Origin: Ornithinimicrobium flavum
GTDB lineage: Bacteria > Actinomycetota > Actinomycetes > Actinomycetales > Dermatophilaceae
Assembly: GCF_004526345.1 (NCBI RefSeq)
Contig: NZ_CP038213.1
Coordinates: forward strand, 3,100,001 to 3,164,000
Reading direction: 5' to 3'
DNA: 64,000 nt
The notes below the pieces were generated by a model. That model did not search any database and had not been told where the DNA came from. It was given only the letters and a program-made list of their open reading frames with translations. The translations under genes were made by a program, and so were the position numbers. Shown in pieces: positions 1 through 64,000 of the stretch. The stretch's first letter is position 1; each line of letters starts with the position of its first letter.

Positions 1-285
1 GACGGCAACCCCCGGATCGCCGCCTTCCACTGGACCAAGGTGGAACCCGACGACCGCTCCACCGGCGAGGTCTACGTCGTGGGCGTCGACCCGGACTACC
101 AGGGCCGGGGCCTCGGCACGGCCGTCACCCTGCTCGGCCTGCAGCACCTGCGGGCCGTCGGGGTGAGCACCGCGCACCTCTACGTCGACGGGGACAACCC
201 GGCGGCCATCGCCACCTACCACCGGCTCGGCTTCGAGCGGTCGGCGATCGACGTCATGTATGCCGCCGGAGCCGCGGAGGCGTGA
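1..285 (+). CDS. mshD: Mycothiol synthase, C-terminal part (cut by window edge)
   Basis: Acetyl-CoA:cysteinyl-glucosaminyl-inositol acetyltransferase, the last step of mycothiol synthesis in the cytoplasm. The frame is open from base 1, so the N-terminal GNAT domain lies outside the window. Visible are [17 protein letters not shown], the acetyl-CoA loop QGRGLGTA, and the [14 protein letters not shown] segment with a Y-A end, a pattern typical of MshD's second GNAT domain. The stop codon overlaps the GTG of the next gene (GTGA), suggesting translational coupling. Mycothiol is restricted to actinobacteria, which anchors the taxonomic call. Confidence 0.85.
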
Positions 286-1256
286 GCCCGGACGATCGCA
301 TGGTCCGGGCGGCCGGGGTCGTCCCCGTGCGGTGGCGCGACGGTGCGCTGCAGGTCGCCCTCGTCCACCGGCCCAAGTACGACGACTGGTCCTGGCCGAA
401 GGGCAAGCTCGACCACGGTGAGCACTTCGCGGTCGCCGCCGTCCGGGAGACGTTCGAGGAGACCGGCCTGCAGGTCCGGCTCGGGCGTCCGCTCCCGGAC
501 GTCCGCTACCCGCTGCAGAGCAACGGGCAGGTCAAGCTGGTGCGCTACTGGGTGGCGGAGGTCGTCGGGGGCCACGGGCGGCTGGAGCACGAGGTCGACG
601 AGGTCGCCTGGCTCTCGCCCACGCTCGCCGCCCGCCGGCTCAGCTACGACCACGACCGGGCGCTGCTGGACACCGTGGTGGAGCTGCATACCGCGGGGCG
701 GTTGCGCAGCTGGCCGCTGCTGCTGGTGCGGCACGCCCACTCGGTGCCCCGCGGGGACTGGGACGGACCGGACGCCCGGCGTCCCCTCAGCCGCGCCGGT
801 CGGCGACGCGCCGAGGGCCGCATGCGCCAGCTCACCCAGGCCTACGCCCCCACCACGGCGCTCAGCAGCCCGGCCGTGCGGTGCACGGACACCCTGCGCC
901 CCTGGAGCGAGCCCGCGCAGGTGCCGGTGGCGTGCAAGAAGGGCCTGTCGGAGGAGGGTTTCGCGGTCGACCCGACGAAGGTCGACAAGCATCTCGCCCG
1001 CGTGCTGGCGGCGGGTGACCCGGCGGTGATCTGCACCCACGGACCCCTGCTGCCCCGGCTGCTCCAGCGGTTGGGCGAGGTCCCCGGCGTGGATCTCGAC
1101 GTCGGCGACCGTCGCATGCTCATGCGGTTGCGGGACGCACCGATGGACAAGGGGGAGATCCTCGTGTGCACCATGCTCGGTGCCGGCGCCGACGCCCGCG
1201 TCGTGGCCGTCGAGCGGCACCGACCTCGCGGTGAGGGGCGGGAGACCTCTGCGTAG
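282..1256 (+). CDS. MutT1-like Nudix hydrolase fused to a histidine phosphatase
   Basis: A 324-residue two-domain protein. Residues about 5-135 are a Nudix domain with the box [20 protein letters not shown] followed by TGL. Residues about 145-310 are a histidine-phosphatase domain opening with LLLVRHAHS (RHG motif) and carrying a second conserved His in CTHGPLLPR. This architecture matches mycobacterial MutT1, which removes oxidised nucleotides (8-oxo-dGTP) and diadenosine polyphosphates. The GTG start overlaps the mshD stop by 4 bases. Domain calls are firm; the exact substrate is inferred from the family. Confidence 0.85.
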
Positions 1257-1276
1257 CCCGACCGGCGACGACATAT

Positions 1277-1292
1277 ATAAGCATTGACTTAT
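1277..1292. promoter_or_regulatory. Candidate operator dyad upstream of the ArsR-type regulator
   Basis: ATAAG-N6-CTTAT is a 5-bp-arm inverted repeat inside a short AT-rich island (ACATATATAAGCATTGACTT) that stands out in 70%-GC surroundings and ends 15 bases before the ATG at 1308. ArsR-family repressors typically bind such AT-rich dyads over their own promoters, so autoregulation is the likely role. Binding is inferred, not shown. Confidence 0.55.
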
Positions 1293-1307
1293 TAAGGGCT
1301 GCTGGGC

Positions 1308-2354
1308 ATGATGCCGGGCATGGAGACCTTCGACGTGCTGGGCGACCCGGTCCGCCGGAGGCTGCTCGAGCACCTGGCCTCCTGCGGCGAGCTGACGGCC
1401 GGGGGCCTGGTGAGCCTGGCGCGCGAGGAGTTCGGGATCAGCCAGCCGGCGGTCTCCCAGCACCTGAGGGTGCTGCGCGACGCGGGCCTGGTCAGCGTGC
1501 GCACCGAGGGCACCCGGCGGATCTACATCCTGCGCGGCGAGCCGCTCGCCGAGGCCGAGCGCTGGCTGGCCGACCTGCGCGGCTTCTGGTCGCAGCGGCT
1601 CGACGCCCTCGGGACCGAGCTGGCCCGTGGGCGGCGCGCGGCACGCCATACCCGCTCGACAGAGACCACCGACAGACGACGCGGCGTCCGCCGCGCACGA
1701 GACCAGGAGGATGGCATGAAGGACCTGATGGAGGAGCTCACGATGGTGCAGCGGCGGGTGGCGGACGGGCAGGTGCCGGCCGGGGCGGCCCGGGTGATCT
1801 CCCTCTCGCGGACATATGCCGCGACCGTCGAGGAGGTCTGGGACGCGCTGACGGACGCCGAGCGGCTATCGCGGTGGTTCCTGCCCGTGAGCGGTGACCT
1901 GCGGCCGGGTGGGCGCTACCAGTTCGAGGGTAACGCCGGCGGCGTCGTGCGGGAGTGCGAGGGGCCGACGCGGCTGGTGGTCACCTGGGAGATGGGCGAG
2001 CCGGGGCCGGCGGACACCTCGTTGGTGGAGGTCCGGCTCACGGCGAGCGACACCGGCACGCGGTTGGACCTAGAGCACCGGGCGCAGGTGCCGCCGGAGA
2101 TGTGGGACCAGTTCGGGCCGGGCGCGGTCGGCGTCGGCTGGGACGGCGCGCTGCTCGGCCTGGCCCTGCACCTGGCGGGTGAGCGGCTCAGCGGGACGCC
2201 GGACGAGATCGCGGCCGACCCAGCGGTGATGGAGTTCAACGTCGCCGCGGCACGGCAGTGGGGCCTTGCGCACCGGGCGGCCGGGGCGGACGCGGAGACG
2301 GCCGACGCCGGCGCGGAGGCGACGACCTCGTTCTACGTGCCTGCGCAGGGCTGA
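1308..2354 (+). CDS. ArsR-type regulator fused in frame to an SRPBCC/AHSA1-domain protein
   Basis: One 348-residue frame joins two proteins usually encoded by adjacent genes. Residues 1-100 are a winged-helix ArsR domain (FDVLGDPVRRRLLEHL, QPAVSQHLRVLRDAGLV). Residues about 155-310 are an AHSA1/SRPBCC ligand-binding domain (SRTYAATVEEVWDALTDAER, LSRWFLPVSGDL). The joining linker (about 108-136) is Arg-rich and unstructured. Just before Met137 (base 1716) lies a strong ribosome-binding site, AGGAGG-N5-ATG, where a separate second gene would begin. The frame may be a real fusion or an ancestral gene pair that lost its stop, and the second domain may also be translated alone. An AT-rich dyad precedes the gene. 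Confidence 0.75.
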   Translation: MMPGMETFDVLGDPVRRRLLEHLASCGELTAGGLVSLAREEFGISQPAVSQHLRVLRDAGLVSVRTEGTRRIYILRGEPLAEAERWLADLRGFWSQRLDALGTELARGRRAARHTRSTETTDRRRGVRRARDQEDGMKDLMEELTMVQRRVADGQVPAGAARVISLSRTYAATVEEVWDALTDAERLSRWFLPVSGDLRPGGRYQFEGNAGGVVRECEGPTRLVVTWEMGEPGPADTSLVEVRLTASDTGTRLDLEHRAQVPPEMWDQFGPGAVGVGWDGALLGLALHLAGERLSGTPDEIAADPAVMEFNVAAARQWGLAHRAAGADAETADAGAEATTSFYVPAQG

Positions 2355-2606
2355 GGGGGACCCTTCAGCTCGGCGGCGACCGCACAGCCAGAGGATTGTG
2401 TGTGCCGGGCCGGGAGCGCCTCTCGGCGCGGGGCCGCTCGTGGCGGCGAATGTTGGAGCCCGGGGCTGCCGCGGCCCGGCACACGGTAGAGACTAACCCG
2501 CTTCCCCGCCGAGATGTTCCTGAGCGTTCCTGTGTCCGCCGCCACACCGACGCCGCCACGCCGGCCGCCGGCCGCCGGACGCCCGCCGCGTGGCGGGCGC
2601 GGGCCG

Positions 2607-3233
2607 TCAGTGCAGGTCGCCCTTGCGCCAGAGCCTGGCGCAGGCGGTGAGGTCGTCCGCGGTGTCCCGCAGCCGGGCCGCCCGTCGGCCGCGGTCGTCC
2701 CCCTGTCCCTCCGCGGCGGGGTCGGCCAGACCCACGGCCATGACGTGGCAGAAGGCGGAGGCCCGCTCCAGCGCGACCGCCAGGTCCCCCGTGAAGACAC
2801 CGGTGAGGATCTCCTCGGTCAGCCGGCCCAGCGCCGAGGGCGTGGGCGGCTCGGCCACGCCCGCGATCGCGCGGTAGACCTCCGTGTGCGCCGCGCCGGC
2901 GGTGAACTGGCGGCCGACCTCCCCCGGCGACCGGCGCACCCACTCGTGCAGCAGGTAGAGCCGCCACAGGGCCCCGGGCAGGGTCCGGGCCGGGCGGTCG
3001 GCCCACATCTCCGCGACCGTGGCCAGCCCCAGCTCCTCGACGAGGCTCACCAGGCGCGCCGTGAGCTGCGGGTCGCCGCGGCCGTCCCGCCCGCGCCCGA
3101 CGACCAGCTCGGCCGTGCGGTGCGCGGCCTCCGCCGCCTCCAGGGGGTCCACGCCGCCGGCCACGTCCTCCAGCACCTCGGAGGGGCGCAGGGTGGGCCG
3201 GTGGAACGGCCTCCGACCCGGCTCCCGGCTCAT
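2607..3233 (-). CDS. Conserved actinobacterial protein of unknown function
   Basis: A 208-residue protein with no signal peptide or membrane segment. It is rich in Ala/Arg/Leu helices, with segments such as SLVEELGLATVAEMW, LPGALWRLYLLHEWVRR and GDLAVALERASAFCHVMAVG. I recall similar sequences as uncharacterised proteins in actinobacteria but know no function. Its start overlaps the treZ stop by 4 bases, so it is the third gene of the treY-treZ operon and probably co-translated. A role linked to trehalose or maltooligosaccharide metabolism is only suggested by position. Confidence 0.6.
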   Translation of the reverse strand: MSREPGRRPFHRPTLRPSEVLEDVAGGVDPLEAAEAAHRTAELVVGRGRDGRGDPQLTARLVSLVEELGLATVAEMWADRPARTLPGALWRLYLLHEWVRRSPGEVGRQFTAGAAHTEVYRAIAGVAEPPTPSALGRLTEEILTGVFTGDLAVALERASAFCHVMAVGLADPAAEGQGDDRGRRAARLRDTADDLTACARLWRKGDLH

Positions 3234-5101
3234 GCCGCGTCACCTCCGCGCAGGACGGCCACGCTGTCGGGGCCCAGCAGCACGGTGGGACCGTCCTGGT
3301 CGACGTCGCCGAAGGTGGTGAGCACCCGCGCGCCGGTCCCGACCGCCACAGGGGTGCGTCCGCTGCCCCCGAGGGTGCAGATCACCCGGACGTCGCCGCG
3401 GACCACGGTGATGACCTCCCCGCCTGCTCCGCCGGGCGCGGGGGCGCGGTCGACCTCCCCCCCGGCGAGCGGCGTCGAGGTCAGGCCAGGCTCGGACCTG
3501 CGCAGGAGCAGCAGGTCGCGGTAGAAGGCGAGCACCTCGGCGTGGCCGGGATCGGCGACCTCGTCCCAGTTGAGCACCGAGGCGGCGACGGTCGCGGCGT
3601 CCTGCGGGTCCGGCACCTGGCCGGACCACCCGTGCTCGGCGAACTCCGCCTGCCGACCGGTCCGGATCGACTCCGCCAGCCACTCCTCGTCGTGGTCGGT
3701 GAAGTACTGCCACGGGGTCGAGGCGCCCCACTCCTCACCCATGAAGAGCATCGGGGTGTAGGGCGAGGTGAGCAGCAAGGCCGCGCCGATGGCGTGGCGG
3801 CCCGGGCTGATCGTGTGGTGGATCCGGTCGCCGACGGCGCGGTTGCCGACCTGGTCGTGGGTCTGCAGCGAGGCGACGAACCGCCACCCCGGGGTGACCT
3901 CCGGGTCCACCGGGCGCCCGTGCCGTCGACCACGGAAGGTCGAGAAGGACCCGTCGTGACGGAACGGCGTGCGGGCCAGCACCCGGGGCAGCACGTCCGC
4001 GTCGGCGAAGTCCGCGTAGTAGCCCTGCGTCTCACCGGTCAGCAGCACGTGCAGGGCATGGTGGACGTCGTCCGCCCACTGGCCGTGCAACCCCGTCCCG
4101 CCGCTGCCGCCTGGGCCGCGGGGGGCCACGGTCGCGGGGTCGTTGCGGTCGGACTCGGCGACCAGGGTCCGGGGTATGCCGCTGCGCGCGGCGATCTCGT
4201 CGGCGACCTCGGCCATCTCCTCCAGGACGTGCCGGGCCCGGTCGTCGTGCAGCGCGTGCACCGCGTCGAGCCGCAGCCCGTCGAGGTGGTAGTCCTCGAG
4301 CCACATCCGCACGTTGTCGAGGACGAAGTCCCGCACCCCGTCGCTGTGCGGCCCGTCGAGGTTGACCGCCTGGCCCCAGGGGGTGTGGTGCCGGTCGGTG
4401 AAGTAGGGGCCCACCTGGCCCAGGTAGTTGCCGCTGGGGCCGAGGTGGTTGTAGACGACGTCGAGCCAGACGGCCAGGCCCCTGGCGTGGGCGGCGTCGA
4501 CGAAACGGGCCAGCCCGTCCGGGCCGCCGAAGGCCTCGTGCACGCCGTAGAGCGCCACCCCGTCGTAGCCCCAGCCGACCCGGCCGGGGAAGGGCGCGAC
4601 GGGCATCACCTCGACGACGCTCACCCCCAGGTCGACGAGGTGGTCCAGGCGCTCCAGGGCGGCCTCGAAGGTGCCTTCCCGGGTGAAGGTGCCGACGTGC
4701 AGCTCGTAGACCGCGGCGCCCTCGAGCGGCACCCCCGACCAGTCCTGGTCGGTCCACGCGAAGGAGGTGAGGTCGACCAGCTGGCTGGGGGCGTGCACCC
4801 CGTCGGGCTGACGCCGGGAGCGCGGGTCCGGGACGGGGTCGCCCCCGTCGACGCGGAAGGCGTAGCGCCCGTCGCCGGGCTCGGCCTCGACCTGCCACCA
4901 GCCCTCCTCCGCCCGGGTCATCGGGACGGCGACGGATGAGTCCGCGCCCAGGCGCAGCTCGACCTCGGAGGCCTCGGGGGCCCACAGGCGGTAGGTGTGC
5001 CCGGCGCCCCCCGGCCGCTGGCCGTCGTCAGGTCGGTGGTGGTCGGGTCGCTGGTCGCCGCCGGGGCGGACGTCGTCGTCGGGTCGCAGGTCGTCGCTCA
5101 C
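3230..5101 (-). CDS. treZ: Malto-oligosyltrehalose trehalohydrolase
   Basis: A 623-residue GH13 enzyme that releases trehalose from maltooligosyltrehalose made by TreY. After a low-complexity Asp/Arg/Pro-rich N-terminus (1-33) come an immunoglobulin-like domain (about 34-115) and the (beta/alpha)8 barrel. Catalytic candidates are Asp279 in LRLDAVHAL and Glu316 in LVAESDRND. GRVGWGYDGVALYGVHEAFG and LDVVYNHLGPSGNY are TreZ hallmarks. Length is close to, slightly above, the family's usual 570-600 because of the charged N-terminal extension. Both ends overlap neighbours by 4 bases, giving a tightly coupled operon treY-treZ-hypothetical. No treX/glgX debranching enzyme is present in the window. 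Confidence 0.93.
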   Translation of the reverse strand: MSDDLRPDDDVRPGGDQRPDHHRPDDGQRPGGAGHTYRLWAPEASEVELRLGADSSVAVPMTRAEEGWWQVEAEPGDGRYAFRVDGGDPVPDPRSRRQPDGVHAPSQLVDLTSFAWTDQDWSGVPLEGAAVYELHVGTFTREGTFEAALERLDHLVDLGVSVVEVMPVAPFPGRVGWGYDGVALYGVHEAFGGPDGLARFVDAAHARGLAVWLDVVYNHLGPSGNYLGQVGPYFTDRHHTPWGQAVNLDGPHSDGVRDFVLDNVRMWLEDYHLDGLRLDAVHALHDDRARHVLEEMAEVADEIAARSGIPRTLVAESDRNDPATVAPRGPGGSGGTGLHGQWADDVHHALHVLLTGETQGYYADFADADVLPRVLARTPFRHDGSFSTFRGRRHGRPVDPEVTPGWRFVASLQTHDQVGNRAVGDRIHHTISPGRHAIGAALLLTSPYTPMLFMGEEWGASTPWQYFTDHDEEWLAESIRTGRQAEFAEHGWSGQVPDPQDAATVAASVLNWDEVADPGHAEVLAFYRDLLLLRRSEPGLTSTPLAGGEVDRAPAPGGAGGEVITVVRGDVRVICTLGGSGRTPVAVGTGARVLTTFGDVDQDGPTVLLGPDSVAVLRGGDAA

Positions 5102-7545
5102 CGGGGTCCTTCCTCGAGGTCACGGGCCCGCACCAGCAGGGCCACGGGTGCTGTCGCGAAGACGTCGACGGCTGCCGCGCCGTCCTCCCCGACGTGGTGT
5201 TCCGCACCGGTCAGGGCGTCCCGCCACAGGTCCGGCGGCAGGGGGATGCGGGTGTCCCCCAACCCGCCGGCCGCGCCCAGGGCGCGCGGAGCACGGATGG
5301 TGAGCGTGGCGGCCACCCCGCCCCGCACGAAGCCGAGCACGTGCGGCCCGGCGTCCACCGGGGTGTAGCCGGCACCGGGGCCGTAGGCCTGCGGCAGCCA
5401 GGACCGCAGGCGCAGCACCCGGGAGCGCAGCCAGAGCACCTCGTCGGCGAGGTCGTGCGGCCGGCCCTCGGCGTCCAGCCGGCGCAGCCGCTCGAGCCGC
5501 TCGTCGAAGTCCACCGGCCTGCGGTTGTCCGGGTCCACCAGCGCCAGCCCCGCCGCCTGGTAGGTGTCGGGGACCCCGGGCAGCGTCAGCTGGACCAGCT
5601 TCTGGGTGAGGGTCAGGGTGCGGATCGTCTGCTCGTTGTCACGGACCGCGGCGGCGATGGCGGTGCTGACCTCGCCCTCGTGCGAGACCATCTCGTCGGC
5701 GAGCGCGAGCACCCTCGCCTCGTAGTCGTTGTCCGGCTCCACCCAGGTGCTGTGCAGCTTGGCCTCCCGCACCGCCTTGGTGAGGTAGGCGTGCAGGCGG
5801 TGCGGCTCGACCCGGCCCGCCCCCACCAGGGTCTGCCAGACGAGGTGGGCGGTGGGCGCGTCGACACCGTGCCGCTGGGCGGCGGCCGCACCGGCGGCGG
5901 ACAGGGCCCGCCAGGCCTCGGGGTCCCCCGCGACGGCGAGGATGCGAGCCCGCACGTCCTCGCTGCGCTTGGTGTCGTGGGTCGACAGCGTGGTCATGCC
6001 CAGGGGCCAGTGCTGCGCCTGGTGCACCGCCCAGGAGTGCAGGGTCGCGACCTCCGGCGTCTCCCCGGCCCGGGGGTCGGCGCCGACCTCGTTGAGCGCG
6101 ACGAGCCGGTGCCAGCGGTAGAACGCGGTGTCCTCGATCCCCTTGGCCATCACCGGGCCGGTCGTCTGCTGGAAGCGCACGCACAGGTCGGCGGCGGCGA
6201 CCGGGTCGACCACGCTGACGTCCGGCCGGCGCAGCAGCTGGGCCAGCTCGACGAGCTCGCCCTCCAGGTCCGGCCGGTTCGCCCGGGCCCGCTCCACCGC
6301 GTCCAGGAGCGGCCGCTCCAGGTCCGGGTCGGGGGTCTCCCCGGGCCGGATGTAGGCGCGGTAGACGTGCACGTCCACGAGCAGCTCGGTGAGGGCGGCC
6401 CGCAACCGGTGCTCGTCGGCGTGCGGGAGCGCCTCCCGGGCCCGGCGCACCAGCCGCGACACCTCGGGCTGCAGGAGGGCCTCGACGGCCTGCCGCTTGC
6501 ACCGCTCCACCTCGACGTCCAGGTCCGGCTCGCCGCCGGTGGCGAACCACGCGGTGCTCACCACGTCCGCGGTGGTGGGGTCGACCAGCGCCCCGAGCAC
6601 GGCGGCGTTCGCGTCATACCCGGTCGTGCCCTCGCACGCCCAGGCGGAGGGGAGGCGCTCGGCGCCCTCGAGGATCTTCTCGACCCAGACCGGGGTGCCG
6701 GGGCGCAGCTGCTCGCGCAGCATCGCCAGGTAGCCGCCCGGGTCCGCGAGCCCGTCCGGGTGGTCGACCCGGAAGCCGTCGATGACGCCCCGGTGGTGCA
6801 GGTCCAGCAGCTCCGCGTGCGTCGCCGCGAAGACGTCGGGGTCCTCCACCCGGACCCCGATGAGACCGTCGACCTCGAAGAAGCGCCGGTAGTTGAGGAC
6901 CTCGGCCGCGTCCTGCCAGTGGCCGAGCACCCAGTGCTGGGCCTCCAGGAGGGCCGGGAGGTCGTCGGTCAGGTGCTCGGTGCCCTCGGCGACCGGCAGG
7001 ACGTGCTCGAAGTAGCGCACCACCGGCCTCCCGACCGCCGGGCCCTCGTCGTCCCGGCCGGTGGACACCTCGATCTCCCCTGCCTCCAGGGCCTCCTCGA
7101 GGGACTGGCCGAGCAGCGGAAGCCCGAAGCGTCCGCCCAGGTGCTCCCAGTCCACGTCGAACCACCCGGCCCGCTCCGAGGCCGGGCCCTCCCGCAGGAC
7201 CTGCCACAACGGGGCGTTGCGCCAGAACGGCGAGACCAGGGCCATGTGGTTGGGGACGATGTCCACGACGACGCCCATGCCCCGCTCGTGGACCGCGGCG
7301 GCCAGCCGCTCGAGCCCCTCGCGACCGCCGATCTCCGGGTTGACCCGGGTGTGGTCCAGGACGTCGTAGCCGTGGTCGCTGCCCGGGACGGCGGTCAGCA
7401 CCGGCGAGAGGTAGACGTGGCTGGCGCCGAGCTCCTCCACGTAGGGCAGGGCGGCGAGAGCGTCGTCGCAGGTGAAGCCGGCGTGCAGCTGCAGGCGGTA
7501 GGTGGCGGTGAGCGGGCGGCGTTCGCGGGCCTCAGATGTGGTCAT
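5098..7545 (-). CDS. treY: Malto-oligosyltrehalose synthase
   Basis: An 815-residue GH13 glucosylmutase that isomerises the reducing-end alpha-1,4 bond of maltodextrins to alpha,alpha-1,1, the first step of the TreY/TreZ route to trehalose. Conserved stretches: TYRLQLHAGFTCDDA near the N-terminus, SHVYLSPVLTAVPGSDHGYD (41-61), DIVPNHMAL (95-103), the nucleophile region GFRVDHPDGLADP with Asp261, and WVEKILEGAE with Glu289. Length is typical of TreY. It is the first gene of a leftward operon and its stop overlaps the treZ start. The 270 bases upstream carry the tandem repeat and long hairpin listed separately, so its leader is unusual. Confidence 0.93.
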   Translation of the reverse strand: MTTSEARERRPLTATYRLQLHAGFTCDDALAALPYVEELGASHVYLSPVLTAVPGSDHGYDVLDHTRVNPEIGGREGLERLAAAVHERGMGVVVDIVPNHMALVSPFWRNAPLWQVLREGPASERAGWFDVDWEHLGGRFGLPLLGQSLEEALEAGEIEVSTGRDDEGPAVGRPVVRYFEHVLPVAEGTEHLTDDLPALLEAQHWVLGHWQDAAEVLNYRRFFEVDGLIGVRVEDPDVFAATHAELLDLHHRGVIDGFRVDHPDGLADPGGYLAMLREQLRPGTPVWVEKILEGAERLPSAWACEGTTGYDANAAVLGALVDPTTADVVSTAWFATGGEPDLDVEVERCKRQAVEALLQPEVSRLVRRAREALPHADEHRLRAALTELLVDVHVYRAYIRPGETPDPDLERPLLDAVERARANRPDLEGELVELAQLLRRPDVSVVDPVAAADLCVRFQQTTGPVMAKGIEDTAFYRWHRLVALNEVGADPRAGETPEVATLHSWAVHQAQHWPLGMTTLSTHDTKRSEDVRARILAVAGDPEAWRALSAAGAAAAQRHGVDAPTAHLVWQTLVGAGRVEPHRLHAYLTKAVREAKLHSTWVEPDNDYEARVLALADEMVSHEGEVSTAIAAAVRDNEQTIRTLTLTQKLVQLTLPGVPDTYQAAGLALVDPDNRRPVDFDERLERLRRLDAEGRPHDLADEVLWLRSRVLRLRSWLPQAYGPGAGYTPVDAGPHVLGFVRGGVAATLTIRAPRALGAAGGLGDTRIPLPPDLWRDALTGAEHHVGEDGAAAVDVFATAPVALLVRARDLEEGPR

Positions 7546-7638
7546 GTCCGCTCCAGTGTCTCAGGAGCGGCGCGCGGCGCATCCGGTGAAGGCTCCCCGC
7601 CGGGGGACGGACGTCGCACCGCTCCGGTGGGACTCCGG

Positions 7639-7689
7639 GAGGACGGGTCGGGGCCGAGGACGGGTTGGGGCCGAGGACGGGTCGGGCGG
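7639..7689. repeat. Three tandem copies of a 17-base repeat upstream of treY
   Basis: GAGGACGGGTYGGGGCC occurs three times head to tail (7639-7655, 7656-7672, 7673-7689). The first two differ at one base and the third diverges in its last three bases. It lies between the treY start and the long hairpin at 7705-7765 and does not look coding. It could be a slippage-prone spacer or a protein-binding array. Confidence 0.8.
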
Positions 7690-7704
7690 GATGGGATGGA
7701 GGGT

Positions 7705-7765
7705 ATGCACGCTCCCGCACCGCATGAACGGTCGTCGGGCGTGCATGCGGTGCAGGAGCGTGCAT
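7705..7765. repeat. Long near-perfect inverted repeat (26-base arms)
   Basis: The left arm (7705-7730) and right arm (7740-7765) pair at 24 of 26 positions around a 9-base loop. The arms begin ATGCACGCTCC and end GGAGCGTGCAT. It lies in the treY-hesB intergenic region, downstream of the hesB-like gene and upstream of treY, both leftward. It could be a terminator for the hesB-like gene, a leader structure for treY, or a mobile palindrome. There is no T-tract, and its length exceeds an ordinary terminator. Confidence 0.75.
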
Positions 7766-7816
7766 CTCCGGTGCCGCCCCACGCCGGGCGGGCGGCACCG
7801 GGTCGGACCGGGCCGA

Positions 7817-8104
7817 TCAGGCGGTCGGGTCCTGCGGCTGCAGGGTGAAGCCGACCCCCTCGGGGGTCTGGGCCGCGTCCAGGGTCTGGTCGGCCAGCGC
7901 GGGGACGGTGTCCTCGGCCACGTAGACCGGGGCCTCGGTGCTGGGCACGGCCTGGTCGGTCGGCTCGGGCTGCGGCACGAGCGCCACCTGGAGCTGGGTC
8001 TGGTCCGCGGCCAGCGACAGCCGCAGCCCCGCGGTCTCGGGCAGGCCCTGCTCGGAGGTCAGGCCCTTGACGACGGCCTGGGCGTTCTCGGTGACGGTCA
8101 GCAT
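7817..8104 (-). CDS. HesB/IscA-like fold protein lacking cysteines
   Basis: A 95-residue protein starting MLTVTENAQAVVKGL. The start at 8104 is chosen because GGAG sits 7 bases upstream and the homology begins there, not at the longer frame opening at 8239. The N-terminal pattern (T-E-NA--VVK, then a GLRLSL strand) is that of A-type iron-sulfur carrier relatives, but no cysteine is present at all. It therefore cannot bind a cluster in the canonical way, and the common name 'HesB' is misleading. Actinobacterial proteins of this kind have no assigned role that I know of. Confidence 0.65.
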   Translation of the reverse strand: MLTVTENAQAVVKGLTSEQGLPETAGLRLSLAADQTQLQVALVPQPEPTDQAVPSTEAPVYVAEDTVPALADQTLDAAQTPEGVGFTLQPQDPTA

Positions 8105-8345
8105 GAAGTTCTCCTTGTCGTCGGTGCGATGACCGGCGGTGGGCCGGTCCGGACGGCCGCGACCGACCACCGCCAGGTGGTGGGTGCGCCCCGTCCCTCG
8201 GACGCTCCACCCTGTCCCAGGTCCCCAGGGGTCTGGCAAACGAGAGCTGCTCCGCGGTGGCCGACCGGTCGTGTTTTCGACCGGTCGGGCGGGGATCCCC
8301 GGCCTGTCGGCCCTAGCACGGGAGCCTCATCCACCAGGAGCCCTC

Positions 8346-9038
8346 ATGAGCCAGGACAGCCGCCCCACCGACGATGCGTTGGCCGAGGACGGGCAGGGGC
8401 GCGTGGACCCGGCCGCGGACCGTCCCGAGCCGGAGGTCGTCGACTCCTTCCAGGGCAGCGTCGAGACGGGGGCGGACCGCCTGCACCGCACCTGGCGGGC
8501 GCTGCTGACCACCGGCTTCTTCGGCGGCCTCGAGATCGGTCTGGGCATCCTGGCCTACCTGGCGGTGCTGCACGGGACCGGCGACCACCTGCTCGCCGGG
8601 CTGGCGTTCGGGATCGGCTTCGTCGCGCTCTACCTCGCCCACAGCGAGCTGTTCACCGAGGGCTTCCTGCTGCCGATCATGGCCCTCTTCGCCGGTCGGG
8701 GGACCGCGCCGCAGCTGCTGCGGCTGTGGGGGGTGACCCTGCTGACCAACCTGGCCGGCTGGCTGGTCGTACTGGCCTTCCCCGAGTTCACCGAGGTGCT
8801 GACCGAGACCGCACGACACTTCGTCGACGCCCCGCTGGACCTCCGGGCGGTCGCGCTGTCCCTCCTCGGCGGCTTCGTCATCACCGTCCTGACGCGCATG
8901 CAGCAGGGCACCGACTCCGACGGCGTCAAGGTGGTGGCCGCCTTCTCCGCCGGCTTCCTCCTGGCCGGTCTGAGCCTGTTCCACTCGGTGCTGGACTCCA
9001 TCCTCATCTTCGGGGCGATCCACGCGGGGCCCCGGTGA
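8346..9038 (+). CDS. Formate/nitrite transporter (FNT) family protein, frameshifted near its C-terminus
   Basis: Integral membrane channel-like protein of the FNT superfamily (YfdC-like branch). After an acidic cytoplasmic N-terminus (1-50) come helices such as [40 protein letters not shown] and [16 protein letters not shown]. The segment [20 protein letters not shown] contains the family's half-helix region. The frame stops at 9038 after FGAIHAGPR. In relatives the final helix follows in the pattern [14 protein letters not shown], which is present here in the +1 frame from 9035. One extra base in the run GCGGGGCCCCGG would restore it. ATG 8346 is preceded by CAGGAG. Confidence 0.8.
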
Positions 9039-9196
9039 GCTACGCCGACTGGCTGGGGTGGTTCTGGTACGTCGTCCCGCTCGACATGCTGGGCGGCCTC
9101 GTCTTCGTCACGAGCCTGCGGCTCATCCGCGCGAGCGAGCTGCCCGAGGCGCCGGGACCGGACGGGGGCACAGAGCACGAGGGGGACGCCCGCTGA
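9035..9196 (+). pseudogene. Displaced C-terminal helix of the FNT-family transporter
   Basis: The frame [20 protein letters not shown], then a hydrophobic segment ending LRLIRASEL, matches the last transmembrane helix expected of the upstream transporter. It is out of frame with it by one base. It could be translated separately from GTG 9035, which overlaps the preceding stop, but homology favours a single gene broken by one missing base in the G4C4 run at 9026-9035. Confidence 0.7.
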
Positions 9197-9237
9197 CACG
9201 GCGCGGGGCGCTCGGGTCCGCCGCCTACAGTGAGAAG

Positions 9238-12957
<3,720 letters not shown>

Positions 12958-12958
12958 T

Positions 12959-12996
12959 CCTCCTCCCGGGCCGGCGCCCCTGCCGGGTCGAGGAGG
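12959..12996 (+). terminator. Candidate terminator after metH
   Basis: CCTCCTC (12959-12965) pairs with GAGGAGG (12990-12996), with additional CCGG/CCGG pairing inside the loop. It begins immediately at the metH stop. It has no T-run, as is common in high-GC actinobacteria. Confidence 0.55.
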
Positions 12997-13059
12997 GGAC
13001 CGCGTCGGCCGGGCACGCCGGCCGGTGTCCGTCGCGGAATCACGATCGGGCAAAGAAGC

Positions 13060-13121
13060 GATCACGATCTGATCACAGAACGGCTCTCAGTTGGATTTTC
13101 GGGCCGCGACCGTCCTAACGT
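13060..13121 (+). promoter_or_regulatory. Promoter and candidate operator of the betaine transporter operon
   Basis: TTGGAT (13091-13096) and TAACGT (13116-13121), 19 bases apart, resemble -35 and -10 elements. Just upstream GATCA-N5-TGATC (13060-13074) is a dyad, and TCACGATC occurs twice (13040-13047 and 13062-13069). This would give a leader of about 115 bases before the GTG at 13245. Osmotic control through the dyad is inferred from the genes only. Confidence 0.45.
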
Positions 13122-13244
13122 CGAAAAGCGGTTCTTTTCCCCGGCACCCCTGTGGCGGCCCCTCTGACGACCCGTGCCACGCCCGCACCCGCTGCCGAAG
13201 AGCCCTGTCCTGAGCGACCCCTGACACCGGAGGAACTCGATCTC

Positions 13245-14501
13245 GTGAACATTCTTGCTGCGGAGCACCTGTTCAAGATCTTCGGTCGTCGACCCCATCG
13301 CGGGGTGGACGCCCTGCGGCGCGGCGCCGACCGCGAGGAGCTGCGCGCCCACGGCCTGACAGCTGCGGTCGTCGACGCGTCCTTCGAGGTCGCGGCCGGT
13401 GAGATCTTCGTGGTGATGGGGCTGTCCGGCTCGGGCAAGTCGACGCTCATCCGGATGATCAACGGTCTGCACCCGGCCACGGCCGGCGAGGTGGTCATCG
13501 AGGGGGAGAACCTCGCCGCGCTCAAGGGGGACGACCTGCGCCGGGTGCGGCGGGAGAAGATCTCCATGGTCTTCCAGCACTTCGCTCTGCTGCCGCACCG
13601 CACCGTCGGGGAGAACGCCGCCTACGCGCTCACCGTGCAGGGGGTCAACCGGGCCGACCGGGAGGCCCGGGCGGCCCGGGCCCTGGAGATGGTCGGGCTG
13701 GCCGGTTGGGGCGGGTCGATGCCCGCCGAGCTGTCCGGGGGTATGCAGCAGCGGGTCGGCCTGGCCCGTGCGCTGGCGGCCGAGACCGACATCATGCTCA
13801 TGGACGAGGCGTTCAGCGCCCTGGACCCGCTCATCCGCCGCGAGATGCAGGACCAGCTGGTGGACCTCCAGCAGCGGCTGGACAAGACGATCGTCTTCAT
13901 CACCCACGACCTCAACGAGGCGATGCGGCTGGGCGACCGGGTCGCGATGATGCGCGACGGTCGGATCGAGCAGGTCGGGACCGCCGAGCAGATCCTCAAC
14001 GACCCGAAGAACGACTACGTGGCGCAGTTCGTCCAGGACGTGGACCGCGCCAAGGTGCTGACCGCCGGTGCGGTGATGGAGCCTCCGGCCGTGGTCATCG
14101 GCGCCGAGCAGGGGCCGCGCCAGGCGCACCGGCTCATCCGTGAGCACCAGCTGGGCGCGCTCCCCGTCGTCCGGCGCGACCGGACCCCGGTCGGTGTCGT
14201 CCTGCCGGGTGAGATCGCGGCCGCCGTCCGGGAGGGCCGCGACCGGCTGCCGCTCACCGAACGCAGCGCGACCACGGTCGGGCTCGACACACCCCTGGGC
14301 GACCTGCTCGCCGACGCCGCACGCCGCGAGAGCCCGTTGCTCGTCGTCGACGACGCCGGCCGCCTCGCCGGGCTCATCCCCCAGGTCACCCTCCTGGCCG
14401 CCCTCTCCCACGAGCAGGTCGACCCGCTCCCGACCCCGGCCGGTGGCCCGCCCAGCTCGACCGACCCCCTGACCGACGACACCGAGGTGGTGGCCCGATG
14501 A
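13245..14501 (+). CDS. proV: Glycine betaine/proline ABC transporter, ATP-binding subunit
   Basis: A 418-residue ATPase energising compatible-solute uptake. Walker A is GLSGSGKST (about residue 60), the signature is LSGGMQQRVGLARAL, and Walker B is IMLMDEAFSALD (about 182), with the H-loop in FITHDLNEAM. A C-terminal CBS-like region (about 285-385) fits OpuAA/ProV osmosensing subunits. The GTG at 13245 is preferred over the longer frame from 13152 because GGAGGA lies 9 bases upstream and family similarity starts at VNILAAEHLFKIFG. Its stop overlaps the permease ATG (ATGA). Confidence 0.92.
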   Translation: MNILAAEHLFKIFGRRPHRGVDALRRGADREELRAHGLTAAVVDASFEVAAGEIFVVMGLSGSGKSTLIRMINGLHPATAGEVVIEGENLAALKGDDLRRVRREKISMVFQHFALLPHRTVGENAAYALTVQGVNRADREARAARALEMVGLAGWGGSMPAELSGGMQQRVGLARALAAETDIMLMDEAFSALDPLIRREMQDQLVDLQQRLDKTIVFITHDLNEAMRLGDRVAMMRDGRIEQVGTAEQILNDPKNDYVAQFVQDVDRAKVLTAGAVMEPPAVVIGAEQGPRQAHRLIREHQLGALPVVRRDRTPVGVVLPGEIAAAVREGRDRLPLTERSATTVGLDTPLGDLLADAARRESPLLVVDDAGRLAGLIPQVTLLAALSHEQVDPLPTPAGGPPSSTDPLTDDTEVVAR

Positions 14502-15463
14502 GCACGACCGACGACAGCCTGCTGCCCCGCGTCCCGATCGGCGCCTGGGTCGACGGCCTCTTCGACTGGATCGACGACAACCTCAGCGTCCTGCTGCAGC
14601 TCTTCCGGGACGTGATGACCTGGGTCGTCAACGGCCTCGTCGACCTCCTCATGTGGCCGCCGGCCCTGGTGATGGTCGCCGTCCTCGCCCTCGTCGCCTG
14701 GCTGGTCGCGTCCTGGCGCCTGGCCCTGGGGACCGCCCTCGGCTTCGCGCTGATCATCTCGATGGGCATCTGGCTGCCCGCGATGCAGACGCTGGCGCTG
14801 GTGATCGTGGCCACCCTCGTGGCGATCGCGATCGCCGTGCCCCTGGGGGTCCTCGCCGCGCGGAACGACACCGTGAGCGCGCTCGTCCGCCCCGTGCTGG
14901 ACTTCATGCAGACGATGCCCGGCTTCGTCTACCTCATCCCCGCGGTGACCTTCTTCTCCATCGGCCTGGTGCCCGGCATCTTCGCGACCATCATCTTCGC
15001 CCTGCCGCCCGGGGTCCGGCTCACCGAGCTCGGCATCCGGCAGGTCGACCGGGAGACGGTCGAGGCCGGGCACGCCTTCGGCGCCTCCTCCGGCCAGATC
15101 CTCCGCGGGATCCAGCTGCCGCTGGCCGTGCCCACCATCCTGGCCGGGGTGAACCAGGTCATCATGCTGGCCCTGTCGATGGCCGTCATCGCCGGCTTCA
15201 CCGGGGCCGACGGGCTCGGCAAGCTCGTCGTGGAGTCCATCGCCCGGCTCAACACGCCGCTCGGCGTCGAGGCCGGTGTCGGCGTGGTGATCCTCGCCAT
15301 CTTCCTCGACCGCGTCACCGCCGCCCTGGGCGACCCCGGCAAGCACCCCCGGTCCCTGCTGGCCCTCGCGCGGTCCCGCCGCGCCGGCGACCGCTCCGGG
15401 CGGCAGCCGTCCGCGACGGACCCCGCGGGCACGAGCACCGTCGCCGACCGCTCCACCGTCTGA
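14498..15463 (+). CDS. proW: Glycine betaine/proline ABC transporter, permease subunit
   Basis: A 321-residue membrane protein with about six to seven helices in the middle (roughly 45-260). The permease loop near LTELGIRQVDRETVEAGHAF, with GASSGQILRGIQLPLAVPTI, is the EAA motif that contacts the ATPase. Flanking signatures are FMQTMPGFVYLIPAV and MLALSMAVIAGF, typical of ProW/OpuAB. The Ser/Arg-rich C-terminal tail is not conserved. It overlaps proV by 4 bases and is followed 52 bases later by proX. Confidence 0.92.
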   Translation: MSTTDDSLLPRVPIGAWVDGLFDWIDDNLSVLLQLFRDVMTWVVNGLVDLLMWPPALVMVAVLALVAWLVASWRLALGTALGFALIISMGIWLPAMQTLALVIVATLVAIAIAVPLGVLAARNDTVSALVRPVLDFMQTMPGFVYLIPAVTFFSIGLVPGIFATIIFALPPGVRLTELGIRQVDRETVEAGHAFGASSGQILRGIQLPLAVPTILAGVNQVIMLALSMAVIAGFTGADGLGKLVVESIARLNTPLGVEAGVGVVILAIFLDRVTAALGDPGKHPRSLLALARSRRAGDRSGRQPSATDPAGTSTVADRSTV

Positions 15464-15515
15464 GCACCCCACCCCATACCCGACCACCCGAACCCGATCG
15501 AGAGGAACAGATCAG

Positions 15516-16454
15516 ATGAGGACCACGACCGACCGCACCCGCCGCACCACCCGCACGACGGGGCTCGTGGCGGCCCTGTCCGCCGGCAGCCTGCTGCTCG
15601 CCGCCTGCGGGGGCGACGCCGAGCCCGCCGGCGACGACCCCGGTGCCGAGGGCCCGTCCGGCACGATCACCCTGGGCTTCCTCCCGTCCTGGACCGACGG
15701 CCTGTCCACGGCCTACCTGCTGGAGAACCAGCTGGAGCAGATGGGCTACACCGTCGAGATGGAGACGCTCACCGAGCCGGCCCCGCTCTACGCGGGCCTG
15801 GCCAACGGCGACGTCGACATGTACCCCTCGGCCTGGTCGGAGGTCACCCACGCCGACTACATGGAGGAGTACGGCGACAGCATCGAGGACCTGGGCAGCT
15901 ACTACGACAGCGCGGTGCTGACCATCGCCGTGCCGGAGTACGTCGACATCGACTCCCTGGAGGAGCTGGCCGACAACGCAGACCGCTTCGACGGTCAGGT
16001 CATCGGCATCGAGCCGGGGGCGGGCCTGACCCGCGTCACCAACGAGAGCGTCTTCCCGACCTACGGGCTGGACGCGGAGTTCGAGCTGGTCACGTCCTCC
16101 ACGACCGCGATGCTCACCGAGCTGCGCAACGCGGTGGAGAACGAGGAGGACATCGTCGTCACCCTGTGGCGCCCCTTCTGGGCCAACGCCGAGTTCCCGG
16201 TCAAGGACCTGGAGGACCCCGAGGGCGCCCTGGGCGAGCCGGAGGCCCTGCACTTCCTGGGCCGGGAGGGCTTCGCCGAGGAGTTCCCCGAGGCCGCCGA
16301 GTGGATCGGCCAGCTGAGCCTGGACGACGACCAGTACGGCTCCCTGGAGGACCTGGTCGTCAACGAGTACGGCGAGGGCCGGGAGGCCGAGGCGGTCGAG
16401 GCCTGGATCGAGGAGAACCCCGACGCCCTGCCGGAGCTGCCCACCGCCAGCTGA
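15516..16454 (+). CDS. proX: Glycine betaine-type substrate-binding lipoprotein
   Basis: A 312-residue extracytoplasmic binding protein. A twin-Arg/Thr-rich n-region is followed by a hydrophobic core and the lipobox LLAAC, so it is predicted to be lipid-anchored. The mature part is an OpuAC/ProX domain (TITLGFLPSWTDGLSTAYLL, DVDMYPSAWSEVTHADYM, VTLWRPFWANAEF). Its Trp residues could form an aromatic cage for quaternary amines. Strongly acidic composition is normal for such proteins. It is the third gene of proVWX and a hairpin terminator follows. The exact ligand (betaine, proline betaine, carnitine or choline) cannot be set from sequence. Confidence 0.9.
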   Translation: MRTTTDRTRRTTRTTGLVAALSAGSLLLAACGGDAEPAGDDPGAEGPSGTITLGFLPSWTDGLSTAYLLENQLEQMGYTVEMETLTEPAPLYAGLANGDVDMYPSAWSEVTHADYMEEYGDSIEDLGSYYDSAVLTIAVPEYVDIDSLEELADNADRFDGQVIGIEPGAGLTRVTNESVFPTYGLDAEFELVTSSTTAMLTELRNAVENEEDIVVTLWRPFWANAEFPVKDLEDPEGALGEPEALHFLGREGFAEEFPEAAEWIGQLSLDDDQYGSLEDLVVNEYGEGREAEAVEAWIEENPDALPELPTAS

Positions 16455-16484
16455 CCTGAGGCTCGCCTCTCCCGCACCACCGCG

Positions 16485-16514
16485 CGCCCCCGTCGATCCC
16501 GGTCGGCGGGGGCG
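16485..16514 (+). terminator. Terminator after proX
   Basis: A 12-bp stem (16485-16496 with 16503-16514, one G-T pair) around the loop TCCCGG. It is strongly GC, with CCCCC facing GGGGG. It lies between the rightward betaine operon and the leftward DUF5995 gene, so it may serve both strands. Confidence 0.7.
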
Positions 16515-16555
16515 TCTCGCGTCCCGACGCCGGGGCCGACCAGCACGGCGTCACG

Positions 16556-17353
16556 TCATACCGGCTCGGCAACCTGCACCAGGAGCGTTCGGCCGACCAG
16601 GCCGACCGTGCGGCTCAGACTGGCGCGGAACTCCTCCTGGAGCAGCGGTGCCGCGCGCAGGGCCCACAGCACCTCGCTGTTGACCCAGGCGGCCTCCCGC
16701 GCCCGGGCGACGCTCCACGACCCGACGAGCGTCAGCAGCGGCGTCAGCTCCCGGTCCACCTCGAGGGCGATCCCGTCGAGGAAGGACTGGCGCACCTGCT
16801 CGTGGACCTCCGCCAGCACCGCGCTGACCTTGTCGTAGTCCGAGCGCACCTGCCGCGTGGTCGGGTCGATGCCGAGCTGGCGGCAGGTGGTGACGACCGC
16901 GACCGGCAGGTCGTGGTTGATGTGGGCGTTCATGCCGGCGACGGCGAACTGGATCGGTGCCAGGGCCGTGCGCCGGCTCGCGAGGACCGGCTCCCAGCAG
17001 GGGGGCGGGACCAGACCGACCCGGTCACCGTGGACGGCGTCGAGGTAGAGCTGGGCGAAGACGACGTCGAGCCGCTCCATGAACCGGTCGTCGGCGAAGT
17101 AGCCCTCGTGGAGCCGTTGCTCGACGAGCTCGGTCACCTGCAGGTACATCCGGTTGAAGTGCCACACGCCGTCCCCCCGGTCCAGCTCGGTGTCGAGGGC
17201 GCGCAGCGCGGCGACGACGGACGCGACGTCCGGCAACTGGCCCGCGGGGACCGGCTCCTCCCGCCGCATACGGCCCGGCAGCAACGGCAGCGGCGGCAGA
17301 GACGGAAGGCGGAGCGTGGCGCGGACGGTGTCGAGCAGGTCGCGGAGTCCCAT
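16556..17353 (-). CDS. DUF5995 family protein
   Basis: About 265 residues, no signal peptide. The recognisable family stretches are VWHFNRMYLQVTELVEQRL, VVFAQLYLDAVHGD, CWEPVL and APIQFAVAGMNAHINHDLPV. His/Asn-rich conserved motifs of this sort suggest a metal-binding helical fold, but no activity is known. ATG 17353 (MGLRDLLDTV) is preferred over the GTG five codons upstream. It is preceded by a tandem repeat and the ABC1 kinase gene on the same strand. Confidence 0.8.
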   Translation of the reverse strand: MGLRDLLDTVRATLRLPSLPPLPLLPGRMRREEPVPAGQLPDVASVVAALRALDTELDRGDGVWHFNRMYLQVTELVEQRLHEGYFADDRFMERLDVVFAQLYLDAVHGDRVGLVPPPCWEPVLASRRTALAPIQFAVAGMNAHINHDLPVAVVTTCRQLGIDPTTRQVRSDYDKVSAVLAEVHEQVRQSFLDGIALEVDRELTPLLTLVGSWSVARAREAAWVNSEVLWALRAAPLLQEEFRASLSRTVGLVGRTLLVQVAEPV

Positions 17354-17374
17354 GGCCGATTCGACCACCCCGCA

Positions 17375-17434
17375 GGGGTGTGCGGCAACGGTCCAGGGGT
17401 GCGGCGACGGCTCAGGGGTATGCGCGGCGACGGC

Positions 17435-17436
<2 letters not shown>
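17375..17436. repeat. Three tandem copies of a 19-23 base repeat
   Basis: The unit GGGGTGCGGCGACGGCTCA occurs three times with small insertions (about 17375-17394, 17395-17413, 17414-17436). It fills the gap between the DUF5995 start and the ABC1-kinase stop, and its last bases include that stop codon. Function unknown; it may be replication slippage. Confidence 0.7.
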
Positions 17437-19117
<1,681 letters not shown>

Positions 19118-19282
19118 CCGGTGCCCGCCGTGGACGGGCGGGGGTGGGAGCGCTGCAGGATGACGGCCCTTCCTGGTCGGCAGCGACAGGTCGCCACCTG
19201 CCGGGAAGGTACCACCGGTCGCTGGGGCCGGCGCCCGGCCCGCGACCGGCCGACACCCGTCCTCCTGAGACACTGGGGTCCG

Positions 19283-20059
19283 ATGACCTCCACCCAGTCC
19301 CGCGTCTCCGTCGAGTTGGTGCCCCGCAGCGCCGAGTCCCTCGCCGGCGAGGTGCGGGACGTCGTGGCCGGGCTGCCGTGGGTCGACACCATCAACGTGC
19401 CGGACCTGCTCAAGTTCGACCTGCGCAGCTGGGACGCGTGCGGGGTCGTCCGCGGGGCGACCGCCCGGCCCGACGGCACCGCATACCCCGTCATCCCGCA
19501 CGTGCGCGCCGCGGACGTCGACCCCGACGCCCCGCTGCCCATGGCCGGGGCTCTCCGGGAGCACGGAGTGCAGGAGGTGCTGGTCGTGTCCGGCGACGAC
19601 GCCGACTACTTCACCCACCGCACCTACCCGGTCGACGCCGTCGACGTCATCCGGCGCTTCCGGGCCGAGCTGCCCGAGGTCAGGGTCTACGCCGGGCTCG
19701 ACCCCTACCGGCAGGGCATCGCCCAGGAGATGCGCTACCTGGAGCGCAAGCTGTCCGCCGGGGCCGCCGGCATCTTCACCCAGCCCTTCTTCGACACCGC
19801 GCTGATGGCCGCGTGGGCGGGGGTGCTGCCCGACGACCTGCCGGTGTGGTGGGGCGCGACGACCGTCACCACGCCGGGGGCGCTGGGCTACTGGCGACGG
19901 CGCAACCTGGTGGCCTTCCCGACCGACTTCGACCTCACCCTGGACTGGCAGCGCACCTTCGCCCGCCGGGCCGTGGACTTCGCCCGCGAGCGTGGCCATC
20001 ACGTCTACCTCATGCCGGTGCGCACCTCCGTCGCCGACTACCTCGACGGGCTCCTCTGA
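19283..20059 (+). CDS. metF: Methylenetetrahydrofolate reductase-like protein
   Basis: A 258-residue (beta/alpha)8-barrel flavoprotein-like enzyme that would make 5-methyl-THF, the methyl donor for MetH. Supporting motifs: VSVELVPRSAESLAGEV at the N-terminus (the conserved SFE/VEL position), HVRAAD, LVVSGDDADY, and GAAGIFTQPFFD, the folate/FAD face. It is shorter than E. coli MetF (296) and diverged, so it may be a specialised paralogue. No partner gene is adjacent. The start is ATG 19283; little leader is visible. Confidence 0.75.
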   Translation: MTSTQSRVSVELVPRSAESLAGEVRDVVAGLPWVDTINVPDLLKFDLRSWDACGVVRGATARPDGTAYPVIPHVRAADVDPDAPLPMAGALREHGVQEVLVVSGDDADYFTHRTYPVDAVDVIRRFRAELPEVRVYAGLDPYRQGIAQEMRYLERKLSAGAAGIFTQPFFDTALMAAWAGVLPDDLPVWWGATTVTTPGALGYWRRRNLVAFPTDFDLTLDWQRTFARRAVDFARERGHHVYLMPVRTSVADYLDGLL

Positions 20060-20099
20060 GCCGACCGGGTCCGTCGGTGGCCGGTGCCACGATGGCGGT

Positions 20100-21491
20100 A
20101 TGACGATCACGGGGCGCCCGGTCGCGGGTGAGGGGGACGGCCGCAGCCGGCGGGCCGTGGTGCTCATCCACGGGATCGGGGAGCAGCGCCCGACCGGGAC
20201 GCTGCGGGGCTTCGTGGACGGGCTGGACCTCGGTCCGGCGTGGAGCAAGCCCGACCGGGTCAGCGACAACCTCGAGCTGCGGCGGATGTCGGTCTACCGG
20301 CACGGCGCGCCGGCCACCGACCTCTACGAGCTCTACTGGGCCCACCACGCCGCCCCCTCCTCCCCCCGGCAGGTCCTCGGCTGGCTGGCGCGGTTGCTGA
20401 CCCGACGCTCGGCCTGGTCGGGCGGCCCCGCCTCCCCTGCGCTCAACGTGCTGACGGTCCTCGGTGCCGCGGCGCTGGTCATCGCCGTCGTGCTGGCGCT
20501 GACGACGGCACGGCGCGAGGGGGTTGCCGCGTGGCTGACCGCGCCTCCCTTCTGGGCGGCCCTGACCGTGGCAGCCGTGCAGTTCCTGGCACAGCCGGTC
20601 CTCACCCGACGCCTCGCCGACGCCGAGCGTTACCTCACCCCCGACCCGGGCAACATCGCCGCCCGCACGGCGATCCGCACCGAGGGCCTGACGCTGCTGC
20701 GCCGGCTGCACGAGGTGGGGATCTACGACCGGGTCGTCGTCGTCGGCCACTCGCTCGGCTCGGTCATCGGGTATGACGTGCTGCGGCTCTTCTGGGACGA
20801 GGCGCGGTGGCCGACCTTCGAGCGGGCCGGCCCGCAGCCGGAGGCCGAGCGCTTCGTGCTGGAGCACGGCGACCCGCTGTCGCTGCGGAGGGGCCAGGTG
20901 GAGATCTACCAACGGGTCCAGCACCGGCTCTGGCAGGAGCAGCGTTCGCGCGGCGTGCCGTGGCTGGTGACCGACTTCGTCACGCTGGGCTCACCGCTGG
21001 CCCACGGTCGGCTGCTCCTGGAGACGCCCTCGGCGACCCTGACCCGGCGGCAGGACGACCTGGAGCTGCCGACCTGCCCTCCGATGCCCTCGCTCGACCC
21101 CGACGAGGGGGACGACCGCGAGGCCACCTTCTACCCCACCGTGCTGCGCAAGGGAGGGCAGGAGCGGGTGGCCCTCGTCGGCAACCACGGTGCCCTCTTC
21201 GGGCCGACCCGCTGGACGAACCTCTACGTCCCGGCGTGCGCGGCGGTGTGGGGGGACCCGGTCGGCGGGCCCCTGCGGGAGGTCTTCGGCACCGGCATCC
21301 GGGACGTCGCGGTGCACCACTCGGGTCGGCACCGGCGGTGGTGGCACCGGCTGCTCCCCCTCCGCTCGCACCTGCGCTACTGGGCGCCGCTGGACCGCCC
21401 GCCGCGGGTGCGGGAGCGCACCGTCGAGGCCGTCCCGGCCCTGCGGGAGGCCATCGGCCTGGGCCAGGTCGACGGGCCACCCCCGGCCTGA
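20100..21491 (+). CDS. Lipase-like alpha/beta-hydrolase with internal membrane segments
   Basis: A 463-residue protein. An N-terminal VVLIHGIGEQRPTG strand-loop provides the oxyanion region, and VVVVGHSLGSVIGYDVLRL supplies the nucleophile elbow G-H-S-L-G (about 220). Between them two hydrophobic stretches (about 118-138 and 145-165) likely span the membrane. FVTLGSPLAHG and the late His in VALVGNHGALFG are plausible catalytic-site neighbours. The architecture is that of large actinobacterial 'hypothetical hydrolases'; the substrate is unknown. Confidence 0.7.
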   Translation: MTITGRPVAGEGDGRSRRAVVLIHGIGEQRPTGTLRGFVDGLDLGPAWSKPDRVSDNLELRRMSVYRHGAPATDLYELYWAHHAAPSSPRQVLGWLARLLTRRSAWSGGPASPALNVLTVLGAAALVIAVVLALTTARREGVAAWLTAPPFWAALTVAAVQFLAQPVLTRRLADAERYLTPDPGNIAARTAIRTEGLTLLRRLHEVGIYDRVVVVGHSLGSVIGYDVLRLFWDEARWPTFERAGPQPEAERFVLEHGDPLSLRRGQVEIYQRVQHRLWQEQRSRGVPWLVTDFVTLGSPLAHGRLLLETPSATLTRRQDDLELPTCPPMPSLDPDEGDDREATFYPTVLRKGGQERVALVGNHGALFGPTRWTNLYVPACAAVWGDPVGGPLREVFGTGIRDVAVHHSGRHRRWWHRLLPLRSHLRYWAPLDRPPRVRERTVEAVPALREAIGLGQVDGPPPA

Positions 21492-21530
21492 CCCCACACC
21501 AGCGCGACCCGCCCGGTCGGGCAGGAGCGG

Positions 21531-21992
21531 TCAGCCGGTGCGCTCGGCGTCCTCGAAGGTGCCGGTGACGGTGGCGCCGTCCGCGGTGTGGACGATGCAC
21601 AGGACCTCGCGGTCGCCGACCGACCAGCTGTCCTCGGTGGGGTAGACGGTGAGGATCTGGAACCGCTCGGACTCCTCGTAGCCCACCCCGACGTAGGTCC
21701 GGAACTGGGGGAGGCACTGCGTGTCGACGACGCCGTCGATGACGTCCTGGCCGGGGAAGGGCCCCTCGGGCAGCTCGTAGGCCAGCAGCACCTCCGCGTC
21801 GTGCGGCTGGTCGCACGCCACCGTCGGGATCTGCTCGACCTGCCCCTCCTCACCCGGCGGAGGTGCCCCCGCGAGCTCGGCGAGCAGGAGGCAGTCGCCC
21901 ACGTCGGCCGTCGGCGGCTCGACGGCCGGGGTGGCACACCCGGCCAGCACGAGCGCGACGAGCGACACGGCGTGCGGCAGCGGACGGCGCAC
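21531..21992 (-). CDS. Septum-formation-family lipoprotein
   Basis: A 153-residue predicted lipoprotein. GTG 21992 is chosen because GGAG lies 6 bases upstream and it gives a proper signal peptide (VRRPLPHAVSLVALVLAGC, lipobox LAGC). The mature domain has the septum-formation pattern: DVGDCLL, VACDQPHDAEVL, a C-x-PQFRTYVG segment and a late VLCIVH, with four cysteines likely forming two disulfides outside the membrane. The function of this actinobacterial family is poorly defined. Confidence 0.75.
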   Translation of the reverse strand: MRRPLPHAVSLVALVLAGCATPAVEPPTADVGDCLLLAELAGAPPPGEEGQVEQIPTVACDQPHDAEVLLAYELPEGPFPGQDVIDGVVDTQCLPQFRTYVGVGYEESERFQILTVYPTEDSWSVGDREVLCIVHTADGATVTGTFEDAERTG

Positions 21993-22070
21993 GAGGTCTC
22001 CTGCGGTCGACGGCGGGGGGACCACACCGTACCGCTGCCGCACCGCGGACCGCTCGCCGAGGCCTCGCGC

Positions 22071-24701
22071 TCAGAGCCTGCGCAGGGCGGTGGCGAGCAG
22101 CACCGGCTCGCCCACGGCGTCCGAGGCGTCGAGGTCGCACTCGGCCTCCACGACCCAGTCCAGGTCGCCCTCGGGGTCGGTGACGGTCTGCTCGACACGC
22201 CATACCCGGACCGCCCGCCCGCTGGCGATCCGGGCCCGCTCCCCCGCCACCTGCTCGATGCGCAGGTGCTGGGGGCCGCGCGCGTCGGCGTCCAGGACGA
22301 CCTGGTCGTGCTCGTCGTAGTAGTCGCCGACGGCCCGGTCCCAGTCCTCGCGCCCCATGAGCGGCTCGTGGGGCGGCTCCGGGAGCAGCGCCACCTGGGC
22401 CTCGAGGTCGCCCAGCGCCTCCCACGCGTCCTCGGCGAGCAGCTCCACCCTGCGCCACATGGCGTTGCGCACCATGACCCGGAAGGCCCGCTCGTTGCCC
22501 GTGATCGGCCGGACCGGGACGGGCGGCGCCCCCGCGGCCTCGCGCGCGGCGGCCGCGGCGACCAGCTCGGGGTCGGTGAGCGCCTCCCACTCCTCCAGCA
22601 GCGAGGAGTCGGTCTGGCGGATCGTCTCGCCCAGCCAGTGGACCAGGTCGTGCAGCTCGGTGGTGTAGGCCGTCTCGGGCACCGTCTGCCGCAGCGTCCG
22701 GTAGGCGTCGGTGAGGTAGCGCAGCACGACGCCCTCGGACCGGGCGAGCTGGTAGTAGCCGACGAGCTCGGTGAAGCTCATCGCCCGCTCCCACATGTCC
22801 CGGACCACGGACTTGGGCGAGAGCGCGTCCTCACGCACCCACGGGTGCGACTGCCGGTAGATGGTCAACGTCCCCTCGAGCAGCTCGGCGAGCGGGCGCG
22901 GCCAGGTCACGTCCTCCAGCTGGGCCATCCGGTCGTCGTACTCCACCCCGTCGGCCTTCATCCGGGCGACCGCCTCCCCCCTGGCGCGGTAGCGCTGGGC
23001 GAGCAGGATCGGCATGGGGTCGTCCAGCACCGCCTCGACGACGGACAGGACGTCCAGGGAGTAGGTCGGGGCCTCCCTGTCGAAGAGCTCGAGGGCCGCG
23101 AGCGCGAAGGGGGCCAGCGGCTGGTTGAGCGCGAAGTTCTCGGCCACCCCGTCCGCGAGGTCGACGCTGCGCCCGTCCGCCCCGGGCACCGCCCGGCGGG
23201 TCAGCACCCCGGTGTCCAGCAGGGACCGGCCCAGGGCGATCGCCCGCCGGGCCAGCCTGGCCTGCATGGCCGGCGTCTCGTGGTTGTCGCGCAGCAGGGA
23301 GGCGAGGTTGCGGACCGGATCCCCCTGGCGTGCGACGACGTTGAGGATGGTGGAGTGGTCGACCTTCATCCGGGAGGTCAGCTGCTCCGGCTCGGCCCCG
23401 ACCAGCTTCTCGTAGGTCTGCTGGCTCCAGGACACGAAGCCCTCCGGAGGCTTGCGCCGCTGGACCTTCTTCTGCTTCTTGGGGTCGTCCCCGGCCTTGG
23501 CCAGGGCGCGCGCGTTCTCGATCGTGTGCTCGGGCGCCTGCACCACGACATACCCGGCGGTGTCGTAGCCCGCACGCCCGGCACGCCCCGCGATCTGGTG
23601 GAACTCGCGGGCGCGCAGGATGCGCTGCCGGGAGCCGTCGTACTTGGCCAGCCCGGTGAACAGCACGGTGCGGATCGGCACGTTGATGCCGACGCCGAGG
23701 GTGTCGGTGCCGCAGATCACCTTGAGCAGCCCGTCCTGGGCCAGCTGCTCCACCAGGCGGCGGTAGCGGGGCAGCATCCCCGCGTGGTGCACGCCGATCC
23801 CGGCGCGCACCAGCTGAGACAACGTCCGGCCGAAGCCGGCGGTGAAGCGGAAGGCGCCGATCCGCGCTCGGATCGCCTCCTTCTCCTCGGCGGTCACGAG
23901 CCGTGGCAGGGACAGCAGGGACTGCGCCCGCTCCAGGGCCTCCCGCTGGGTGAAGTGCACGACGTAGACGGGGGCCTGCCGCTCCTCCAGCAGCTCGGTG
24001 ATCGTGTCGGAGATCGGCGTCAAGGCCAGCTCGTCCCGGAAGTGCAGCGGGACGGGACGCTCGGCCCCCGCCACGAGGGCGGTCTCCCGGCCGGTGCGAC
24101 GCGTGAGGTCACGCTCGAACCGCGTGGTGTCGCCCAGCGTCGCGGACATGAGGAGGAACTGCGCCTGGGGAAGGGTGAGGAGGGGCACCTGCCAGGCCCA
24201 GCCGCGGTCGGGCTCGCCGTAGAAGTGGAACTCGTCCATGACGACCATCCCGATGTCGGCCCCCTCGCCCTCCCGCAGGGCGATGTTGGCCAGCACCTCG
24301 GCGGTGCACACGATGATGGGCGCGTCGGCGTTGACCGCGGCGTCGCCGGTGAGCATGCCGACGTTCTCGGCACCGAAGGTGCGGCACGCGTCGAAGAACT
24401 TCTCGCTGACCAGGGCCTTGATCGGCGCCGTGAGGAAGGCGACCTGGTCGCGGGCCAGCGCCAGGAAGCAGGCGGCGGTGGCGACGAGGGACTTGCCGCT
24501 GCCGGTGGGGGTGGCCAGCACGACGTTGCTGCCGGACAGCAGGTGCAGCAGCGCCTCCTCCTGGTGCGGGTAGAGGGAGGTCCCCCGGCCGGCGGCCCAC
24601 TCGGTGAAGACACGGTGCAGCCGGTCGGGGTCGTCCCCCGCCCCCGGCGGGAGGGCGTCGACGAGGGTGGGCTGGATGGCGGTCGGTGCGTCGGCAGTCA
24701 T
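22071..24701 (-). CDS. DEAD/DEAH-box RNA helicase with DUF3516 C-terminal domain
   Basis: An 876-residue superfamily-2 helicase. Motif I is ATPTGSGKS (about 63-71), motif II DEFH (156-159) and motif III MSATLGDTTRF. The helicase-C motifs are seen in GTDTLGVGINVPIRTVLFTG and QIAGRAGRAGYD. The C-terminal third, from about residue 420, is the DUF3516 region found with actinobacterial Mtr4/Ski2-like helicases. Probable role: RNA turnover or ribosome-related remodelling in the cytoplasm. It is a single-gene leftward unit diverging from the small membrane protein at 24812. Confidence 0.9.
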   Translation of the reverse strand: MTADAPTAIQPTLVDALPPGAGDDPDRLHRVFTEWAAGRGTSLYPHQEEALLHLLSGSNVVLATPTGSGKSLVATAACFLALARDQVAFLTAPIKALVSEKFFDACRTFGAENVGMLTGDAAVNADAPIIVCTAEVLANIALREGEGADIGMVVMDEFHFYGEPDRGWAWQVPLLTLPQAQFLLMSATLGDTTRFERDLTRRTGRETALVAGAERPVPLHFRDELALTPISDTITELLEERQAPVYVVHFTQREALERAQSLLSLPRLVTAEEKEAIRARIGAFRFTAGFGRTLSQLVRAGIGVHHAGMLPRYRRLVEQLAQDGLLKVICGTDTLGVGINVPIRTVLFTGLAKYDGSRQRILRAREFHQIAGRAGRAGYDTAGYVVVQAPEHTIENARALAKAGDDPKKQKKVQRRKPPEGFVSWSQQTYEKLVGAEPEQLTSRMKVDHSTILNVVARQGDPVRNLASLLRDNHETPAMQARLARRAIALGRSLLDTGVLTRRAVPGADGRSVDLADGVAENFALNQPLAPFALAALELFDREAPTYSLDVLSVVEAVLDDPMPILLAQRYRARGEAVARMKADGVEYDDRMAQLEDVTWPRPLAELLEGTLTIYRQSHPWVREDALSPKSVVRDMWERAMSFTELVGYYQLARSEGVVLRYLTDAYRTLRQTVPETAYTTELHDLVHWLGETIRQTDSSLLEEWEALTDPELVAAAAAREAAGAPPVPVRPITGNERAFRVMVRNAMWRRVELLAEDAWEALGDLEAQVALLPEPPHEPLMGREDWDRAVGDYYDEHDQVVLDADARGPQHLRIEQVAGERARIASGRAVRVWRVEQTVTDPEGDLDWVVEAECDLDASDAVGEPVLLATALRRL

Positions 24702-24811
24702 GGAAGCCCCATTGTCCGGTATGACGACGACATCGGGAGCGACGTGGCCCGACCCATCTCCTACGTCATGTGGGATTTGGCTACTCCACCACGGCAGAAA
24801 GGTTCCACATC

Positions 24812-25249
24812 ATGCGCACCAGCCGCACCATGGGCACACTCCTCATCGTCCTCGGCCTGATCTTCATCATCGCCGGCGGCGCCACTTACGTCATGGTGAG
24901 CCAGGAGCTGAAGAACGCCAACGTCACCGTCGCGGACGACGCCGACTTCCTCGCCGGCGACACGGTCGACGGCCCCTTCTCCGCCTACTCGCAGGCGATG
25001 ATCATCGACAAGCACGCCCTGGAGTCGACGGGCGGCAAGACCTACGCCGAGCTGGACCGCGAGGACCCGCTGCGCGCCACCGCGATGAACGCCTCCTTCC
25101 TGCGCGCCTCGCTGTTCACCTCCGTGGTGTCCTTCGGCGTGGCCACCATGGCGATGGGTGTCGGCCTGGCCTTCATCCTGGGTGGCGTGGGCCTGCGCGC
25201 GGTCCCGGCCGCCGTCGGTGACCCCGACCGTCGTCGGGTCGACGCCTGA
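24812..25249 (+). CDS. Small two-helix membrane protein, conserved in actinobacteria
   Basis: 145 residues. Helix 1 is TLLIVLGLIFIIAGGATYVM. A roughly 70-residue extracytoplasmic loop with DADFLAGDTVDGPFSAYSQA follows, then helix 2 near SVVSFGVATMAMGVGLAFIL. Relatives are often mislabelled 'ring-opening dioxygenase LigA', but nothing here supports an enzyme. ATG 24812 follows GAAAGG and starts at the hydrophobic helix. A strong terminator follows. Confidence 0.65.
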   Translation: MRTSRTMGTLLIVLGLIFIIAGGATYVMVSQELKNANVTVADDADFLAGDTVDGPFSAYSQAMIIDKHALESTGGKTYAELDREDPLRATAMNASFLRASLFTSVVSFGVATMAMGVGLAFILGGVGLRAVPAAVGDPDRRRVDA

Positions 25250-25266
25250 GTCACAGCCCTGCGAAC

Positions 25267-25294
25267 GGCCGGTCCCCCTCGGAGGGGACCGGCC
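25267..25294 (+). terminator. Rho-independent-type terminator
   Basis: A perfect 11-bp stem (25267-25277 with 25284-25294; arms GGCCGGTCCCC and GGGGACCGGCC) around the loop CTCGGA, followed by TTCGTC. It ends transcription of the small membrane protein gene just before the promoter of the next gene. Confidence 0.85.
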
Positions 25295-25311
25295 TTCGTC
25301 ATACTGGGGCG

Positions 25312-25716
25312 GTGCTGTCACCCGCTCTGGCCCGCCGCCTGCTCGACACCGGCCTCGTGTGGTCCCCGGTGGCGGGCGACCGCTTCGTCGTCGACCGACC
25401 CGGGATGGAGCACGATCTGTTCTACCTCGCGGACATGACGGTGGAGGTCCACACCTTCGTCGGCGGCAGCGTGATCGGCTTCAACGGCGTCGCGGAGTGG
25501 GCGCTGGACTCGGTGGCGCTGGAGGAGACGCTGTGGCTGCCGCGGGAGGACCAGCTGCGGGCGGTCCTCGGGCACGACTTCGTCGGTCTGGGCCTGCAGG
25601 ACGAGGGGTATGCCGTGGTCGCGCTGGTCGACGGGGCCCCGCGGACCTTCGTGCACCGGGACGCCGAGGAGGCCTACGGCCTGGCGACGCTCGAGGTGCT
25701 GGCCCACCGGCACTGA
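25312..25716 (+). CDS. Conserved actinobacterial hypothetical protein
   Basis: 134 residues, soluble, no signal. It has the alternating pattern of a small alpha/beta protein (VWSPVAGDRFVVDRPGMEHD, LADMTVEVHTFVGGSVIGFN, ALDSVALEETLWLPREDQLR). Relatives are sometimes annotated 'pilus assembly protein CpaE', which this length and sequence do not support. The GTG start at 25312 lies 7 bases after CATACT, a -10-like hexamer, which suggests leaderless transcription. Confidence 0.6.
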   Translation: MLSPALARRLLDTGLVWSPVAGDRFVVDRPGMEHDLFYLADMTVEVHTFVGGSVIGFNGVAEWALDSVALEETLWLPREDQLRAVLGHDFVGLGLQDEGYAVVALVDGAPRTFVHRDAEEAYGLATLEVLAHRH

Positions 25717-25722
25717 GCGACG

Positions 25723-26910
25723 TCAGTCCTCCCCCGGCCCCCCATCCCGGCGCTCACCGGTGCAGGGCCGGATCTCCCGTCCCAGCACCGCCTCCGCGGT
25801 CTGCCGCTCGACGTCGGCGGGGCTGTCCGGGTCGGCGGGATACTGCGGGTGATCTGGGTTCAGCACCAACCCTCGGCGCAGGAACCACCAGGCGTTGAAC
25901 GGCCCGTGCCCCTCGTGGTGGTACTGCCAGACGGCCCGGGCGAGCGAGGCCCGACTCACCGACTCCTGGACGGTGCCGAGCGTGCGGGTCTGCTGCTCGA
26001 GAGCATGGCTCAGGTCACGCACCTCGCGGCGCAGGGCGGCGAGCTCCTCGTGGATGCTGGACATGGTGGCCTCCAGGTGGTTGAGCAGGGCGTGGCGGTC
26101 GTCGTGCGACCCGGGGTAGCCATAGGCACGGGCGTAGGCGGTGATCCCGGCCCTGGTGGCCGGGCCGACCTGGCCGGTCCCGCGGAGCCGGGCCAGGCCC
26201 AGGGTGGTCAGGTGGTCCTGGACGGCGGACCACTCCTCCTGCACCTGCGGTTCGGGCTGACTGACGGGCATCTGGAGCCCGGTGACGATCCATCGGTCGT
26301 CGTAGCGGATGCGCCGGCGCCAGACCCCTCCCCCTCGTCCGGGGTCGGACCCCGCCGGAGCGCCAGGTTGGGGCACGTTGAAGCCGATGACGTCGACGTG
26401 CCGTGCCCGGGGATCGTTGCCCTCCACGAGGTCCACGTGGTTGACCTCGTTGGTCTGACGCGGGTCGCCGCTGTCGTAGCGGAACAGCAGCGCGTCCCCG
26501 GGCCTCAGTTCCTGCAGCGGGACCCCTCGAGAGCGGTGCTGCTCGAGGATGGCGACGGTCCAGATGAACCCCCGGCGGTGAGGCGCGGTTCCCCCGTGGG
26601 TCTGGTGCCCGATCACCCGTCGGGCCTCGTCCTCGCCGAGCGCCTGGTACCAGCACCAGGACCAGCCCGCGGCGCAGAAGTAGGCCCGCTCCCAGTCCTT
26701 GCCGTACCAGAGGCCGTAGGGGGTGGCGCCTCCGCGGCCGTAGTGCTTGGTCAGCTCGCCGCGCGCCGCGTCCGTCACCCGCTGACGCAGCGCCACCTCC
26801 TGGGTCCGCCGACCCCCCGGCGGGCGCGGCGTCGGGGGGCCGGGGTCGGGTGCCGACCCCACGGACACCCACTCGGGCATCTCCAACGCGTCCGGGGCGA
26901 TCCCCACCAT
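25723..26910 (-). CDS. Predicted CHAP/NlpC-P60-like domain protein without signal peptide
   Basis: 395 residues; ATG 26910 is preceded by GAGGAGG. The central region (about 45-185) looks like a CHAP-type cysteine peptidase/amidase: TPYGLWYGKDWERAYFCAAG puts a candidate nucleophile Cys at the start of a helix, GDALLFRY follows, and NEVNHVDLVEG supplies a candidate His. Downstream come a helical segment resembling a peptidoglycan-binding repeat (LGLARLRGTGQVGPATRAGI) and a coiled coil (IHEELAALRREVRDLSHALE). No export signal is visible, so it may be cytoplasmic or exported unconventionally. Catalysis is inferred. Confidence 0.5.
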   Translation of the reverse strand: MVGIAPDALEMPEWVSVGSAPDPGPPTPRPPGGRRTQEVALRQRVTDAARGELTKHYGRGGATPYGLWYGKDWERAYFCAAGWSWCWYQALGEDEARRVIGHQTHGGTAPHRRGFIWTVAILEQHRSRGVPLQELRPGDALLFRYDSGDPRQTNEVNHVDLVEGNDPRARHVDVIGFNVPQPGAPAGSDPGRGGGVWRRRIRYDDRWIVTGLQMPVSQPEPQVQEEWSAVQDHLTTLGLARLRGTGQVGPATRAGITAYARAYGYPGSHDDRHALLNHLEATMSSIHEELAALRREVRDLSHALEQQTRTLGTVQESVSRASLARAVWQYHHEGHGPFNAWWFLRRGLVLNPDHPQYPADPDSPADVERQTAEAVLGREIRPCTGERRDGGPGED

Positions 26911-26983
26911 CCGCACCTCCTCATCCAGTCTGGCGCGGGAGGCCGAGAGGCCGCAACGGTCTCGCCCGTCAGCGGCATACCGG

Positions 26984-27514
26984 TCAGCGGCGGACCTGAA
27001 TCTGCGGCGCGTAGAGCTCCATCGCCGCGAGCGCGCGCTCGTGCGCCTCGTCCGTGGACCCGGCGCAGGCGGCGGCGACCACCTCGACGAAGCAGCCCGC
27101 GTCCGCCGCGGCCAGGGCGGTCGACAGGACGCAGCAGTCGGTCGCGACCCCGGCCAGGACGAGGTGGGCGTCACGGCCGACGGTGTCGCGCAGGTGCTCA
27201 CCCCACTTGCCGAAGGTCGGCTCGGAGACCGTGTGGGGCAACCTCAGCTCGGCGATCTCGTCGACCATGTCGAAGAGCGGGTCGTGCGGCGAGCGGTCGG
27301 CGAAGGGGAAGCGCTCGAAGTAGGGCACCCAGGAGCCGTGCTTGGCCGGGGGCGGGATCCACCGCGTCTGGACCACGCGGTCCCCGTGCTCGGCCACCAG
27401 CTCGGTGATCGGCCCGACGGTCTCCGGGAAACGGGGTGCGCACCACTCGGACGCCGGGTCGGCGAAGATGCGCTGGGCGTCGATGACGACCAGCCAGGGT
27501 GCGTGCTGGGTCAT
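26984..27514 (-). CDS. Isochorismatase-family cysteine hydrolase
   Basis: 176 residues. The N-terminal VVIDAQRIFADP supplies the catalytic Asp, Lys sits in TFGKWGEHL, and the nucleophile is in VLAGVATDCCVLSTALAAAD (the conserved A-T-D-x-C pattern). The cis-peptide V-A in AGVATD is also typical. These enzymes hydrolyse nicotinamide, ureidoacrylate, N-carbamoyl compounds or similar amides. Its start overlaps the stop of the upstream cytosine-permease-like gene (ATGA), so a nucleobase- or amide-related substrate imported by that transporter is a reasonable guess. Confidence 0.8.
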   Translation of the reverse strand: MTQHAPWLVVIDAQRIFADPASEWCAPRFPETVGPITELVAEHGDRVVQTRWIPPPAKHGSWVPYFERFPFADRSPHDPLFDMVDEIAELRLPHTVSEPTFGKWGEHLRDTVGRDAHLVLAGVATDCCVLSTALAAADAGCFVEVVAAACAGSTDEAHERALAAMELYAPQIQVRR

Positions 27515-29018
27515 CGCCCCACCACCCGGTCCGGCCGGGCGTCGGCCGTGGGGGCGATGCCCGACTCCTGGCGGCGCACGATCGATCGACCGAGGGCCAG
27601 CCAGCCGAGGAAGCCGATGGCGAGGGCGACGAGCACCCCGAGGTTGGCCCAGGCCCAGGTGCCCTCCTTGCCCCCGAGGGGGCCGAGCAGGTAGCCCTGC
27701 CAGTTGTTCCACGACGCGTCGTCGGCGAACATGTTGATGACGAGGCCCCAGCCGACGAGCGAGCCCACGACCATGAGGGCGATCGCGGTGACGTTCCAGT
27801 TGCCGTAGCGTCCGCCCGCGTCGAAGAGCGCGTGCTCGTCGTAGTCCCGGCGGCGCAGGGCCACGTCGGCCATGAGGATCCCCGCCCAGACCGCGATCGG
27901 CACCCCGAGGGTGATGAGGAAGCTCTGGAACGGGCCGAGGAAGCTCTGGGCGAAGAAGACGACCCAGATCGTGCCCAGCGTGAGGATGGTCCCGTCGATC
28001 GCGGCCGCCGCCGGGCGGGGGACGTTCACCCCGAGCGAGAGCAGGGTCAGGCCGGAGGAGTAGATGCCGAGCACCGCACCGCTGACCAGGGCCAGCACCG
28101 CGGCCAGGAGGAAGGGCACGAGGAACCAGATCGGCAGGATGGTCGCCAGCGTCCCGATGGGGTCGTTCACGATGCCCTCCTCCAGCTCGGGGCGGGAGCC
28201 GACCAGCATCAGGCCGTAGAGCACCAGGACGACCGGGGCGACGCTCCCCCGAAGGTGTTCCAGAAGGCGATCGCCGCGCCGGACGCGTCCCGCCGCTGGT
28301 AGCGGGACCAGTCGGCGGCGATGTTGATCCACCCCAGCCCGAAGCCGGTCATCAGCATGACGAGGGCGCCGACGACGGCGGTGAGCGGGCCGGCCTCCCG
28401 AGCCATCACCACGCCCAGGTCGAGGTCGCCCAGGGTCATGGCGATGTAGGCGATGGTCGCCGCGCCGGTGAGCCAGGTGAGCACCGACTGCATCTTCATG
28501 ATGGTGTGGTAGCCGGCGACCGAGGCCAGCACGATGAGGGCGGCGATGACCCCGGTGGCGACGACCTTGGTGCCGGTGCCCCCGCCCCAGCCCAGCTGCT
28601 CGAAGACGGTGGCGGTGGCGAGGACGGCCATGATCGCCAGGAAGGTCTCCCAGCCCATCGAGATCAGCCAGGAGAAGACGCCGGGGACCTTCTGACCGTT
28701 CACGCCGAAGGCGGCTCGCGACAGGATCATCGTGGGGGCCGACCCCCGCTTGCCGGCGATGGCGATGATCCCGCAGAAGAGGAAGGACAGGGTGATGCCG
28801 ACGACGGTGACGACGACCGCCTGCCAGAAGGAGATGCCGAAGCCGAGGACGAACGACCCCCACGAGATCCCGAAGACCGAGACGTTCGCGGCGAACCACG
28901 GCCAGAAGAGGTCCGACGGTCTGGCGGTCCGCTCCCTCTCCTCGATGATCTCGATGCCGTTGGTCTCGATCAGGCCACGCTCGGTCTCGGTGAGCCGCGT
29001 CGTCACGGAGTCGCTCAT
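27511..29018 (-). pseudogene. Cytosine permease-like (NCS1 family) transporter, interrupted by a frameshift
   Basis: An NCS1/CodB-type transporter of about 500 residues, predicted 12 helices. The N-terminal part (to about 28,250) reads from MSDSVTTRLTETERGL through FWPWFAANVSVFGISWGSFV and ends in AIAFWNTFGG. The remainder (APVVLVLYGLMLVGSRPELE to the stop at 27511) is in the next frame. Adding one base to the C5 run at 28246-28250 (G5 on the coding strand) gives a continuous NTFGGSVAPVVLVLYG, the sequence expected of the family. It is therefore either recently inactivated or a sequencing error. It is coupled to the isochorismatase gene. Confidence 0.8.
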
Positions 29019-29104
29019 GGGGCAAACTCTCGCACACCCGGGGTCCACCGGGGATCCATCCGCCGGACGGCCCGCGGCGGGCTGAGGCGGCGTAGGTTGG
29101 GGAC

Positions 29105-29698
29105 ATGACGGGGACGCCTCAGGAACAGCACGACGACGGGCAGGCACGGGCGCAGGAGCCGGGCGCTGACCGGCCCCCGCTCCCCGGACCGGCGGACGAG
29201 ACGTCCGGCCCGATGACGATCATCCCGGGGCCCGCCGCCGAGGACTCCGTGGCCTGGCAGCCGGGGTCACCGCCCCCGGCCCGGTACGACACCTCTGCCT
29301 CCCCGGCGGCCCCTCGCGCCGCGATGAGCATCACCGGCTTCATGAGCGACATCAAGCGCACCGGGCGGTGGCAGGTGCCGGCTGCGCTCACCGTCACCCA
29401 GGGCATGGGGGACGTGACCCTCGACCTGCGCGAGGCGGTGGTCACCTCGCCGGTCGTGGACGTCACCTTCTACGGGGGTATGTCGTCCCTCAAGATCATC
29501 GTGCCCCCCGGGGTCGAGGTCGAGTGGGGTGGGGGCATGGCCCTGCTGAGCGACGAGAAGGCCGACCCCCCCGGCGAGGTCGACCCCACGATGTGGCGGC
29601 TGCGGGTGACCCACTACGGCCTGATGAGCGACGTGCGGGTCCGCACCCTCGCCGTCGGTGAGACCCCCACCAAGAAGTGGTGGAAGGGCCTGCGCTGA
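29105..29698 (+). CDS. LiaF-like C-terminal domain protein (DUF2154-type)
   Basis: 197 residues. A Pro/Ala-rich disordered N-terminus (1-75) precedes a right-handed beta-type domain (about 76-190): SITGFMSDIKRTGRWQVPAA, LTVTQGMGDVTLDLREAVV, VVDVTFYGGMSSLKIIVPPG, a pattern of LiaF/cell-wall-stress-response proteins. No membrane helices are present, unlike Bacillus LiaF. TAGGTT ends 7 bases before the ATG, suggesting a leaderless message. A link to envelope stress sensing is inferred from the family. Confidence 0.7.
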   Translation: MTGTPQEQHDDGQARAQEPGADRPPLPGPADETSGPMTIIPGPAAEDSVAWQPGSPPPARYDTSASPAAPRAAMSITGFMSDIKRTGRWQVPAALTVTQGMGDVTLDLREAVVTSPVVDVTFYGGMSSLKIIVPPGVEVEWGGGMALLSDEKADPPGEVDPTMWRLRVTHYGLMSDVRVRTLAVGETPTKKWWKGLR

Positions 29699-29780
29699 GG
29701 CCTGCCGGCCCGACCGCCCGCTGGCCCAGGGCCACGTAGACTGCCGAGGCGTCCCCGGGAGCGACCGACCGCGGGTGTGA

Positions 29781-29853
29781 GGGCCTCTAGCTCAATGGTT
29801 AGAGCTGCGGACTTTTAATCCGTAGGTTGTGGGTTCGAGTCCCACGGGGCCCA
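29781..29853 (+). tRNA. tRNA-Lys (anticodon TTT)
   Basis: A 73-base cloverleaf. The acceptor GGGCCTC pairs with GGGGCCC (one G-T pair), the D arm contains AGCTCAATGGTTAGAGCT, the anticodon loop is CTTTTAA with TTT at its centre, and the T arm is GTGGG-TTCGAGT-CCCAC, with discriminator A and no encoded CCA. A tyrosine-integrase remnant pointing at it begins 41 bases downstream, so this tRNA is very likely the island's attachment site. Confidence 0.95.
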
Positions 29854-29893
29854 CTCCCGCATAACTGCTGGTCACAGCGCCACAGCCCGGTTT

Positions 29894-30377
29894 TCATGGT
29901 GCTCCGTCTTGCAACGTAGTCGGGGGCTTGGCCACCAGCTTGGCCACCACAGCTTCCGCACCCAGGTAATCATCGAGCCGTGCGGCCGCGCCGTCGAGGG
30001 CGTCCGGCAGGAGATGGGTATAGAGGTTGAGCGTCGTCGCCGGCGTGCTGTGCCCCAGGATGCGCTGCACCTCCACCGGTGTCGCGCCGGCCTGGATCAG
30101 GAGGCTTGCGCAAGTGTGCCGGAGGTCGTGAAACCGGATGTCCACACCGACCGACTCAACGGCCTGCGACCACGCGACCCACCGCTTCCAGTTGGACGCC
30201 CGCAGCCGGCCACCATCGGGTGAGGTGAACAGCAGTTCGCTTGCGGCACGACCTGCGACCACGTCGCGCATGTCGTCAAGCAGGCGCAATGGGATCGGGA
30301 CGCGCCGACGCCCATACCGAGACTTGGGCGGCTTGACCTCAACGCGCCCCGAGACCTCAACCTGGGCGCGTTGGACC
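29894..30377 (-). pseudogene. Tyrosine integrase, C-terminal remnant
   Basis: About 160 residues of a site-specific integrase, still open at its 5' end where IS1380 cuts it. Catalytic features: HDLRHTCASLLIQAG (H-x-x-R), ILGHSTPATTLNLYTHL (second His, nucleophile Tyr). Upstream, VEVKPPKSRYGRRRVPIPL is the beta-hairpin region before the active site. The first catalytic Arg and the arm-binding domain are missing. The 3' end lies beside tRNA-Lys, the usual arrangement of an island integrase. It cannot be active as it stands. Confidence 0.85.
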
Positions 30378-32062
30378 CTAAGCCTCGATCCACCGATGGG
30401 CAGGTGGATGGGCCGCTGTAGGACGGGGTCAGGTCTGTGACGGGGCGAGGGTCGTGAGGGCGCGCGTGAACTGCCGGTCTGCCCGGCTTTTCCACTGGGT
30501 TCCTGCTGGTAGGGACGGGGGCTGGGGTCAGGCGGGTGCTGCGGCCCGGCCGGGGCGGAGCGCGTCGTAGAGGACGGTCCAGGCGTGCTCCCAGGGCCAG
30601 TCTCGGGGTAGGTGCAGGTGCAGGCGGCGGGCGGAGGAGGCGACCCGGGCTGGCAGGTTGACCAGCTTGCGGCGGATCGTGGGCGTCGTCGCCCGCGCCA
30701 GGCGGGTGCTGCCGGTCAGGGTGGCCGCGGCGCGGGTGAGGTTGAACGCCATGACCGCGGCGATGAGCCAGGCGGCGTTGGCAGCGAACTTGCCCGAGGG
30801 CAGGTGCGCCAGGGCCGAGGCTTTCAGGTCGGCGTGGACGTTCTCGATGACCGCGTGGCCCCGGTGGACCTGGTCGGCGGCCACGGTGTCCCGCTCGGTG
30901 GCGGGCGTGGTGGTGAAGAACGCGTGGAAGCGCCAGGTGTCGAACATCGACTCCTGCCCGTCCTTGGCCCTGGGGTTCAGGTCCGGGACGCGGCGCACCA
31001 CCAGCCGGCCAGTGACCTGCTCGGACTTCTTGGCCGAGGTGAACGCGGTGTAGTCGATCTCGGCGACCTCGGCCCGCGAGACCCACCTGCCGGTGGCCTG
31101 GTCGTAGATCGCGTCGGTATACCTGATCGTGGTCCACGCGTCCTCGGCGATCGCGGCGATGGCGCGCTTGACCGCCGGGTCCAGCCGCACGGTGATCGAG
31201 ACCTGTGCACCGGCCCTGTCGGCGGCGCCCACCAGGGCGGCGGAGTAGAACGCGGAATCGGCGCGCAGGAGCACCGGTCGCCCGGCCAGGTGGCTGCGCC
31301 GGACCAGCGCCAGGGCATCGGTGGTCAACCGGGCCGCGCCACGGGAGGAACCCACGGAACCCTTGCGCAGGCGTTGGGCGGCGATGACCGGGGCGGTCTG
31401 CTCGGTGGACACGGTCGCCAGCAGCGCGTTCAACCCTCGGACCCCGCTGTAGCCGAACCCGGCGCCCTGCTTGGCGTAGCCGTGGACCTCCACGATGGTG
31501 TCGTCCAGGTCGAGCAGCACCGTCCCGGTGTCGCCGGCCCGGCCCAGCAGCCCGGTGCGCCCGGCCAGGGCGAGGGTGAAGCGGGAGGCGACCGCGTCGC
31601 CCTGGCGGACGTGGCCGAAGGTGAACGTGCGCAGGAACGAACCGAGCGTGGAGGGGGCATAGGGCCGTTCGAACAGCTTGCCCATCGCGCCGTGGCGCAA
31701 GAGCCCCATATCCTCGATGCTGTCCGCGCCGGCGGCCATACCCGCCACCAGGGCGGCCAGCTTGGCGCCGGCGTTGGCGCCCTTGTCGGTCGGCAGGCTC
31801 AGGTGCTCATCGCCCAGGGCGTGCAGGCCGGCTTCTTCGGCCAGCGTCATCAGCGGGACAAGCCCGGCGGCAGACACGAGGTTGGGGTCATCGAACGTCG
31901 CGGAGACCACGGGGAGGGTGTGAGAGAGTTGCATCTACGAGATGCCCTTCCGGTTTGGGTGATACGTGCTCTAGACAAGTCGTATCTTCCCAGGTCAGAA
32001 GGGCATTTCTCGCTTTCCCACGCCGCTTCACCGGCTCACCCGATCGGTGGATCCAGGCTTAG
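30378..32062. mobile_element. IS1380-family insertion sequence
   Basis: A 1,685-bp element bounded by 20-base inverted ends: CTAAGCCTCGATCCACCGAT at the left, and a right end (32043-32062) whose complement differs at one base. It carries one leftward transposase. Flanking bases (GACC and CCAC) do not form a target duplication. The left flank is integrase and the right flank is a different recombinase, so a deletion or recombination probably followed insertion. Confidence 0.85.
30528..31934 (-). CDS. IS1380-family transposase
   Basis: 468 residues, DDE type. TVLLDLDDTIVEVHGYAKQG gives the first Asp, PVLLRADSAFYSAALV the second, and GHAVIENVHADLKASALAHL the Glu, in the spacing of the IS1380 family. 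The frame is intact from MQLSHTLPVVSATFDD to the stop and lies wholly inside the 20-base inverted ends, so the element looks potentially functional. RNase-H-like fold; it would act on the IS ends. Confidence 0.93.
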   Translation of the reverse strand: MQLSHTLPVVSATFDDPNLVSAAGLVPLMTLAEEAGLHALGDEHLSLPTDKGANAGAKLAALVAGMAAGADSIEDMGLLRHGAMGKLFERPYAPSTLGSFLRTFTFGHVRQGDAVASRFTLALAGRTGLLGRAGDTGTVLLDLDDTIVEVHGYAKQGAGFGYSGVRGLNALLATVSTEQTAPVIAAQRLRKGSVGSSRGAARLTTDALALVRRSHLAGRPVLLRADSAFYSAALVGAADRAGAQVSITVRLDPAVKRAIAAIAEDAWTTIRYTDAIYDQATGRWVSRAEVAEIDYTAFTSAKKSEQVTGRLVVRRVPDLNPRAKDGQESMFDTWRFHAFFTTTPATERDTVAADQVHRGHAVIENVHADLKASALAHLPSGKFAANAAWLIAAVMAFNLTRAAATLTGSTRLARATTPTIRRKLVNLPARVASSARRLHLHLPRDWPWEHAWTVLYDALRPGRAAAPA

Positions 32063-32186
32063 CCACGGGCCGCAGCAGCGGGCCGTCGTGTATCCCGGCC
32101 AGCTCGCACCAGGTGATGATCGCGTCGACCGGGCAGCGGTTAGGGCCGGCCTCCGGCAACCGACCCGCACTCACCCCGGCATGCTC
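32063..32186 (-). pseudogene. Fragment of a second tyrosine recombinase
   Basis: On the minus strand the frame reads PNRCPVDAIITWCELAGI followed by HDGPLLRPV, closely resembling the CPVRALRAWLxxAGIxxGPxFRxV stretch that precedes the active site in a family of phage/transposon tyrosine recombinases. It is cut at 32063 by the IS1380 right end and has no start. It is not the missing half of the integrase at 29894. Confidence 0.5.
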
Positions 32187-32606
32187 TCAGCCAGGCCCCG
32201 TCGAGGCCGGCGCAACCTCGGGCGACTCCACGCCCTGCTCCTCGCCGCCCCTAGCGCCGTCCTGCTCCTCGCCCTTGTCCCCATCACCCCCAGCGTCGCC
32301 CTTGTCCTCGTCATCGACGCCCCGGATGAGCCGGTAGACCTCCCGTCCCGTCAGCGTGCCGCCCCCGCACCACACCAACGCCTCCTGCGTACTCATCCCC
32401 TCCTCCTCGATCAACGCCCGAAGCGCCCGCCCTGCTCGCTGCTCGCAGTCGCGCGCCACCGCGTCCCGCTCGGCCAGCGCCACGGCCACCGCCTCGCCCC
32501 ATTTCGTCAGCCGCCGCTCCCGCTTCGCCTGCTCCTGGACCACCTTCGCCCGAGCCTGGCGAGCACGCGCCCGCGCCAGCTGCCTCACCGTCTGCTTCTG
32601 CATCAC
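32187..32606 (-). CDS. Hypothetical coiled-coil protein with acidic tail
   Basis: 139 residues. A basic helical N-terminus (QTVRQLARARARQARAKVVQ) continues into an amphipathic helix, then STQEALVWCGGGTLTGREVY, which could be a small helix-turn-helix-like unit, and a Gly/Glu/Asp-rich low-complexity tail. It lies directly upstream of a recombinase fragment on the same strand, so it may be an accessory protein of a lost mobile element. Function unknown. Confidence 0.5.
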   Translation of the reverse strand: MMQKQTVRQLARARARQARAKVVQEQAKRERRLTKWGEAVAVALAERDAVARDCEQRAGRALRALIEEEGMSTQEALVWCGGGTLTGREVYRLIRGVDDEDKGDAGGDGDKGEEQDGARGGEEQGVESPEVAPASTGPG

Positions 32607-32649
32607 AGCGCACCTTTCCTCGATCTACAAAGAACCTCCGTGTCCCGTG

Positions 32650-33648
32650 TCAAGTTCTTGGCAGGTTTTCCGGCTCGGGAAAGTTGGGTGTTCCGGGGTC
32701 GGACAGGCGCAGGTGCACCTCGCGCGGCCGGTTCCAGGACAGGGCCTCGTGCGGGCGGACGGCGTTGAACTCGACGCGGAAGTCCTCACCGTGAGCGACA
32801 AGGTCGTGCATGTCGTCGATCTGCTCGCGGTAGAGCCGCTCGTACTTCAGCGACTGGAACGCTCGTTCGCGGACCCCGTTCTGACCCGGGGTGCGCACCC
32901 GGGTCCGCACGTGGTCCAGCTGCGGGGTGGCCTCGATGAAGGCAGCGAACCGTGCCGAGCGGAACGGTCCCCCGTTGTCGGTGACCAGGGTGATGGGCAC
33001 GACCTCACCGGTGTCGGGGTCGGCGAGGTACTCCAGCAGGTCCAACCCCGCAGGCAGCATCGACTCGGCCTCGGCCAGGGCCAGCTGCACCGCGGCGATT
33101 GCGTCGTGCTGGTTCGCAGTCGGCGACCAGTGCCACCCGAACTCGTACTTGGACCAGTAGTCCGCGATCCCGGCCACGCGCCAGGTCCCGCCAGCGGCGG
33201 TCTCGTACTCGGAGAAGTCGAACTGCCACACCATGTTCGGTCCGGTCGGGGACCTGGCGAACGCGGCCTTGCGCTGCTGGGCGAGCTGGCGTCGTTCCCG
33301 CTGGTAGTCGGCCTTGAGCAGCAGCCCGGCGTCGTCGAGGATCCGCGCCGTGGTCGACATCGACACCCGGTGGCCCGAGTGACGAGCCATCGCCCAGACC
33401 TTGCGGTGGCCCCACGCGGCGTGCTTGGCCGCCAGTCCGGTCACCACCTCCCAGGACGCCTGGCGTGCCGGCCGGGGCCAGGGACCCCTCGCGGGGCGCC
33501 CGGCACGGGCGTGCGCCTGCCAGCGGCGGTAGGTCCGCTCGGGGACGCCGATCAGCTTGCAGAACCTCGTGGTCGGCATCCCCGCCTCGGTGCGGATTAC
33601 CTCGAGGTCCTCGAAGGGCCCAGCCGGCCCTCCGCGCTCTTCTTCCAC
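32650..33648 (-). CDS. IS3-family transposase OrfB (DDE integrase domain)
   Basis: 332 residues with an N-terminal HTH_21-like segment (WGHRKVWAMARHSGHRVSM) and the rve integrase core. The catalytic triad candidates are Asp in NMVWQFDFSEYE, Asp in LVTDNGGPF and Glu in GVRERAFQSLKYERLYREQI. It overlaps orfA by 52 bases in the -1 frame and is probably made as an OrfAB fusion by programmed frameshifting at a GAAGAAGAG stretch. The frame is complete. Confidence 0.92.
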   Translation of the reverse strand: MEEERGGPAGPFEDLEVIRTEAGMPTTRFCKLIGVPERTYRRWQAHARAGRPARGPWPRPARQASWEVVTGLAAKHAAWGHRKVWAMARHSGHRVSMSTTARILDDAGLLLKADYQRERRQLAQQRKAAFARSPTGPNMVWQFDFSEYETAAGGTWRVAGIADYWSKYEFGWHWSPTANQHDAIAAVQLALAEAESMLPAGLDLLEYLADPDTGEVVPITLVTDNGGPFRSARFAAFIEATPQLDHVRTRVRTPGQNGVRERAFQSLKYERLYREQIDDMHDLVAHGEDFRVEFNAVRPHEALSWNRPREVHLRLSDPGTPNFPEPENLPRT

Positions 33649-33914
33649 ACCCGCGCCTGCAGGTGCGCCTCTCCCAGCGCGGTGGTCAGCTCGGTGACCT
33701 CCGCCTCCAGCTGCTCCTCCCGGGTCGAGGGCCCGGTCCGGCCCGAGGCCAGCGCGGTCCGTCCCGCTTCGAGGAAGTCAGCCTTCCAACGGCCGATCGA
33801 CTGCTCGGACACCTTCTCCTTGCGCGCCGCCTCGGCGATCGAGACCTCGCCAGCCAGAACGCTGAGCACGATACGAGTCTTCTGCTCCGCCGGGATCACA
33901 GGTGGTCGTCCCAC
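33597..33914 (-). CDS. IS3-family transposase OrfA (HTH protein)
   Basis: 105 residues: HTH_Tnp_1 domain (TRIVLSVLAGEVSIAEAARK, EKVSEQSIGRWKADF) followed by a leucine-zipper-like coiled coil (EEQLEAEVTELTTALGEAHL). OrfA binds the IS ends and pairs with OrfB. The 3' end overlaps orfB, where the ribosome is expected to slip back by one. Confidence 0.9.
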   Translation of the reverse strand: MGRPPVIPAEQKTRIVLSVLAGEVSIAEAARKEKVSEQSIGRWKADFLEAGRTALASGRTGPSTREEQLEAEVTELTTALGEAHLQARVWKKSAEGRLGPSRTSR

Positions 33915-34177
33915 GGCTCATCTCCTTCATGGTCACGCCGATCATGCCCTCATAACCGGTCTGCCAAGAAGTCTGGAACGGGACACAGGGACTCACCCCC
34001 GACCAATCACCCTCAGACCATCAGCGCCGAGCCCGACCCGCACCGCCACCGAGGCCGAGCCCGACCCAGACCGACCCTGAGGATGACCGAGAACGACGCT
34101 GAGCCCGACCGAAACCGCACCGCTCATGTCCCACACACCTCTGCTGCGCAGCAGCGGCGGCTGGACCCAGAGCGCGA

Positions 34178-34879
34178 TCAGTACCCGACGAACTCCTCGA
34201 CGTGCACCCTGGAGGCGTCCACCCCCAGGACGTGCAGGGCGCTACGGGCGGCGTCGACCATCATCGGCGGCCCGGCAACGTACCACGTGCACTCCAGGTC
34301 ATCGACCTTCTTGCGGATGAATGACTCGTCGAGGAGACCGAACCGCTTGCACAGCGTCAGCCGGGCGTTGCCGCGCGCCATCTCGTCGAGCTCGCCGAGG
34401 AATGCGGCAGACCGGGCGTTCCTGTTGGCGTACAGCAGAGTGATCGGCGGCCCACCGTCGGCACGGCTGTCCAGGGACCGCAGCATGCTGACAAAGGGCG
34501 TGACACCGATGCCTCCGGCCAACAGCGCCACCGGCCGCGCCGGGTCGCGTGGCAGCGTGGAGAACCCGTGCGGCCCCTCGATCTGCAGCTCAGACCCAAG
34601 GTCGAGCTCGCGCAGTGTCCGCTTGAACCCGCTGCCGGTCTCCCGGAAAGCGATCGAGACTTTCTCCTCATCCCAGGACGAGGAGACGATCGAGAACACG
34701 CGCGATCCTCCCCTGACGTCTCGGTGCAGCAGCCTCGGCGCCCGGACCTGCACGTGCTGTCCGGCATCGAAGACAAAACCGTCCGGCCGCGCGAACGACA
34801 CCTCCAGGGTGTTCTCCGCAACCTGTCTACGGCCCGTCAGCGCGGTGGTGAAGACTCGCCGCCGTCGTCGCAGCCTCAC
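34178..34879 (-). CDS. Ferredoxin-NADP reductase-like FAD/NAD(P)-binding oxidoreductase
   Basis: 233 residues. An FAD-binding barrel (about 8-105) contains SRVFSIVSS, close to the R-x-Y-S flavin motif with Phe for Tyr. The nucleotide-binding half has VALLAGGIGVTPFVSMLRSL and ends with CTWYVAGPPMMVDAARSAL and a C-terminal HVEEFVGY. There is no [2Fe-2S] domain, so electrons must go to a separate partner. The neighbouring heme-type membrane protein, 4 bases upstream on the same strand, is the obvious candidate. Island-borne, flanked by IS3 and a transposon. Confidence 0.8.
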   Translation of the reverse strand: MRLRRRRRVFTTALTGRRQVAENTLEVSFARPDGFVFDAGQHVQVRAPRLLHRDVRGGSRVFSIVSSSWDEEKVSIAFRETGSGFKRTLRELDLGSELQIEGPHGFSTLPRDPARPVALLAGGIGVTPFVSMLRSLDSRADGGPPITLLYANRNARSAAFLGELDEMARGNARLTLCKRFGLLDESFIRKKVDDLECTWYVAGPPMMVDAARSALHVLGVDASRVHVEEFVGY

Positions 34880-34883
34880 TCCG

Positions 34884-35618
34884 CTACCTTCCCACCGCGC
34901 GCCGCTGGCGGACCGTCTTCACGAAGGCGGCGGCCTGCGCCCCCATGACCGACAGCACCATCACGACGTAGGCGAAGCGCAGGATGTTCTCCGGGTAGGC
35001 TGTCGGCAACCCCATCAGGACTCGGTACGGGGACGGCGTGTAGTGCATGAACGCGAAGTACAAGGTGTGCAGAGCCATGGTGTAGAAGATGACGTACGAG
35101 AAGCTGTGCAGCCACTTCCATGACGAGATCCCCAGGAAGCTGACCGCCCGGTCGAACGACGTCGATGCCAGGACGAGCGCGAACAGCAGCGCTACGAGAC
35201 CCATGAGGTTGGCGAGCCCGAATCCTGGCTCGAAGCGCAGGTAGGCGTCCAGCTCGGGCACGTACTGGAACCCCAGCAGCTCCCGGACGGACCACCGCGC
35301 CCAGCCGTCCCAGACGAGGACGAAGTGCACGAGCACCACCAGGGTGAACCAGACCCCGGCCTCCCGCCGCCAGCTGACGAGCCGTGTCAACGCCGGCCAC
35401 AGCCGCGCGGCCGGCCCCACGAGCGCGACGAACCAGATGAGCGCGGCGGCGCCTACGCCGAATGACTTCCACAGGCGCATCTCGGGGTCCCACTCGCCGT
35501 TCGCCTCCCAGCCCCCGTACACCGCCAACCCAGCGAGCCCTCCGACGAGGAGATGGCGCAGCACAACCTCCCTCGTGCTCTTGACTCCGAGCAGCATCGT
35601 CGCGTTTCCGCCTTCCAT
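34884..35618 (-). CDS. Ferric-reductase-like transmembrane heme protein
   Basis: About 244 residues with six hydrophobic segments. Candidate heme ligands lie in LVVLVHFVLVWDG and in HSFSYVIFYTMALHTLYFAF, giving the paired transmembrane histidines of ferric-reductase/MsrQ-type cytochromes. ATG 35618 is used; a second ATG seven codons in (35597) is possible. It would pass electrons from the soluble flavoprotein encoded just downstream across the membrane. The electron acceptor is unknown. Confidence 0.75.
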   Translation of the reverse strand: MEGGNATMLLGVKSTREVVLRHLLVGGLAGLAVYGGWEANGEWDPEMRLWKSFGVGAAALIWFVALVGPAARLWPALTRLVSWRREAGVWFTLVVLVHFVLVWDGWARWSVRELLGFQYVPELDAYLRFEPGFGLANLMGLVALLFALVLASTSFDRAVSFLGISSWKWLHSFSYVIFYTMALHTLYFAFMHYTPSPYRVLMGLPTAYPENILRFAYVVMVLSVMGAQAAAFVKTVRQRRAVGR

Positions 35619-35752
35619 CGTCTGCGTATGCGGGGCCGGATGACCGACGCCCGTCGTGCCTCAAACTCCTAGGACCGGTTCAAAGTTCCGTCTGCCCCGG
35701 CCTCTGGTGCGGGGTCACCTTCCTCGGGTGCCGGCCGGTGGCCGGCGTACCC

Positions 35753-36781
35753 TCAGACGGGTTCGTCGGACCGGATACGTACGTGCGGCCGTTGTCTCAG
35801 TCCTGACAGGGCGAGGGATGTCTCTTCCCGGCTCCCCAGCACGAGAAAGGCGAGCAGGACACCGTAGAACGGAAGGTGCCCGAGAAGCTCGGTCGCCCCA
35901 AAGATCGCCACCGTCGCGGTGAACGGCACGGCCGCCAGGAGCGCGACCACCTGTGGCAGAGCGCCGGAGATGAGGAGCAGCCCGAACAGGAGCTCGACGG
36001 ACCCGGCAACCACCGCGAAACCGTCGGCGCTCACCCCGGCCGGGGCAAGGAGATTGAGGGCCGGGACCTGGTCAAGCATCGCTCGTGCCATCTCGGGATT
36101 CGCGAGCTTTTCCACGACCGCGAGGGAGATGAGGGTTACTCCCGCGCCGAGCTTGAGGCCCACTGCCGCACGGCGCAGCGTCGCCTGGTCAAGGTCCGTG
36201 CGCCCTCCATCCTTCAGCCGCGGCGGCACCATGAACAGAAACACCGCGATGCCGACGAACACTGCCAGGGTGACGAGCGCCTCGGGACCGTGCAGAGCCA
36301 CGAGCAGCGGCCCGGTGAGCATGATCGCCACGCTCGCCGCACGTACCAGGACACCGGCGATGAGTAGCCCGCCCACCACGGCCTGCGGCACGAGCAGCAA
36401 CGTGCCTGCCGCGCCGTCCGGGACGCGGATGCCTGGGTCGAGGACCGCCCGGTCGAACGCCAAGACGAGCAGGCTCACACCCAGATGCGCGGCGAGAAGC
36501 CGCGGCACCCACGGCAAGAACGACGCCAGCCGGCGGGCCGGCCTGATCGTCGCCAGCTCGGGCCCCGGTAGCCGCGCCGCGACCGCCCGGACCAGCAGTG
36601 TCACCGCGACGGCTACGCCCACCGCGAGGACGACGCCCGGGCGCAGCAGCGCGCCGAAGTCCAAGGGATAGGCTTCCGGGTTGCTGACGAACCACTCCTG
36701 GTGGGCGCCCGCCGGCGCACCGCTGCCCACGACGAACCCCACGACCAGGGCCACTACGGCCCATCGAGCGACCACAGGCAA
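35753..36781 (-). CDS. DoxX-like multi-spanning membrane protein
   Basis: 342 residues with a cleavable-looking N-terminal segment (VVALVVGFVVGSGAPAGAHQ) followed by about eight helices. The C-terminal half (KLGAGVTLISLAVVEKLANP, then VVAGSVELLFGLLLISGALP) has the DoxX pattern of four helices. The start is TTG 36781 with AGGAG 8 bases upstream. It heads a leftward set with the ferric-reductase-like and FNR-like genes (134-base gap), suggesting one membrane redox unit. The 104 bases before it reach the transposon end at 36886. Confidence 0.7.
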   Translation of the reverse strand: MPVVARWAVVALVVGFVVGSGAPAGAHQEWFVSNPEAYPLDFGALLRPGVVLAVGVAVAVTLLVRAVAARLPGPELATIRPARRLASFLPWVPRLLAAHLGVSLLVLAFDRAVLDPGIRVPDGAAGTLLLVPQAVVGGLLIAGVLVRAASVAIMLTGPLLVALHGPEALVTLAVFVGIAVFLFMVPPRLKDGGRTDLDQATLRRAAVGLKLGAGVTLISLAVVEKLANPEMARAMLDQVPALNLLAPAGVSADGFAVVAGSVELLFGLLLISGALPQVVALLAAVPFTATVAIFGATELLGHLPFYGVLLAFLVLGSREETSLALSGLRQRPHVRIRSDEPV

Positions 36782-36903
36782 GGTATGTGTCTCCTCGGTC
36801 GCTGGTGTCGAACGTGGCGTGAGGCAGGGAAGATCCGCTGACGATGGTAGAACACAGCGACCTGAGCGTGATCACTCGGGTCGCATGTTGAACGTCGCTG
36901 ATC

Positions 36904-36938
36904 TTGCCGATGATGCCGTCATCGGTGTTGCCGATGAT
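36904..36938. repeat. Repeated TTGCCGATGAT sites in the transposon left end
   Basis: Two direct copies (36904-36914 and 36928-36938) with an inverted TCATCGG between them (36918-36924). A single inverted copy TCATCGGCAA lies at 40200-40209 near the right end. These are plausible binding sites for the DDE transposase. Confidence 0.65.
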
Positions 36939-36951
36939 CTGGGGTTGAGAA

Positions 36952-36980
36952 GGCCCCGCTCGCTGGTTGCGGGCGGGGCC
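36952..36980. terminator. Hairpin at the end of the transposition operon
   Basis: GGCCCCGC (36952-36959) pairs with GCGGGGCC (36973-36980), 8 bp perfect with a 13-base loop. It lies downstream of the ATPase gene inside the transposon's left end. Confidence 0.65.
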
Positions 36981-37035
36981 GTGGTCGTCTCAGTGACGGC
37001 GTGCTCGGCGCGGTGACGCGGGCGGCGGTACTGGG

Positions 37036-37851
37036 TCAGTCGGCACCGGTTTCGGAGATCGCGATGCGAGCGGCCTTCTCGTCGACGATGGCGCTGTCTC
37101 GTGCGAACGCGGCGGTGAGGGCGTTGACGGCGAGGTTGTTGATCGCGCGGGGGTAGCCACGTGAGGCGTTGTGGACCAGGGTGATCGCGTCGGCGCTGAA
37201 CAGGGTGTCGGCGCGTCCGGCGAGCTTGAGGTGGTGGGTGATGTACTCCCCGGTCTCTGTGGCGTCCATTCCGGCCAGGGCGTAGCGGACGCCGATCCGC
37301 TGGTCCAGGGCGGCGAGCACCCCGAGCCGGAGCCGTTGGCGCAGGGTGGGCTGTCCGACCAGGAGCGCGGCGAACGGGGCGCCGGAGTCCATGTCGTGGT
37401 TCGTCAGCATGCGCACCGCTTCCATCTGGGCGTTGTCCAGCAGGTGGGCCTCGTCGAAGATGACGACCGGGGTGCGGCCGCGTTCGGCGTGCTCGGCGGC
37501 CAGGGCGTCGGCGGCCTGGGGGACCAGGGTCGCGGTGTAGAAGCTGGGGACCTGTCCGAGCGCGGAGACGACGTGGTGCAGCATGCCGCGGACCCCGACC
37601 GAGGGGTTGGGCAGGTAGATGACCACGTGTCGGGAGACATCGAGCGCTGCGGTCGCGGCGCGGACGGCGACGGTCTTGCCGGCGCCGACCTCGCCGGTGA
37701 TCACGCCCAGGGCGTGCTGGTCGATGCACCAGCCGATCCGGGCCACGGCTTCGGCGTGCCCGCCGTGGCGGTGCAGCATCGAGGGGGCCAGGGCCCGGCC
37801 GAAGGGCATGGTCGTGAAGCCCCAGTGCGACTGCAGGCGCTGGATGCTCAC
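37036..37851 (-). CDS. ExeA/TniB/TnsC-like AAA ATPase of the transposon
   Basis: 271 residues. Walker A is GEVGAGKTVA (about 52-61), Walker B PVVIFDEAHLLD, sensor-like LVGQPTLRQRL, and an arginine-containing SRGYPRAINNL region, matching AAA proteins that select targets and activate TnsB/TniA-type transposases. The MGF/WGFTTMPFG N-terminus is typical of ExeA-like ATPases. Its start overlaps the transposase stop by 4 bases. Confidence 0.85.
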   Translation of the reverse strand: MSIQRLQSHWGFTTMPFGRALAPSMLHRHGGHAEAVARIGWCIDQHALGVITGEVGAGKTVAVRAATAALDVSRHVVIYLPNPSVGVRGMLHHVVSALGQVPSFYTATLVPQAADALAAEHAERGRTPVVIFDEAHLLDNAQMEAVRMLTNHDMDSGAPFAALLVGQPTLRQRLRLGVLAALDQRIGVRYALAGMDATETGEYITHHLKLAGRADTLFSADAITLVHNASRGYPRAINNLAVNALTAAFARDSAIVDEKAARIAISETGAD

Positions 37852-39329
37852 CGGCTCACCTCCTGGTCCTGCTCGACCTCCTCGGTCAGATCGTCGATGG
37901 ACATCTGTCCGGGAACCTGCTGCGCTGGTGCGGCCTCGGGTCCGGTGGAGTAGAGGGCGTGGAAGCCGATCTTCTCGTCGGCGGCGACCTGGGCGTGGTG
38001 ACTCTGCGCGACCAGCTGCAGGTAGGCGATCCCGGTGGCCGGGGCCGGGACCGGCTCGGGCGTCTCCGGACGCACTTTGGGGTGGGCGTGGCGGGTGATC
38101 ACGTGCGGCACCGCGGGCCCGTAGGAGCGCCCGCCATGGCGGACCTCGATGTCCTCAAGGTTGAACGGGGAGAACACCAGCTCGACCTTGCGTCCGACCA
38201 GCGCGGCCTCGACCTGATAGGTGTTGCCGTGCAGGGACACGGTCGCGGTCTTGGTGACGGTGCGCAGCTCAGACCACAAGAACGCCTCGGTCAACGCCTC
38301 GGCTGCCGGCATGGATGGTCCGTGCCCGGCGGCCTGCCACCCGTCGTTCCAGCGGGCCAACGGCGTCTGCCCGGTCTCGGAGTGCACCTGGTGGTGGTAG
38401 ACCGACTCGACCCAGGCAGTGAACAACGCGTTCAGCTCCAGCAGCGCGGCCGCCGGGGACAAGCCACGCTCGGCCAGGTCGGCGGCGCTCGACTCGGCCA
38501 CCTCAACCAGGAACTGCTCACGGACGGTGCGGAAAAACCTTTCGATCTTCCCGCGGCCCTGGGGGCGGTGCGGGGTGGAGTGGGTCAGCCGGATCCCGAG
38601 CTTGCCGCAGGCCCGCAGCAGCCACGCGTCGACGTAGGCGGAGCCGTTGTCGACATAGACCGAGCCAGGAACGCCGCGGGCGGCCAGCGCCGGTTCGAGC
38701 GCGGCAGCCAGCCGCACGGTGTCCTCGGCGAACCCGAACCGGTAACCAGTCACCAACCGGGAGTGATCATCCAGAAACGCGAACAGGTAGGTCTTACGGC
38801 CACCAACCCGCGGGCCGTGCAGCGCATCACCGACCCAGCGTTCGTTCGGTGCGGGCGCCTCGAACCGGCCGAACACCTCCCCAGTGGCGCCGGTGGCCGG
38901 GCCCATCAGCTCGCGGCGGTGGAAGAGCCGCAGCAACGTGGACTCCGAGGGCGAGTAGCCCGAGGACGCGCGCAGGATCCGGGCAACCTGCGCGGCCGTC
39001 CGGGCCGGGTTCTCCCGCTTCAGGGCGACCGCCAGCTCCAGCACCGCGGTGTCGATCCGAGACCCGGGCTGGCGGATCGAAGGCACCAACGCATCGAACC
39101 CGCCAGCCCGGTAGCGGCGAATCCACCGGTCCAGGCTGTCGCGGGAGTACTGGTGGGTCCCGCCGAACGGGCCGGCGTGGGAGCGGGCAGCGATCGCCCG
39201 CACGATCCGGCCCCGGGCCTTGGTCGACAGCTCCGGGTCCAGGGCAGGGCAGATCAACTGGTAGCGGAACAGCGCCACCTGCTGAGCCCGCTGCCTGCGC
39301 TTGACGTCGTCCTGCTCGGGTGTGCTCAC
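37848..39329 (-). CDS. DDE transposase (TnsB/TniA/Mu-like integrase core)
   Basis: 493 residues. N-terminal helix-turn-helix domains (about 40-130, with TAAQVARILRASSGYSPSES) precede an rve core: Asp in NERWVGDALHGP, Asp in GSVYVDNGSAYVD, Glu in PQGRGKIERFFRTVREQF. A Mu-type C-terminal beta-barrel follows (VSLHGNTYQVEAALVGRKVE). It would cut and join the ends at 36886 and 40261 together with the ATPase. The frame is intact. Confidence 0.88.
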   Translation of the reverse strand: MSTPEQDDVKRRQRAQQVALFRYQLICPALDPELSTKARGRIVRAIAARSHAGPFGGTHQYSRDSLDRWIRRYRAGGFDALVPSIRQPGSRIDTAVLELAVALKRENPARTAAQVARILRASSGYSPSESTLLRLFHRRELMGPATGATGEVFGRFEAPAPNERWVGDALHGPRVGGRKTYLFAFLDDHSRLVTGYRFGFAEDTVRLAAALEPALAARGVPGSVYVDNGSAYVDAWLLRACGKLGIRLTHSTPHRPQGRGKIERFFRTVREQFLVEVAESSAADLAERGLSPAAALLELNALFTAWVESVYHHQVHSETGQTPLARWNDGWQAAGHGPSMPAAEALTEAFLWSELRTVTKTATVSLHGNTYQVEAALVGRKVELVFSPFNLEDIEVRHGGRSYGPAVPHVITRHAHPKVRPETPEPVPAPATGIAYLQLVAQSHHAQVAADEKIGFHALYSTGPEAAPAQQVPGQMSIDDLTEEVEQDQEVSR

Positions 39330-39373
39330 CGGTGATACCTCGATTCGACTGGGGAAACCCGACCAGGAAGAGG

Positions 39374-40037
39374 TCAGGTCATGACCCTGCCGAGGATTCC
39401 CGCTGCTGACCCTGCCGCGTCAGGGGCAACTGGTGTTGCGCCACCGGGCGGCCCGACCGGTGGCCATCCCGGGGCCAGCAGCCGAGCGCCAGAGCACGCC
39501 GAAGCGACCTGCCAGGCCGTCACCGGGCCGAGCACGCCGACACCGCCGAACCGCTCCCTCAGCGCTACCGTGGCCGCGCCCAGGGCCGCCAGCAGGTCCC
39601 GCCACGGGCAGCCCAACGCCGTGGGTACCGGCCGGTCCACCCCGGCCCGGGCAGCGACCGCCAGCAGATGCACCCGCACCGCCTCCAACCGGGTAGCAGC
39701 CGCTCGCAACCAGCCCCGCACCGTGGACGCCGGCACACCAAGCTCGGACCCGATCGGCCGATGCCCGGACCCGGCCGCGCGGGCGACCAGCGCCGCACCG
39801 ATCACCTTGACCGCGTACGCCCGCCGCGACAGCACGGTCACCGGCAGCAGCACGTGCGTGACCCCACAGCCCGGACACCGAGCCCGCCGCGGCCGTAACC
39901 GGCCAGGTAAGCCCCGTGGACCACGCGGGTCCGTGCCCACCCCACGAGCGCAGTGCCGTCGAGCAGTCCGGGCACCCGATGCCCCCGCTGCTCAACCGCG
40001 ACTCGACCCGAACCTGATCAGCCTCTACCGTTATCAA
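39374..40037 (-). pseudogene. DUF6431 zinc-binding protein of the transposon, frameshifted
   Basis: The conserved part RRARCPGCGVTHVLLPVTVL with VIGAALVARAAGSGHRPIGS and a helix-turn-helix (SELGVPASTVRGWLRA) ends at 39374. The expected N-terminus (TTG start at 40037: ITVEADQVRVESRLSSGG, then GCPDCSTALRSWG) is in another frame, with the switch near 39940-39965. Proteins of this family accompany the same DDE/AAA pair in actinobacteria and are presumed end- or target-binding factors. Either decay or sequence error. Confidence 0.6.
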
Positions 40038-40543
40038 CGATGCCTCCGTGCATCCAGCACGGCCCTCCCGCAACGTCTTCCAACGGACAACTACAGCGGG
40101 AGGGCCGTGGTCGTTATCTCCCGTCCAAGCATTCTCCCGATCAACGGCACAGTGACGACGCCGACCACCACGACCAGCCACGAGCAGGACACCGAGAAGT
40201 CATCGGCAACCCCGACGACGAACCCCCAACCCCACGTCGTCAGCCAGACTGACGCTCAACACGTGGGCGGGCGTACGGGACGTGATTGGTCTCGCTCAAG
40301 TCGCCCACACGTCGAATATAGATGCGCACCCACCGGCTCATGGGGATCCTTCAGTTCGGCGGCACAGCGAGTAGGCGGCGGAACCTGCTACCTCGCTCCA
40401 GGAAGCGCTAGGGATGCAGCGCCGGTCTTGCAGCAACACACTTGGAGGCTGCGCCCCCTACGTGCCGGTCCAGAAGTCTGTTACCGGCGGAAGCTACTCG
40501 GCGCGTACGATCAAACATCAATCCCCCACATGTAGGAGCTGTT

Positions 40544-40882
40544 GTGGCACAGAAGGTGCGAACGATCCTTGTCTCAGACCTCACTGGCAAGGAGCTGGGC
40601 GAGGACGGCCAGACCGTCAAGTTCAGCTTCCACGGAGCCGAGTACGAGATCGACCTTTCGCAGGAAGAGGCGGACGAGTTCGCCGCCGTCTTGCAGAAGT
40701 ACACGGACGCCGCCCGACGTGTCGGTGGCCGTCGCCAGTCGGGGAGCAGCCGTGGCAACGCTCCCTCAGACCGTGAGCAGCTGAGGAAGATCCGCGAGTG
40801 GGCGAACGAGAACGGCTACAAGGTGTCGAGCCGCGGCCGCATCCCCCAGGAGATCCAGGACGCCTACCACGCTTCCAACTGA
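40544..40882 (+). CDS. lsr2: Lsr2 nucleoid-associated protein
   Basis: 112 residues. N-terminal dimerisation domain ([40 protein letters not shown]) and a C-terminal DNA-binding domain ([20 protein letters not shown], then [14 protein letters not shown]) with the R-G-R hook that inserts into AT-rich minor grooves. Lsr2 silences horizontally acquired DNA. GTG 40544 has GGAG 7 bases upstream. It lies just inside the accessory region, next to the transposon right end, so this copy may be island-borne. The 283 bases upstream show no other gene. Confidence 0.93.
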
Positions 40883-41281
40883 TTTCGAGGACAACAACCC
40901 CGGTGGAACGAGCCGCCAGGTGGGGGATCTTGCCCCAGGGGACTACTGGCACGAGCGCCCCGGTGGCAACCAGTCCAGGGATCGAGAATTCGCCATGTCA
41001 CCCGCAGCGCGGCATGACCGGATGCTGTTGCTGGGCGTCTCGGCGGTGATTTCGACGCATGCGTCGTTGTGGCCTGTCGACCAAGCCTTTGTCATAGTTG
41101 CGCCCACGGGGGTCAGTGCCTTCTGTTTCGGGATACTGGGAGGGGACTTCCAACCATCTCGCCTCATTTCAGGCGGCGCGCGACACGGACAGGCCGTTGG
41201 GCCGCGTGCGCAAACCGTGACCAGGTCGTGACCCACGGGGTGGCTCTGCGCAGCACACTGGACTCCACAGGGAGGTGCGCG
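40883..41281. other. Gene-poor gap with one degenerate cassette-type repeat
   Basis: 399 bases after lsr2. I see no convincing gene. GCGGCATGACCGGATG at 41009-41024 resembles the left half of the dispersed repeat (GCGGCATGATCGGACG at 47131). The ribosome-binding site of the lipoprotein gene (AGGGAGG) lies at the end. Confidence 0.4.
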
Positions 41282-42688
41282 GTGCGACGGACATGGTCAG
41301 CACGTCGTGGGTGGCGGACACCTGGTCGGGTGGGGGCTGGGTCGCTTCTGTCTGGCTTGCTGCTGGTGAGCGCCTGTGGGACGCAGACGGGGGCAGGGCC
41401 GGACTCACCAGGCGGTACCGCCGCCCCCACGACGGGGGGCATTGCCGGCTTCCCGGCGTGCGCCGACGTGCCCCGGATACGGGCTGACGAGTCGCTCTAC
41501 CGGGACGAGCCGGTCTACGGCAACGCAGACGACCTGGTCCAGGACGTTCACGAGTGGGCGGCCGGGCAGACTGGATTCGTCGAGCTCGGGCTGGACCGGG
41601 AACGCAACGGGTGGGTCACGGTCTGGGTCAAGGACGCCGACGTCGAGGCGATGTCCGAGCAGATCGCCGAACGCTGGCCCGGTGAGGGGATCGTGGTCGT
41701 GGAGGTCCCCTGGACCGTCGGCGAGCTGCAGTCGCTCATCACCGAGGTGAACGCTGCCTTGGAGCAGGCCGGTGTGCGCACCGGCGGCACCGCGCTGATG
41801 CCGCACCATGGTGTGGCCGAGATCGGTCTCGGGGTGATCACACCGGAGGCCAAGGAGGTCCTGGCCCAGTTCGCCGGACGCCCCCTCTGCGTCGAGGGCA
41901 TCCCCGCCGATGAGGCACCGGAGGAGAAGGATCAGCCGCGCGCTGGTGAGGGCTGGCGTCTGCTCGGGGAGGATGAGACAGGCGAGGCCTACCGCTCGGG
42001 GGTCGCGACGACGGATGCTCAGCTGGACCGGCTGTGGGCGCTGGCCGGCCTTGAGGGCGAGCCCGCGGCCGTCGACTGGGACAGCGAGGTCGCCGTGTGG
42101 TTCGGCGCGGTCTACGGGAGCGGGTGCCCGGTCCGGATGGACGGCGTTGTCGTCGAGGGCGACCTACTGCACGCTGACCTGGTGGTACCGAACGCGGTGT
42201 ACGGCTGCAACGGTGATGCCAACCCGCACGCCTTCGTCGTGGCGGTGGAGCGGCAGCTGCTGCCGGAAGGGCCCTTCCGGGTGCAGCTCGAGGCCCGCGA
42301 TCCCTATCCCGGCACCGCGGAGGAGCGCACCGTCGTCGACGTGGACCTGTCCGCTTCCGGCAGCACCGCTACTGACGAGCAGCTGCACCTGGACCCGACG
42401 TTGGTCAGACCTGCCGAGCCCCCGCTCGTCACGGACGGCGACGCGCTTCAGGGTGACGAGGCGGTGCGCTACGTCTACCGCCACGATCCTGGGTGCGAAG
42501 TCCCCACCCTCGGCCCGCTCGACGGCTCAGTCTGGCGGCTGGCCGACCGGGAGGCGCCCTGGGACGTGGAGAACGGCGAGGAGCTCACCCTCTACCCGCT
42601 CGGCGGCGAGGACGACCAGATCATCGCCTCTACGCAGCACATGGACTGGATCTTCGTGCGGCTTCCCCAGGGCAACACCTGCCCCTGA
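41282..42688 (+). CDS. Predicted secreted lipoprotein, function unknown
   Basis: 468 residues. GTG 41282 is chosen because GGGAGG lies 7 bases upstream and it yields an Arg-rich n-region, hydrophobic core and lipobox (LLSGLLLVSACG). The acidic mature protein has two parts: residues about 45-205 with paired alpha/beta units (EWAAGQTGFVELGLDRERNG, VVVEVPWTVGELQSL), and a C-terminal part with four Cys (GSGCPVRMDG, VYGCNGDANP, DPGCEVPTLG, NTCP) that could form disulfides. I do not recognise a family. It probably acts at the cell surface. Confidence 0.6.
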   Translation: MRRTWSARRGWRTPGRVGAGSLLSGLLLVSACGTQTGAGPDSPGGTAAPTTGGIAGFPACADVPRIRADESLYRDEPVYGNADDLVQDVHEWAAGQTGFVELGLDRERNGWVTVWVKDADVEAMSEQIAERWPGEGIVVVEVPWTVGELQSLITEVNAALEQAGVRTGGTALMPHHGVAEIGLGVITPEAKEVLAQFAGRPLCVEGIPADEAPEEKDQPRAGEGWRLLGEDETGEAYRSGVATTDAQLDRLWALAGLEGEPAAVDWDSEVAVWFGAVYGSGCPVRMDGVVVEGDLLHADLVVPNAVYGCNGDANPHAFVVAVERQLLPEGPFRVQLEARDPYPGTAEERTVVDVDLSASGSTATDEQLHLDPTLVRPAEPPLVTDGDALQGDEAVRYVYRHDPGCEVPTLGPLDGSVWRLADREAPWDVENGEELTLYPLGGEDDQIIASTQHMDWIFVRLPQGNTCP

Positions 42689-42806
42689 ACCCGTCGAAGT
42701 GGTCGCCTCCGACCGAGGCCTTCCGCGTCTCCCTGTCGCTGCAAAGCTGCGGCCACGCTCTGAAAGGCACGAAAGGACGCAAACTCCATGCGCCAGAACA
42801 GGATGC

Positions 42807-43289
42807 CTACAGCTCGTCGAGTACGGCAAGGTCGTGGAGGTCTACGGCACGCATGGGATAGCCCCTTCGAAGCTCGCGGGCTCGCCCGGCACTGGCCACG
42901 ACGACCGCTTGGCCGTCGATTAGGCCGGTAACTCTCTGCTCAGAAGGGTGGAGGTACACCTCGCCGTCCAGACCTTGCTGGACTCCGTTGCCGGCCGGGT
43001 CCAAGCGCATTGCATGGACGTCTACTTGCCCTGAGTGACTCGATAGCTGCACGCGGACTGGTCGCCAATCCTCGGTGACCCGATAGCCGCGGGAGGTGAG
43101 CCAGGCCATGAACTCGGCCTCGTGATCTTCGTCGATGAACACGTCGAGATCTTGGTGGGAGCGAGTCTGTCGTCCGACCAACGCATCGACACCCCATCCG
43201 CCGTTGACCTGATAGACCACCCCGTTGGCGTGAAGCCAGGCGACGATCTGCACCACCTCGGCGGCGGTCATCCGGGAGGAGTTCTTCAT
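42807..43289 (-). CDS. Nucleotidyltransferase resembling lincosamide/aminoglycoside adenylyltransferases
   Basis: 160 residues. VNGGWGVDALVGRQTRSHQD followed by LDVFID gives the G-G-W-x-x-D..H-x-D-x-D pattern of small adenylyltransferases such as LnuA and ANT(2'')-like enzymes. The metal-binding carboxylates would be in HQDLDVF, with a third at VDVHAM. Length equals LnuA-type proteins. A drug-modifying role is possible but many relatives are uncharacterised. It reads opposite to most neighbours. Confidence 0.7.
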   Translation of the reverse strand: MKNSSRMTAAEVVQIVAWLHANGVVYQVNGGWGVDALVGRQTRSHQDLDVFIDEDHEAEFMAWLTSRGYRVTEDWRPVRVQLSSHSGQVDVHAMRLDPAGNGVQQGLDGEVYLHPSEQRVTGLIDGQAVVVASAGRARELRRGYPMRAVDLHDLAVLDEL

Positions 43290-43430
43290 AGGAGAAGTCT
43301 CCCTTCCCGTGTACCAGGGTCCGTACGACCCGCGGCAGAAGAGTGCGTGTCACGCCTTGCGTTGACATGCCGCATCGCCCAGACCTGCGTGGCTGAGCGC
43401 GGAGAGTCGGTTCCAGTGTTGACTGGGCTC

Positions 43431-43664
43431 ATGAATCTACGCAGCATTGAAGTCGGCCTTGTAGGTCAGGATCCGAGTGTCTTCGAGACCTTCGAACGAG
43501 CTCAAGTCGTCGGGATCCGCAACGGGCGACTCATGATCGCCTTCGAGGCGGGAACGCAGCTGACGACGCTCCCCGCCTCCGCGGTGGACCGAATGGATAT
43601 CGCTGGCGTCACGTCCGAGGTTCTGGAAGAGATGGGACGCGCCCAGGATGGGCGCCGCAAATAG
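43431..43664 (+). CDS. Small hypothetical protein
   Basis: 77 residues: a beta-rich start (LRSIEVGLVGQDPSVFETFE, VVGIRNGRLMIAFEAGTQLT) and a helical C-terminus (EVLEEMGRAQDGRRK). No signal or membrane segment, no recognised family. ATG 43431 is the first in-frame ATG after non-coding sequence, but no strong ribosome-binding site is seen. A dispersed repeat copy begins 10 bases after its stop. Confidence 0.4.
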   Translation: MNLRSIEVGLVGQDPSVFETFERAQVVGIRNGRLMIAFEAGTQLTTLPASAVDRMDIAGVTSEVLEEMGRAQDGRRK

Positions 43665-43673
43665 GTCCGACTC

Positions 43674-43694
43674 GCGGCAAAGTAGTGCGTTCGA
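43674..43694 (+). repeat. Dispersed cassette-type repeat, copy 1
   Basis: GCGGCA (43674-43679), seven bases, then GCGTTCGA (43687-43694). The 20 bases from CGGCA on are identical to the copy at 63137. It sits 10 bases after the stop of the 77-residue ORF and just beyond the 3' end of the DUF6994 gene. Confidence 0.75.
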
Positions 43695-43714
43695 GTTGGC
43701 GGGGCGGCTTCGGT

Positions 43715-44453
43715 CTAGAGGCCGAGCTGCAGAATGCGCTCGTTCCGCGCGCGCACGAATCTGATGCTGTTCGCACGGAAAGTTGCGTACTCCAGAGGGG
43801 TCGCGGCGTAGGCGGGGAGGGGAAAGTCGGTGACGACGTCCGTTCAGCAATGACCAGACGCCGCCACGGTCCGGGGTAACGAGGTCGTCGAGCAGGAAGA
43901 ACCTGACGTATGTGTCGAAGTCGCCGAACAGGGGGAAGAAGTCGCCGTAGTAGTTGAGCCGGTGCGCCAGCGGGCTGTCGAGCCCGGGGTCGACGTAGTG
44001 TCGGCGGATGCACTCCAGGGTGAGGTCGAACCGGTCGGCGATCTGCCGGTGCACCCCGCGGGCCTGGTTGATGGTCTGACCCGTCTGTCCCTCGTCGTTA
44101 CGAGGGAACAGGACATACCCGCCGAGCGTGGAAGCGAGTCGGAAGAATCCGTCGGTGTCCTGCTCGATCTCGGCCACGAGGTCCGGCGTGAAGCGGGATG
44201 TCCACCCGGCTGTCGACCAGGTCGGGATGATCCCGTCGCTACCCAGCCTGAACGCGGTCCCGTCCGCTGTGCGCAGTCTGATGCCGTACGCGTAGTCGTA
44301 GGTCACCGCGATCTCGAACGGTCCCACACCCTCAACGGGGCGGGTGCAGAGAGCCTGATGCCACAGGTAGAGCCGTTCACATGTCTGGTCTGGGTCCCCG
44401 CCACCCTCGTAGTAGCTCGCGAAGTCCAAATCCGGGTCGATCCCTGCGCGCAC
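43715..44453 (-). pseudogene. DUF6994 family protein, frameshifted near the 3' end
   Basis: The main frame contains DLDFASYYEGGGDPDQTCER, IIPTWSTAGWTSRF, LGGYVLFPRN, INQARGVHRQIADRFDLTLE and CIRRHYVDPGLDSPLAHRLN, all DUF6994 hallmarks. After RFFLLDDLVTPDRGGVW the frame degenerates, while the expected ending (DFPLPAYAATPLEYATFRAN, IRFVRARNERILQLGL, stop at 43715) is one base out of frame; the shift lies around 43,820-43,870. Likely GTG start at 44453. Function of the family unknown. Confidence 0.65.
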
Positions 44454-44576
44454 CCATCCATCTTGCCCAACACCGTACCCACGTGGGAGGCCGTCGTCCG
44501 GCTCCGTGAGCGTGCGGGTCAGAGCGCCGCTACGGAGTCGAGGAATACGACTTCCGTGCCTGAGTAGTGTGAGGGT

Positions 44577-45065
44577 GTGCGCGAGGACGAGCTGCTGACT
44601 GTCAAGCAGGTCGGGACCGAACTGGGCATGCCCTTCACGCGAGTGCGCAGCCTGATCAGCAAAGGCAGGCTCAAAGCGGTCCTGATGCCCGCTGGGGCGG
44701 CAACATGGAGGGTGTCCCGAGCCGACCTGCGGCGGTACACCGAAGAAGTCGCGCGGGAGGATCGCGACCGTCGACGCCGCGCTCGGGACAAGGCGCTGAG
44801 TCAACTCACCGCCTCCTGGGATCGCCTGTCGGACGACGAACGCAAGCATCTCGAGACAGTCCTCCCGGTCGAGATCTTCCGGCCACTTGCTGACGCATCT
44901 CGTCCACACTGCATCCGTCGCCCTGAGGCGTTGAACGCTTTATGCACGGCGTATGGGAACCGCACGGACGCCGGGATGGAGGAGCTCGCGATGGACATGC
45001 CCCAGGACCTGTTGTGGGCAGTGGCACGCGTTCGCGCGGCGCTGCGCGAAGCTGAGGAGTCCTAG
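44577..45065 (+). CDS. Excisionase/MerR-like helix-turn-helix protein
   Basis: 162 residues. An HTH_17-like N-terminus (LLTVKQVGTELGMPFTRVRS, LISKGRLKAV, WRVSRADLRRYTEE) is followed by a highly charged helix and a helical C-terminal domain with Cys residues (RPHCIRRPEALNALCTAYGN). GTG 44577 follows TAGTGT by 5 bases, suggesting leaderless transcription. It could regulate neighbouring accessory genes or act as a recombination directionality factor. Confidence 0.6.
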   Translation: MREDELLTVKQVGTELGMPFTRVRSLISKGRLKAVLMPAGAATWRVSRADLRRYTEEVAREDRDRRRRARDKALSQLTASWDRLSDDERKHLETVLPVEIFRPLADASRPHCIRRPEALNALCTAYGNRTDAGMEELAMDMPQDLLWAVARVRAALREAEES

Positions 45066-45221
45066 GCGTACGCAGCGCCGGCCGCGGTGCGGCGGACCGG
45101 ACGGGTTGCCGCAGGGTGCTGCTGGCCCGTCGCTAACCTCTCGCAGAAATCACGGGTACGGAGCAATCCGTCAGGAATGATGGGACGACGGCCCGGGCTG
45201 ACGAAACCACTAGGAGCTCCC

Positions 45222-45674
45222 ATGGATGACCTTGTTGCAGCAGCAGAGGGGCTGATCGCCCCCGCAGCTGCCCTGTTGGGGGTAGTCCTGGGGGCAACCC
45301 TGTCGGGACGCCGAGAGCACCGTCAGTGGTTGAGAGAGCGTCGGTTCGAGGCCTACTCAGACGTCAACTTGGCCGCGCGAACGGTGCTCTGGCGTGGAGA
45401 CGAAATCGGTCGTGACTCGGCAGAGCCAGACCTGGAAGCGCAGATTGCGAAAGTGCGTGCAGCGATGTTTGATCTCCGCCAAGCCGTAGCAACGGTCGAG
45501 ATCATCGGGACCGTCACGGGGATCAAGGTCGCCCGCAGCCTGAAGGACGCGTCAGCTGCTCTGTATCGGTATCTCAGCGAGCTGAAGGGCCCTCCCGAGG
45601 ACGATGCCATCGCGATCCAGCAGGCTCGGGCGGCTCTAGGCAAGTACCAGGAAGCAATGCGGGACGAGTTGTAG
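45222..45674 (+). CDS. Small membrane-anchored helical protein
   Basis: 150 residues. One N-terminal transmembrane helix (LIAPAAALLGVVLGATLSG, about 11-29), then a basic stop-transfer (RREHRQWLRERR) and long cytoplasmic helices. The layout (single helix, then R-x-x-R and helical bundle) is frequent among small accessory-island proteins of unknown role. GGAG precedes ATG 45222 by 6 bases. No family recognised. Confidence 0.55.
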   Translation: MDDLVAAAEGLIAPAAALLGVVLGATLSGRREHRQWLRERRFEAYSDVNLAARTVLWRGDEIGRDSAEPDLEAQIAKVRAAMFDLRQAVATVEIIGTVTGIKVARSLKDASAALYRYLSELKGPPEDDAIAIQQARAALGKYQEAMRDEL

Positions 45675-45787
45675 CCGGCACGGGCAGGCCAGGAGATCTG
45701 GCTGTGGGTCTGCCATTGCGGTGCTCCTTCTCACCCTCCCGGGAGGTCGAGCGTGACCATCACCTTGGCCCGTCACCGTCCCGATGC

Positions 45788-45842
45788 GCGGCAAGACCGG
45801 ACGAGCGTAGCCGTCCTCCACGCGGCAGTTCAGTGCGTCGAG
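45788..45842 (+). repeat. Dispersed cassette-type repeat, copy 2 (full form)
   Basis: GCGGCA (45788), the hairpin GGACGAGCGTAGCCGTCC (45799-45816), a second GCGGCA (45822), then N7 and GCGTCGAG (45835). The right core contains the stop codon of the small leftward ORF 45830-46006. Confidence 0.8.
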
Positions 45843-46006
45843 TGTCCGTCTGAGATGCCCTGATGCCAAGCGGTGTGTCGTGACTGGGACTCGTAGGCAA
45901 CGAGGGCGCCGCACTGCTGGCACACGGGCATGCTGCCTCTGTCATTGCGACTGTACCCAGACTTCAACTCAGCTCGGGTCAGTCCGAGATACTCTCGAAT
46001 GCTCAT
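45830..46006 (-). CDS. Small zinc-finger-like protein
   Basis: 58 residues: MSIREYLGLTRAELKSGYSR, then VCQQCGALVAYES and SRHTAWHQG. The C-x2-C and H-x3-H spacing suggests a small zinc-bound fold. Its 3' end lies inside the dispersed repeat at 45788-45842. Family unknown; existence is supported by the zinc-ligand pattern more than by a ribosome-binding site. Confidence 0.45.
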   Translation of the reverse strand: MSIREYLGLTRAELKSGYSRNDRGSMPVCQQCGALVAYESQSRHTAWHQGISDGHSTH

Positions 46007-46163
46007 GGGACCACCGTAAGCGCTAGGGGGCTCGCCAGCTTTCACAGCCATAGAGAAGGATCGGCCCGAGAGGTCCGATAGCCCGCGCGGCCAGCGGCAT
46101 GAGAGTGAGACGGGTGCGGCCTTGGGGGTCAGCCGTTGGCCGTCGGTAAGTATGGTGCTAGGC

Positions 46164-47114
46164 GTGCGAGTTCCTGAGGTTGTGGACTATGCCGCCTTCC
46201 TGCCCGCCGCTTGGGGTGAGCGGGTGGATTACGCTCCCGAGCAGGACCGGTGGGAATGGCACGGCCACGACGTTCACGTCTACCGCCGCCGCAGCCCCGA
46301 AGCGCGGGTCCGGGTCATCGTCGTGCATGGTGCCGGAGGAAACAGCAGCGCCTTGTGGCCCATTGCCTCTCTACTGCCGCCGGAGCAGTTCGACCTGTCA
46401 GCCGTGGATCTGCCCCTGTACGGCAAGACGGTATCGCCGGACCCGTCCTCGGTGCGGTACCAGCACTGGGTCGACATGCTCTGTGACTTCGTGGCTGCTG
46501 AGGACGACGGGAGACCGCTGCTCCTTCTGGGCGCCAGCGTGGGAGGCATGCTCGCCTATGAGGTCGCCGCACGCTGCGGGCGTGTTGCGGTCGTCGTGGC
46601 CACATGCCTGCTCGACCCTCGCGACCGGCGTGTCCAGCGGGTGCTGACCAGGTTCGGCCCTGCAGGTGTGCTCGCCGGGCCTTTAGCGAGGCGGCTTCCT
46701 GACAGGCTGTCGGGGCTGCGGGTGCCCATGTCGTGGGTAGCCGCGCTGGACAAGATGAGCCGCAACGCCGGACTGTCGAAGCTCTGCGCCAGCGACCCCC
46801 GGGGCGGAGGGGCACACGTGCCTCTTGGCTTTCTCGCCTCCTACATGACGTACCAACACGTCCAGCCCGAGCAGATGCGCACCCCCGTCATTCTCGCGCA
46901 CCCGGACAAGGATGCCTGGACGCCCCTGGAGGTGAGCATCCGATGGTTCCAAAGAATTGCAGGTCCGACCGAACTGGTCAGGCTGCGTGGCTGCGGCCAC
47001 TTCCCCATAGAAGAGCCCGGACTCTCCAGCCTCCTAGGCAGACTCACAGGCCTGGCACCGGACATCGAGACGGCAATCGAGCGCGCGACGGGCAGCCCTC
47101 CCAACTCGCGCTGA
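46164..47114 (+). CDS. Alpha/beta-hydrolase
   Basis: 316 residues. VIVVHGAGGNSSALWPIASL provides the oxyanion loop, LLLLGASVGGMLAYEVAARC the nucleophile Ser in G-A-S-V-G, LAHPDKDAWTPLEV the acid, and LRGCGHFPIEEPG the catalytic His. All are in the order of serine esterases/lipases. GTG 46164 is preferred because TATGGT lies 7 bases upstream (leaderless pattern); upstream in-frame ATG 46152 is possible. A dispersed repeat starts 16 bases after the stop, and the stop itself lies in a short inverted match to the repeat's right core. Confidence 0.75.
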   Translation: MRVPEVVDYAAFLPAAWGERVDYAPEQDRWEWHGHDVHVYRRRSPEARVRVIVVHGAGGNSSALWPIASLLPPEQFDLSAVDLPLYGKTVSPDPSSVRYQHWVDMLCDFVAAEDDGRPLLLLGASVGGMLAYEVAARCGRVAVVVATCLLDPRDRRVQRVLTRFGPAGVLAGPLARRLPDRLSGLRVPMSWVAALDKMSRNAGLSKLCASDPRGGGAHVPLGFLASYMTYQHVQPEQMRTPVILAHPDKDAWTPLEVSIRWFQRIAGPTELVRLRGCGHFPIEEPGLSSLLGRLTGLAPDIETAIERATGSPPNSR

Positions 47115-47130
47115 GCCCGGATCCCCCGTC

Positions 47131-47186
47131 GCGGCATGATCGGACGAGCGTAGTCGTCCTCAGCGCGGCAGTACCGCGCGTTCGCG
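47131..47186 (+). repeat. Dispersed cassette-type repeat, copy 3 (full form)
   Basis: GCGGCATGATCGGACGAGCG (47131-47150) continues through the hairpin into a second GCGGCA (47165), N7, and GCGTTCG (47178). AACTCGCGC at 47103-47111, over the end of the hydrolase gene, is a partial reverse complement of GCGCGTT, so the unit may fold as a longer stem. Confidence 0.85.
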
Positions 47187-47214
47187 ACTCGGCCTGTAAG
47201 AGAGACTCAACCGC

Positions 47215-47673
47215 ATGCTGATCACTCCTCTCCCGTCCGAGCTGGAACACGATGCGGTACAGCTGTGGCGCGACTGCGGACTGACCCGTCCGTGGAACGA
47301 TCCAGGCGCCGATCTGGGGCGTGCCCTCGAGGGCCCGTCGTCCACGGTTCTCGCGGCGGTGACGGACGGGCAGCTTCTCGGCACGGTGATGGCGGGGCAG
47401 GACGGTCATCGTGGCTGGGTGTACTACCTGGCCGTCCAGCCCGGCCATCGTGAAGCCGGGATTGGGCGTGCCCTGATGAACGCTGCTGAGTCATGGCTAC
47501 GCGAGCAGGGCATACCAAAGCTGCAGCTCATGGTGCGTGCTGACAACACTGCCGTCATCAAGTTCTACGAACGGCTGGGCTATGTGGATCAACGGGTCGC
47601 TGTCCTTGGTCGATTCCTCGACGAGGAGCTACAAGCGCTACGTGAACAGAACTCGTCGGAGCGATTCCGCTAG
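47215..47673 (+). CDS. GNAT acetyltransferase (YpeA-like)
   Basis: 152 residues. The acetyl-CoA site is VQPGHREAGIGRALMNAAES (the Q/R-x-x-G-x-G/A pattern), with GWVYYLAV as the central strand and NTAVIKFYERLGYVDQRVAV typical at the C-terminus. DCGLTRPWNDPGADLGRALE and GTVMAGQDGHRG closely match E. coli YpeA. Substrate unknown. It directly follows a repeat copy by 28 bases, a cassette-like position. Confidence 0.85.
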   Translation: MLITPLPSELEHDAVQLWRDCGLTRPWNDPGADLGRALEGPSSTVLAAVTDGQLLGTVMAGQDGHRGWVYYLAVQPGHREAGIGRALMNAAESWLREQGIPKLQLMVRADNTAVIKFYERLGYVDQRVAVLGRFLDEELQALREQNSSERFR

Positions 47674-47763
47674 GACCGCAGGGCAAGGACGAAGCCCGGC
47701 CACCAGAAGCGACCAGCGGCAGTTGCGGGCGTTCGCCACGAGCGCCGTGAGAACATCTGAGGC

Positions 47764-48150
47764 GTGGCGTGGAGACCTTCCCAAGGGGACGAAGAGGTTC
47801 AGCGCGACCCACGCCTTGATCCCTATCGAGAACGAGCCGCCAAACTCACTAGCCGCAGTGGCAGGGACGCGATGCTCTTTGTCCGCGTGAAGACGTGGTG
47901 GACGTCCACGAGTGGGCACCTGTGGTGGCGGCGGTGGTCGGAGCCGTACGAGGTCCCTCACGGCTACATGTTGTTCGTCGACGGCGAGTTCACCGACTGG
48001 CTCATGGACCGTGACGAGCTCACGCGTGATCTTGCCGACTGGTCGCAGAATCGCTTGCGCTACGTTGGCGAAGTTCTCGACGTGGAGTGGCTCGACGATG
48101 AGGCATCCCAGCACGCGCGTAGCCACCTGTTCGGGCTGGACCCGCTGTAA
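47764..48150 (+). CDS. Hypothetical protein
   Basis: 128 residues. The conserved-looking part begins MLFVRVKTWWTSTSGHLWWR and continues VPHGYMLFVDGEFTDWLMDR, then an acidic C-terminus. GTG 47764 gives the full frame; ATG 47872 is an alternative giving about 92 residues. Trp-rich, no signal peptide, no recognised family. The IS110-split repeat copy follows 74 bases after the stop. Confidence 0.5.
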   Translation: MAWRPSQGDEEVQRDPRLDPYRERAAKLTSRSGRDAMLFVRVKTWWTSTSGHLWWRRWSEPYEVPHGYMLFVDGEFTDWLMDRDELTRDLADWSQNRLRYVGEVLDVEWLDDEASQHARSHLFGLDPL

Positions 48151-48224
48151 CGCAGGCATAGTCCGTCCATTCTCCGCCCTGAGCTGCTTTCTCCCGATGC
48201 ACCTCTGCGCCGCCCCCGCTCCAT

Positions 48225-48231
48225 GCGGCAT
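48225..48231 (+). repeat. Left half of the IS110-split dispersed repeat (copy 4)
   Basis: GCGGCAT here and ATGATCGGACGAGCG at 51321 join to give GCGGCATGATCGGACGAGCG, identical to copy 3. The 3,089 bases between them are the IS110 element plus its nested IS256. Confidence 0.75.
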
Positions 48232-48268
48232 AGGAAGGCGTTGTAGCGCTGGGGTCTGGACGTGAGGA

Positions 48269-48323
48269 ACGTCCTCCTGATGCGCTTGTCGGGCTTGGTA
48301 TCCCATCGCCTTCAGGAGGACGT
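48269..48323 (+). promoter_or_regulatory. Hairpin hiding the ribosome-binding site of the IS110 transposase
   Basis: ACGTCCTCCTGA (48269-48280) and TCAGGAGGACGT (48312-48323) form a perfect 12-bp stem with a 31-base loop. The right arm contains the AGGAGG that should initiate the ATG at 48328. It may limit translation when transcribed from outside, and/or be part of an IS110 bridge RNA. Confidence 0.7.
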
Positions 48324-48327
48324 CCCA

Positions 48328-49677
48328 ATGTCTAACCGTAGTGGTGTCTCGCGTGGTGACCGGAACCGGAACGCCCGGCTGGCCCGCCTCAGGGAAGCAG
48401 TCCCAGTCGGTCACGCGATCGTGGGGATCGACCTGGCCGACCGCAAGCAGATGGTCGTCGTGTGCGACCACGACTCCCGGGTACTGGCGCGGCGCACCTT
48501 CCGGTGCAAGGCCTGGGACCTCGGCTCCGCTCTGGACTGGGCGGCCGGCCACGCCGCGCGGCACGGGTTCGCCGGGGTGACCGTCGCGTGCGAGCCGACC
48601 GGACACCGGTGGCGGATCCTGGGCCAGCTCGCTGCTAACCGGGGCATGAGCTGCGTGTGCGTGCAACCGACGATCTCCTCCTGGGCGCGGAAGTCCGAGG
48701 ACCTGACCTTCGACAAGACCGACGACAAGGACGCCGTCCTCATCGCCCGGCTGGTCGGGCAGCTGCGTTGCTACCTTCCCGAACCGGTCGATGAGACCTG
48801 GGGCCGGCTGCGGCACCTGGGCACCCGCCGCGAACAGCTCCTGGACGAGCACGTCGCGTGCGTGCAGCAGTTGCGTGACCTGCTCGAGTGCGTCTGGCCC
48901 GCCGTCCTGACCGCCGCCGCGCAACCGTTCAAGTCCACCACCTGGGTCGCCGCGCTTAGCGTGATCCTGCGCCGCGACGGCGGTGACCTGAACCGTACCC
49001 GCCGCCTCGGCGCGGCCCGGTTCGAACGCCTCGTCCGCACCGAGATGACCCGCCGCGGGAAGGCCCGCCCGTGCCTGCGGATCGTGCGCAAGGTCTACAT
49101 CGCCTTGGCCGACCGTGCCGGTGTCCTGGACCACCGTGCCGGTGCACTGGAGCGGGCTGAGTGGGTGCTGACCGACTGGGACACCGCCCGGGCCCAGCAG
49201 GTCGACGTCGAGACCCGCATGGTCACCGTCCTCGACGAGCTTGAGCTCACCGACCTGGTGACCACCATCCCCGGCCTGTCCGCGGTCGGCGCCGCCGCGA
49301 TCCTGGCCGAGACCGGCGACCTGACCCGGTTCACCTCCGCCCGTGCCGTGGTCAAGCACGCCGGCCTCGCCCCGCGGGAGCGGATGTCCGGCACGTTCAC
49401 CGGCAAGGCCCGCCTGACCGGCGCCGGCCGACCCGGCCTGCGCACTGCGGCATGGCGGGCGGTATGGGGCTGCCTGCAGACGAACAAGGTCTACGCCGCC
49501 CGCTACCGGCATCTGACCACCCGCGAGAAGAACAAGCTCACGGCGACCCAAGCCCAGACGATCATCGCTGCCGCGATCCTGCGCCAGCTGCACGCCGTCG
49601 TCGTCCACCGCCAAGCCTGGGACCCCGCCCGGGCCACCGGCACCACCAAGACCCAGGGGCCGCTCGTGGCCGCCTGA
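48328..49677 (+). CDS. IS110-family transposase
   Basis: 449 residues. The N-terminal RuvC-like DEDD domain starts HAIVGIDLADRKQMVVVCDH and includes VACEPTGHRW and KTDDKDAVLIARL. The C-terminal transposase_20 domain has LVTTIPGLSAVGAAAILAET, FTSARAVVKHAGLAPRERMS and the serine region GAGRPGLRTAAWRAVWG. The start is ATG 48328 after AGGAGG, not the upstream GTG at 48262. The frame is intact. Guidance by a bridge RNA is known for the family. Confidence 0.93.
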   Translation: MSNRSGVSRGDRNRNARLARLREAVPVGHAIVGIDLADRKQMVVVCDHDSRVLARRTFRCKAWDLGSALDWAAGHAARHGFAGVTVACEPTGHRWRILGQLAANRGMSCVCVQPTISSWARKSEDLTFDKTDDKDAVLIARLVGQLRCYLPEPVDETWGRLRHLGTRREQLLDEHVACVQQLRDLLECVWPAVLTAAAQPFKSTTWVAALSVILRRDGGDLNRTRRLGAARFERLVRTEMTRRGKARPCLRIVRKVYIALADRAGVLDHRAGALERAEWVLTDWDTARAQQVDVETRMVTVLDELELTDLVTTIPGLSAVGAAAILAETGDLTRFTSARAVVKHAGLAPRERMSGTFTGKARLTGAGRPGLRTAAWRAVWGCLQTNKVYAARYRHLTTREKNKLTATQAQTIIAAAILRQLHAVVVHRQAWDPARATGTTKTQGPLVAA

Positions 49678-49893
49678 CCCACCGACCTCGCGCGAGGTGT
49701 TCGCGCGTCACCAGCAGGGCCGGGGCGAGCCTTCCGCGGCATTGAGAACCCTCACCGGTATCTCCACGGTCATCAAGGGCCGCCCCGGCCCGTCGTCAAC
49801 GAACCCGATCACACGCTGTCGAGCCACCAAGCTCCATTACCGCTATGCAGGGACGACGACGGGCCCAGGGCACCCGGACCCCTTGACGTAGAA

Positions 49894-51300
49894 GGGACTG
49901 TCCGCTAAACGGTGTTTCTGGCCCGACGCGCCGGCTCAGCTGGCGGGGAAGGTCATGAGATGACCGAGAAGATCTCGAGCATGAGCTCGATGCCCAAGAA
50001 GGTGAAGAAGACGACCTCGCGCAGCGAGGCAGAACAGGCGGCGGTCCGGGAGCTGGTCAAGGCCGCCCGGGCCCGCGGTGAGGACCTGACCGGCCCGGAC
50101 GGGCTGCTCAAGTCGATCACCGCCACCGTCCTGGAGACCGCGCTGGAGGAGGAGCTGACCGAGCACCTCGGCCACGAGAAGCACCAGGTGCCCACCGCCG
50201 GGAACGGCAACATCCGCAACGGCACCCGCCCCAAGACGGTCCTCACTGACGCCGCCGGGGAGGTGACGATCGCCGTCCCGCGGGACCGGGCCGGCACGTT
50301 CGAGCCGGTCATCGTCAAGAAGCGACAACGGCGGCTTTCGGACGTGGACGCGGTCGCGATCAGCCTGTTCGCCAAGGGCCTGACCACCGGTGAGATCAGC
50401 GCGCACTTCCACGAGGTGTACGGCGCCAGTATCAGCAAGGACACGGTCTCGAGGATCACGGACAAGGTGCTGGAGGAGATGGCCGCCTGGTCCTCCCGTC
50501 CGCTGCAACCGGTGTACGCGGCCATCTTCATCGATGCGATCTACGTCAAGGTGCGCGACGGGCAGGTCGGCAACCAGCCCTTCTACGCCGCGATCGGTGT
50601 CGACCTGAACGGCCGGCGAGACGTCCTCGGGCTGTGGGCAGGGCAGGGCGGTGGTGAGTCGGCGAAGTTCTGGATGAATGTGCTGGCCGACCTGAAGAAC
50701 CGCGGCGTGGCCGACGTGTTCTTCATCGTCTGCGACGGCCTCAAAGGACTGCCCGACAGCGTCAACGCCGTCTTCCCGCAGGCGATCGTGCAGGCCTGCG
50801 TGATCCACCTCATCCGGGCGACGCTGCGCTACGCCAGCCGGAAGTACTGGGACCAGCTGTCCAAGGACCTGCGCCGCATCTACACCGCCCCCTCGGTCGA
50901 GGCGGCGTGGGCGGCGTTCGAGGAGCTCGAGGAAAAATGGGGCAAGCCCTACCCAGCCATCCCCAAGATGTGGAGAGCAGCGTGGGAGGAGTTCATCCCC
51001 TTCCTGGCCTACGACGTGGAGATCCGCCGCGTGCTGTTCTCCACCAACGCCATCGAGTCCCTGCACGCCAGGTACCGGCGCGCGGTCACCGTGCGCGGGC
51101 ACTTCCCGACCGAGCAGGCCGCCCTGAAGTGCCTCTACCTGGTGACCCGCGGGCTGGACCCCAAGGGCACGGGGCAGGCACGATGGACCATGCGGTGGAA
51201 GCCCGCGCTCAACGCTTTCGCCGTCACCTTCGCCGACCGCATGCCGGCCGCGGAGAACCTCTGAGATGAACGCCAGAAACACCGTTCATCGGACAGACCC
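49894..51300. mobile_element. IS256-family insertion sequence nested in the IS110 element
   Basis: 1,407 bp. Inverted ends share the core ACGGTGTTTCTGGC and CTGTCCG. An 8-bp target duplication ACGTAGAA flanks it (49886-49893 and 51301-51308). It carries one intact rightward transposase. Perfect duplication and intact gene point to recent insertion. Confidence 0.93.
49960..51264 (+). CDS. IS256-family transposase
   Basis: 434 residues, MULE-type DDE enzyme. YAAIFIDAIYVKVRDGQVGN gives the first Asp, VFFIVCDGLKGLPDSVNAVF the second, and FSTNAIESLHARYRRAVTVR the Glu, with QACVIHLIRATLRYAS typical of the family. The N-terminal TVLETALEEELTEHLGHEKH motif is also characteristic. ATG 49960 gives the family-typical start. 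Complete. Confidence 0.95.
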   Translation: MTEKISSMSSMPKKVKKTTSRSEAEQAAVRELVKAARARGEDLTGPDGLLKSITATVLETALEEELTEHLGHEKHQVPTAGNGNIRNGTRPKTVLTDAAGEVTIAVPRDRAGTFEPVIVKKRQRRLSDVDAVAISLFAKGLTTGEISAHFHEVYGASISKDTVSRITDKVLEEMAAWSSRPLQPVYAAIFIDAIYVKVRDGQVGNQPFYAAIGVDLNGRRDVLGLWAGQGGGESAKFWMNVLADLKNRGVADVFFIVCDGLKGLPDSVNAVFPQAIVQACVIHLIRATLRYASRKYWDQLSKDLRRIYTAPSVEAAWAAFEELEEKWGKPYPAIPKMWRAAWEEFIPFLAYDVEIRRVLFSTNAIESLHARYRRAVTVRGHFPTEQAALKCLYLVTRGLDPKGTGQARWTMRWKPALNAFAVTFADRMPAAENL

Positions 51301-51320
51301 ACGTAGAACGCCTCACGCTG

Positions 51321-51355
51321 ATGATCGGACGAGCGTAGCCGTCCTCAGCGCGGCA
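51321..51355 (+). repeat. Right half of dispersed repeat copy 4
   Basis: ATGATCGG, then the hairpin GGACGAGCGTAGCCGTCC, ending at a second GCGGCA (51350-51355). The expected tail is cut off at 51356 by the two-recombinase element, whose far side (55733 onward) begins CAAGCAGAAGAGTGC. Confidence 0.8.
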
Positions 51356-51383
51356 TTATGCACGTGATGGGGGTGGGGGCGGT

Positions 51384-52676
51384 TCATGATGCTTCGCCGT
51401 TCTCGAGGTTGTTGAGGAGTTTGCCGAAGAGCTGGGCTCGGTGGGTCTGGCCCTTGGCGTGGGCGTCGTCGTGCTGGGCCTGGAGGGTGGGGCGGAAGGC
51501 GATGGTGGTCTGGAAGAAGGTGCAGGTCTCGCAGATGGACTCGAAGGCGCAGTCGAGCTCGGGGGGTCTGGTGCAGTGGCCGTTGCCGAGCATTCGGGAG
51601 TGCTCGCGACGGAGGCGGGCCATGTTGGGTCCGAGGGCGTCGGCGGGCAGGTGGGCGGGGTCGGTGTAGAGGGCGTCGACCTTGTCGGTGACGGCGAAGT
51701 ACTCCTCGGCGACGGTGCGGTTGGCGATGCGGGCGTAGCGCAGGGTCATGTCCATCGAGGAGTGGCCTAGCATCGCGGCGATGGCTTCCAGGGACATGCC
51801 GCGGTTGATGGCCTGGGTGGCCAGGGTGTGGCGCAGCTGGTGGGGGTGAATGTGGGGCAGCCCGGCGGCGGCGCCGGCCTTGTTGATCATCCGGGTGACG
51901 GTGTGCCGGTCCAGCGCCCGGCCGTTCTCTCTCGGGAGCAGCAGCGGGTGGGTGGGGTCGACGTGGGTGGCCCGGTAGTCCTGGATGAGGGTGAGCACGT
52001 GCGGGTGCAGGGGCAGGTATCGGTCCTGGTGCAGCTTGCCGACCGGGACGTGCAGCCAGGGTCCGGCGCCGATGTGCACGAGCGCGTCGGCGGGCAGGGC
52101 GGTGTACTCGCTGACCCGCAGACCGGTGCGCAGCAGCACCTCCACGGTCACGCGAAGCAGCATCCGGGGCTGGGCCTGGGCGGCGCGTAGCAGCCGGGCG
52201 GCGCTCGGGTCATCCAGTGCTTTGGGCAGGGGCCGGTCCTGGCGGGGCAGGTCCCCGGAGAACATCGGCACCCGGGCCGGGGCGTCGTCCCAGTCCCACT
52301 CGCCGATCCGGATGAAGAACATCCGTAGCGTGCCGAGCCGGCCGGCGATGGTGGCCAGGCCCAGCGGGGTCCCGCCGCGGCCGGGGCGGGCGGCCAGCCA
52401 CGGCTTGTAGGCCTCGATGGTGGACCTGTCGATGTCGGCCACGCAGGTCAGGGTCGGGGTGTGGGTGAGCAGGTAGGTGGCGAAGCAGCGCAGCGACTGG
52501 TCGGCGCCGTTGACGCTGCCCGGGCGCAGCACGCAGGCGATCTGGGCCAGGTAGGCCCGCATGGTGGCCGCGACCTGAGGCAGCTCGGCGGCGACCTGGT
52601 CCCAGGTCGCGACCGGCGCGGCGCCGCCGCGCTGGTCCTGGGCGGGGTCGAACCGGACCGGCAGGGTGGTGCTCAT
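51384..52676 (-). CDS. Tyrosine recombinase (second gene of the pair)
   Basis: 430 residues. SAM-like N-terminus (about 40-150), then the catalytic domain: Arg in LLRTGLRVSEYTALPADAL, H-x-x-R in HPHQLRHTLATQAINRG, and LGHSSMDMTLRYARIANRTV with the nucleophile Tyr. A C-terminal extension with three Cys (DCAFESICETCTFFQTT) may bind metal. Its start overlaps the upstream recombinase stop by 4 bases. Intact. Confidence 0.9.
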   Translation of the reverse strand: MSTTLPVRFDPAQDQRGGAAPVATWDQVAAELPQVAATMRAYLAQIACVLRPGSVNGADQSLRCFATYLLTHTPTLTCVADIDRSTIEAYKPWLAARPGRGGTPLGLATIAGRLGTLRMFFIRIGEWDWDDAPARVPMFSGDLPRQDRPLPKALDDPSAARLLRAAQAQPRMLLRVTVEVLLRTGLRVSEYTALPADALVHIGAGPWLHVPVGKLHQDRYLPLHPHVLTLIQDYRATHVDPTHPLLLPRENGRALDRHTVTRMINKAGAAAGLPHIHPHQLRHTLATQAINRGMSLEAIAAMLGHSSMDMTLRYARIANRTVAEEYFAVTDKVDALYTDPAHLPADALGPNMARLRREHSRMLGNGHCTRPPELDCAFESICETCTFFQTTIAFRPTLQAQHDDAHAKGQTHRAQLFGKLLNNLENGEAS

Positions 52677-53560
52677 CGCAGCCTCCGGAACCCCGGCAGC
52701 GCCGGCCGTTCACCGGCGCCCGGCGGCGGTGTCGCGTGCACGCCGGGGACGCCGGCGAAGACCTGGGCGTCGATGACCTCGGCGGCCTTGCGGTACTGGG
52801 AGGCCAGCCAGTCGTCGGCCAGGTGCAGGTAGATCCGGGTGGACTCGATCGAGGCGTGCCCGGCCTGTGCCTGGACGGCCTCCAGGGCCATCCCGGCCTC
52901 CCGCAGCCGGGTCAGGCAGGTGTGCCGCAGCTCGTGGCAGGTGCCGTGGGACAGGCCCGCACGGGCCCGGGCACCGGCCAGGACCTGATCGATACCGCGC
53001 ACGGTCAGCGGCTGCCCGCGGGTGGGTCCCTTGAGCACGACGAACAACCGGTCGGTCGCGGCGTCGGCGGTTCGCTCGATGGCCAGGTAGTCGGCGACCG
53101 CGGTGAAGAACCTGGCCGATACGGGCACGATGCGTTGCCGTCCGCCCTTGCCCTCGGCGATGAACACCCGCCGTTCGGCGGCCCGCAGGTCCTGCAGGCG
53201 CAGGCCCAGGACCTCGCAGCGGCGCAGCCCGCCGAGCACCATCGCCGCGACCATGGCCCGGTCCCGGTGGGTGCGCAGGGCGCCGGTGAGGGCGTCGACC
53301 TCGGCTGGGGCCAGGATCCGCGGCAGGGACCGGACCCGCCTGGTCAACGGCACGCCCTGGGAGGGGCGGGATCTCTCCCGGCGGGTCGGCAGCCCCCGGG
53401 GCACCGGGTTGGTGACCACGTCCCCGCGAACCTGCAAGAAGGCGTAGAACCCGGAGATCGTGGATACCCGCCGGGCGATCGTGGCCGGCCCCACCCCGCC
53501 TCCGCCGTCGGTGGGCAGACCCTGGACCACGCCGGCAGGACGGCCGGTGCGCTGGGCAGT

Positions 53561-53676
53561 GATGAAGGCGAGCACGTCGGCCGGGACCACCTCGGCCGGG
53601 TCCTTGCCGAGCACCGACAGGAAGATCCTCAGGTCATACGCCGCGGCCAGGACCGTGTTCGGCCGGCACCGCCCGG
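53561..53676. repeat. Left copy of a 115/116-bp direct repeat around the IS1634-like element
   Basis: Identical, base for base as read by eye, to 55441-55556. It encodes the RCRPNTVLAAAYDL to VLAFI part of the recombinase on the minus strand. It appears to be an unusually long target duplication. Confidence 0.88.
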
Positions 53677-55440
53677 CCTGAGTTTGGACAGGTAGTGCGT
53701 CCTCGCAGGGCCTCGGGCTGCTGACCTGCGGTGTTGTGTTTCGGGTGGTGGTGTTCACGCACTAATCGGATGCGTCTAGCCTCCTGGTGTGGCGTTCATC
53801 AGGCGGGTGCCGACCAAGTCGGGGGCGACGGCGTGCAGATCGCCGAGTACGCCCAGGGCGGCAGCGGATCGTCAAGACCTTGGGTCTGCGCACACCGAGG
53901 CCGAGCTTGGGGTGCTGCTGGCCCGGGCCCGGGAGCTACTCGAGAACCCTGCGCAGGGCACTCTGGAGCTGGACGTGGAACCAGCGCCGGTGGCGGCGTC
54001 GCTGGTGCGACCGGCTCCTGAACCGGCGCTGTTCGACACGCCCGCCCCAGCGTCGCCGAAGGTCCGGGATGCTTCTGGCCGGGTGGTCGGCACGGACAGC
54101 CGGGTGCTCTTCGAGGCTCTGACCGCGGTGTACGCCAGCTGGGGTTCGACGTGGTCGGTGATGAGGTGTTCGCCGATCTGGTGATCGCCCGGGTGGTGGA
54201 GCGACCTCGCTGCTGGATGTCGCGCGGGTGCTGGGCGACCTGGGCCAAGAAGCGGCGAGCTACAAGACGATGGGGCGCACCCTGGCCCGCGCGCAGGAAC
54301 GCGGGTACCGCGACCTGGTCGCCGGGGCCTGCTTCGAGCACGCGGTCAGCACCGGGGACGTCTCGCTGATCATGTACGACGTCACGACCCTGTACTTCGA
54401 GGCCGAGAAGGAGGACGACCTGCGCAAGGTCGGCTACTCCAAGGAACGCAGGGTGGACCCACAGATCGTGGTCGGCCTGCTGGTCGACGGGGTGGGTTCC
54501 CGCTGGAGATCGGCTGCTTCGAGGGAGACAAGGCAGAAACGGCCACGATCGTGCCGATCGTCAAGGCCTTCCAGGCCCGGCACTCCGTGGCCGACATGGT
54601 CGTCGTCGCCGACGCCGGGATGCTCTCTGCGGACAACCTCAAAGAACTGGACGCGGCCAACCTGCGGTTCATCGTCGGCTCGAGGATGACCAAGGCACCG
54701 ATCGACCTGGCCTCCCACTTCCGCTGGCACGGCGATGCGTTCACCGATGGCCAGGTCATCGACACCATCACCCCGCGGGTGTCCACCACGCGCGCTCGGG
54801 CCGTTAACGACGTCAAGAAGCGGCCGAGCCGGTGTGGGACCCGCCGAGCACGAGGTCTCCTGGCGGGCCGTGTGGGCCTACTCGGCCAAACGGGCTGCCC
54901 GGGATACGAAGACCCTGACCCTCCAGGAGAACAAGGCCAAAGCCGTCGTCGCCGGCGAGAAAGCCGCCCGCACCCCGCGGTTCGTGAAGAAGGGCCAGGG
55001 CGCCCCCAGGCTGGACGAGGCGGCCCTGGCCAGGGCCCGCCGCCTGGTCGGTCTGAAGGGCTATGTCACCAACATCCCGGCCAGCATCATGCCCGCCCGC
55101 GAGGTCATCCTCCTACCACGACCTCTGGCAGGTCGAGACCTCCTTCGGATGTCCAAGACAGACCTTCGCGCCCGCCCACTGTTCGCCAGAAAACGCGACG
55201 CGATCGAGGCCCACCTGACCATCGTCTTCACCGCCCTGGCCATCTCACGCGAGATCCAGAACCGAACCGGCCTGGCCATCCGCAACGTGATCCGCCAGCT
55301 CCGGCCGCTGCGCTCGGCCACCATCGCGATCAACGCCAGCCGGCAGACCTTCCCGCCCCAGATCCCCGCCGACAAGCAGGCCCTCCTCGACGCCCTCCAT
55401 CACCGGTGAGGTCACGCACTAACGAAATGACCAAACTCAG
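53677..55440. mobile_element. IS1634-like (IS4 group) insertion sequence
   Basis: About 1,764 bp with short inverted ends (CCTGAGTTTGGACA at the left, TGACCAAACTCAG at the right) and GTGCGT/ACGCAC just inside both. Flanked by a 115-bp direct repeat; long, variable duplications are known for IS1634. The transposase is degenerate. Confidence 0.8.
53789..55409 (+). pseudogene. IS1634-family transposase with several frameshifts
   Basis: Family sequence can be followed across frames: VAFIRRVPTKSGATA, then (shifted) VQIAEYAQG and GRQRIVKTLG, back to SAHTEAELGVLLARARELLE, a further shift near 54,180 before VARVLGDLGQEAASYKTMGR, DVSLIMYDVTTLYFEAEKED, another near 54,500, VADMVVVADAGMLSADNLKE, another near 54,830, and a last one near 55,110 before FRMSKTDLRARPLFA-type residues and the end at 55409. 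At least five indels, so it is almost certainly inactive, unless the raw sequence is poor here. Confidence 0.85.
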
Positions 55441-55556
55441 GATGAAGGCGAGCACGTCGGCCGGGACCACCTCGGCCGGGTCCTTGCCGAGCACCGACAG
55501 GAAGATCCTCAGGTCATACGCCGCGGCCAGGACCGTGTTCGGCCGGCACCGCCCGG
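55441..55556. repeat. Right copy of the 115/116-bp direct repeat
   Basis: Matches 53561-53676 exactly. This copy remains joined to the recombinase gene's own 5' end (55557-55686). Confidence 0.88.
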
Positions 55557-55826
55557 ACAGGAAGTCCAGGTAGTCGTCCGCGCAGGCGACCCCGACCCGC
55601 AGCACCACCTCGCCCGAGGGCCCTCGCGACCTGACCAGACACGGATCCAGACCCGACATGTCACGACCTCCCGGTCCCTCGACCATCAGCCACACCGGCT
55701 GGTCGAAATCTCCCGGAAGATCACGTGCATAACAAGCAGAAGAGTGCACCACCCGGTGACAACACGCTCGCCGCCGGTCGCGCCTGGACCCAGGATGAGG
55801 TAGAGGAGCAGCTAGATTCTGGCCTC

Positions 55827-56237
55827 ATGTCCTACACCGTCGCGCGGCGCAAGCCCACCGTCGAGGAGCACCGTCGATTGTCTGAGTCCGTCGGCTGGGC
55901 CGACGCCTTCTGGTGGGAGGCGATGCCCGCGTCCTTGGCCGGCTCTACCTGCGGTGTGGTGGTCCATCAGGACGGCGGTGAGCTCGTGGGGATGGGGCGG
56001 GTGGTGGGAGACGGTGCCTTCTACTTCTACATCCAGGACGTGGTGGTGCATCCGGACTATCAAGGCTGCGGGGTAGGACGGACCATCGTGGACGAGCTCG
56101 TGGACCAGATCAGGCAGCAGGCGCCGGGCCACTGTTTTGTCGGCCTCTTTGCCACACCGGCCGCAGAGACGCTCTATCGGAAGCTGGGGTGGGGAGAGCA
56201 GGAGATGCTCGGTATGTGGAAGGTCGTCAGGGACTGA
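55827..56237 (+). CDS. GNAT acetyltransferase
   Basis: 136 residues. MSYTVARRKPTVEEHRRLSE, VGWADAFW, then the core GMGRVVGDGAFYFYIQDVVV, HPDYQGCGVGRTIVDELVDQ (acetyl-CoA loop) and LYRKLGWGEQEMLGM, all typical of a compact GNAT subfamily. ATG 55827 is chosen over the upstream frame opening at 55725, whose extra 34 residues are not family-like. The gene lies between two repeat copies. Confidence 0.85.
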   Translation: MSYTVARRKPTVEEHRRLSESVGWADAFWWEAMPASLAGSTCGVVVHQDGGELVGMGRVVGDGAFYFYIQDVVVHPDYQGCGVGRTIVDELVDQIRQQAPGHCFVGLFATPAAETLYRKLGWGEQEMLGMWKVVRD

Positions 56238-56301
56238 CGTGTGGGCGAATGCGCGTCGACCGTCGGGATGACGGTCAGTCAAAGCACCAGCCGTCCTCGG
56301 C

Positions 56302-56328
56302 GCGGCAAAGGCGGATGGATGCGTCGAG
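56302..56328 (+). repeat. Dispersed cassette-type repeat, copy 5 (variant)
   Basis: AGCCGTCCTCGGCGCGGCA (from 56289) retains the right side of the hairpin and the GCGGCA core (56302-56307), followed by AAAGGCGGATGGAT and GCGTCGAG (spacer six bases longer than usual). It lies 64 bases after the acetyltransferase stop. Confidence 0.7.
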
Positions 56329-56381
56329 CCCGAGACGAGCGCTCGGAGGGTGGGGAGAGGGGTTAGACCGTGAACAGCCAC

Positions 56382-57317
56382 TTATGCCTTCGCCCCGACA
56401 GGTCGGGTGTCACCCAGTTTCACTTCGAGCAGGTGACCACCGCTGGGGCCGTTGGAGGGTGAAGGGGTAGCAGGGCCAGTCCCAGTCCAGGGGGTGGCGG
56501 GGAGGTCGGTGAGGTGGTGCAGGGCGGACTGCAGGAGCCGGGGGAGGGTGTCGGGGTCGACCTGATGGTGCGGTGCCGTGGGGTATTGGAGGTTGAGGTG
56601 GTCGAGGTTGATGAGCACGTGCGGGTGTGGCAGTTCGGTGGCCCAGCCGGACTCTGGGGGGAGCCGCTGGTGCAGGGCACCGTCTTCTTGCCATTCGGGT
56701 GCCTGGCTGAACAGCATTCGCCGGCCCGATCTGGTGAGGACCGATCCGGGTGGGTGGGCGGCGATGAGGTCTGCCTCGTTGATCCACTCTGCGGCCGGGC
56801 GGAGGACCAGCGGCTCCTCTTCCTCGGGCGCGAGGAGGCGGTCGTCCCACAGGCCGGTCTCGAAAGGCAATGGGTCACCCTGGGCGATGCGTTGTTCCTC
56901 GAAGCCGAGATCGACGACCCGCAGGGGGTGGCCGTGGGACCAGCAGGACCAGCGCGCGGCGCACAGCATCTGGCTCCACCAGACCTCGGCGACCTCCTCG
57001 GCCGCCGCCCGCAGCAGGTCCAGCAGGGGGGTAGTGATGCCGGGCCCGGGCGGGAAGGTGAACAGCAGCCGGCCGGTCCCGGCCCCGGCGGCGACCCCGA
57101 CGTGAGGCCGCTGGTCGGCTGCGCCCAGTCGCAGCAGGTCGGCTGCCGGCCAGGTCTCACAAAGGCCCAGTGGGGCCATGTTCAGCCTCGCGCCCTCAGC
57201 GATGACCTCGACGATGGCAGCCATAGTGAGGTGCGGTGCGCCAGACCAAGAGAGCAACGCATAGCTCTCCACGTCGGGCGTGGGCACGTCGTCGCTCGGG
57301 TCAGGGGCGTGGTCCAT
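56382..57317 (-). CDS. Hypothetical protein
   Basis: 311 residues, soluble. An acidic N-terminus, a mixed alpha/beta middle (LLFTFPPGPGITTPLLDLLR, WWSQMLCAARWSCWSHGHPL) and a Pro/His-rich C-terminus (PHPHVLINLDHLNLQYPTAP). Codon use is GC-rich and the frame is long and undisturbed, so it is probably real. No family recognised. It and the next two genes run leftward, against the repeat orientation. Confidence 0.55.
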   Translation of the reverse strand: MDHAPDPSDDVPTPDVESYALLSWSGAPHLTMAAIVEVIAEGARLNMAPLGLCETWPAADLLRLGAADQRPHVGVAAGAGTGRLLFTFPPGPGITTPLLDLLRAAAEEVAEVWWSQMLCAARWSCWSHGHPLRVVDLGFEEQRIAQGDPLPFETGLWDDRLLAPEEEEPLVLRPAAEWINEADLIAAHPPGSVLTRSGRRMLFSQAPEWQEDGALHQRLPPESGWATELPHPHVLINLDHLNLQYPTAPHHQVDPDTLPRLLQSALHHLTDLPATPWTGTGPATPSPSNGPSGGHLLEVKLGDTRPVGAKA

Positions 57318-57405
57318 GACTGGATGCTATGTCGGTAGCGAGATGGGGTTGAGGCGCGGCTCATGACTCGCGACCGGCGGCATGTCCGGATGAGTCTGGG
57401 ATGGT

Positions 57406-57933
57406 CTACGAGGCCGTCAGGGGAAGCTCTGGGGTGCTCGGCCGAGGGTCACTGCGCAGGCGTCCATACGTCAGCACATCTACGCGCTCACCACCGACGA
57501 GGAACTTCTCCCGCTCGATGCCCTCCTGCACGAACCCTGCGGCGCGCGCAACGGCCCCGGAGGCGGGATTGTTGGCGCGATGCCCCAGCTCGAGACGCTC
57601 GATACCTCCGTCGCGCAGCGCCCAGTTGGCCACGGTCGCCGCGGCGCGCTTGGTCAGGCCGCGATGGCGGTGCGAATCGTGAGTCCAATACCAGAACCAG
57701 CCCAGTCGGTTTTCGTGGTCGACATTGAGCGCCACGACCCCAAGGAGCGAGCCGTCGGCATCCAAGGCGAAGGCGAAGGGGTTCTCGGAGAGATGCCGCG
57801 CATAGGTGGCGGCAGAGGCGAGATCGCGGACGTCACCTTGTCGCGACATGTCCTCCGCCTTGAAGGCTTCGAGGATCGCTTCGTCGTCGCTCGGCAGGAC
57901 GTGGCGGAGCACCGCGGGAGGTCTCGTAGTCAT
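57406..57933 (-). CDS. RimJ/RimL-type GNAT acetyltransferase
   Basis: 175 residues from ATG 57933 (MTTRPPAVLRHVLPSDDEAI). The core is LLGVVALNVDHENRLGWFWY, with HDSHRHRGLTKRAAATVANW as the acetyl-CoA loop region and LGHRANNPASGAVARAAGFV, the latter very characteristic of Rim-type enzymes. A start 11 codons upstream (57966) is possible. Substrate unknown; such genes are common in accessory cassettes. Confidence 0.85.
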   Translation of the reverse strand: MTTRPPAVLRHVLPSDDEAILEAFKAEDMSRQGDVRDLASAATYARHLSENPFAFALDADGSLLGVVALNVDHENRLGWFWYWTHDSHRHRGLTKRAAATVANWALRDGGIERLELGHRANNPASGAVARAAGFVQEGIEREKFLVGGERVDVLTYGRLRSDPRPSTPELPLTAS

Positions 57934-57977
57934 CGGTTCTGAGGTTAACAAGCCCGCGGTCGACACAAGCTCTGCTC

Positions 57978-57994
57978 GCGGCAGAAGCGGATGC
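57978..57994 (+). repeat. Dispersed cassette-type repeat, copy 6 (short)
   Basis: GCGGCAGAAGCGGATG resembles the core and spacer of copy 5 (GCGGCAAAGGCGGATG). The GCGTT element is not preserved. It lies between two leftward genes. Confidence 0.45.
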
Positions 57995-58027
57995 TCGTGT
58001 CACCCTCTCCACACAGCGCGCGTGTCT

Positions 58028-58306
58028 CTAGGCCTCGTCGTACTTAGGGTCGAATAGTTCATCGGGCACCGGCGGCCATGCGGACTCATCCCAGGGCACC
58101 TCTTCGTACCCGTCCTGACGGTAGTCCGCCACCATGAGGTCTTTCGCCTCCAGTGCCTTGTCCTCGTTGTCGGCGACGCTTCGGGTCATCCAGCCCTTGC
58201 GACCCGTCCCTCCAAGCTGTAGGAGCGTGCGTCCGCGGACGCGAAGCATCACGAACTGCGTCCGAAAGAGTCGCTTTCGTTCCACACGAGTCATCACGTC
58301 AGTCAC
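58028..58306 (-). CDS. Small hypothetical protein
   Basis: 92 residues: a basic N-terminal half with beta-strand character (RLFRTQFVMLRVRGRTLLQL, GGTGRKGWMTRSVADNEDKA) and an acidic Pro/Trp C-terminus (VPWDESAWPPVPDELFDPKY). No signal or membrane segment, no family known. Placed between two repeat copies. Confidence 0.5.
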   Translation of the reverse strand: MTDVMTRVERKRLFRTQFVMLRVRGRTLLQLGGTGRKGWMTRSVADNEDKALEAKDLMVADYRQDGYEEVPWDESAWPPVPDELFDPKYDEA

Positions 58307-58359
58307 GCCATGACCCTATCCGACGGACGGTAAGTTGGCCGCCGTTGCGCCTAGGGGGT

Positions 58360-58414
58360 GCGGCAAAAAATCGGACGAGCGTAGCCGTCCTCCACGCGGC
58401 AATACAGTGAACCC
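58360..58414 (+). repeat. Dispersed cassette-type repeat, copy 7 (full form)
   Basis: GCGGCA (58360), the hairpin GGACGAGCGTAGCCGTCC (58373-58390), a second GCGGCA (58396-58401), then a diverged tail (ATACAGTGAACC). From TCGGACGAG to CCTCCACGCGGCA it matches copy 2 almost base for base. Confidence 0.85.
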
Positions 58415-59052
58415 GCATATCGGTCTTCCGCAGGTAGCAGTCTCACGCCGAGCGTCGCAGTACCGCCTGCTCGAACAGGAGGGCGAGGGCGCTCAGAGCC
58501 GCTAGGCCGAGACATACGAAGGTTGAGACCCGCCCGAAGTCGCGATCGTCGCGCCACACCTCGGCCGTCCACACGAGACGAGCCAGCTCGGGACGACTGC
58601 GATGCACCTCGAGGGGGACCTCGTCCCCGACATCAACTGCGCGGTCCGTTTCAGCAGGGACTTCGATACTGCGGGAAAGTCCCTGGAGCGGTGTCCCGGC
58701 CGGAGTCTCTACGACAAACTGAGGGGAGCCCACCGGATGCCACCACGCCGGCTCTCGATATTCCCTGACGATCGCGGTCACTTCCACCCGGTCCTCAGCC
58801 GAGATCCGGGACAGCGACCAGGAATTCACGCCCCACTCCAGCACACCGAAGCAAGCCGCGATGAACAGAAAGAACGCTACGAGGGCCGGAGGCACCGTCG
58901 CCTCGCCCTTCGCCCGCCAGGCCACCCGCGGCTCTTCAACGACGATCGCTTGGTCGTCCGCGGCGCAAGTCGTCGGTGTGCCTCCGCGAGCGACATGCTC
59001 AGGTGACGTGCCGATCAGCCACATGACCAGCAGGGCCAACAAACTGTAAACA

Positions 59053-60539
59053 GGCTCTTCCCAGTTGCGGTGGGGGTAGGGGTGTGACGCGCCGGGCGAG
59101 GCAGGTGCCGGGCTGAGAAGGGTCGAGGCCCTCAAGATCGGAGGCGACCAAGCACTCCGAAGACCTCGAGGACCTCGACGATGGACAACCCTACGTCGTG
59201 CTGCGCTGCGCTCGGCGCACACAGCGCGTACTGCGACAACTGCGACCTGCTGGTGGGCCTGGACGGCTATCACGTCCTGGACGTGGCGCGCGGCCCGGAC
59301 GGGCTGGTGGTGAGGGTGGAGTCACCGCCGGGTCCGGTCGGGTGCCCGGACTGCGGAGTGCGCGCGGCCTCGCGAGGTCGGCGCGAGCACCGGTTGGTCG
59401 ACATCCCGGCGTTCGGGACGCCGGTGCGGCTGGTCTGGGCGAAGCGGACCTGGGCCTGCCGGGAGGCGTCGTGCCCGAGGCGCTCGTTCACCGAGACCGA
59501 CGAGACCTTGGCTCCACCACGCTCGACGTGGACGACCAGGGCGAGGTCCTGGGCGGTCGGGCAGCTGCGCCGTGAGCACGCCACCGTGCACGGCCTGGCC
59601 CGCCAGCTGGGCCTGGGGTGGGACACCGTCTGGTCCGGGATCGAGCCGATCCTGACGGCCGCAGCAGCCGACGAGACCCGCTTCGCGGGCGTGCAGACCT
59701 TAGGCGTGGATGAGCACGTGTGGCACCACGTCTCGACGAAGGCGCCCGAGGACGGTGGACGCGGACCGAAGGAGCTGACCGGGATGGTGGACCTGACGAC
59801 CGATGAGAACGGGCAGGTCAGGGCACGTCTGCTGGACCTGGTACCGGGCCGCTCGAAGAAGGCGTACGCCGACTGGCTCACCGCACGGGGCCACGCCTTC
59901 ACCGCCAGCGTCAAGGTCGCCACGCTCGACCCGTTCCACGGGTACAAGGCCGCCATCGACGACGAGTTGGCCGAGGCGACCGCTGTGCTCGACGTCTTCC
60001 ATGTCGTCGCCCTGGGGACGAAGTGCGTGGACGAGGTCAGACGGCGGGTGCAGCAGGCGACCACCGGTCACCGCGGCCGCAAGGGCGACCCGCTGTACGG
60101 CATCCAGAACATCCTGCGCGCCGGCGAGGAGAATCTCACCGACAAGCAGCGCGCCCGGATCGAGCGGGCGTTCGCCGCCAACGAGGCCCACGAGGTGGTC
60201 GACCTGACCTGGCAGTGCGCCCAGCAGTTGCGCGCCGCGTACAAGCAGACCGAGAAGGCCGAGGGCCGCAAGCTCGCCGAGCGCATCATCGCCTCGTTCC
60301 CCTCCTGCCCGATTCCCGAGGTCGCCCGGCTCGGCCGCACCCTGCGCAAGTGGAGAGAGGCGTTCCTGGCCTACTTCACCACCGGGGCCACGAATGGCGG
60401 GACGGAGGCCATCAATGGACTGGTCGAGCTGCACCGTCGCCTGGCTCGAGGCTTCAAGAACCGATCCAACTACAGGCTCCGCATGCTCCTCATCGGCGGA
60501 GGGCTCAACCTATGACCCCCACCGCAACTGGGAAGAGCC
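59053..60539. mobile_element. ISL3-family insertion sequence
   Basis: 1,487 bp with perfect 24-base-scale inverted ends (GGCTCTTCCCAGTTGCGGTG outermost) and an 8-bp duplication TGTAAACA (59045-59052 and 60540-60547). It carries one intact rightward transposase. Exact duplication indicates recent insertion. Confidence 0.95.
59181..60515 (+). CDS. ISL3-family transposase
   Basis: 444 residues. N-terminal zinc ribbon (VGCPDCGVRAASRGRR and RTWACREASCPRRSF), HTH (HATVHGLARQLGLGWDTVW), and the DDE core: Asp in LGVDEHVWHH, Asp in ATAVLDVFHVVALG, Glu in NGGTEAINGLVELHRRLARG. RGFKNRSNYRLRMLL at the C-terminus is diagnostic of ISL3. The frame is intact within the inverted ends. Confidence 0.95.
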   Translation: MDNPTSCCAALGAHSAYCDNCDLLVGLDGYHVLDVARGPDGLVVRVESPPGPVGCPDCGVRAASRGRREHRLVDIPAFGTPVRLVWAKRTWACREASCPRRSFTETDETLAPPRSTWTTRARSWAVGQLRREHATVHGLARQLGLGWDTVWSGIEPILTAAAADETRFAGVQTLGVDEHVWHHVSTKAPEDGGRGPKELTGMVDLTTDENGQVRARLLDLVPGRSKKAYADWLTARGHAFTASVKVATLDPFHGYKAAIDDELAEATAVLDVFHVVALGTKCVDEVRRRVQQATTGHRGRKGDPLYGIQNILRAGEENLTDKQRARIERAFAANEAHEVVDLTWQCAQQLRAAYKQTEKAEGRKLAERIIASFPSCPIPEVARLGRTLRKWREAFLAYFTTGATNGGTEAINGLVELHRRLARGFKNRSNYRLRMLLIGGGLNL

Positions 60540-60860
60540 TGTAAACAGACCACGCCGCCACGGCGCCCATCCCGACCAGGGCCCCGCCCGTCGCCCATTC
60601 TTCTACGGGTGCCCTGGCAGCAAGCGCCGCGAGTGCGCCCATGCCGCTTCCTGCTGCGGCCGCGCCGAAAAGCACGAGGATGAAGCTCCAAGGGACCCGG
60701 CCGCCGGTCTCCTCGCCCTTCAAGTAGAACTGCGCCGGGGACCGGACCAGAACCCACCCGAGGAACCGGCGGACAGGCCCCCTTGCGCCTCTCGCCCGAT
60801 GTTTCACCGGCGCATCATCCCAATCCAAGCGAGCAGCAACAAACAGCGGCCTGCCGGAGT

Positions 60861-60878
60861 GCGGCAGAGTCGGGCGTT
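60861..60878 (+). repeat. Dispersed cassette-type repeat, copy 8 (core only)
   Basis: GCGGCA (60861), seven bases, then GCGTT (60874-60878), the same 13-base phase as copies 1-3. It lies between the start of the DUF3592-like gene and the kinase gene. Short, so less certain. Confidence 0.45.
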
Positions 60879-61170
60879 TCCTTCGGCGACTGACGGGCCA
60901 GCGCCGGGTCCGTTCGCGATACTGGGAACCGTGGACACTACTGCTCTGCAGGCGCGGCTGGAGCATGTCTTATGGATTGGTGGCGGTTCCGGCTCGGGCA
61001 AGTCCACGGTGGCTCGTCGACTGGCTGAGCAGGACGGGTTGCATCTGTACTCCACCGACGAGGCGATGGGCAGGCACGCTGACCGGCTGGGCCCGGCCCA
61101 GGCTCCGCTCCTGGCCGCGTTCATGACGATGGACATGGACCAACGCTGGTGTCACCGCTCGACTGATATG

Positions 61171-62693
61171 TAGGGGTGCCGTGTCAAGTGGGCAGGGTGA
61201 GGCGCCGCCGGGCTAGCTTGCTCGGCGGCGCCTCGTCTCGTTCTCGGGGGGTCCTTGTCCCTTTGCTGCGGCGTGTTCGTCGACGCGTGTCAGTCTGATA
61301 TGGGCGGGTTGGTTACCGCAGGACGGCTCTCCGGCCGGAACGGGTCTCCGCGTCTGAGGTCGAGCGTGGCCGCTTGTGGCGGTTGCTCACAGTCGAATCG
61401 GGAGTCGTTCCTCGCGCTGCATGCGTGTGGGGCGGACGGCGAGAACGGGTCTTGGGGGGTCAGGTCGTGGTGGTCTCCAGCACGGCCAGGGACCAGCACC
61501 AGCCGGCTAGCTCGCGGGCGATCGCGGTGTTGGCCACGGTGTGCTTCTTCTTGTGCTCGGTCAGGGCCTGCCAGCGTCTGTGCAGCCGACGGTTGCCGGC
61601 GTCACCGCGTTCGGCCGCGGCGGCAGGGGCCAGTGCCCACCGGTCCTGCATCGTCTTGCCGGGCTTGTACTGGGCCTTGTGGTGCCAGGCGGCCTCGATC
61701 AGCAGGCGGCGCGCGTGGGGGTTGCCGGCCTTGGTGATCGCTCCCCGGTTCTTGGACTGCCCGGAGGAGTGCTCGGAGGGCACCAGTCCCAGGTAGGCGG
61801 CGATCGTCGATCCGGTGAATCGGTGCCAGTCACCGAGCTCGACGGCCAGGGAGAACGCGGTCAGTGTTGAGATCCCACGCAGGCAGGCCAGCCGACGGGT
61901 CACGGGGGTGAACTCGCTGTCGGCGGCCAGGACCGCGATCTGTCCGTCCAACCTCTTACGCGCCGTGACCAGGTCGGTGGTCCGGGCGTAGTACAGGTCG
62001 AACGCCGCGGCCGTGCCGGCCAGGTCGAAGCGCAGCTGACGCAGCCAGGCGTCGTGCTTGCCCGTCCACGCCTCCCCACCGTTGTACACGTGCCCGTGGC
62101 GCAGCAGCAGCTTGCCCAGGCGGTGCCGGGCGCTCATCAGGTCCCCCCGAACGTCGGCCCGCGCCCGCACCAGGTCGCGTGCGGCCTCCTCGGTCAGTGT
62201 GGGGACCCGCACGCTGATGATCTCCTCCATCCGCAGCAGCCGGGCCAGCAGCAGCGCATCGCGTTTGTCCGTCTTGACCTTGTCCCCGCTGGGCCGGATC
62301 AGTTTGGACGGCGCGGCCACCTCGCACCGGATCCCGGCCGAGGCCAGCGCCCGCGCCAGCCCGTACCCCGTCGGGCCGGCCTCGTAGGTCACCGCGACCG
62401 GACCGTGCCCGGCCTCGACCAGCTGCCGGACCCAGTCCACTACCAGGGGGACCGCCGGCCCGACCGTAGCCTCGATCACCTCCCCGGTAACCGTGTCCAG
62501 CGCTGCCGCCCGCACCGATCGTGCGTGCACGTCCATCCCGATACTTGTACGCTCCGTGAACACCGGGGCCCTCCTACACATGTGGTACCCGAGCAGGCCG
62601 CTCCTACCCGGTTAACCCACGAATCTGTGTCAGGAAGGCCCCGGCCCGCAACCACGACCTCGATGCCGCAGCTACGTCATACCGTCTGAGCAG
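61171..62693. mobile_element. IS110-family element inserted in the kinase gene
   Basis: About 1,523 bp; the limits are inferred from the restored kinase frame (ATG on both sides). One leftward transposase. Non-coding DNA is longer downstream of the gene (61171-61459, 289 bases) than upstream (112 bases), which suggests the IS1111-type layout in which the bridge RNA lies 3' of the transposase gene. Confidence 0.75.
61460..62581 (-). CDS. IS110-family transposase (IS1111-like layout)
   Basis: 373 residues. DEDD domain: SIGMDVHARSVRAAALDTVT, VAVTYEAGPTGYGLARALAS, KTDKRDALLLARLLRMEEII. C-terminal domain: LACLRGISTLTAFSLAVELG, FTGSTIAAYLGLVPSEHSSG and GAITKAGNPHARRLLIEAAW with the catalytic-type serines. 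It is not closely similar to the 449-residue IS110 protein at 48328. Intact. Confidence 0.93.
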   Translation of the reverse strand: MCRRAPVFTERTSIGMDVHARSVRAAALDTVTGEVIEATVGPAVPLVVDWVRQLVEAGHGPVAVTYEAGPTGYGLARALASAGIRCEVAAPSKLIRPSGDKVKTDKRDALLLARLLRMEEIISVRVPTLTEEAARDLVRARADVRGDLMSARHRLGKLLLRHGHVYNGGEAWTGKHDAWLRQLRFDLAGTAAAFDLYYARTTDLVTARKRLDGQIAVLAADSEFTPVTRRLACLRGISTLTAFSLAVELGDWHRFTGSTIAAYLGLVPSEHSSGQSKNRGAITKAGNPHARRLLIEAAWHHKAQYKPGKTMQDRWALAPAAAAERGDAGNRRLHRRWQALTEHKKKHTVANTAIARELAGWCWSLAVLETTTT

Positions 62694-63136
62694 ATGCTGC
62701 AGACGTTTCATTGGTTCGCTGGTGAGGGCTTCGACCTGATCGTCGAGGACCTGCTGGCGATGCCGCGTGAGCCTGTCGTCGTCGAGGGCTTCCGACTCCT
62801 GCCTCGTCTAGTCGCGCCCCTGTCAGCTGCCGGCCGAAGGGTCTGGCTCCTGCCCACTCCGCAGTTCCGCCGAAACGCCTTCGCAGCCCGAGGGTCGCTG
62901 TGGCAGATCGCCGGCAGGACCAGCAATCCGGAGCTGGCGTTGGCGAACCTGCTGGAACGGGACCGGCTGTTCACCGAGCAACTGAGAACGGAGGCCGACG
63001 CGCGGGGGTTGCCGGCCGTCGACGTGGATGACGGGGTAACGACCGAGGAACTCATGACTCGTGTGCGTCAGGCGCTCCAGACATCCCCACCGGACTAACC
63101 GTCGCACCGCCGACGGTCTGAAGTGGCGCGCTCCGC

Positions 63137-63157
63137 GCGGCAAAGTAGTGCGTTCGA
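63137..63157 (+). repeat. Dispersed cassette-type repeat, copy 9
   Basis: GCGGCA, N7, GCGTTCGA, near-identical to copy 1. It is preceded by a GCGCG/CGCGC mini-hairpin (63126-63139). The kinase stop lies in GACTAAC (63093-63099), and GCAC follows shortly, a partial reverse complement of the right core AGTGCGTTCGAC. This resembles the two ends of an integron attC stem. Confidence 0.75.
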
Positions 63158-63196
63158 CCAGTGCGATGTCAGGCCCTGTCTCGCTAGGGTTCCGTC

Positions 63197-63736
63197 ATGA
63201 GGCCGTCGCCGCAGGAAGTCGCGTCCCAGCTGACAAGCATTCTTCGATCGCCTTGGCCGGAAGGCATCGATGACGGTGTCTCATGGCTGCGCTCCATGGG
63301 CATCTCGACAGACACTGCGGAGGAGACACCTTCGGAGGGCAGTGGTCGGTCCTGGGGAATGGCCTCGGTGCCCGGATGGGGTGCGGCTCGGGCAGGGTGG
63401 AGCACGTACCGTGAGCAGTTCGCGGATGTCTTCTGGTTCCTGTGGGACGACCATGGCTGGGACGATGTGCGGGGCGCTGCGGCTGACCTCGCTCAGGCCA
63501 TCACAGACGTTCACGGGGCACCTGAGGAGAGCACCGAGGAGACCACGGGCCACGGGCCCAGCTGGTGGTGGCGTCTGAATGACCACAGCATTGAGGTCTA
63601 CGCCCACAACGGTGCGATCCGGCCAGAAGACTTCCCGGCCGGGCCCGCGGTCGTGCAACTGCATGTCGACCTACGCGCCGTCGCGGAACCTCGTGAGGCC
63701 GAGGCGTGTGAACTGGGTGCTCCTCCAGGGCCCTGA
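63197..63736 (+). CDS. Hypothetical protein, possibly DUF6301-like
   Basis: 179 residues. ATG 63197 (MRPSPQEVASQLTSIL). Helical N-terminus, then REQFADVFWFLWDDHGWDDV, DLAQAITDVHGAP, WWWRLNDHSIEVYAHNGAIR, and a final beta-hairpin (AVVQLHVDLRAV). The pattern of a D-x-F-A helix, a G-x-P turn and a W-x-W-R strand recalls DUF6301 proteins, which occur in actinobacterial accessory loci, but I am not certain. A repeat copy lies 39 bases after the stop. Confidence 0.5.
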   Translation: MRPSPQEVASQLTSILRSPWPEGIDDGVSWLRSMGISTDTAEETPSEGSGRSWGMASVPGWGAARAGWSTYREQFADVFWFLWDDHGWDDVRGAAADLAQAITDVHGAPEESTEETTGHGPSWWWRLNDHSIEVYAHNGAIRPEDFPAGPAVVQLHVDLRAVAEPREAEACELGAPPGP

Positions 63737-63775
63737 CCGACTCCAGCCAGGCGATCGAATGTCGCCAGTCTCATC

Positions 63776-63795
63776 GCGGCCAAGTAGTGCGTCCG
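63776..63795 (+). repeat. Dispersed cassette-type repeat, copy 10
   Basis: GCGGCC-N7-GCGTCCGG, the same phase as the other copies. The upstream gene's stop lies in CTGACCGACT (63733-63742), which mirrors AGTGCGTCCG of the core except for the two central bases. Confidence 0.7.
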
Positions 63796-64000
63796 GCGCC
63801 GTGGGTTGGTTCGGAGGGCCCGGATGCTGCGGGCATGGCCGCAGCAGTAGGTGGCATCTGGCCCCACACCCCGCCGATGTGACACACCGTTCGGGGCCAG
63901 CGTGCTCGCGGACGCTGCGGCGCTTCGGTCAGGAGGTGGTGAGCCGCCGCGGCCTGGGCCACGGGCCGAGCCAGCGCTCCCAGGGCAGGAAGGCACTCCA
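63796..64000. other. Window end, no supported gene
   Basis: GC-rich sequence after the last repeat copy. Several overlapping open frames exist on the minus strand, but none has a family signature or ribosome-binding site I can support. The island continues beyond the window. Confidence 0.4.

Follow-up and report, generated by a model that had tools for sequence, protein, structure and literature searches.

A chromosomal array of putative mobile gene cassettes bounded by a 26-bp GCGGCA site in Ornithinimicrobium flavum

A 64,000-nucleotide stretch of the Ornithinimicrobium flavum genome, analyzed here at its full length (the window), contains a tandem array of genes separated by a short site in one orientation. 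This array very probably consists of mobile gene cassettes that move by site-specific recombination of the kind that tyrosine recombinases catalyze. Several of the window cassettes recur between other neighbors in other species at up to 99.7% identity, from which we conclude that the cassettes move; the basis for this is throughout the comparison of sequences. The sequence-only reading had proposed a cassette array with either attC-like sites or a different family of recombination sites, and the moved cassettes and the breakpoints inside GCGGCA bear out the cassette array and the second of these options.

The cassette site and the array in the window

The consensus at cassette junctions is a 26-bp imperfect dyad, CRNNC-N5-GCGGCA-N5-GKRYG, that looks like the core of a double-stranded tyrosine-recombinase site. 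Scanned with a position-weight matrix at a threshold of 8, the window as a whole returned 17 sites on the + strand and 0 on the - strand, with the core hexamer at 41009, 43332, 43674, 45788, 45822, 46094, 47131, 47165, 47716, 48225, 56302, 57377, 57978, 58396, 60861, 63137, and 63776. Beyond the matrix scan, copies at 51350 and 58360 and a mutated GCGCCA at 42790 were added by eye. The repeat copies listed by the sequence-only reading all exist on the + strand, in an array larger than its list; its copy at 48225/51321 is in part a real GCGGCA (48225), which marks an IS110 junction, and in part a truncated hairpin (51321), and the 13-base phase GCGGCA-N7-GCGTTCG that it assigned to six copies is exact in four only (43674, 47165, 47716, and 63137). 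The array continues beyond the window edge to approximately genome position 3,170,226 (locus L024), and co-oriented arrays of the same site also occur at other places in this genome and in related ones.

Chance is excluded as the source of the site enrichment. In 472 kb of partly overlapping loci, the core pattern gave 252 matches and its permuted control gave 7, and the weight matrix, whose training sites came from overlapping loci, gave 235 matches at a threshold of 12 in 25 loci versus 1 in the reversed sequence. The left arm played no part in picking the sites, yet across 139 of them C occupies -6 in 91% and -10 in 64%, and G occupies -9 in 56%; no conservation was found at cassette sites beyond -10. 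Co-orientation was seen for 382 of 386 sites (46 loci with at least 4 sites, some of them overlapping). Most cassettes carried a single gene (110/146), and the genes were oriented with the array in 74 cases and against it in 69. A looser site pattern matched five viral stretches, three with matrix scores of 15, 20, and 27 and two with scores below 10, and an Rfam scan of the window matched only a tRNA and Ms_IGR-7.

The first scored site (40999..41024, +; GCGGCA at 41009) opens a cassette (41009..42789, +) for a 539-aa protein without a Pfam match (41069-42688, +), of which 41009-42701 is 90% identical to genome G001 (L195); in each of the two, the match begins at the G of GCGGCA. A degenerate core, GCGCCA replacing GCGGCA (42790..42795, +), aligns with intact sites in L023 and L193 and begins a cassette (42790..43331, -) that encodes a nucleotidyltransferase of the aminoglycoside-2''-adenylyltransferase family (42807-43289, -; PF10706). 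Copies of this cassette occur in the same genome at 99.1% and 92% identity (L023 and L200, respectively) and in other genomes at 99.6% (G005, L193) and 89% (G027, L182); at the site that follows it (43322..43347, +; GCGGCA at 43332), L023 and L193 have the same left flank and a different right flank. The site at 43664..43689 (+; GCGGCA at 43674) starts a cassette (43674..45787, no strand assigned) with a DUF6994 gene (domain within 43835-44438, -; PF22507) and a 195-aa open frame; the DUF6994 open frame extends across this site to 43437, and 43671-44480 is 85% identical to G001 L195, again with the match beginning at the site. A gene-less 34-bp hairpin micro-cassette (45788..45821, +) lies between GCGGCA at 45788 and 45822. 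The site at 46084..46109 (+; GCGGCA at 46094) has its right flank in common with G002 L236 and precedes an alpha/beta hydrolase cassette (46094..47130, +; gene 46122-47114, +; Abhydrolase_6), which is 99.6% identical in G002 (L236) and 99.3% in the same genome (L200) with differing neighbors; the match in L236 also stops just past a GCGGCA. Another gene-less 34-bp hairpin micro-cassette (47131..47164, +), between GCGGCA at 47131 and 47165, is followed by a GNAT acetyltransferase cassette (47165..47715, +; gene 47215-47673, +; PF00583), the gene of which has an 82% identical counterpart in L022, also in this genome, and by the site at 47706..47731 (+; GCGGCA at 47716).

An IS110-family element (48225..49888, +) has its end abutting the GCGGCA at 48225, with the same junction in L318, L307, and L102, and a truncated hairpin micro-cassette followed by GCGGCA at 51350 (51321..51355, +) adjoins a Mutator-family transposase gene. 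Two tyrosine recombinase genes, a RIT-type pair, lie between window sites at 51384-53758. Beyond the site at 56292..56317 (+; GCGGCA at 56302) are cassettes for a 311-aa protein without a Pfam match (56302..57376, -; gene 56382-57317, -), a second GNAT acetyltransferase (57377..57977, -; gene 57406-57966, -) between GCGGCA at 57377 and 57978, and a 92-aa protein without a Pfam match (57978..58359, -; gene 58028-58306, -). At 99.7% identity, 57377-57984 matches G002 L236 9303-9910, where the neighbors differ; both ends of the match fall at sites. A gene-less 36-bp hairpin micro-cassette (58360..58395, +) between GCGGCA at 58360 and 58396, sites at 60851..60876 (+; GCGGCA at 60861) and 63127..63152 (+; GCGGCA at 63137), and a cassette (63137..63775, +) for a 179-aa protein (63197-63736, +) with a weak, below-cut-off match to DUF6301 lead to a diverged site with GCGGCC at 63776 (63766..63791, +), and the array goes on past the window.

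Breakpoints and proposed route of cassette movement

Comparison of flanks gave 43 junction pairs with one flank only in common, derived from 16 (left shared) and 14 (right shared) independent flank families. We place the crossover in the GCGGCA core because identity starts or stops there in 35/43 of these pairs, where recombinant junctions switch partner: between +6 and +8 in 17/20 pairs when the left flank was shared and between 0 and +1 in 18/23 pairs when the right flank was shared. The breakpoints of the remaining 8/43 fall outside the core and count against the explanation we prefer. Counting by genome position with duplicates kept gave 28 between-genome pairs with one common flank and 1 with two, and 11 within-genome pairs with one and 2 with two; with exact duplicates removed, the number of pairs keeping both flanks was 0. 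The ends of homologous blocks fell at a site in both loci in 56 of 256 cases versus 0.24% in shifted controls, but only 11/128 blocks had both ends at sites, which also speaks against the preferred explanation. L190 and L182 differ by 1,161 bp, but this is an insertion in a micro-cassette loop and was not used as evidence of cassette gain, and a further supposed gain (L092 versus L105), which rests on 66 bases at contig ends, was set aside.

Each cassette has a right arm at its start and a left arm at its end. In the mechanism that we propose, the enzyme would bind the two 10-bp arms on double-stranded DNA and strand exchange would cross the six-base overlap GCGGCA, and the hexamer would be invariant because it forms this overlap. 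Excision would yield a circle that carries a single complete site, and integration into any further site would produce a tandem, co-oriented array.

Gene-less micro-cassettes of 24-39 bp occur in the arrays. The hairpin with a second GCGGCA, which had been described as an addition to some copies of the repeat, does exist, though as a repeat in its own right, 34 bp long (36 bp at 58360), that is not part of the site. This unit is strongly conserved and reaches up to 8 tandem copies in relatives. It was not found in the viral contigs, plasmids, or phages searched, and two window cassettes searched among plasmids gave no match. Units of 24-39 bp cannot close as double-stranded circles, a point against the mechanism above, and the hairpin micro-cassettes may use a single-stranded route.

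Candidate recombinase and alternative explanations

The sequence-only reading suggested looking for a tyrosine recombinase linked to the repeat and described the array as lacking an integrase. Six arrays in five genomes contain or adjoin the gene of a 309-aa XerD-like candidate, which is antisense to the sites in 6/6 and is accompanied by toxin-antitoxin-type genes; the window has no such gene, and to this extent that description holds, whereas an intact copy sits in another array of the same genome. The candidate matches PF00589 (E 5.1e-26) and XerD in the PDB (1a0p, E 6.6e-21). Its candidate residues for the catalytic R, K, HxxR, H/W, and Y motif of tyrosine recombinases are fully or almost fully conserved across 42 aligned rows. 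Like XerC and XerD, it matches the models of these proteins (122-126 bits); unlike them, it falls below every equivalog cut-off in NCBIfam and is an extra gene besides the host's own pair. The IntI model gave 57.8 bits against a cut-off of 265. An AlphaFold model (mean pLDDT 67, pTM 0.48) was too weak for use. The linkage to sites is biased because the six loci were fetched for holding sites, and in one of them (L309) only one site scores >12. Sites adjoin the recombinase in the arrays seen, and none is specific to it in the manner of attI. No homolog of at least 50% identity was present in four site-rich genomes (G001, G005, G027, and G068), all of whose tyrosine recombinase loci were covered, and G001 has only a remote relative (35% linkage). 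Its role can only be inferred because of these four genomes, and we regard the chances that it is the cassette enzyme as roughly even. If it is, it would itself be carried as a cassette with the toxin-antitoxin-type genes, and arrays without it would rely on another enzyme or be relics. In a protein-level comparison, 6,403 of 8,000 scored proteins match it at E <= 1e-40; plasmid relatives in two Pseudonocardia (38-43% identical) are accompanied by one site scoring 11 and none higher, and two viral relatives (28-33%) by no site >10.

A different recombinase acting in trans is a less probable but appreciable alternative, with RIT-type pairs, a 371-aa type (L040), a common 400-aa integrase, and serine recombinases as contenders. 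The RIT-type pair between the window sites is compatible with this. The 400-aa integrase is present in each of the six site-rich genomes under comparison and missing from the site-poor G020, but it also occurs in 79/158 genomes of the family, several of which have few sites. Each of the five site-rich genomes of the genus has the L040 type, which adjoins arrays in G001 and G027; it belongs, however, to an element whose copies in four species are 93-99% identical, is absent from G068, and in G000, G002, and G005 the element has no scored sites in the same 20-kb stretch. One supposed link of this type to a site was rejected, the site being under the matrix threshold and apparently inside a gene of the separate element. 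The host XerC and XerD could instead recombine the sites with no dedicated enzyme, as in the pdif modules of Acinetobacter plasmids, which we consider unlikely. Each of the seven genomes under comparison has both proteins, among them the four that are rich in sites but lack the candidate, and the six-base centre spacing resembles that of dif. Both proteins occur equally in site-poor G020, the cassette sites are co-oriented rather than alternating, and a dif-like sequence that is separate and differs from the cassette site was found as a single copy in six genomes and as two matches in G020, one of the two having 3 mismatches.

Recombination of unusual attC sites as folded single strands in a diverged integron remnant (CALIN) would account for the tandem single-gene cassettes, the crossover at a fixed core, and the hairpin micro-cassettes with their stem z of 7.3, yet it is very improbable. 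The reverse complement of the right core that the sequence-only reading saw over stop codons, expected upstream of an attC, is not above chance over all 175 sites (z -0.4 and 1.0), and the core GTT, said to be often kept, occurs in 39/175 right cores and is not conserved. The arms of gene cassettes show no covariation (z near 0; n = 177 and 96), genes lie in both orientations, and a search of the own genome with the IntI model TIGR02249 gave 32 matches, none over the cut-off. By these features the array is not an integron, because it has no IntI above the cut-off, no attC-type complement, no conserved GTT, and random gene orientation. Hardly any weight falls on the last alternative, in which hairpin repeats merely spread between genes and flanks are shuffled by homologous recombination and transposons. 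The strongly conserved, tandem 34-bp unit and the many transposons inside arrays fit it, but gene-gene junctions have only the 26-bp site in common, far too short for homologous recombination, and the breakpoints cluster in six bases.

Relation to known systems and significance

The array resembles integrons, including sedentary chromosomal integrons and CALIN, in its tandem, mostly single-gene cassettes, co-oriented site, and gene-less cassettes, in its toxin-antitoxin cassettes, antisense tyrosine recombinase gene, and sites targeted by transposons, and in cassette mobility with a fixed crossover point. Integron cassette genes lie mostly in the array orientation, whereas those here lie in both; the site is a simple 26-bp GCGGCA dyad rather than a folded attC with GTTRRRY, and the candidate recombinase is XerD-like. 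The pdif arrangement, in which short, simple sites of ~26-28 bp around a six-base centre flank modules of genes, is also similar. Such XerC/XerD modules of Acinetobacter plasmids have been described (PMC7399989). Identity with pdif was rejected, the arms being unlike dif and the dif-like sequence of these genomes being separate and different; in addition, the sites here have one orientation and the arrays are chromosomal, with no plasmid match of the hairpin unit or the two cassettes. IS110/IS1111 elements are reported to target attC sites (PMC11187229), and similarly an IS110-type element here starts exactly at a cassette GCGGCA in four loci; such elements are users of the array as a target and do not explain its mechanism.

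For gene-by-gene capture, the textbook case is the integron. Our tentative proposal, which we hold at slightly below an even chance, is a second, integron-independent gene-cassette system that has a double-strand core site and an XerD-like recombinase of its own and could be widespread in Actinobacteria. Actinobacteria are reported to be without complete integrons (PMC9024848). If a separate cassette system does exist in this group, this mode of evolving would have arisen more than once. It would provide a pool of mobile accessory genes, among them acetyltransferases, nucleotidyltransferases, toxin-antitoxins, and many of unknown function, that escape tools built on attC and IntI, and it would supply a novel recombination site and, if the candidate is confirmed, also a novel enzyme for moving genes in GC-rich bacteria.

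Extent and gene content of the array

All repeat copies that the sequence-only reading had listed were found on the + strand of the window. A weight-matrix scan of these 64 kb (genome positions 3,100,001-3,164,000; 71% GC) returned 17 sites on the + strand and 0 on the - strand, to which 51350, 58360, and a mutated site at 42790 were added by eye; an Lsr2 gene (40442-40882) lies immediately ahead of the first scored site. The array runs past the window end to approximately genome position 3,170,226, and the host genome, a single contig of 3.71 Mb, holds further arrays at 285-311 kb (+) and 351-357 kb (-). The core pattern matched 252 times in partly overlapping loci versus 7 times with a permuted control, and a weight matrix trained on overlapping loci gave 235 matches over 25 loci versus 1 in reversed sequence. 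In the 46 loci with at least four sites, some of which overlap, the majority strand held 382 of 386 sites. Because a tRNA-Lys gene (29781-29854) has its final 43 bases repeated ∼49.5 kb away (L024 19280-19322), the array may lie inside a genomic island inserted at tRNA-Lys; a tyrosine recombinase remnant (29894-30289, - strand) adjoins this gene.

Site-to-site intervals of up to 3.5 kb numbered 235, 47 of them shorter than 50 bp, and a corrected count gave 185 with a length of 200 bp or more and 46 below 50 bp. One gene was predicted in 110 of the 146 cassettes of 250-1600 bp, two in 28, three in 5, and none in 3, and the window cargo includes acetyltransferases, a nucleotidyltransferase, a hydrolase, a kinase-like fragment, and unknowns. 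A shared promoter upstream of the cassette genes is unlikely, since the main gene was sense in 74 cassettes of this size range and antisense in 69.

Cassette exchange and the layout of the site

Window segment 57377-57984 was 99.7% identical to a locus (L236) of another species of the genus (G002), the match extending from the G of one GCGGCA to just past the next, with different neighbors on both sides. The hydrolase cassette (46087-47140) was 99.6% identical in G002, its match again stopping just past GCGGCA, and a second copy elsewhere in its own genome showed 99.3% identity; the nucleotidyltransferase cassette has copies at two other places in the same genome and also in G005 and G027. Among 416 sites, from which exact 120-base duplicates had been removed, 598 pairs had one flank in common and the other different, and 43 pairs, belonging to 16 flank families on the left and 14 on the right, were left after dropping those with a hairpin unit in the shared flank. 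Relative to GCGGCA, identity in left-shared pairs stopped between +6 and +8 (17 of 20), and in right-shared pairs it began at 0 or +1 (18 of 23); the eight breakpoints outside the core were at -11, +14, and +17 (left-shared) and at -9, -7, -6, -1, and +10 (right-shared). Over both sets, the breakpoint was at GCGGCA in 35 of the 43 pairs. When 299 sites were compared by genome position with duplicates kept, 28 pairs between genomes had only one flank in common and 1 had both; within genomes the counts were 11 and 2, the latter two being twin contigs of one assembly. Of 256 ends of homologous blocks, 56 had a site no more than 15 nt away in each of the two loci, versus 0.24% in shifted controls, and 11 of 128 blocks had both ends at sites, the remaining blocks including transposons.

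Sites had been selected by GCGGCA and a loose right arm, with the left arm playing no part. In 139 aligned sites 3' of a gene, C was present at -6 in 91% and at -10 in 64%, G was present at -9 in 56%, and no clear conservation was found beyond the left arm out to -30; the right arm reads G-K-R-Y-G at +11 to +15. Together the arms form a dyad centered between GCG and GCA, in which two 10-bp arms flank an invariant six-base core, this invariance being partly a product of the search pattern. Tyrosine recombinase core sites on double-stranded DNA have this layout, arms around a central overlap, and GCGGCA would be the overlap of the cassette site.

The integron reading was rejected. The reverse complement of the right core, described over the stop codon in three cases, was not above chance upstream of the sites (n = 175; z -0.4 and 1.0); the GTT described as often kept was present in just 39 of 175 right cores; and no IntI of the genome scored above the cut-off. 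No covariation of the arms was detected at single junctions or between opposite ends of the same gene cassette. The pdif reading was also rejected, as the dif-like sequence of the genome sits elsewhere and differs from the cassette site. Searches limited to open-licence PubMed Central, which included PMC9024848 and PMC8618304, brought up no description of such a cassette system.

Candidate recombinase and other mobile elements

The window contains no good candidate gene for the cassette recombinase. Outside it, an intact gene (L023 14934-15860, in the 351-357-kb array) encodes a 309-residue tyrosine recombinase that is XerD-like, not IntI-like. Relatives occur in L238 (G002), L081 (O. tianjinense), L113 (O. 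cerasi, frameshifted), and L308 and L309 (G132, a different genus), the last four loci having copies 79-96% identical to that of L238. Each of the six genes is located within an array or at its margin and runs antisense to the sites, a linkage biased by these loci having been fetched for holding sites. The L023-L081 and L113-L238 homologies each end on one side exactly at GCGGCA, which places the recombinase gene itself in a cassette. Its neighbors are BrnT-like genes (below the Pfam cut-off) and HicB or YoeB/YefM genes; the L081 and L113 genes are included through the homologous blocks in which they lie. Of 8,000 candidates scored in a protein search, 6,403 matched at E ≤ 1e-40, and the matches listed (best 120 of 6,403) were 75-95% identical. 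No relative of at least 50% identity was found in G001, G005, G027, or G068, genomes with many sites for which all tyrosine recombinase loci were fetched, and this absence counts against the candidate as the cassette enzyme.

Other elements accompany the sites. Two adjacent tyrosine recombinase genes within the array (51384-53758), which we take to be RIT-like and which have related pairs in L024, L186, and L187, are followed by a 1.77-kb transposon-like element with a 115-base direct duplication on its flanks (region 53561-55556); at another copy (L025 5521-7297) the duplication is 41 bases long. Target duplications of considerable and varying length are described for IS1549-type elements. 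An element of several kilobases with a 371-residue tyrosine recombinase (L232 7637-12466; also L233, L234, and L235), 93-99% identical in four species, is a mobile element of its own that spread recently.

Distribution and gene-less hairpin units

The exact hairpin was present in 19 of 58 relatives, all of the same genus, and a genome-contig scan for the hairpin repeat gave 43 stretches in seven genera, named in the records as Ornithinimicrobium, Serinicoccus, Janibacter, Knoellia, Intrasporangium, Humibacillus, and Terrabacter. Across 158 family genomes, site-pattern counts were highest in G002 (57) and G027 (56), with controls at 0-10 per strand; for most genomes outside the genus the counts were not distinct from control.

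The gene-less units measure 24, 28, 29, 31, 32, 34, or 39 bp and occur singly and in tandem, with nine of the 29-bp kind in L184. GCGGC followed by TACGTGTTTCATTGA occurs at 19 places in the fetched loci, some of which overlap (e.g., L184 16630 and L022 13700), as if an insertion element targeted the site of these units; the gene beside the L184 junction encodes an IS110-family transposase. Another insertion (L190 8231-9392) lies within the CTAG loop of a 39-bp unit that is uninterrupted in L182. Predicted folding energies of the units lie between -3.9 and -15.3 kcal/mol. Pairing between the two ends of a unit exceeded that of shuffled ends over 44 distinct arm pairs (z 7.3 for the longest stem). 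DNA of 24-39 bp is too short to close as a double-stranded circle, and the gene-less units may ride along with their neighbors, arise by slippage, or move in single-stranded form.
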